Source: a virus
Strand: one strand, 5' to 3'
IMG/VR virus record: IMGVR_UViG_3300037567_001158
Span: 1 to 27,226 of that record
DNA length: 27,226 bases
This document shows, piece by piece, positions 1 through 27,226 of the stretch. Every line of letters starts with the position of its first letter. Position 1 is the stretch's first letter. The position numbers were made by a program, and so were the translations under genes. A model generated the notes under the pieces. The model ran no database searches. It was not told the DNA's origin and saw only the letters and a list, made by a program, of their open reading frames with translations.

Positions 1-123
1 GTCAAAGTACTATTTGGTAAAAAAACAGATGTAATTACATATACAATGTATAAGGAAGCACTGGCTATCAAAAAGAAGTTAGAGGACGAGCAGATTCCAG
101 ACTTATTTACAAAAGAGGACTAG
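1..123 (+). CDS. C-terminal end of an unidentified protein (5' truncated)
   Basis: The frame is open from base 1 and ends at TAG 121-123, giving the last 40 residues of a protein that starts outside the window. The visible part is lysine- and glutamate-rich (a KKKLEDE stretch) and looks helical near its end. The next gene starts one base after the stop, so the two are probably co-transcribed. The position just ahead of the portal region would fit a packaging or head gene, but nothing in these 40 residues identifies a family. Confidence 0.6.
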   Translation, partial: VKVLFGKKTDVITYTMYKEALAIKKKLEDEQIPDLFTKED

Positions 124-124
124 T

Positions 125-424
125 ATGGGCTTTTTAAAGGATGGGGCAAACGGTGAGGGACCAGATCATGAAAATGATCCAGAGCAGAGAGAAGAAGACT
201 ACGAAAAGATGTATATGAAAATTGGACGAGATTTTGTTCATCGTGACGATTTTCAACGAATAATAAGAGAAATGCTACTACTAATGGGGCCTATGGGTCA
301 GGTACCAATTGATACGCTGTCAACAAGTGGTGCTCTAGCTAGAGCACTGGAGTACAAGGGATTTCTGGATACAGAAACTGATGGCAGTACAGTATATCCT
401 GACCTAATTGTTCTGGACGACTAG
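125..424 (+). CDS. Small acidic protein of unknown function
   Basis: This is a 99-residue protein with an ATG start preceded by an AGAGGA ribosome binding site five bases upstream. Residues about 10-28 are strongly acidic (repeated D/E with few hydrophobics). The middle (about 33-55) looks like an amphipathic helix ending in a methionine/leucine-rich stretch. The last residues are again acidic. There is no signal peptide, membrane segment or recognised motif. It sits one base after the upstream gene and four bases before the preferred GTG start of the next one, so it belongs to the same transcription unit. A minor virion or head-assembly accessory role is inferred from position only. An 18-bp perfect palindrome lies inside the gene (330-347). 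Confidence 0.6.
   Translation: MGFLKDGANGEGPDHENDPEQREEDYEKMYMKIGRDFVHRDDFQRIIREMLLLMGPMGQVPIDTLSTSGALARALEYKGFLDTETDGSTVYPDLIVLDD
330..347. repeat. 18-bp perfect palindrome inside a coding region
   Basis: GTGCTCTAGCTAGAGCAC is its own reverse complement. As RNA it could fold into a 7-bp stem with an AGCT loop. It encodes part of the 99-aa protein (around GALARA). No U-tract follows, so it is not an intrinsic terminator. It could be a dimeric protein-binding site or one of the many intragenic hairpins in this window. Confidence 0.85.
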
Positions 425-428
425 TACA

Positions 429-2249
429 GTGAAGAAGAGCGACGAATATTATCTCTACCAATGGGCTTCTCTGATTGTTGACGAGGTAGAAAAAGAAGCT
501 ATCTCTAGCGAAACTAGAGAAGGCAGCTGGCTGGCAATGCGTTCACCGCTTGCTACGATGAGTCAGATTCTTCAGTCTCAAGAAAATATACTTAGAGGAA
601 TTGGCCCAACGATGCCGACTCCAGCTGCCCCTCAATTCTTCAACGAGATGGGTCCAGAATTTCCTGAAAGTCCAGGTATCGATTCTCAAAACGAGGGGAC
701 AGAGGACAACAGCCCTGCTTGTGATGATAACTTTGATCTGTTTGACGTTGAAACGCTTATGCAGAACACTACAACTCCTCAAGTTGTTATCGCTCAGGGC
801 GAGCGAGTTGATCCACTAAGAGAACTATTCTCTAAGTTGAACGAGGATTTTGCCAACTGGGACATAGATCCAGAAAAGACAAGAGACTGGTTTGATGAAT
901 GTCTTGGTTGTGAGCTAAGCATCCAGTTCAATTGGCAGCTCAAACCAATGTCTCTATTGGGACCAATTGGCGATCTACTTCAAGATATAGAGAATATCGT
1001 GAATCAGGTTCTTGATGCAATCAATCCCTTTGGAATGCTAGAAGATCTGTGCTTGATGCTTGATGCGTTTAAGTTCTTTTGTCCTCCAGATTTAATAATG
1101 TTTATGATTTCGCTACAGATGCTTCTCAAGAAGTACATCATGTTCACTTTAGATATTAAGTTGGATTGGACATCAATAGTTGGACCGCTTCTAAAGCTAA
1201 TCGTTGATGCGATGACAATGCTTCTTGAGCAAATAATAGCAATCATTGTTCAGCCATTGGTCTGTATTATAAACGCGCTCGAGATGGCCTCTGGGCTATT
1301 CGAGGAGGGTATAAATGTAGCAAAAACCGCTGTAGCTGCTGGGCAAGCTTTAGGAGATACATTCGCTGGCGCTAACCCGGGTGCAGGACAAGCACCTTCC
1401 TCGATACCATTCCTTGCCGGAGAAGCAAACGGTGTAGGTGGTGGTGAAATTGGATGGGATGGAGGTAGTGCATTTGCTATACCAAGCTTTGGTGATGCAA
1501 TCGGTGGACTGCCAGAACTGCCTGGGATCACATCAAATATTGGTGAGGTAGGAGGGCAAGGTGGATTCTCGCTATTTGGCTCTGGCACAGCAGAAGCACA
1601 GCAAAGTGAAGGTGCTCCGAGTGGTGTTGGGGATTATGGCGTAACTGGACCTCTTGGGCAGAAACTTGCAGCTCTTCAACAGGGGCTGAGTGGTGGCGGT
1701 AGCAAGTCAGTTAGTTTCGGAATTCCCGTTGGCGTAGGGTTGAAAGCAAAAGATACTTTAGCCAAAAGAATGAAAGAGCAAAATTGGAAGTATGTAAATC
1801 CTATTGACAAAGCTATAGTTGCAGTTAAAGAAGTTAAGACTTGGATACAAGAGCTTTTTGGTAACATTCTATTTGCTTTAAAAAGTCTAGATGCTTTTAT
1901 GGGTGGATCTCTAGGATTGCAAATTGGTGGACTTGGAGCTATAAATACAATCCTTGATCTTATTTCACTAGTAATGTTAATAATAAAGATGAAATCAAAT
2001 ATGGGAACAGGTGATCTTGCTGATTGGTGTAGGGAGCTTGAAGAGAACCCAGATAGGGTTAAAGAGTGGCTAAAAATTGTTTATCCTAATGCTACTGTCA
2101 GTCTTAACGAAGACCAGCAAGTTACTATTGAACAGGGCTCGGCATCAATGACTATAGCACCTCCGGAAGACCCCTCATGCACTACTGATGCTCAAGAAGA
2201 GACTCTGCGCTTGCAGTGGGCAGAAGACCTGGCTAGGAGTATGGAATGA
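429..2249 (+). CDS. Large hydrophobic virion-associated protein of unknown function, upstream of portal
   Basis: The protein is about 606 residues from the GTG at 429. The frame also opens at a TTG at 408, which would add seven residues and overlap the previous gene by 17 bp. I prefer GTG because it lies just after the upstream stop, although neither start has a strong ribosome binding site. The N-terminal ~190 residues are acidic and soluble-looking. Residues about 213-290 hold long hydrophobic helices rich in Leu/Ile/Met. About 310-437 is a Gly/Ala/Ser-rich low-complexity region, and about 493-522 is another long hydrophobic stretch. Its stop overlaps the portal start (ATGA), implying translational coupling. 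A membrane-interacting or head-internal virion protein is possible, but I do not recognise the family. Confidence 0.6.
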   Translation: MKKSDEYYLYQWASLIVDEVEKEAISSETREGSWLAMRSPLATMSQILQSQENILRGIGPTMPTPAAPQFFNEMGPEFPESPGIDSQNEGTEDNSPACDDNFDLFDVETLMQNTTTPQVVIAQGERVDPLRELFSKLNEDFANWDIDPEKTRDWFDECLGCELSIQFNWQLKPMSLLGPIGDLLQDIENIVNQVLDAINPFGMLEDLCLMLDAFKFFCPPDLIMFMISLQMLLKKYIMFTLDIKLDWTSIVGPLLKLIVDAMTMLLEQIIAIIVQPLVCIINALEMASGLFEEGINVAKTAVAAGQALGDTFAGANPGAGQAPSSIPFLAGEANGVGGGEIGWDGGSAFAIPSFGDAIGGLPELPGITSNIGEVGGQGGFSLFGSGTAEAQQSEGAPSGVGDYGVTGPLGQKLAALQQGLSGGGSKSVSFGIPVGVGLKAKDTLAKRMKEQNWKYVNPIDKAIVAVKEVKTWIQELFGNILFALKSLDAFMGGSLGLQIGGLGAINTILDLISLVMLIIKMKSNMGTGDLADWCRELEENPDRVKEWLKIVYPNATVSLNEDQQVTIEQGSASMTIAPPEDPSCTTDAQEETLRLQWAEDLARSME

Positions 2250-4105
2250 AACCAGAACTTTTTGAGCTAGCATTATCCGTTTTTGACGCAAAGAGTAACC
2301 CGCCTAAGCGTAAAAAGACGTCTATTCCTGGTACAGGCTTGAAGAAGGTAACAAGTAGAACGCTATCTTACACTCATCGTCATCGCGGACAGTGGTTCCG
2401 ACCAGAGTACGATTTAGAAGAGATACAGATAGCCCAAGATACAGATAGCTATCTATTCAAAGCTCTTCAAAAGAAGACAAATAGATTCATGATCGCTGGC
2501 TGGGAGGTTGTTGGAGACAACCTTGAGACCCTCGATTATGTTAAAGGTAGGCTGCGAGAAATTGAGTTGGCAACCAACACTCCATTCAATGTTTTAGTAA
2601 CTCAAACTGCTCACGACTTGGTGCGGTATTCCAACTGTATGTGGGCCAAAGTTCGAGACAATAAAGCGTCTAGCGGTAAGATTCGTACAAGTGCAACTGG
2701 CAAGGAACTGGATCCTGTTGCAGGATACTTTATTCTTCCTTTTGAGACTTTGCGATTTAAGACAAAGTCCAATGGGGACATAAAGAAATTAATGCAGAGA
2801 ACCCCGTATGGAGAAACTAAAGAGTTTCCGCCTGACGATATCGTTCACTTCTATACAAACAAAAAACCTGGATTTGCCATCGGCACTCCAGAGGTATCTC
2901 CCGTACTAGATGATATCGCTCTATTGAGAAGGATAGAAGAAAACGTAGAAGAACTTATTGAGTCTAACTTGTATCCGTTATTTCACTATCAGGTTGGAAG
3001 CGATGCCTTCCCAGAAAGGTATGGTCCCGACGGTATCAAGGAAACAGATGTAGTAAAAACTACACTTGAGTACATGCCTGCTGGAGGGATATATATATCA
3101 GATCATAGACACAGCATATCTGCGATAGGCTCTGAAGGGCGTGCTCTTCGAATTGATACTTATCTCGAACACTTTAAAAAGAGAGTGTTTGCTGGCCTTG
3201 GTGTTTCTGGCGTGGATATGGGTGAGGGTGATACATCTAATCGCTCAACTGCTAACGCGCTCTCCAAGAGCGCACTTCAAGATGTTGAAGCTTTGCAGCA
3301 GATTGTAAAAGAATTTATCGAATTCTATATCTTTAATGAGTTGCTACTAGAAGGCGGCTATGTTAACGAGCTTTCTAACAGGCAGGATCGTGTGTATATT
3401 AAATTTGGTATTGTTGATAAAGAAGAAAGATCTAGACTAGAGAATCAAACTATTCAGTTGTGGCTTAACAATCTCCTTACCGAACATGAGGCTCGGAAAG
3501 ATCTCGGACTTCCTCCTGTATCAGACGAAGCTAGAGAAGATACAAACTTCAAGTTGTACCAAGAGCCCCTGGCTTTGTTGAAATTCCTTGGGTTCGCTGC
3601 TGCTGATGATGCTTTATCTGAGTCAGTCTCCTCGTCGATTACTTCTGAAGGAGTAAAAAGAGGTGAGGCACAGGCTGAAAGAACGGCGGCAGTAGGTCGC
3701 CCAGCAAACCCTTCCTCCGTTGGAGCACAACGAGCAAATGAGGCAAAAGTGAGACCAGAAAATCAGAATGGAAAGCGTACAGCTCAAAAGTATTCAAGAG
3801 ATGCATACAAGGAATGGCTTGGTGAGCTTGAGCAAGGAATCTCTGAAATAGCGCTAGCTTATGCAGAAGCGCATGATGTTGACAACCCTGTTAATTCAAA
3901 CTATCTTCGAATTCTCATAGAGAATTACGAGCATGACTTTGATAGAATTTCAATGCAACTTGATAAGCGACTTACAGAATTTAAGTCACTTGGTGTAAAA
4001 TCAGAAACCATACTTGATAGTTTTAAATGGAGATTCAGAGATTTAACTCTAAAGTATGTTACTATTGCGCAAAGATCCCAACCTGATTTGACTATTGATG
4101 ACTAA
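2246..4105 (+). CDS. Portal protein
   Basis: The portal is the dodecameric ring at one capsid vertex; it nucleates procapsid assembly, gates DNA packaging and anchors the neck. This 619-residue product shows a typical portal core. It has a DDIVHFYTNKKPGFAIGTPEVSPVLDDIALLRR-type region near residues 200-230 (quoted in part) and, at about 318-337, GVSGVDMGEGDTSNRSTANA, the conserved 'G(V/I)S...mG.g...NRSTA' portal signature, followed by a long stem helix. A polar linker (about 467-510) with a GRPANPSS motif leads to a helical C-terminal extension of about 100 residues, making it longer than many portals. The start has AGGAG six bases upstream and overlaps the previous stop. The protease-scaffold and capsid genes downstream support the call. 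Confidence 0.88.
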   Translation: MKPELFELALSVFDAKSNPPKRKKTSIPGTGLKKVTSRTLSYTHRHRGQWFRPEYDLEEIQIAQDTDSYLFKALQKKTNRFMIAGWEVVGDNLETLDYVKGRLREIELATNTPFNVLVTQTAHDLVRYSNCMWAKVRDNKASSGKIRTSATGKELDPVAGYFILPFETLRFKTKSNGDIKKLMQRTPYGETKEFPPDDIVHFYTNKKPGFAIGTPEVSPVLDDIALLRRIEENVEELIESNLYPLFHYQVGSDAFPERYGPDGIKETDVVKTTLEYMPAGGIYISDHRHSISAIGSEGRALRIDTYLEHFKKRVFAGLGVSGVDMGEGDTSNRSTANALSKSALQDVEALQQIVKEFIEFYIFNELLLEGGYVNELSNRQDRVYIKFGIVDKEERSRLENQTIQLWLNNLLTEHEARKDLGLPPVSDEAREDTNFKLYQEPLALLKFLGFAAADDALSESVSSSITSEGVKRGEAQAERTAAVGRPANPSSVGAQRANEAKVRPENQNGKRTAQKYSRDAYKEWLGELEQGISEIALAYAEAHDVDNPVNSNYLRILIENYEHDFDRISMQLDKRLTEFKSLGVKSETILDSFKWRFRDLTLKYVTIAQRSQPDLTIDD

Positions 4106-4114
4106 ATCTATAAT
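4088..4114 (+). promoter_or_regulatory. Candidate sigma70-type promoter before the capsid genes
   Basis: TTGACT (4088-4093, five of six matches to TTGACA) is followed after a 15-base spacer by a perfect TATAAT (4109-4114). The -35 box lies in the last codons of the portal gene and the -10 box just after its stop. The spacer is shorter than the usual 16-18 bases. It precedes the only sizeable gap between the portal and the tail block, a sensible place to boost transcription of scaffold and capsid genes. A phage-encoded polymerase could use quite different signals. Confidence 0.45.
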
Positions 4115-4151
4115 ATTTCCACTCACACAGACTAGCGTTTTTTAGAATTAC

Positions 4152-4180
4152 TTGTAATACTAGAGTCTTGAAAGTATTAA
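4152..4180 (+). promoter_or_regulatory. Second, weaker candidate promoter in the portal-protease gap
   Basis: TTGTAA (4152-4157) and TATTAA (4175-4180) are separated by exactly 17 bases, each matching four of six consensus positions. The -35 box overlaps a short inverted repeat, ATTAC-TT-GTAAT. The rest of the 120-bp gap (4106-4225) shows no small gene; a T-rich run near 4139 has no stem before it, so I do not call a terminator there. Confidence 0.25.
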
Positions 4181-4225
4181 TAGATTTATAGGATGCAACC
4201 AGCACAGTGATAACTTGGAGATCGG

Positions 4226-6163
4226 ATGTCTGGAGAGTTTAAGTTAATCGACTTCATCAGAATCAACCCTGATGAAAAGATGTGCTCCCTGTCCCTAAAG
4301 GACAAGGTGAGCCTGATCGATGCTGCACTTGACACGAGACGTGAAAATCGAGGCCTTGTGATTACTTATGACTTAAGCCACTCTGGACGAAGAATAAATA
4401 ATAGAATTTATTCAGTCAAGGGTCAGCAATCCGGCGTTAGCACAATACTGTCACCATATGCAAAACCAATTCTTCAACATCACGAAAGCGACCAAGATCC
4501 AATCGGTCGCTTTGTTGGTGCTGAGTGGCAAGATATGTCCTCCGAGGCTATGGGATACTTTACAGATATCTCTTCCTACATGGAGTTGCAAGGCGCCTAT
4601 GATTCAGATGATCCCAAACAGATCTTTAAGAAGATGAAAAAGTTTGGCCTTCTTACTAATAAAGAGTGGCCTGGAATGGGAAGATTAAGAGTACAAGCTC
4701 GAATTACAGACCAGAAAGCTATTGAAAAGTTTCTTGACGGCAGGTACATTACCTTTTCAGCTGGCAGCACTACAGACAGACATGTCTGTAGTATTTGTTA
4801 TTCTGATTGGGCAGATGGTGACCTTTGCGAACACAGGCATGGCCGCATTTATGATGGCGATCCCTGTGTTTTTGTTACTGGAACCTTCAAAGTACTTGAA
4901 GGTTCTGTTGTTAATATGCCTGCTGATGACCTTTCTCAAGTCCTTGCAATGGAAATTCATGATAGCAAACAGCTTTCCAAGGATTGTCAGGACAATTGTC
5001 GCGTAGATATGGAAACAGTCTACCTCACTGACTCTACTTATACGATGGAGCACCAAATGACAGAACAGACCACAGAAGTAACTGAAGACACGGTTGCAGA
5101 AGAGGTTTCTGCTGTAGAAGAAGTAGAAGAAGTTGCTGCTGACAATATTAGCTACTCTGAAGTAGCTGAAGCAGCGCCTTCCAATACGGATATTGAAGAA
5201 GATGCAGAAGCATCTGAAGCAACAGATTCAGCCGAACCCGCAGCAGAGGAGCCCGAAAGCTTCCCTGAGCCTGATATTCAGACAATCATTCAGGACCTAT
5301 CTGCTAAGATAGATATCTTGGTTAACCTTACTGAGCAAAAGCTCAGTGCAGAACCGCAGGCTAGCGAAACTGATACTTCGGAAGAGACTGAGGAGGAAAT
5401 TTCCTTTGATGCAAAGCTCACAAGCGAGCAGCGCAACAAGTTAAAGGAAAGTACTTTCTGTGGTCCTGATAGAAGCTATCCTGTTCCAGACAAAGCACAC
5501 GCTGTTAATGCTCTAGCAAGAGCCAAGCAGCATGCGTCCTCAGAGCTTTACAGTAAAATTAAAGCTTGTGTATGTAGAAAGGCAAATCAAAGCAGCTGGA
5601 GCCTTCCTGCATGCGATGGGGATGATGCCAACCTAATTGAGGCCGAGACAGAGTGGACTGACGAACTTCGTCAGGAAGCTCTAGAAAAGGAATCTCTAAT
5701 TATGGGTTGGGAAGTGATAGATGAGATTAGTGACAATGTAGATGCAGATTACGACTCTCTTCAACAGGATCATGCTCGCGTTCTTAAGCGGGTTGAGACT
5801 CTTGAAGGACAGCTTGATAATGTGTTGACATCGCTAGCGACAAGCAATGAAAAAGATTTTTCTGAGGTAAAAGATACAGATAAGCTTGAAGTTATGTATG
5901 ATTGGTTTGATAAGATTACGCTAACTAGCGAGGAATCAACTACTAATGTAATCCTACAAGTTGAAAATCCTTCTGTAGCTTCTTCTGGTAATGGAGATAG
6001 TCTATCTAATATGGCTAAGAAAGAACTCGGAGACTTTGAGAAAACTATTGTGGAAAAATTCCAGCAAATTCTAGAAACTGATGGGGAAGGTGCTGCTGAA
6101 AGATACGTTGCAACTAAGCAGCGATATCTCCCTCGCGGATTCCATCCTACAAACTATATTTAA
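4226..6163 (+). CDS. Prohead protease fused to an acidic scaffold
   Basis: This 645-residue protein probably shapes the procapsid and then digests internal parts during maturation. Residues 1-245 resemble the caudovirus prohead serine protease family (S78/U35). PILQHHESDQDPIGRF at 81-96 matches the conserved histidine motif 'H....PiG' (H85 or H86), and a serine motif YITFSAGS lies at 174-181. A Cys/His cluster follows at once (C188, C191, C201, H203, H205), consistent with a small zinc knuckle. From about 278 the chain becomes a very acidic, Ala/Glu-rich scaffold-like region. About 398-460 carries the 'RN.L..S.f.gP.r.yPvpD..HA..AL' motif known from the C-terminal parts of many phage head proteins (DUF6582-like, from memory). 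About 509-540 looks coiled-coil. GGAG lies five bases before the ATG. Confidence 0.82.
   Translation: MSGEFKLIDFIRINPDEKMCSLSLKDKVSLIDAALDTRRENRGLVITYDLSHSGRRINNRIYSVKGQQSGVSTILSPYAKPILQHHESDQDPIGRFVGAEWQDMSSEAMGYFTDISSYMELQGAYDSDDPKQIFKKMKKFGLLTNKEWPGMGRLRVQARITDQKAIEKFLDGRYITFSAGSTTDRHVCSICYSDWADGDLCEHRHGRIYDGDPCVFVTGTFKVLEGSVVNMPADDLSQVLAMEIHDSKQLSKDCQDNCRVDMETVYLTDSTYTMEHQMTEQTTEVTEDTVAEEVSAVEEVEEVAADNISYSEVAEAAPSNTDIEEDAEASEATDSAEPAAEEPESFPEPDIQTIIQDLSAKIDILVNLTEQKLSAEPQASETDTSEETEEEISFDAKLTSEQRNKLKESTFCGPDRSYPVPDKAHAVNALARAKQHASSELYSKIKACVCRKANQSSWSLPACDGDDANLIEAETEWTDELRQEALEKESLIMGWEVIDEISDNVDADYDSLQQDHARVLKRVETLEGQLDNVLTSLATSNEKDFSEVKDTDKLEVMYDWFDKITLTSEESTTNVILQVENPSVASSGNGDSLSNMAKKELGDFEKTIVEKFQQILETDGEGAAERYVATKQRYLPRGFHPTNYI
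4769..4792. repeat. Perfect 10-bp inverted repeat, 4-base loop, within the protease gene
   Basis: ACTACAGACA (4769-4778), loop GACA, then TGTCTGTAGT (4783-4792). The centre also contains a 14-bp palindrome, ACAGACATGTCTGT (4776-4789), so a DNA dyad and an RNA hairpin are both possible. It lies exactly over the codons leading into the Cys/His cluster. No U-tract follows. Confidence 0.85.
4881..4905. repeat. Perfect 10-bp inverted repeat, 5-base loop, within the protease gene
   Basis: GAACCTTCAA (4881-4890), loop AGTAC, then TTGAAGGTTC (4896-4905); two G-T pairs could extend the RNA stem. It lies 88 bases after the end of the previous hairpin, in the same gene and about 150 bases upstream of the candidate internal start at 5057. 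No U-tract follows. Confidence 0.85.
5057..6163 (+). CDS. Possible separately translated scaffold (internal start in the protease gene)
   Basis: An in-frame ATG at 5057 (Met278 of the full protein) has GGAG at 5047-5050, six bases upstream, an excellent ribosome binding site for an internal codon. The start falls at the junction between the protease domain and the acidic scaffold region, and would yield a 368-residue scaffold lacking the protease. Phage lambda C/Nu3 uses the same nested arrangement. The position and spacing are visible; that it is used in vivo is inference. A weaker in-frame ATG lies at 5045. Confidence 0.45.
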   Translation: MTEQTTEVTEDTVAEEVSAVEEVEEVAADNISYSEVAEAAPSNTDIEEDAEASEATDSAEPAAEEPESFPEPDIQTIIQDLSAKIDILVNLTEQKLSAEPQASETDTSEETEEEISFDAKLTSEQRNKLKESTFCGPDRSYPVPDKAHAVNALARAKQHASSELYSKIKACVCRKANQSSWSLPACDGDDANLIEAETEWTDELRQEALEKESLIMGWEVIDEISDNVDADYDSLQQDHARVLKRVETLEGQLDNVLTSLATSNEKDFSEVKDTDKLEVMYDWFDKITLTSEESTTNVILQVENPSVASSGNGDSLSNMAKKELGDFEKTIVEKFQQILETDGEGAAERYVATKQRYLPRGFHPTNYI

Positions 6164-6178
6164 TCAGGAGATTAACAA

Positions 6179-7594
6179 ATGCCCATAAAGCGCTTTAGTG
6201 GGACCTTCAAGTCCCGGACTGATGTTCTAGATAACATCACTCCAAATAATAAAGTCCAAGCTAATGTCTCCGTCCCAGCGGGGGAATGGAAGCCCGCAGC
6301 ATGGTTACCCATCGAGTGGACGGATCAGGCTAGTGACGATTCTTACGTAATTTCTAGTGGAAAGGTCGTATCATTCGATCGTGAAGGTAGAGTAGTTCCC
6401 AGTGGTTGGAGGCTTGCCTTTGGTGGTACCGACCCTGCGACTAATGCTCAGGTAGCAGGAGCGGGTGCAGGAACTGCCTGCCTTGTATACACTGCCCTTG
6501 ATGTCACCTCAGGAGTGATTGACCTCACAACTGGGGTAGCGGTTGCAAATGCTGTTACCTACAACCAGGGGCAGGTTACTACTGCGCTCCTAGATAGGGG
6601 CCTTGTAGCCGAGGCTGACATGGGGTTTGCACCTGCAGCCATTTTCGCTACAGGTACTGTAGGTCACCTACAGGATGTTGCAGATGCTTTTATCTCTAAT
6701 CCTGTTGGCGTTTCAGCCTACGACGTTTTCGTCTGGGCTGGAGAAACCGCTGGTGGCCTTAACTTTGTTAACTACCAGAAGCAGCATCTCGTTCAGTTCC
6801 TAACTGATATTCAGATGAAGGTTCCTCAGGTTGCCCACGTACCCGCTGTATCAACGATTTCTCTTGATGTCGCAGGGCCTTGGACCCCTGGCACCGCAGC
6901 TCCTAACGGACAGGGTACTACGTTCCCTGATGCAGATGTTGTTGCTGGTGGTGCAGAACTCTTTGTGAACCAGGCTCAGCTGAACGGTTTGCAGAGGTAC
7001 TCTGCAGACGTTCCTGCAGCGCCAGTTGCGGGTCAGGGTGTTGTTGCTTATGCGCTCACTAGAACGCCTCTAGCCGCTGATACGACTCGTACACCGGTTA
7101 CCTCCTCTGCTAACTTGCTTATTCGTAAGCGAGGTTCTGTTGCGGCGGTTATTGCAGGTGTCGTAGGCGACTGGTTCCTTGACGCAGATGTTGGCTTGCT
7201 CGTTGTGTTCTCAGCTGATGGTACAACGAATGCTGCTGGTGGTGGCGAAACCGTATCCTACAGTTTCTACGACGCCGTAAACCAGGCTCTTGCACATCGC
7301 CACATTCACCTGTCTGGGATTGCTCAGGCTGGTCAGTTCTTGACCTTCGATCAGCGATCTAACTTCGTTCCTGCAGGCTCTGCAGTTGCTGCAGATCTTG
7401 TTGGTCGAACACTTGCCCTACAAAATGAACCCGCTGGTCTTCTCGATAGAGTGCGGACCGCCTGGAATAGTACAGGTATGGCAGCTGATGCTCAAATGCC
7501 TGGTAGCGCAACCCTTGGGTTTAGCGACCTGCTAACACTTAGCGGTGAAACCGTGTCTAATCAAATCGTTGTAATCAACGTTAAGATTCAGTAA
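6179..7594 (+). CDS. Virion structural protein, probable capsid accessory/decoration protein
   Basis: This 471-residue product comes from a gene directly before the major capsid gene, with AGGAG eight bases before its ATG. Base use shifts here to the more GC-rich, smoother codon use shared with the capsid gene, suggesting high expression. The sequence is Ala/Gly/Val/Thr-rich, beta-prone and poor in Cys. Residues about 35-80 carry PAGEWKPAAWLPIEWT and a VISSGKVVSFDREGRVVPSG stretch that looks like a small beta-barrel surface domain. A charged RKRGSVAAVIAGVVGDWF segment lies near 320. I infer a head decoration, head fibre or shell-stabilising protein from position and composition; the exact family is not recognised. 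A scaffold role seems less likely because the preceding gene already supplies one. Confidence 0.6.
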   Translation: MPIKRFSGTFKSRTDVLDNITPNNKVQANVSVPAGEWKPAAWLPIEWTDQASDDSYVISSGKVVSFDREGRVVPSGWRLAFGGTDPATNAQVAGAGAGTACLVYTALDVTSGVIDLTTGVAVANAVTYNQGQVTTALLDRGLVAEADMGFAPAAIFATGTVGHLQDVADAFISNPVGVSAYDVFVWAGETAGGLNFVNYQKQHLVQFLTDIQMKVPQVAHVPAVSTISLDVAGPWTPGTAAPNGQGTTFPDADVVAGGAELFVNQAQLNGLQRYSADVPAAPVAGQGVVAYALTRTPLAADTTRTPVTSSANLLIRKRGSVAAVIAGVVGDWFLDADVGLLVVFSADGTTNAAGGGETVSYSFYDAVNQALAHRHIHLSGIAQAGQFLTFDQRSNFVPAGSAVAADLVGRTLALQNEPAGLLDRVRTAWNSTGMAADAQMPGSATLGFSDLLTLSGETVSNQIVVINVKIQ

Positions 7595-7604
7595 GGAGTT
7601 AAAG

Positions 7605-8909
7605 ATGAACCTCAAATTAGTTGATGGTCGCGAACTGACTCTGCCCTCGAATGAGAATCACGCTGCACGTTATGTAGCCGACCTCTTTAAAAATCGTGGT
7701 CAGCTACCAGACAGCGACGAAAGAATAGAATGGTCCGTATTTGCTGAGACCATCTCCCCCCGTAACCGTGATGCTATCGCAAGCTCTGAGATTACTCCAC
7801 TTCTAGCGAAGTCTATGGAGATTCTTATCAGAGAGCCGGTTGAGCCTCTTGCTATAATCACGGGTCTTTTTAATCGAGTACAGGCGAAGGGTCTAAACAC
7901 CCAGGTCCTTGCTGGTGCGATGGGTGCTGTATATGCTCAGGATGTTCAGGAGCATGGTACCTATCCCGAAGTCAACTTCCAGATCGGTGGAGCGGTAAGT
8001 ACTGCTTGGATCGGGAAGTCCGGTATCGCTGCTTCGTTTACTGACGAAGCTCTCCGATACTCGACTTGGGATATCATGGCTACAAACCTCCGCTTGATGG
8101 GCAACGCTCTTGTTCGTCATAAGGAGCAGAAGGCTGTGAACTTCCTAACCTCGCTAGGAACTACGCTGTTTGATAACCGTACACCTGCTCAGTCTCTTTA
8201 TGGAGTCTGTAGCGGTCGCGATCTTACGCTTGCAGCTAATGGTACCCTCCGAATGGATGACCTGATGCGTGGTATGGCTCATATGTCTGAGGAAGGCTTC
8301 CCTGCTGACACTCTGCTTATGCACCCGCTATTCTACTATTCCTTCATTCAGGATCCTGTCCTGCGAGCTATGATGCTTGCTCATGGCGGTGGTTCCTATT
8401 TCAACACATGGAATGGCAACCCTGGCCCTCAGGCTCCTTGGAGTAATGGTGCACTTGGTGCTACTGGACCCACGAATGGTCAGACGATCGTTCCTGGTGG
8501 CAGCCCCTCTGGTGCTGCAGCGACAACGCTAGCTAATCGACCCAACAGGGCCGATTCTGCTGGTCAGCTTCCTGGGTACTTCCCCTTTAACTTCCGAATT
8601 GTTATTTCTCCTCTGTGTCCCTTCGATCCAGAGCTTCAGAGTGGCAATATCTTCCTTCTCTCTAGTGGTAACGTTGGTTTCCACCTTGTGGACGAAGATC
8701 CCACCACTGTTGAGTGGAGAGACGAAAGTGTAGAGGTAGTCAAGATTAAGATCCGTGAGCGTTACGGCTTTGCCGTTGCTCATGAGGGTCAAGGTGTTGG
8801 TGTTTTCGAGAACGTATCTGCTGGTCAGAACTTCTTCGACGGAACGGTAAATGCAGCTCCGGCAGCTCCGGCTCTGATTCCGCCTGGCACCGCGATCGCT
8901 GGTCTCTAG
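7605..8909 (+). CDS. Major capsid protein (HK97 fold)
   Basis: This 434-residue protein should form the icosahedral shell. Evidence is sequence style and position: portal, protease-scaffold, accessory protein, then this gene. Visible HK97-fold-like elements are an acidic/helical N-terminus, a GKSGIAASFTDEALRYS segment near residue 137 leading into a long spine-type helix (TWDIMATNLRLMGNALVRH), and a P-domain-like DTLLMHPLFYYSFIQDPVLR stretch near 225-245 (quoted here at 20 residues). A Gly/Asn/Pro-rich loop lies at about 258-305. The C-terminus is Ala/Pro-rich. The ribosome binding site AAGGAG lies six bases before the ATG. A strong terminator follows. Whether the N-terminus is cleaved by the upstream protease cannot be read from the sequence. 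Confidence 0.82.
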   Translation: MNLKLVDGRELTLPSNENHAARYVADLFKNRGQLPDSDERIEWSVFAETISPRNRDAIASSEITPLLAKSMEILIREPVEPLAIITGLFNRVQAKGLNTQVLAGAMGAVYAQDVQEHGTYPEVNFQIGGAVSTAWIGKSGIAASFTDEALRYSTWDIMATNLRLMGNALVRHKEQKAVNFLTSLGTTLFDNRTPAQSLYGVCSGRDLTLAANGTLRMDDLMRGMAHMSEEGFPADTLLMHPLFYYSFIQDPVLRAMMLAHGGGSYFNTWNGNPGPQAPWSNGALGATGPTNGQTIVPGGSPSGAAATTLANRPNRADSAGQLPGYFPFNFRIVISPLCPFDPELQSGNIFLLSSGNVGFHLVDEDPTTVEWRDESVEVVKIKIRERYGFAVAHEGQGVGVFENVSAGQNFFDGTVNAAPAAPALIPPGTAIAGL

Positions 8910-8944
8910 AAACCTTTGGACTTGTCTTAGTCCTCGAACAGAAG

Positions 8945-8975
8945 GGGGTGGGGCTTCCAAGCCCCACCCCTTTTT
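8945..8975 (+). terminator. Strong intrinsic terminator after the major capsid gene
   Basis: GGGGTGGGGC (8945-8954), loop TTCCAA and GCCCCACCCC (8961-8970) form a perfect GC-rich 10-bp stem followed directly by TTTTT (8971-8975). Only 22 bases separate it from the next ATG, leaving no obvious room for a new promoter. Partial read-through probably sets a lower level for the neck and tail genes than for the capsid gene. Confidence 0.93.
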
Positions 8976-8997
8976 ACTTCTCTGGCCTGGAGGTTTC

Positions 8998-9207
8998 ATG
9001 GGTTGGTTTGATAGTATTGAACCTGGAAAAGTTAAGGTTGAAATCACTGAGACCATTGAGTCTACAACTGGACAAAATCGCTTTGGCTTAACAATTCAAG
9101 ACGAAGGCGAATTTATAACAATTCGCAGGGGTGTACAGCTAGAGCCTCTAGACGCGGAGGAAGAAGATGGCGATTCCGACAGTAGCAGCAATATATCCAA
9201 ACGCTAG
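8998..9207 (+). CDS. Small protein of unknown function after the capsid gene
   Basis: This 69-residue protein has a strong GGAGG site about five bases before the ATG. The first ~50 residues look beta-rich (alternating KVKVEITETIES and FITIRRGVQLE patterns). The tail is acidic and serine-rich (EEEDGDSDSSS). It overlaps the start of the next gene by 41 bp in another frame; the acidic tail is encoded by the GGAGG-AAGAAG sequence that also serves as the next gene's ribosome binding site, so the tail may partly be a by-product of that overlap. A small head accessory role is possible from position only. Confidence 0.6.
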   Translation: MGWFDSIEPGKVKVEITETIESTTGQNRFGLTIQDEGEFITIRRGVQLEPLDAEEEDGDSDSSSNISKR

Positions 9208-10270
9208 TGCTGTTGGGATTCCTATTGCTGCAGATATTGAGATTACTTTTGATGTAGGTGTAGATCTTTCAACTTGTATTAACAACGTAATCGTTTACGG
9301 TAGAGACTTCGACCAGACATCTGGACCGGATAGTGCACTCTGGATAGACCCTGACACCGGGGACAATCCATTCTTCCTAAGTTCACCAGGACTTAGCGGT
9401 ATGATCGATTGCGATTATACGCTAGTTTATGTTGATGCAGTTGGAGATGTTGTCCCTGGACCTCCTGTAGTCCTGACACAGGCCGCAGAAGCACTCGCCC
9501 TATACCGTCACAAGCTTATCCTAACGCCCAAGCAGCCCCTAGCTCCTGAGACGCTGTACACGGTTTATCTAATCGGTGCTGCAGAGGCTGGTACTACCCG
9601 AGGTGTTAGCTGCCGAACAGTGTTCGATGTTGATGATACTGCCGCTGTAAGCACAACAAGTGACACTCATGTCTATGGTGGCTATACGGGGCCTGACGAC
9701 ACACTAAACATTCAGATTACTACTGCTGGAAATATTGGTACTGCCCAATACATGTGGTGGTATTCAGGTCTTGGTCCAGGTTCCGCTACCACCGGTAGAG
9801 TAACTTCAAGACGATTTAGACGTCTTGAAGATGATATTCAAGTTAGATTTAGTGGATCAGGTTTTCAGCTAGGTGATATCTATACTATCTCACTGGAAAC
9901 TCAAGAGATTCTTGCTAGTTCTTTCTCTTTTTCGTTTACAGCTGGAACTGGTTCTATCTCTGAAGTTCCCTCTACCGCAAGCACTAGCATTATCGGTACT
10001 ACAACTGCGCTCACTTCAACAGAAACAAATCTAACTGTATCGCGAATGGTTCCACCCAATGGCTCTGTAAATCAACCGACAACCAGCAGAACTATAACTA
10101 TTGACTTCTCTGAGAACCTTGATCCAACAACTATTCTAGATAACACAGTGACTGTACTGTCCTATCCAGTTTCAGGAGATTTTGTAACCAGTGTATCTAG
10201 AGGTGGACAAGAAATTGAGCTTTCAAAGAAGCTCACAGTTGCCACCAACCAGCTAACTATTGAGCTATAG
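9167..10270 (+). CDS. Ig-like (bacterial Ig-type) virion protein
   Basis: This 367-residue protein has two regions resembling bacterial Ig-like domains of the SbsA/Big_5 type. The N-terminal one (about 4-150) has PTVAAIYPNASAVGIPIAADIEI-type features (quoted in part) and later a LAPETLYTVYL strand. The C-terminal one (about 291-367) has MVPPNGSVNQPTTSRTITID with 'FSENLDP'. Both show the pattern 'P.ng..g.p....i.i.Fse.ld.', and the second stops soon after its last strands. The middle is Ser/Thr/Gly-rich. The ribosome binding site GGAGG lies six bases before the ATG, inside the previous gene. Such domains commonly decorate heads or necks and bind surface sugars. A 10-bp hairpin lies within the gene. 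Head or neck decoration is the likeliest role. Confidence 0.65.
   Translation: MAIPTVAAIYPNASAVGIPIAADIEITFDVGVDLSTCINNVIVYGRDFDQTSGPDSALWIDPDTGDNPFFLSSPGLSGMIDCDYTLVYVDAVGDVVPGPPVVLTQAAEALALYRHKLILTPKQPLAPETLYTVYLIGAAEAGTTRGVSCRTVFDVDDTAAVSTTSDTHVYGGYTGPDDTLNIQITTAGNIGTAQYMWWYSGLGPGSATTGRVTSRRFRRLEDDIQVRFSGSGFQLGDIYTISLETQEILASSFSFSFTAGTGSISEVPSTASTSIIGTTTALTSTETNLTVSRMVPPNGSVNQPTTSRTITIDFSENLDPTTILDNTVTVLSYPVSGDFVTSVSRGGQEIELSKKLTVATNQLTIEL
9804..9830. repeat. Perfect 10-bp inverted repeat, 7-base loop, within the Ig-like gene
   Basis: CTTCAAGACG (9804-9813), loop ATTTAGA, then CGTCTTGAAG (9821-9830). It encodes the basic SRRFRRLED segment. No U-tract follows. Confidence 0.85.
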
Positions 10271-10279
10271 GATAGTAAG

Positions 10280-11335
10280 ATGGCAACAAGAACCTGTACA
10301 CCCCAAGCTAGTGAACTCACTCTAAGGGTCTTGTTCACGGACGCCTGCGGAATACCAACCGACGTAGATGTGGGAACTCTAGATCTCTATATCTATGATA
10401 GTGCCAATGACACAGCTGATATAAATACCGCTATATCAACGTCTACATTTATTGTTCAAACTGCTCCAGCAGCAGGTGATGGCTTTGCGATTCACATAGT
10501 TGAAGGCAGTATCACGCGAATCTCTACCGGCTTTTACGAGTATGTTTGGGATGCAGCTACAGCCCCTGCACTGTGGCCTAGAGCAACAGGCACCTGGTAT
10601 GACGTATGGGTTGCACAAGTATCTGGGGCTCAGGTTGCTCAGACTTTTACTGTCACAGTTATAGATGCTGGTACGGTAGCTCTTCAAGAGATTGATAATA
10701 ACTCTCTCATTGTTGTTCTACTTGACTCTACTATCGCCGGTGTTAGCGGTGACACTCTAGGTGAAGAAATCCAACTAAGCTACTCTACCACCTATGCACC
10801 ATACTATGCATCTGTTGATCTGCTTCGCCTAGAAACTGGTGGGTGGATAGATGGAATTCCAGATGACACACTAGCTTTAATGATTCACTGGTCTTCAATC
10901 GAAGCAGATTTAATTACAGGCAGAAGGTCGGCGGGCCGAGACTATAATACTGCTAGAACCAAATTTGTAATCTTTGATGCTGCGCTCCGGACTCTTATGC
11001 TCCCAGCAGATCTTGGTGGCAAGACTAAACGTCTTGGCGATCTGATGATTCAAAACAATACAGATTTTGCCTATACGATGAACGAGCTGAAGCGCAAGAG
11101 AGAAGAGTGGTTCAGAGTTGTAAACGCAGGTGGATCTATTGTTCCCGGCCAGAGCTTTGCTCCGGCTGTTGCAGCGAAGGGATCTAAAGATCCAGATCGT
11201 CGTAGAGTTGGTAGACTTTGGTGGAGCACAGCAGATTTCCCGTATGTACAACCAACTGCGAATACAAAGCTTCGACGAGTTTCCCCCGATGGGACCAGAA
11301 AGTTTAGGTTTGGCTTTCAGGACAAGGGCGAATGA
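10280..11335 (+). CDS. Probable head-tail connector protein with an Ig-like N-terminal domain
   Basis: The product has 351 residues. Residues about 10-130 form a beta-rich module (LTLRVLFTDACGIPTDVDVG, ending near AQTFTVTVID) similar in style to Ig/fibronectin-like domains of virion proteins. After a linker, about 175-285 is helical, with 'DLLRLETGGWIDGIPDDTLA' and 'LRTLMLPADLGGKTKRLGDL' segments and a charged helix NELKRKREEW, which recalls head-tail adaptor or connector proteins. The C-terminus is basic. It follows the Ig-like gene after nine bases with only a weak AGGAT site, and its stop overlaps the next start (ATGATGG). Connector function is inferred from position and style; the fusion with an Ig-like domain is visible. 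Confidence 0.5.
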   Translation: MATRTCTPQASELTLRVLFTDACGIPTDVDVGTLDLYIYDSANDTADINTAISTSTFIVQTAPAAGDGFAIHIVEGSITRISTGFYEYVWDAATAPALWPRATGTWYDVWVAQVSGAQVAQTFTVTVIDAGTVALQEIDNNSLIVVLLDSTIAGVSGDTLGEEIQLSYSTTYAPYYASVDLLRLETGGWIDGIPDDTLALMIHWSSIEADLITGRRSAGRDYNTARTKFVIFDAALRTLMLPADLGGKTKRLGDLMIQNNTDFAYTMNELKRKREEWFRVVNAGGSIVPGQSFAPAVAAKGSKDPDRRRVGRLWWSTADFPYVQPTANTKLRRVSPDGTRKFRFGFQDKGE

Positions 11336-11919
11336 TGGCCTTTAAACGCGACCTATATCCCACAGACGCTATCGTATCGTCAATACGGGGTCGATCTTCT
11401 AATGAGATTGATTTAAGAAGAGAATTTGATGACCTGATTTTTGGTGGACCCACCTCAATTCCTCATGGTCGAAAATTAATTCTTAGAAAAATGCGAAGAG
11501 ATGTCTCGAATGACTTGATTCCTTGTACCTGTGTAAGCGATCTTACTGGGGAACCGGACACAGAGAGATCTTGTCCATTTTGTTTAGGAGAGGGGTATTA
11601 TTGGGACGAAGACTGGATCACAGGTTACACTTCTTATGTTGGAGCTGATGGTGGATTGTCCACCAGAGTTCGAGACCTTTTTCCAGGGTCTATTCGTGTA
11701 GATTCTAAGATCTTTTACTTTCGTTTTGATACCACAATAACTTATGATGACAAGATCGTTGAGCCATTGCTTGATAGTGAGGGTTTACCGGTAGTACCAT
11801 ACAGGAGGGAAGCGATACACAAACCCCAGACCCTTGTTCGGTATCGCTCAGATAGAGGTAGGATTGAGTATATAGCTATTTACTGTAGAGAAAAAGACGC
11901 AATTAGGTTGGAATCGTAA
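11332..11919 (+). CDS. Zinc-finger neck/head-completion protein (putative)
   Basis: This 195-residue protein's start overlaps the previous stop; ATG 11332 or the adjacent in-frame ATG 11335 could be used. Its distinctive feature is a four-cysteine cluster: C65-x-C67 and C81-x2-C84 in the context CPFCLGEGYYWDE, a CxxCxGxGY pattern like half of a DnaJ-type zinc finger. The rest is a beta-rich domain with a FPGSIRVDSKIFYFRFD segment and a C-terminal KPQTLVRYRSDRGRIEYIAI. Cysteine-rich small proteins at this place in phage maps are usually neck or head-completion components. Zinc binding is inferred from the motif; neck assignment from gene order. Confidence 0.55.
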   Translation: MMAFKRDLYPTDAIVSSIRGRSSNEIDLRREFDDLIFGGPTSIPHGRKLILRKMRRDVSNDLIPCTCVSDLTGEPDTERSCPFCLGEGYYWDEDWITGYTSYVGADGGLSTRVRDLFPGSIRVDSKIFYFRFDTTITYDDKIVEPLLDSEGLPVVPYRREAIHKPQTLVRYRSDRGRIEYIAIYCREKDAIRLES

Positions 11920-11921
11920 AA

Positions 11922-12710
11922 ATGAGTGAAACTTCAGTACTTACAGAGGTCGTTGCCCCAGAGCTTCTGGTGGAAACCGAGGTATTTACTGTCCAGATTA
12001 TGGATCAGGATAAGATTACTCACAAGTATGAATTGACTACGAATATTGACAATCCATACGATTTCAATGCTGAAAGATTTCTTCCCAATACAACTCCAAT
12101 GAGTCTAACTAGGTTTTTTTCTATTGCATCAGGTTTAATTGGTGACGCACAAGCAAGAGCTAGAATCGATACAAGCAAGAGAGTTCGGCTCATCGAAGAA
12201 TATCCACCTGAACCGTTTGATCGCTACGGTGATGAAATCATCGCATACCGTGTTCTAAAACGAGAACCAGCCAGGATGAGTGTGAAGGGTACATCGCGCC
12301 CACACAGAAAAAGTACCTGGTATTATGATACTGTATCGCCAGAGCATCCGAATAAGACGATTATAATTGAATCTAGACCTGTAGATCATCACATTGAATT
12401 TAGTTGTTGGGCGAAGAGTAATAAATTGGCTAATTCTCGGGCTTTGTGGCTCGAAAAACTATTCATCAATCACGCGTGGGCATTTGAAGTTCAAGGCGTC
12501 GAGAGATTCTTCTGGAAAGATAGAGGCCCAGACACCTACACCACAAGTGGAGGGCAGCGGCTTTTTTACAGACCTGTTAATTTTTTTGTTCGCTTTAGAG
12601 AGTTCGAGGTTAAGGCACATCCGACGCTTAGAACTATAAATTTCGAGGTTAGCGAAAACACGACGCTTTCGACTGATCTTGTTTCCAGTATTTCAAATAA
12701 CTACGAGTAG
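11922..12710 (+). CDS. Putative neck or tail-completion protein
   Basis: The gene encodes 262 residues and starts two bases after the previous stop with only a weak purine site (TTGGAA), so translation may be coupled. The sequence is a mixed alpha/beta soluble protein rich in aromatic residues. It includes RLIEEYPPEPFDRYGDEIIAY, a long PVDHHIEFSCWAKSNKLANS segment (both quoted approximately), an ANSRALWLEKLF helix and a YRPVNFFVRFREFEVK strand pair. It lies directly before the tail sheath, where tail terminator or completion proteins usually map. No catalytic motif is seen. Function rests mainly on gene order. Confidence 0.5.
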   Translation: MSETSVLTEVVAPELLVETEVFTVQIMDQDKITHKYELTTNIDNPYDFNAERFLPNTTPMSLTRFFSIASGLIGDAQARARIDTSKRVRLIEEYPPEPFDRYGDEIIAYRVLKREPARMSVKGTSRPHRKSTWYYDTVSPEHPNKTIIIESRPVDHHIEFSCWAKSNKLANSRALWLEKLFINHAWAFEVQGVERFFWKDRGPDTYTTSGGQRLFYRPVNFFVRFREFEVKAHPTLRTINFEVSENTTLSTDLVSSISNNYE

Positions 12711-12724
12711 TAGGAGGTTACACA

Positions 12725-14863
12725 ATGCCTTATGAGAGCATTCCAGGCACAGGCGCTATCTATCTAGACGGTGCTTTCGCCACATCTACCACTTCCGGAC
12801 AGCCGAGAATTCTACTTCTTGGGGCTTGTTCGAGCGGGTGGACATATGAACTTTTTCAAGTTACTTCGCAAGCAGCTGCCATAAGTGAGTTTGGTCTTGA
12901 TGCTGAAGTAATTAAACCTATGTTTGAGGCTCAGACTCAGGGCGCTGATAACGTTGCTGTCATGCGTATTGGCGGTCGCAAGGGTAGTCTTGTTATTACC
13001 AACGCTGCCGGTACCGGTACAATCACTATTATCCCAGAGTTTAGAGACGACACAATTCTAGATCGATATAAGATTGTTCTAGAAGACAACACTCCCACCG
13101 CAGCTCTTCTCGCTGCACACGGTGCACAGCGAGTTCTTATCTACGATGATGAAGATGGAGCTTGGGTATACGACACAAATGATGAGCTTGTAGTTGATAC
13201 AGGTATTGTTGCTGTCACGCTGGACACTTGGCCCGCAATAGACTCCAAGTTGCTTGGCACCCGAGCCCAGATTGCTCTAGATTACAATACTACTGGACCT
13301 GTAGGCGTTCCGACAATGACTGAAGCGGGTACGGTTGGTACCGTTCCTCTTGCGGACTACCTTGCTGGTGGCGGTGCCGCTGGTAATGTCACAGCTGCGG
13401 TAGAGACTGCCGGTGCAGATAGCACAAACATGACTCTAGTAGAGCGATACGCTGCTCTAAATGAGGCATACAGGCTTCTCGATTACCGGGATGCGGATAT
13501 CATTGTTCCCACGAATATTCTTCTGGATGCTCTAAACATTGCTCCTCGTCAGGGTGCTGCAACTGTTAACTGGAGTGCACTTGTCGATGATGTCAGTACA
13601 AATGGTGGCCTAATAACTGCTGCTATCGGCAATAACGCCAGACAGCTCATGGCTGCTGGCTCTGCTGATGATGCCCTTGGCTACTTGTGGCAGTATCGCT
13701 ACCGAGGCCGTGAGTATACATTCTTCTTTGATACTCCTAGCTTTGCTACTGCAGAGTGTATTCGACATGGAGAGCTTACCGGTGATGATGCTCCTGCTGC
13801 AGTGATTGCTGCACTGGTAGCCTCTGCTACCCTTGCCAACGATCATGAGCTCAGAGAGGTTAACTTCGGACACCAGCTAGCTTCTTTCTGTGAGCACGCC
13901 TCTACAGGCTGGAAGACAATGCTTGGACTTATGTCTGTTGCACCTCCGCCCGCATACGATCGCTCATCTGTTACAGCTTGGGCTGGAGAGCTTCCCTCAT
14001 ACGAGTATGTAAATACGACTCTAGCTGTTCATGGAGCGGCTAATAATGGCGATGGTCTGCTTGGAAACGTTTTCCTTGCGGGTGCAGCAGATGCAAGCGA
14101 TGGCTATCGTGATGCGATGCTAGACAACGGTGCTGCAACCGATGGGCTCGCTTATGGTGGTTTTATCAAGAGTACTGGAGCTACCCTTCCTCAGGGCCTT
14201 CCCTATGGGATCAGCGATAGCGACGAAGCAGTAGATGCTAATCTTAAGCCAGTAGATATTGGTAGGCACCTTTTTGTTTGTTACGATCAGCCGCTACTCT
14301 CACCTGTCGGATACCCCACGACTCCCTATAGAGGGAATCTCGTAGGTACACTTGCCGGCAAGTTTGCAGTAACAGACGAGCGAGAAGAGCCCATTGGAGT
14401 CAATGGGGCGGTTTCGCGAGTATCTGGCGGTGTTCGACTTCTCTATCCCCAGATCAATGATCTAGCTAGCATCAGGATGGTTGGCCTTCGCTTTGAAGAG
14501 GGCTTCGGTTGGATTGTTGTTTCAGCAAGAACAACTGCACACCCTGATAGTGACTATTCTCGCTTGTCAACAATTCGGTCTGTGAACCGAGAACTTGACG
14601 GGATTAGGCTTCTTGCGAGAACCTATATTGGTAAAGAGTTTTCAAGCACTCGACTAATGTCTCTTCAGGCATCCATTGATGGATTCCTGAAGTCTGAACA
14701 GTCTCAAGGTTATAACCAGGGTGCTGTTGCTCGACTTTCTTATACTAGAGCAGATAAGATTCTTGGACGGCTTACAATTCAGCTGAAGATGATCCCTCCC
14801 TTCTCTATCGAATCTATAACTGTAGAAATTTCGCTTGCGGCTGAAGAAGCCGAGCTATCCTAG
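12725..14863 (+). CDS. Contractile tail sheath protein
   Basis: The sheath surrounds the tail tube and contracts to drive it through the host envelope. This 712-residue protein is longer than the T4 sheath (659 aa). It starts with the typical sheath N-terminus: an extended MPYESIPGTGAIYLDG arm, then LLLGACSSGWTYELFQVTS and ADNVAVMRIGG, the 'y.v....eA...FG......' style of the family. The C-terminus, about 625-712, has the conserved pattern of an arginine-rich strand (DGIRLLARTYIGKEF), a long helix and LTIQLKMIPPFSIESITVEI, the usual handshake-arm ending. AGGAGG lies seven bases before the ATG. A tube protein follows directly. A 14-bp palindrome, ACTTGCCGGCAAGT, lies at 14350-14363. Confidence 0.92.
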   Translation: MPYESIPGTGAIYLDGAFATSTTSGQPRILLLGACSSGWTYELFQVTSQAAAISEFGLDAEVIKPMFEAQTQGADNVAVMRIGGRKGSLVITNAAGTGTITIIPEFRDDTILDRYKIVLEDNTPTAALLAAHGAQRVLIYDDEDGAWVYDTNDELVVDTGIVAVTLDTWPAIDSKLLGTRAQIALDYNTTGPVGVPTMTEAGTVGTVPLADYLAGGGAAGNVTAAVETAGADSTNMTLVERYAALNEAYRLLDYRDADIIVPTNILLDALNIAPRQGAATVNWSALVDDVSTNGGLITAAIGNNARQLMAAGSADDALGYLWQYRYRGREYTFFFDTPSFATAECIRHGELTGDDAPAAVIAALVASATLANDHELREVNFGHQLASFCEHASTGWKTMLGLMSVAPPPAYDRSSVTAWAGELPSYEYVNTTLAVHGAANNGDGLLGNVFLAGAADASDGYRDAMLDNGAATDGLAYGGFIKSTGATLPQGLPYGISDSDEAVDANLKPVDIGRHLFVCYDQPLLSPVGYPTTPYRGNLVGTLAGKFAVTDEREEPIGVNGAVSRVSGGVRLLYPQINDLASIRMVGLRFEEGFGWIVVSARTTAHPDSDYSRLSTIRSVNRELDGIRLLARTYIGKEFSSTRLMSLQASIDGFLKSEQSQGYNQGAVARLSYTRADKILGRLTIQLKMIPPFSIESITVEISLAAEEAELS

Positions 14864-14873
14864 GAGATAACAA

Positions 14874-15527
14874 ATGCCAACATCACTAGATCTATCTAGA
14901 ACCTATACTAGCTTCTCTGGTGTAGATATCAGAGCAGTGATCAACGGAGAGTCAGTTGGCCAGCTCCAGGCTGTATCTTATGCAGTCCAGAGAGAAAAAG
15001 CCCCGATTTACGTCATGGGAAAGGTAGATCCTCTATCTTTCTCTAGAGGTAAGCGGGGAATTGCTGGCACACTAATTTCTCTTTTACTTGATCACCACAT
15101 GCTTCACGACGCTGCTCTTTCGAGTATCACACAGCCAATTCTAGACAAGGATGAACTTTATCCCGATACAGCTGGCAGCATTGTGGACGCGACGGTGAAC
15201 GATATAGACGTACTTGATCCCTCAGCGATAGGCCCAACGGATGTCGCAGACTATTACAAGCAAGCACCAGCATTCTATGTTGATCAGTTGCTACCGTTTG
15301 ATATTGTCATCGTAGCTGCTAATGAATACGGCAAGGCCGCTCAGATGCGTATTTATGGGGTTGAGATTCTCAACGAAGGCTCTGGTTTCTCAATTGATGA
15401 TATTGTAATTGAAAATCAGATGACATATGTTTGTCGCACCATTCTGCCTTGGAGGCAGATGGGTAGCTGGAGCGCTACGGGTACCTTTACGGCACAACCG
15501 ATGAATACTCCCTTCACTGCTCCTTAA
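14874..15527 (+). CDS. Tail tube protein
   Basis: This 217-residue protein should form the rigid inner tube of the contractile tail. It begins SRTYTSFSGVDIRAVINGES, followed by a beta-rich domain with GQLQAVSYAVQREKAPIYVM and FSRGKRGIAGTLIS, which is the core tube-type motif ('p.y..G...p...sRG...i.Gtl'). It ends with an internal-strand pattern (QMRIYGVEILNEGSGFSIDD) typical of T4 gp19-like proteins. AGGAG lies seven bases before the ATG. Sheath-tube order is conserved in myoviruses. The two genes after it encode diverged relatives. Confidence 0.85.
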   Translation: MPTSLDLSRTYTSFSGVDIRAVINGESVGQLQAVSYAVQREKAPIYVMGKVDPLSFSRGKRGIAGTLISLLLDHHMLHDAALSSITQPILDKDELYPDTAGSIVDATVNDIDVLDPSAIGPTDVADYYKQAPAFYVDQLLPFDIVIVAANEYGKAAQMRIYGVEILNEGSGFSIDDIVIENQMTYVCRTILPWRQMGSWSATGTFTAQPMNTPFTAP

Positions 15528-15539
15528 CAAAATGGAAGA

Positions 15540-15563
15540 GGGCGGCGGCATAAGCCGCCGTCC
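15540..15563 (+). repeat. Very stable intergenic hairpin between tube and tube-like genes
   Basis: GGGCGGCGGC (15540-15549), loop ATAA, GCCGCCGTCC (15554-15563): a 10-bp GC stem with one G-T pair. No T-run follows, so it is not a standard terminator. It ends ten bases before the next start codon, which has no visible Shine-Dalgarno site. It could protect the 3' end of abundant tube mRNA or limit translation of the next gene. Confidence 0.85.
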
Positions 15564-15573
15564 CACCACTTAA

Positions 15574-16884
15574 ATGGGTTATGTTGATCGAAACAGGTAT
15601 TCTTTCTCAGGTGCCGATGCAGCCGCTTATGCGTACTTTCCTCAAGGAGGAGATTACAACCAGCTTCTGCGTTTGCAGGATGACGTTGAATTCGCTACAC
15701 TGGAAGTAGACAGACTGCTCAACGACATCGACCGCGACGTGGGGAATTCCTCTCTGTTTGAAGCCAGGGGCAGGGCCGCAGAATCCAAACAGAAATACCA
15801 GAGTGCTGTCGACTCTACTAAGTGGATTCACCTGCAAGCCATACATACTGTAGCCATATCTGTTCATGAAGCTAAAGCACCAGTAAGAGCGCTAGGGCAT
15901 CAAAGTGTTCGAGGGTTTACTAGGTCTTCTCGAACCATCGCAGGTAGTTTAATATTTACGGTTATTGATGGGCATCCTCTTGAGACCTTGATGATATATG
16001 ATCCAAGTATAGCCAATCCAAGCATTGGCGAGTGGAGCATGGATCGATGGACTGCTGGAATAGGCGATTCTCATTGGCCAGGTCGCTCGGATGCCAAGAT
16101 CAGTACAAAATTACCACCATTCAATATGCACATACGCTATGCAACAGAGATGCCTGGATGCCCCCTTGCGGGCCAGGACGATTTCGAACACAGTCAGTAT
16201 ACGCTCGGACAGATGTTGAGTGATACTCCAAATCATTTACTTAATCCTCAGCAGCTCAAGTTGAAAAGGAAGATGCAACAGACCCCCACAGCAAGTGGAT
16301 ATTTACATGGGCATAACCCAAGCAATATTAAAGCTGGTGTAAACGCTGCGACCCTTCTGCTACTTGGCATAGAGTTAGTTGATCAGGGAATGGTGACTTC
16401 AGTGAATGATATGGTTACTGAAATTACCTATAGTTTTATTGCGAAGGACTTCAGAGATCTGGCTAGAATTAAGCACGTACAGCTCGATCTTCCTGGTGCA
16501 GTAGCTGAGAGAGGTGATGAGTGGCTTACGCAAGAACTCAATTGGTGCGAGTCAACTATTCGTCAACGGCAGCAGTGGACTAGGGAGAACTGGAGGGGCG
16601 GAGGCCGAAGGGCGAGAAAGGCTAGCGGTGGGGAAAGCCAATTGAATTATCGTGATCGAAGGACGACGAGAGCAGAGGCAAACAAAGCTTGCAGAGAGAT
16701 CTCTGGAGAAATGACTAGCGAGCTGCGAAGAGGAGAAGTTCGTGTAGATCTTGATCAAGTGTTTATGGAGCCAGAGCCGGGGCAGCAGTCTGAGGCGATG
16801 AGCAGATCGGTCGATACCCTCAAAATCGATAGAGTGGGTGTAGCAGCCTCACCCCTCCCCCCTAACTGCTACTGGCAGAAATAG
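15574..16884 (+). CDS. Tail-tube-like protein with helical insertion and basic C-terminal extension
   Basis: The product has 436 residues. It shares the tube pattern of its upstream neighbour: the N-terminus YSFSGADAAAYAYFP matches that protein's TSFSGVDIRAVIN, and after a helical insertion (about 25-84) come LQAIHTVAISVHEAKAPVRA and GFTRSSRTIAGSLIF, aligning with LQAVSYAVQREKAPIYV and FSRGKRGIAGTLIS. The tube-like part ends near 300 with MVTEITYSFIAKDF. Residues about 329-436 are an Arg/Gln-rich extension (RGGGRRARK, RDRRTTRAE). An in-frame TAA precedes the ATG directly, fixing the start, yet no Shine-Dalgarno is present and a strong hairpin sits ten bases upstream. A tube initiator, tube terminator or baseplate-proximal tube is plausible. 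Confidence 0.62.
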   Translation: MGYVDRNRYSFSGADAAAYAYFPQGGDYNQLLRLQDDVEFATLEVDRLLNDIDRDVGNSSLFEARGRAAESKQKYQSAVDSTKWIHLQAIHTVAISVHEAKAPVRALGHQSVRGFTRSSRTIAGSLIFTVIDGHPLETLMIYDPSIANPSIGEWSMDRWTAGIGDSHWPGRSDAKISTKLPPFNMHIRYATEMPGCPLAGQDDFEHSQYTLGQMLSDTPNHLLNPQQLKLKRKMQQTPTASGYLHGHNPSNIKAGVNAATLLLLGIELVDQGMVTSVNDMVTEITYSFIAKDFRDLARIKHVQLDLPGAVAERGDEWLTQELNWCESTIRQRQQWTRENWRGGGRRARKASGGESQLNYRDRRTTRAEANKACREISGEMTSELRRGEVRVDLDQVFMEPEPGQQSEAMSRSVDTLKIDRVGVAASPLPPNCYWQK

Positions 16885-16892
16885 GTGTAACG

Positions 16893-17570
16893 TTGTCATA
16901 CTATGACTGGGAATACTTTTGTGGCGCTAATGTAGTTGTTGAGCTTGGTGGCAGCATAAGACAGAAGCCAGGCATGCCTGCCCTAGAGGCCGCAGGCATC
17001 TCCTACAACTTCATGGATAGCAGTCAACCAATCTATGGCTATTCTTCTGAATACTTTGACGCAGTTGCTCCAGGACAAAGAATTATTCAAGGCTCAATTG
17101 TAGTTAATTTTGTTCATGCCAATTACATGCATCATAGTATAAACCAGGGTAGAGCTCATGGACTTCCGCCTGACACCGCCAGCATCGCAGATGCTATGCG
17201 AGCTGATGGAGTGCACAACCCTCCAGACGACCAGAGCTTTAACAATCTCTGGAGAACATATCTCAGCAACAGCGGGAGTACTACGTCAACAGCTGAGGCT
17301 GGGCAATTAGCGAGCATGTCTGGTTTGTTCGAGGGTATGCGAAATAAATACTGGGGAGAAGGGGCTAGTTCCACCACCCCGAGTTGGGGTGGTTCGAATG
17401 TGTTTGACATGGGTCCTGCATCTATTAATATAAACTTTGGAAATAAACATCAGATACGATTATCACATGTTGTTTTTATTGGTAGGTCGAGTACAATACA
17501 AATTGATGAAAGTGTGTTATTAGAAGAGTATCCATTTTTCGCACGAAAACTAGTAACATTAGGGAGCTAA
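16893..17570 (+). CDS. Third tail-tube-like protein
   Basis: This 225-residue protein starts at TTG 16893, five bases after an AGGTG site; the next in-frame ATG would remove 26 residues, so TTG is preferred. The key part, residues about 34-72, reads ISYNFMDSSQPIYGYSSEYF then PGQRIIQGSIVVNFVHANYM, which parallels the 'APIY..G......RG.R.IaGsLi.....H.l' core of the two upstream proteins. The C-terminus, with NFGNKHQIRLSHVVFIG and IQIDESVLLEEYPFFA, again resembles tube strands. It is more diverged than the second copy. A tube-end or baseplate-interface role is inferred. An 8-bp hairpin lies at 17373-17393. Confidence 0.55.
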   Translation: MSYYDWEYFCGANVVVELGGSIRQKPGMPALEAAGISYNFMDSSQPIYGYSSEYFDAVAPGQRIIQGSIVVNFVHANYMHHSINQGRAHGLPPDTASIADAMRADGVHNPPDDQSFNNLWRTYLSNSGSTTSTAEAGQLASMSGLFEGMRNKYWGEGASSTTPSWGGSNVFDMGPASININFGNKHQIRLSHVVFIGRSSTIQIDESVLLEEYPFFARKLVTLGS

Positions 17571-17571
17571 G

Positions 17572-18435
17572 ATGACCGTACAAGTTAAACAAACCACAGA
17601 TGGAAGTTTCGCTGTGGGTGGAGATCCTCTTGGAGAGGAAGCCCTTCAGGCTCTCTCTGGAATCTCTGTAAGCGCTGCTGACATTCTTGAACATATGAAT
17701 GGTTTAAATGAAGAAATCTCAGAGAGCTTTGAGGGGCAGATTGCAACTTCAGAAGAAGTTGCAACTAAAACCCTTCCCGAAGTAAATGTTCCCCAGCCTA
17801 TTGGGGCCCAAAAAAAAAAGACAGGAGCTAGAGCGACAACTAGAAGCCAGCCGACAACTAGAGCTATTCCCCGATCTTTGAGAAAAGCCATGGAGCTTGA
17901 AGCTTCAGACCCCCCACCGAGAGAACCCAGTATGCAATCACAAACTGATGATATTACAAATCTAGACAGCGAGCTTGATGCTCTAACAGACACCCTGGAT
18001 AACAGGGAGAATCCCGCCGAGACCGAAGTCGGTGGCGATATGATGCGAGATCAGATCCTAGAGTTACTCCAAAATACTCCAGGAGCACCTTCTGAGGCAC
18101 AGATCAACCAGTGGAAAGTTCAGCATGGTGCCAATGGCGTTCATGTGATGGCTCTTGGTGAAGGCGATATCTATATCTTTACCCACCTGAAGAGAGGGCA
18201 GTGGCAAAAGATTCAAGAGGTCACTGCAAAGGCACAAGAAACTCAAAATGCAGATATTGAGAACGTACTGAAGGAAAAGGTTATTCAGTATGCAACCCTT
18301 TGGCCTAAGCCGCTTACAGTAGAGTTCTTCTACAATTCTAGAGCTGGAGTTGTAGATAGCCTTTATCAGGTGATTCTTTTGAATTCTTACTTCTTGTCTC
18401 CGCAACAAGCAATGCTACTGACCACCCAACTATAA
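17572..18435 (+). CDS. Probable tail assembly chaperone 1
   Basis: The product has 287 residues; GGGAG lies five bases before the ATG. It has three parts: an acidic N-terminal region (1-75), a basic and polar linker (about 80-125: KKKTGARATTRSQPTTRA, then a Pro/Glu-rich stretch), and a C-terminal helical domain (about 160-287) with INQWKVQHGANGVHVMALGE and IYIFTHLKRGQWQKIQEVT. That last domain is typical of small proteins encoded before tape measure genes that keep the tape measure soluble. The gene contains an unbroken A10 tract at codons 80-83. It shares its frame with the next gene, separated by TAA and TAG, so a lambda-style fusion by frameshift is not seen. Confidence 0.58.
   Translation: MTVQVKQTTDGSFAVGGDPLGEEALQALSGISVSAADILEHMNGLNEEISESFEGQIATSEEVATKTLPEVNVPQPIGAQKKKTGARATTRSQPTTRAIPRSLRKAMELEASDPPPREPSMQSQTDDITNLDSELDALTDTLDNRENPAETEVGGDMMRDQILELLQNTPGAPSEAQINQWKVQHGANGVHVMALGEGDIYIFTHLKRGQWQKIQEVTAKAQETQNADIENVLKEKVIQYATLWPKPLTVEFFYNSRAGVVDSLYQVILLNSYFLSPQQAMLLTTQL
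17741..17764. repeat. Perfect 10-bp inverted repeat, 4-base loop, 45 bases before the A10 tract
   Basis: TTGCAACTTC (17741-17750), loop AGAA, then GAAGTTGCAA (17755-17764). It encodes ATSEEVA in the chaperone gene. No U-tract follows. Confidence 0.85.
17810..17819 (+). other. A10 homopolymer: potential frameshift or transcriptional slippage site
   Basis: Ten consecutive A bases lie within codons CAA-AAA-AAA-AAG of the chaperone gene. The zero frame continues to the normal stop. The -1 frame meets TAG at 17829-17831 and the +1 frame meets TGA at 17879-17881, so slippage would give proteins of about 86-103 residues holding only the N-terminal part. Known analogues of slippage-made short forms include bacterial dnaX. 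Use in vivo is inference. Confidence 0.5.
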
Positions 18436-18447
18436 AGTTTTGAATAG

Positions 18448-19113
18448 ATGGATATAGATGCCATCATTAAAGGTAATGGAAACTTATATCAGACAATCAT
18501 CCCTGAATATGACCTTACCTTCTCATACAGGCTACTCTCACTAAAAGAATACAAAGTATTCCGCAGCTTGAGGGATGGGGGCGTTTTGTCTCCATCCCTT
18601 ATTGCTGATAGGGTTTTTGAGAGATGTTTCCTGGGAAACGCAGTAGTCCTGTCAGTTGATCTACCTGCAGGCATTACTGAAACCATTGGAAACTTAATTA
18701 TGTATTTGTCAGGTGACTGTGACACCCTGACTTTGAAGCAAGATATAGATGTAGCTCGGATGCTACATCCTAAAGATACTGTATACGAGTATATGAGAGC
18801 TGTTATTGTATCTATATTCCCGTATAAAATTGAAGACATAGAGAATTGGTGTCGTCCTCAATTTATACGTAACTTTGCAATTGCAGAGAATATTTTTAGT
18901 AAGCAGAATCCTGAGTACGAGCTGCTAAGCTTGGCAGATATAAAGTCTGCAGAAGAGTTAGCGCAGGCTGAGAAGCAGGAAACTAGCATTGACTTTGAGC
19001 GAGAGAACAGAGCTATCCGAAAAACTATGAGCCCCTTCGATACGGAAGAGGCTGAATCTGGAAAACTTTCAAGGGGTCAGCTTAAAAAGCTATCTGCAGC
19101 ATCTAGGGGGTAG
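18448..19113 (+). CDS. Probable tail assembly chaperone 2
   Basis: This 221-residue protein starts 12 bases after the previous stop with no clear ribosome binding site, so low or coupled translation is likely. The N-terminal part has a pattern common in tape measure chaperones and T4-type baseplate assembly catalysts: a short lead strand (YDLTFSYRLLSLKEYKVFRS) followed by helices with PSLIADRVFERCFLG. It then continues as a helical domain, with a charged C-terminal tail from about 165 (ELAQAEKQETSIDFERENR). A hairpin of 11 pairs (two G-T) lies at 18571-18599 and an 8-bp hairpin at 18748-18769. The assignment rests on the start pattern and on its place just before the giant tail genes. Confidence 0.55.
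   Translation: MDIDAIIKGNGNLYQTIIPEYDLTFSYRLLSLKEYKVFRSLRDGGVLSPSLIADRVFERCFLGNAVVLSVDLPAGITETIGNLIMYLSGDCDTLTLKQDIDVARMLHPKDTVYEYMRAVIVSIFPYKIEDIENWCRPQFIRNFAIAENIFSKQNPEYELLSLADIKSAEELAQAEKQETSIDFERENRAIRKTMSPFDTEEAESGKLSRGQLKKLSAASRG
18571..18599. repeat. Intragenic hairpin (8 Watson-Crick pairs extended to 11 with G-T)
   Basis: AGGGATGGGGG (18571-18581), loop CGTTTTG, TCTCCATCCCT (18589-18599). Two of the eleven pairs are G-T. It lies in the second chaperone gene. A T-rich stretch is in the loop, not after the stem, so it is not a terminator on this strand. Confidence 0.7.
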
Positions 19114-19116
19114 ATT

Positions 19117-22100
19117 ATGGCATACGACCCTTACGGTCCAGACGGGGTCATTTGGAGTTCTGCAGGTTACACCCCTTGGAACCCTCCATCTGAGCGAGGT
19201 GCAAGTCTTGCAGTAGCAGCAGGGCTTGGCATCGGAGCCTTTGGAGTAGCGGCTAACGTTCAAGTGGGCGGTGGTCGAGCGATAGACTACGTACAAAAAG
19301 CTGTACGACACGCCGGGATGGCCTCCCCCTTCAGTATATTAAACACTTTCCGTGTTGCGGAGTGGATGTCTCCATGGATATCTGCTCAGGCTCAAGGCCT
19401 CACACCCCTAGAGGGTGGAGGCATAGGAATGAAATGGGGTTCGGAGTTCACAGGAACTGCAGAAACCAAAGATTTCCTCAGGAAGCTTGTTGGTGATGAA
19501 AAGTGGTACGACTTAGATTTAAAGGGCTCTGCCTTTGAGTTAGAATTCAGAAGAGGCAAGGGTTTTTCTGGTGAGCTCTATGCCCGAGCTACAGAAAGCG
19601 GAGACTGGAAGCAGCTTGCTAAATCCATGGTACTCATGGAGACAACTGCTATAGATCCCTTCCCAGTCGAGGGAAAGGCGGCGAGTCTAGGAAAGCCCCG
19701 CATGAATCAGGCAGCCTTCTCTGTTCTACAGAGTTTAGGTGTTACTGAAGAGTGGGGTGTTCAGTCTCAGAAGAAAGCAGGTAGAGTTCTCTTTAGAGAG
19801 GCTTCTGAAGGCACTGAAGCAGCTCTATCCAAATACATACCAGTACATTCTCCATTTGGAGCAGTTGGCACTAGAGCTGACATTCTTAGAAGATCGACAC
19901 TTCTGACCGCTCCCTACTCTTGGGGAATGGAGCGTTTCAATAGGCTCCTCCAAATCTCTGCAGAGCAAATTCCTGGCCTTGAATCAGCAGGACGAAACAT
20001 AGACAAGGTCTTTGGCTTTAAGGTTGGAGTCCCATCGTCGACTCCACATAAGATGTTTGCTCGCTTTGGTATGCGAGCTGCAGCCATTGGGGGAGCTGGC
20101 CTAGCGGTAACACAAGCTGACTGGATAAGAAGACAAGGTCTTGGAGGAGAGGTAATCGCTTCTGCGGGTGTTTCCGGTGGCGTTGCTTACGCTCTCAACA
20201 AGATGGGAAAAACTCCCAGGACAGCTATTGCAGCAGGCGTAGCAACCTTCTTTGGACAGATGGTGCTTCCTGGCTTTGATCAGGGCATTATTCCTGGGAT
20301 AGCTACAACTGCAACAAATCTTCATTTAGTTAAGTCTGCCATTGGTTCCGCTACATTTATGAGCCAGTATAGAAGAACCCTAGAGGGGTTCTTGCCTGGT
20401 ATCAGTAGCACAGAGATGTCTATCGGTGCAGGAATTGGAGTAGCTGCTCTAGCTTATACTCGACTACCAGGACACCTTCTAGAGAAGTACGGTTCTGAAA
20501 AGCTTCTACCAGCTGCTCTACAAAAGAAGTACGGGTTGGTTGAAGGTACAGTTGGTAGATCGCCCCTAAGTGCTCGAGAAATATACGGAAGAAGCGCCTT
20601 AAGGTATGCAAAAGAAAAAGGAGTAATAAGTCCAGAACAAGCTTCAAAGATAATGGGTACGTCTAGAGTTCCAACCTTTGTACAGCGTACTCGAATAATG
20701 AAGCAACTTCATACTGCTGCTATGGGAAGCGAAGACCTCAAGTGGGGCACCTTCATGGACGACATGCAAGGGCTGTGGCACTCCGCAGTTGCCGAGCACC
20801 AAGAGCTTCTGAAGAAGAACCCCTTTGATAGTTCACTAAAACAGCGACTTCTAGAACTAAATCCAACTACAAATGCTGAGCTAACTCTTCTTCAAAAGGG
20901 GCGTAGAAACTTAGATAGTTTCATAACTTCAGCATACCACTCGTTTATGGGGGCAACGAAAACGGGGGATGACTGGAAGCAAGCTGTCAAAGAAGGAACG
21001 ATAAAACGAGGTGCAGGTAGACTGGCCTTACTGTTTGGAGCTGGTGCTGTAGCGCATAGCTTAGTTACGGGTAGTCTTCTTGGAAGCATGGAGGGTCCTG
21101 GTGAGCTAAGGGATATCTATAAGGGTAAGCAATTAGTTCCTGTTAGACGTGGCAGGTTCTGGGAAGGTGGTGGTACTCCGTTTGCTGGCGGAGAGATACA
21201 ATATCATCGCCCTCACGCTTATGTTCAGATGATGTCGAGATCTCGTCAACGTGCTGTCTGGGGGGAAGGTGAGGACCGACGCAGCCCCATAACAAAGTGG
21301 TTGTTACGAAACTTCACCTACACCCTTGAAGAAGAGACATATTGGGACCGACCGTACCCTGTCAGCGAAGCTGCTTTTGCAAACATTCCAATAATTGGCA
21401 GACCTCTTGCAGCAACAATAGGCAGACTTGTTAAGCCACCAAGACTTATGCATGTCTCTGACTGGGCTAGAGAGGGCCCTGGTGGAGATATAGAGTTTGC
21501 TAGTAGGCCAGAGCACTATGGACCTGCTCCAGGCCTTGGTGGGCTCCCTCCAGGCCGTCCAGGCTCCCCTTATGCTCCCGGCTTCCAGATTGGTTACTTG
21601 AATTACCAGTTTAGAGAACTTGAGGGTATGACAGGTTGGGCCTCTAATGTTTTAACAAAAGCAATAACAGGCTCTGAAACCTTTGGTACGCAAAGACCAG
21701 TATTAGGTTCTTCTGCAGCTATGACTTCACCTAGGGAAGCTTTTTGGGAGCTTGCTTTGGGTGGTGGTTTCTTCACGACAGAGATGGTTCGTAGATTCTT
21801 GCCGAGAACAAGAACTGAACTTAACGAATACAACCCAATACTCAACAGTATGCCGAGTTGGCTGCCTGATCGATTCCATTATGGAGATCCTCTCAGGGTG
21901 GTAGAGATGGGGTATAGCAGACTTCCAGGACCAGGCTACTCAGCAATTCATCCCGAGCTCAAGGGAGTGGACCCAGAAAACTATCCACTTATATACCAGT
22001 ACTCCATACTGGCTGATGTGGCAGGTACTTCGTCAGAATTTAACATTCTTAGAAGAAAGCTTTATGAAAGAAGACAAGCAAAGCGAACCTCAGAAGCAGA

Positions 22101-23226
22101 GAACGCTTACATGGACAATATTGACAGGATGCTTGGAGAGCGTCAGGTTGTAAATCAGTTTGATGCAGTACATAAAAATGCATACCTCTTGCCTGGTGCC
22201 GGAGGGACCCAGGCTGCGTGGAGTGCTGCTCAGGGTGTAGTTAGAGACGTAGCCGCTCCTCTTGAGTATATGGTTCCAATGGGTTTCAGACCATTCCAGA
22301 AGCTTCTGTCTGATAGAGATCCCATTGAAGATTACGAATACCGACGAATGTATGGAACCAATCTAGCTTTCTGGGACAAGCCAATCAGGGACTGGTTCCG
22401 ACCAGCCTTCTACAGCGCTGCTCACATGATGGGCTATCAAGGCAAACCATTATGGAGAAAGGATGCCGACGATATAAACGAGCATTTTGATAAGCTCCAG
22501 TTTATGAAGAGCATGACGCTAGCACGTCAGGCAGTTAACGGTACAGATAGAAACCGACATCTTTATGAAGCACAGAGAACTCGCTACGGTGTAAATCCCC
22601 AAGGGAATCCCCTAGGTATCTACGCATCTCTTCCTGATAGCGAAAAGGCTTACTACGATGCTTTTGCATATGCTCAAGGAGGGCAGCGAAGTCGCATCAT
22701 GGAGATGATCCCAGGTGATCAGCAGCATCTGTATCGTGCTATTTGGGACAGGATGGATAGAGGAGATGTGCCTCATCCAGGTTCACCAGTTCAGGTAGAT
22801 GAAGCTCGCTTGAACCGTAGGTTCCATGATCTACAGGGCTACTTTTCTGACAAGCCTCTCCCACGTGAAGACTGGATCGGTTGGCACGAAGATGCAGAGC
22901 TAGATGATATCCAGCTTCGCTATATTGAGAGACAAGGCAAAGATATCCATGAGTTTGATATGTGGCGAAGTCAGAGCCGGATGTTAGCAAGAAAGCCTTA
23001 TCTCGATGGTTCTGAAAACTTTATGTATCAGGGCCCCGGGGTTGGTCGGGACAGCATAGCAGCTGACCTTTTCCATATGGGTCGAGTAGGGGGCTGGAAT
23101 CCAGCTCCGATGGAGATGAATGTCTTTAGTAGTAGTGGAATGACAGGTACTTACGGAAGCATGTATTATAATGATGATAGAGAACTTCAACTAGCCAGAG
23201 GCTTGAACCATGTACTTTCTCAATAA
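19117..23226 (+). CDS. Giant tail-region protein 1 (tape measure or ejected virion protein candidate)
   Basis: The product has 1369 residues, with AGGGGG six bases before the ATG and three bases after the chaperone stop. Hydrophobic, Ala/Gly-rich segments that could span membranes lie near residues 30-55, 322-388, 437-450 and 634-658, as in tape measure and ejected pore-forming proteins. From about 660 on it is instead rich in Pro, Gly, Arg, Tyr and Trp, unlike a simple helical tape measure. Residues 912-950 contain MPSWLPDRF, HYGDPLRVVE and RLPGPGYSAIHPEL, then YSILADVAG, a motif string I associate from memory with large virion proteins of other tailed phages. The C-terminal part is charged and helical. 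I infer a protein carried in the tail or head and delivered to the host. Confidence 0.5.
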   Translation: MAYDPYGPDGVIWSSAGYTPWNPPSERGASLAVAAGLGIGAFGVAANVQVGGGRAIDYVQKAVRHAGMASPFSILNTFRVAEWMSPWISAQAQGLTPLEGGGIGMKWGSEFTGTAETKDFLRKLVGDEKWYDLDLKGSAFELEFRRGKGFSGELYARATESGDWKQLAKSMVLMETTAIDPFPVEGKAASLGKPRMNQAAFSVLQSLGVTEEWGVQSQKKAGRVLFREASEGTEAALSKYIPVHSPFGAVGTRADILRRSTLLTAPYSWGMERFNRLLQISAEQIPGLESAGRNIDKVFGFKVGVPSSTPHKMFARFGMRAAAIGGAGLAVTQADWIRRQGLGGEVIASAGVSGGVAYALNKMGKTPRTAIAAGVATFFGQMVLPGFDQGIIPGIATTATNLHLVKSAIGSATFMSQYRRTLEGFLPGISSTEMSIGAGIGVAALAYTRLPGHLLEKYGSEKLLPAALQKKYGLVEGTVGRSPLSAREIYGRSALRYAKEKGVISPEQASKIMGTSRVPTFVQRTRIMKQLHTAAMGSEDLKWGTFMDDMQGLWHSAVAEHQELLKKNPFDSSLKQRLLELNPTTNAELTLLQKGRRNLDSFITSAYHSFMGATKTGDDWKQAVKEGTIKRGAGRLALLFGAGAVAHSLVTGSLLGSMEGPGELRDIYKGKQLVPVRRGRFWEGGGTPFAGGEIQYHRPHAYVQMMSRSRQRAVWGEGEDRRSPITKWLLRNFTYTLEEETYWDRPYPVSEAAFANIPIIGRPLAATIGRLVKPPRLMHVSDWAREGPGGDIEFASRPEHYGPAPGLGGLPPGRPGSPYAPGFQIGYLNYQFRELEGMTGWASNVLTKAITGSETFGTQRPVLGSSAAMTSPREAFWELALGGGFFTTEMVRRFLPRTRTELNEYNPILNSMPSWLPDRFHYGDPLRVVEMGYSRLPGPGYSAIHPELKGVDPENYPLIYQYSILADVAGTSSEFNILRRKLYERRQAKRTSEAENAYMDNIDRMLGERQVVNQFDAVHKNAYLLPGAGGTQAAWSAAQGVVRDVAAPLEYMVPMGFRPFQKLLSDRDPIEDYEYRRMYGTNLAFWDKPIRDWFRPAFYSAAHMMGYQGKPLWRKDADDINEHFDKLQFMKSMTLARQAVNGTDRNRHLYEAQRTRYGVNPQGNPLGIYASLPDSEKAYYDAFAYAQGGQRSRIMEMIPGDQQHLYRAIWDRMDRGDVPHPGSPVQVDEARLNRRFHDLQGYFSDKPLPREDWIGWHEDAELDDIQLRYIERQGKDIHEFDMWRSQSRMLARKPYLDGSENFMYQGPGVGRDSIAADLFHMGRVGGWNPAPMEMNVFSSSGMTGTYGSMYYNDDRELQLARGLNHVLSQ
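20373..20393. repeat. Intragenic 8-bp inverted repeat
   Basis: AAGAACCC (20373-20380), loop TAGAG, GGGTTCTT (20386-20393); a T-G pair could extend it inward. It lies in giant gene 1. No U-tract follows. Confidence 0.75.
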
Positions 23227-26200
23227 GCTATTTACTTGGGGTGCTCATGAGCCCGAAGAATCAACTGGTTTAGCTCAAAAGACTCCTAGCAGTCTTGCGA
23301 GCCTTGTTGCGCTTGGTCCAGTTGCAGCTGGAGGTATTTACGGGTTCAAGGCTCTTAGATCTAACGAGCCAGGAGCGATACTTGGTTTACGTACAAACAA
23401 CCTCGCAGATGCTGGTGCTACCGTTGGAGACAGCGTTAGACGCATGCAGGCGGCTAGAACTGCTGCCCAGGCACAGAGTACAGAAAAATTTGCTGAATCA
23501 CTCAGAGCAAATTCTGGTGAGAAAGTAAAAGAAATTCTACGAGGAAATGTAGAAAAAAGGAACGCATTCCTTCAAGCAATGCTTTCGACCCTAGAGCAAC
23601 CAGGAGTTGCTCTAGGTCAGGAGAGCAGCGTAAGCGCACTTAGAACTCAGATAGTTGATTTAATGCGGCATGAAGCTGAGATTGTTGACGAGCAAGCAGA
23701 AATCCTAGTTCGGAGTACTCTAGACACAATGATGGAGTCCTCTACCCAGGAAACAAAAGCAGCATTCAAGCACTTCCAGGGCGAGTTCAATAGAATAGCA
23801 CCCTTCATACAGGCTCCCTCAACACAAACCAGAGGCATGAAGCCGGTTTTCCAGACAGTTGATGATGGAGTTTTTGATTTCCTTAGAGGCCTTGACAGCG
23901 GTAGCCGAAAAACCAGTGCTGTTAAAAACTACGAACAACTAACAGACATGCTTTCAGGGACTCGTGGGGCAAGAGTAGAAGTTGGCCGTGTTGTAGAAAG
24001 CGGAGGTATGCAAGGAGCCTATGCTCGCGTTTATGCGGGAAAGCAATTCGTAAAGACAATACCTCTCAGTGTTCCTCGAATAGGTGGTGTTCCAATAGTA
24101 AGACTTGGCGAGGGAATGCAAACCGCTTATGCAGGGAGTAGAGGCTATGGTTCAGCTACAGCACTGCATACTGCCTTAGAATCACTAGGGCCCTCTCCAA
24201 CAGGACCTCAGATAACAGCTGCTGTTCAAAAAAGTGGAGCTGTTTATGGACTGGAGACACATGAGCTACGTCAGTTTCGACGTGAACTAGAAGGAGCTGG
24301 AAGAAATATATTCGCTTTAAATTCAAGGGAGCTTGGTCAGCGACAGCGGACTATGTTGGATAGAGTTGAACGAGCTATGGGTGCAACAGGGTCTACAGAT
24401 CCATTTCTAGCTAAACAAGCGCAACACTTAGAGGGAGGTCTACGAACGAACCGGTCTCTACTAACCATTACCGGTATGGAAGATCTTCCTGCTGGTGCTA
24501 GAGAGCAGCTTAGACCTAGGCTAGCAGCAGCTCCTGGTGGAATGTTTGAAGCAGCTGCACCAGCTGAAGTTGGGAGGCTTCCTGGTGGTGGCGAATTTGC
24601 ACACGTTGGATTGCGAGTTAATAGTCCTATTAATTCAGTTAGACCAATTGGTGAACTAAGCAGACACACACTTCCTGTAACTGCTCGCATAGAGCAGGTT
24701 CCAGGACGAAAGGGAATGTTTCTTCCAGGAGCAGCCTTAGCTTCAAATGAAGCTTTAAATAGTGTGGGTAGAGCTTTGAGTACTGGAGGTACCTTCCATC
24801 AGTGGAATCAGAATGTTCTCTGGGCTGACAATATGGTAGTTAACAGTATGAACAAGGTTCATATTCTTGATGTTCGTGAAGGTGGATCTCGTTTTGGCAT
24901 CGGTCCGGAGGGTGGATCATATGTTGGTGGACGTCAGCACGTTCAGGTTCCACTCACAAAGACAGTGATCGACCCACAAGGAACAGGCCGAGGGTCTCGG
25001 AAGCTAACAGAGTTGCTCCGAGAAAGACATGAGAAGGCTTTAGGACCACTAATTGTTGAGCAACAAGAGCTTCCTGAATTCTTCAAGAAATACGGAGGAT
25101 TTCTTGGCACCGGAGGTGCTGGACAAGAAGTTAACATTGCCAACTACACGGGTCTAAAAAGGCTATCCATGCAGCTTGACCCACTTACACCCTACAGTGA
25201 AACTGGAGGGACTCCACGGATACACCTAATGCTAGGCGGTGTGTTCGATACTACAGGTCAAGGAAAGGGATTCGGAGGTCTATTTAAGGGAGTTATGAAA
25301 GAGGGGACTCCTGCTGCTATGGCAGGGCTCCGAGCCGAGAATCCATTCGTAGATACCCTTATGAAACGGCTAGGAATACAGTCAGCTGATACTATTTTTG
25401 CAGGCCCAGGCATGCTTAAGAAGGCATCCCATATTCTAGCACTTCAGATGCTCACTGGTTATGGTACAACCACCAAGCATCCAGGAGGAGCTGCTGGGCT
25501 ATTTGATCAGATACACAAGGAGGTGCAGATTGCTGGAAAAGAATTCACCCAAGGCCCACGTGAGAGTGCGAGAAATTTTGCTACTCGAAGACAACTTCTG
25601 GCAACTACAGATGTACTATCTGGACGAATGGCTAAAGCTAAGGTTCCTGCAGTTGCCGCAGGCGGTGTACTTGCTGGTATCTTCAGCAAGGAGATTGCGG
25701 GAGCTCATGGAGTTGAGCATGAGGCTGTTAGAAAAATTATTACCAGACATTGGGGAGAAAAGGGTGGAGCAGCAGTAATGAAAGAAGCAGCCGAAGGTTT
25801 TGCCCTTGGTGCAGCAGGTCTCACTGCGGGCCCACTGCCCGCTATATTGCGTGGAGCTGAAGCCTCTGTGACTCCACGATTCTTCCAATTCTTACAGCAT
25901 CAGCTACAGAGTGTTATTGGCTTATCTCAAGATGCAACAAGTGAAATGCTTGCTAGTATCCTTGCAAGCAAGCCTGGTGCAGCTAAACACATGAACATTG
26001 TTAAAGGTCTTACCGAGGTGCAGGGCACTCTTCGTGGTGAAGCTGGACTTCTAAATAAAGAGTTAGCAGGGTTGCCCAGAGTTTCGGCCAAAGACTTCTC
26101 TCAGCTACAACCAGATGATATTCGAGGCTTCTTACAGCAACATAAGAAAGGGTTCATGCTTAGTTTTGGATCCTCTGATACTGCAATGGGCAAGGCTGCT

Positions 26201-27226
26201 CAAAGAGCATTTGGCGCGGAGGAGATACTACTTCGGGGTGGTGATCTCCTTGCCGAAATGAAGGGCGCTACTATCGCAACAACACAAGGTCCTCTTCATA
26301 TTCTCGACGAGTACACTAGACAGGTCACCCATCTTCAAAGAAATCTTGTTACGATTCAGCAAACTGTTGGCAGAGGCGAGAAAGAGCTAGTTAGTGCGAT
26401 ACAGACAATGGAGAAATGGCAGGGCAGCATGTCAGAGCTCTGGGGCAAGTCGGTCAGAGGACTTCTAAAAGGAAAGATTGAAGGATCTGCTTTTGCTCAG
26501 CTATCACCTCTTAGCTTGACTCAGAAGGCTGGGGTTTCGGTAGCTGTTCCAGAAGTACGGTATGACGCTCAAGGTTTGAAAAGTGAAGCTGGAGAAAAGC
26601 TCTTTAGACGAGCAAAGAGATTTGTTCAGGGTCGTCAGGGAGCTGCGGTACTAGTAGATTCGCAATACTTCATGGATTCTATGAGAAGCTTTATAAGCGG
26701 TACAGAGAAGAGTCTCATGGCTGAGAATCCTGCTCTAAGCGTGGCAGGAGCTCGGGTAGAGGCCAGGAAGCAGGCTGGAAGGAGAGCGGCTAGATTCTTT
26801 ACTGGTATGGAGGGTGGAGCTCAACCTAGAGGGGTTACCTCTTTGTTCGCTCGGTTCCCACTGCTTGGTCCAGGTCACGTGCAGACAGTAGAAGTTGGCC
26901 GCTGGATGGGTGAGGTTGGTGCTGGAGATAAGACCTTTAAAGCTTTCACTAGCACACGAGAAGGGGGTGCAGCACTAGCCAAGCTAAACAAGCTTAGTTT
27001 CTTGGATAAAGAAACCGGAAAAATGGTCCAGATCAATCCAATAACAGGATTTAGAGACATAGCAAATCTTGGAGGAAAGGGGAAGACAGCTGTCGGAGAA
27101 TTCTTTGGTTCAATGCTAGAGAATACTCACAAGTTCATGTCTGAAGGTGGTGGCAAAATCCATGTAACAGACTATCTCTTAGATGTTCACTATATGGGGA
27201 AAAAGGGAGGATACCAGATTGACTTA
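23210..27226 (+). CDS. Giant tail-region protein 2 (3' truncated; tape measure or virion enzyme candidate)
   Basis: The frame opens at ATG 23210, inside the last 17 bases of giant gene 1, with AGAGG eight bases upstream. I read it without a stop to base 27226, giving 1339 residues with no end. It is Ala/Gly/Arg-rich. Residues about 20-230 are mostly helical (AQAQSTEKFAESL and similar heptad-like stretches). About 480-590 is beta-rich with KVHILDVREGGSRFGIGPEG. There is a hydrophobic patch (KVPAVAAGGVLAGIF) near 815 and helical, coiled-coil-like sequence around 1040-1090. At 1213-1232, FARFPLLGPGHVQTVEVGRW resembles a strand-turn motif of double-psi-barrel RNA polymerases; the window ends at GGYQIDL. 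It may be the tape measure, an ejected protein or a virion enzyme. Confidence 0.55.
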   Translation, partial: MYFLNKLFTWGAHEPEESTGLAQKTPSSLASLVALGPVAAGGIYGFKALRSNEPGAILGLRTNNLADAGATVGDSVRRMQAARTAAQAQSTEKFAESLRANSGEKVKEILRGNVEKRNAFLQAMLSTLEQPGVALGQESSVSALRTQIVDLMRHEAEIVDEQAEILVRSTLDTMMESSTQETKAAFKHFQGEFNRIAPFIQAPSTQTRGMKPVFQTVDDGVFDFLRGLDSGSRKTSAVKNYEQLTDMLSGTRGARVEVGRVVESGGMQGAYARVYAGKQFVKTIPLSVPRIGGVPIVRLGEGMQTAYAGSRGYGSATALHTALESLGPSPTGPQITAAVQKSGAVYGLETHELRQFRRELEGAGRNIFALNSRELGQRQRTMLDRVERAMGATGSTDPFLAKQAQHLEGGLRTNRSLLTITGMEDLPAGAREQLRPRLAAAPGGMFEAAAPAEVGRLPGGGEFAHVGLRVNSPINSVRPIGELSRHTLPVTARIEQVPGRKGMFLPGAALASNEALNSVGRALSTGGTFHQWNQNVLWADNMVVNSMNKVHILDVREGGSRFGIGPEGGSYVGGRQHVQVPLTKTVIDPQGTGRGSRKLTELLRERHEKALGPLIVEQQELPEFFKKYGGFLGTGGAGQEVNIANYTGLKRLSMQLDPLTPYSETGGTPRIHLMLGGVFDTTGQGKGFGGLFKGVMKEGTPAAMAGLRAENPFVDTLMKRLGIQSADTIFAGPGMLKKASHILALQMLTGYGTTTKHPGGAAGLFDQIHKEVQIAGKEFTQGPRESARNFATRRQLLATTDVLSGRMAKAKVPAVAAGGVLAGIFSKEIAGAHGVEHEAVRKIITRHWGEKGGAAVMKEAAEGFALGAAGLTAGPLPAILRGAEASVTPRFFQFLQHQLQSVIGLSQDATSEMLASILASKPGAAKHMNIVKGLTEVQGTLRGEAGLLNKELAGLPRVSAKDFSQLQPDDIRGFLQQHKKGFMLSFGSSDTAMGKAAQRAFGAEEILLRGGDLLAEMKGATIATTQGPLHILDEYTRQVTHLQRNLVTIQQTVGRGEKELVSAIQTMEKWQGSMSELWGKSVRGLLKGKIEGSAFAQLSPLSLTQKAGVSVAVPEVRYDAQGLKSEAGEKLFRRAKRFVQGRQGAAVLVDSQYFMDSMRSFISGTEKSLMAENPALSVAGARVEARKQAGRRAARFFTGMEGGAQPRGVTSLFARFPLLGPGHVQTVEVGRWMGEVGAGDKTFKAFTSTREGGAALAKLNKLSFLDKETGKMVQINPITGFRDIANLGGKGKTAVGEFFGSMLENTHKFMSEGGGKIHVTDYLLDVHYMGKKGGYQIDL
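23590..23616. repeat. Perfect 11-bp inverted repeat, 5-base loop
   Basis: CCTAGAGCAAC (23590-23600), loop CAGGA, GTTGCTCTAGG (23606-23616). Two further pairs could form beyond a bulged C. It lies early in giant gene 2 and is the longest perfect intragenic stem I found. No U-tract follows. Confidence 0.88.

Follow-up and report, generated by a model that had tools for sequence, protein, structure and literature searches.

The coding DNA of the uncultured tailed phage described here, and of the lineage to which it belongs, holds far more perfect hairpins than chance provides, and these extra hairpins are probably by-products of mutation, left by template-switch ('quasi-palindrome') correction during DNA replication, rather than signals. 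The window, by which we mean the whole stretch of DNA analysed, is a 27-kb virus record (27,226 nucleotides), and hairpin counts are from coding DNA unless stated otherwise. Its gene content is that of the structural genes of a large myovirus, with all main genes on the plus strand. Three of its genes were identified as follows:

2246..4105, plus strand, portal protein gene (PHROG 9232, E 3e-51; 34-35% identity to the portals of MTATph1, ME3 and KLEB27-3)
7605..8909, plus strand, major capsid protein gene (PHROG 3922)
12725..14863, plus strand, tail sheath gene (PHROG 16991)

Judged by the portal, the closest isolates are Moorella phage MTATph1, Acinetobacter phage vB_AbaM_ME3 and Bacillus phage vB_BauM_KLEB27-3 (34-35% identity), which share with the window a related portal and structural genes in similar order, but which the portal tree places outside the window's clade. 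No phage isolate was a near match at the DNA level, the capsid protein as query found no relative in bacterial or archaeal genomes, and the sheath as query found no relatives. IMG/VR holds five near-identical contigs (L005, L006, L007, L027 and L038) together with dozens of relatives whose proteins are about 50-80% identical. Two neighbouring genes 3' of the sheath, 14874-15527 and 15574-16884, both match PHROGs 9206 and 34314, for which the library gives major head protein and unknown despite the place of these genes after the sheath; the pair may be a duplication of a tail-tube gene to which the library gives a wrong name.

The first-pass annotation, made by eye, had drawn attention to five intragenic stems of at least 10 bp and to loopless palindromes of 18 and 14 bp, and all of these lie exactly where it placed them. 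The entries of its hairpin list are real, but the longest hairpin in the window, at 8945-8970, was overlooked. The features are as follows:

4769..4792, perfect 10-bp stem, loop 4, in gene 4226-6163; identical in L005, L007, L027 and L038
4881..4905, perfect 10-bp stem, loop 5, in gene 4226-6163; identical in L005, L007, L027 and L038
9804..9830, perfect 10-bp stem, loop 7, in gene 9167-10270; identical in L007
17741..17764, perfect 10-bp stem, loop 4, in gene 17572-18435
23590..23616, perfect 11-bp stem, loop 5, in gene 23210-27226
4253..4276, 8-bp stem, loop 8
4392..4413, 8-bp stem, loop 6
17373..17393, 8-bp stem, loop 5
18748..18769, 8-bp stem, loop 6
20373..20393, 8-bp stem, loop 5
25084..25106, 8-bp stem, loop 7
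8031..8050, 7-bp stem, loop 6, in the major capsid gene at the ASFTDEA motif
330..347, 18-bp loopless palindrome, probably chance
14350..14363, 14-bp loopless palindrome, probably chance
8945..8970, plus strand, 12-bp hairpin with a TTTTT tail; intrinsic terminator, intergenic, directly 3' of the capsid gene

Only 8945-8970 combines a G+C-rich stem with a U-run; it is an ordinary intrinsic terminator, and stands outside the hairpin excess and the five-stem count. None of the five intragenic stems qualifies, and a T-run follows none of them, in agreement with the earlier statement that no terminators are among them. Stems 4769, 4881 and 9804 match letter for letter in independent near-identical contigs that overlap them and are therefore not assembly errors; the comparison covers these three, 17741 and 23590 lying outside the near-identical contigs.

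The null expectation was generated by shuffling synonymous codons within each gene, which keeps the protein and its codon usage, in 1000 shuffles with loops of 3-8 bases allowed. Against this null, the window's coding sequences contain 5 stems of at least 10 bp where 0.16 are expected, and the highest single shuffle reached 3. The excess extends to shorter stems, with 11 against 2.8 expected at 8 bp or more, 33 against 10.1 at 7 bp or more, and 86 against 37.5 at 6 bp or more. Codon-preserving shuffles had been named beforehand as the means by which the observation might be refuted, and they do not reproduce the 10-bp count; the hand estimate of about 0.15 stems of 10 bp was also sound, as base shuffling gives 0.13 and codon shuffling nearly the same. 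The hairpins of the window are thereby confirmed as real and far above chance.

The hairpin excess is a property of the whole lineage. Across the coding DNA of 50 related loci we counted 256 stems of at least 8 bp where 71.6 were expected, compared with 120 where 103 were expected in 116 random IMG/VR loci treated alike. For long related contigs, pieces covering most of each contig were tested, and the excess was found nearly throughout, beyond the structural genes. The 192-kb relative G002 has 106 stems of at least 8 bp against 16 expected and 22 of at least 10 bp against 1.2, and further long relatives follow at 8 bp or more: G007 (46 against 11), G004 (28 against 11), G006 (36 against 18) and G001 (33 against 15). 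On the same yardstick, a 50-kb stretch of E. coli K-12 gives 5 against 4.5 (1.1x) and T4 gives 11 against 7.8 (1.4x). At 7 bp or more, the ratios of the 33 clade members in the portal tree span about 1x to 7x, and in the three isolates outside the clade the excess is weak or absent, unlike in the window's lineage (ME3 1.9x, MTATph1 1.3x and KLEB27-3 1.3x).

Some individual sequences depart from their group. The genes of T7 (L181, NC_001604) are depleted of stems, the opposite of the window's lineage, with 2 against 9.0 expected at 7 bp or more and 0 against 2.2 at 8 bp or more. Two random viral contigs from outside the lineage, L125 and L114, have a strong excess (13 against 2.3 and 12 against 2.1, at least 7 bp), and hairpin excess is therefore not unique to the window's clade. 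The first 20 kb of the G001 contig (L218, G001:1-20000), perhaps of other origin, has a ratio of 2.5x at 6 bp compared with 1.3-1.7x in the rest of the contig.

The composition of the stems was informative as to the level at which they form. In 1.2 Mb of clade coding sequence, we took pairs having at least 3 Watson-Crick pairs on each side and compared them with shuffles. Watson-Crick pairs occurred at such positions 2.67 times as often as in shuffles, G-T and A-C 1.24 and 1.23 times (standard errors 0.05 and 0.06), and A-G (1.24x) and C-T (1.14x) were similar to these. Expressed as closures, G-U numbered 510 against 412.0 expected and A-C 476 against 387.2; the preference of G-U over A-C expected of conserved RNA elements or RNase III sites was not found. 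A selected RNA stem would favour G-U on the sense strand, and the equal enrichment therefore argues against RNA. In the loops, A and T are enriched by about equal amounts and composition is symmetric between strands; GNRA loops show no preference over their complements. The stems are positioned evenly along genes, and Rfam has no match in the window.

The dependence on loop size was pronounced. In the lineage, at 8 bp or more, stems with loops of 0 or 1 are not enriched (9 against 12.5, and 12 against 13.2), and enrichment peaks at loops of 4, 5 and 6 (51 against 10, 48 against 7, and 52 against 11.5); the enriched range runs from about 2 to 12 bases, with the baseline reached by about 13-14. 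As the lineage shows no enrichment of loopless palindromes, those at 330-347 and 14350-14363 are probably due to chance, and we dropped the class from the phenomenon. The pair that closes the loop is biased as well: 5'-C...G-3' makes up 28.6% and G...C 16.4%, with a null of 18.1% each (P 5e-13), and random contigs show no such C-G closing bias (137 against 144). A C-G closing pair stabilises DNA hairpins. The arms share no common sequence, as the first reading had noted, the commonest 6-mer occurring in 6 of the 163 stems of G002. The excess is a DNA-level one, strand-symmetric, Watson-Crick-only and hairpin-dependent.

We compared relatives for the persistence of individual stems. In a column shuffle, synonymous codons were re-dealt among relatives within each alignment column, keeping each protein and the column's codon usage. 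This lowered the number of stems of at least 8 bp from 27 to 6.2 in the portal, from 15 to 6.0 in the capsid and from 28 to 10.2 in gene 4226-6163, and barely changed the sheath (5 against 3.9). Much of the excess is thus removed, and the stems therefore arise within lineages. Among 90 stems examined in pairs of relatives, 20 were fully paired in the partner, and 16 of those 20 were without differences on both arms. Most stems are lineage-specific and are not kept in relatives. Absence from relatives with no compensatory change had been proposed as a refutation of the excess; absence is mostly what we found, and it speaks against conserved function, not against the excess, which stands.

A few stem axes do recur in diverged relatives, more often than random placement gives (12 pairs against 0.5 in the portal, 111 against 0.6 in the capsid), and one co-varies. 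The axis of stem 4392-4413 carries longer stems in L031 and L046. The best recurring axis is that of the capsid ASFTDEA motif (8031-8050), where most of the stem is fixed by the protein. The third bases of its Ser (TCR) and Asp (GAY) codons co-vary, with TCG-GAC in 11, TCG-GAT in 3, TCA-GAC in 0 and TCA-GAT in 7 (P 0.001, by a statistic that ignores kinship). Recurrent correction of protein-imposed near-palindromes would explain both the recurring axes and this covariation, but selection could explain them too, in the case of the motif as selection at that single site.

We also sought the footprints of single events. At one site L293 reads CGTGTCTG-acca-CAGACACG where L023, L015 and L250 read CGTGTCTG-acca-CCGGCATG, with all changes in one arm; L298 offers a second instance that resembles correction (GTATATGCC...GGCATATAC against GTATATGCC...GGTATGTAT), and L032 supplies another correction-like case. 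The three look like textbook corrections. Taken in bulk, differences confined to one arm were no commoner than in control windows (12 of 63, compared with 17%), among relatives about 75-93% identical and perhaps too diverged for the purpose; at two or three changes the figure was 9 of 27, no more than in controls, in pairs again perhaps too diverged. The near-identical contigs show 97 differences, of which 5 fall in the arms of stems of at least 8 bp where 1.7 are expected (P 0.03), a suggestive result; with stems at 6 bp the same 97 differences give no excess (7 against 10.3 expected). Among the 5 is one in the window's stem 4392-4413: the one difference from L006, 4394 A/C, breaks the stem in L006.

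Template-switch correction would proceed from imperfect inverted repeats, which are numerous in coding DNA by chance. As the DNA replicates, the nascent strand, or single-stranded DNA that is exposed, may fold back on itself; the polymerase would then copy a few bases off the other arm, not off the proper template, before it returns, and mismatched pairs would become Watson-Crick pairs. The need for a hairpin would favour loops of about 3-8 bases and stable closing pairs but not loopless palindromes. Since DNA is what is copied, the two strands would be equivalent and a G-U pair would have no advantage over A-C. Since correction is blind, stems would form in any gene, whatever the sequence, and drift would later remove them. 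We infer that the copying takes place at the phage's replication fork, and that the lineage's replication or repair either causes such copying to occur often or does not reverse it. Of the four causes suggested at the outset, template-switch repair fits all the compositional tests, whereas RNase III sites, translation pacing and protein sites are disfavoured.

The signal would also be DNA-level, strand-symmetric and hairpin-dependent if hairpins were selected as DNA structures, serving recombination, replication restart, packaging or the docking of a structure-specific protein without sequence preference. The spread of the excess across whole contigs and the axes that recur in diverged relatives suit such selection, but stem positions are mostly unconserved, the excess rises smoothly from 5 bp with no length preferred, and its strength differs among members of the lineage, from about 1x to 7x; we consider this explanation unlikely. 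Selection for hairpins in mRNA, as RNase III or other processing sites, for protection of transcripts from decay or for translation pacing, would account for the placement of the stems in coding DNA and for the co-varying third positions of the capsid Ser and Asp codons, and a C-G closing pair favours RNA hairpins too. Yet G-U closures are not enriched above A-C, loop A and T rise equally, GNRA does not exceed its complement, the stems spread evenly along genes and most are not retained in relatives. RNA-level selection was rejected on G-U versus A-C, loop symmetry and position in genes, and we accord mRNA hairpins a small probability.

Dyads recognised by a DNA-binding protein, whether of the phage or of its host, commonly take the form of inverted repeats, but the arms share no sequence, loops of 0-1 are unenriched and the loop range is broad; the missing arm motif and the loop profile contradict dyad sites, which are highly improbable here. 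Scans by eye pick out the best cases, and chance, base composition or an artefact of assembly or amplification had to be considered for that reason. Against these stand the 10-bp count, never reached in 1000 codon-preserving shuffles, the presence of the excess in dozens of contigs from different metagenomes, and the identity of independent assemblies, which together contradict chance and artefact and leave them hardly any likelihood. Template-switch correction is the explanation we prefer.

Candidate replication and repair causes were examined among the encoded proteins. A C-family polymerase is encoded in records G001, G002, G004, G006 and G010; we rejected it as a sufficient cause, since MTATph1 and KLEB27-3 also encode one and have little hairpin excess. 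In G002 the gene for this DNA polymerase III alpha is split into pieces (L214, G002:100001-120000, positions 1-5907), with separate ORFs bearing PF07733 halves, a finger domain and HHH/OB domains, and between the pieces lie an ORF of the LAGLIDADG type and a group I intron matched by Rfam (4257-4493). An IMP dehydrogenase-like gene (L214:8855-9901) and a PfkB-family gene (10121-10924) adjoin the replication genes of this relative. SbcD_C was absent from 10 of 10 clade records searched, the records being fragments, and an SbcC-type AAA_23 domain was found only in MTATph1 and ME3. Loss of SbcCD is nevertheless not supported as the cause: metallophosphoesterases are present in most of these fragmentary clade records, and KLEB27-3 is without AAA_23 yet also without the excess. 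No enzyme-level cause of the excess was found. A bolder proposal, which we put forward only as a tentative possibility, is that in this lineage of large uncultured myoviruses template switching at hairpins is far more frequent than in known phages or E. coli, that it is a main source of substitutions and shapes codons, and that a distinctive feature of the replisome, such as the C-family polymerase, is responsible.

Where microbial genomes carry small inverted repeats in excess, this has previously been attributed to template switching, but strongly differing lineages are needed to learn which replication component sets the rate of the switch. The present lineage is several times richer in hairpins than random viral contigs, T4, T7 and the E. 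coli sample and is internally variable, and therefore offers a natural comparison. A caution also follows, in that perfect hairpins in the genes of such phages, even with apparent covariation, should not be taken for functional RNA. We found no paper on intragenic hairpin excess across a phage lineage in a literature search that had most subscription journals outside its reach.

Quasi-palindrome correction by template switching is a known process (PMC7202029), whose first cases, as cited there, were yeast CYC1 and T4 rIIB (Ripley 1982), with a hotspot in E. coli thyA (Dutra and Lovett 2006) also cited. As in the window's lineage, imperfect inverted repeats are perfected by copying one arm and a hairpin is required; that process is known from single hotspots and reporter assays, whereas the lineage-wide excess is known from sequence alone. 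In yeast, coding genes have been shown to carry template-switch mutations (PMC8604942), and in rRNA template switching can create and maintain hairpins with compensatory changes, favoured by 4-base loops and by loops stable as DNA (PMC8794818). Homogenisation of arms is common to those studies and to the present lineage, but they traced events on dense phylogenies, for which the window's relatives are too diverged. A genome-wide excess of small inverted repeats was reported by van Noort et al. 2003 (as cited in PMC10434271), and a survey of 118,019 genomes found inverted-repeat enrichment in all domains, least marked in viruses, with a preference for a 4-base spacer in bacteria and with the repeats densest outside genes (PMC13155455). 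In these surveys, as here, perfect inverted repeats exceed those of shuffled sequence; such enrichment is general in microbial genomes, and the kind of phenomenon is therefore already known. In contrast to the larger survey, the excess in this lineage is intragenic and amounts to 3.6x, reaching 18x for stems of at least 10 bp in G002, a strength and a clade-wide spread within genes that look unusual for phages.
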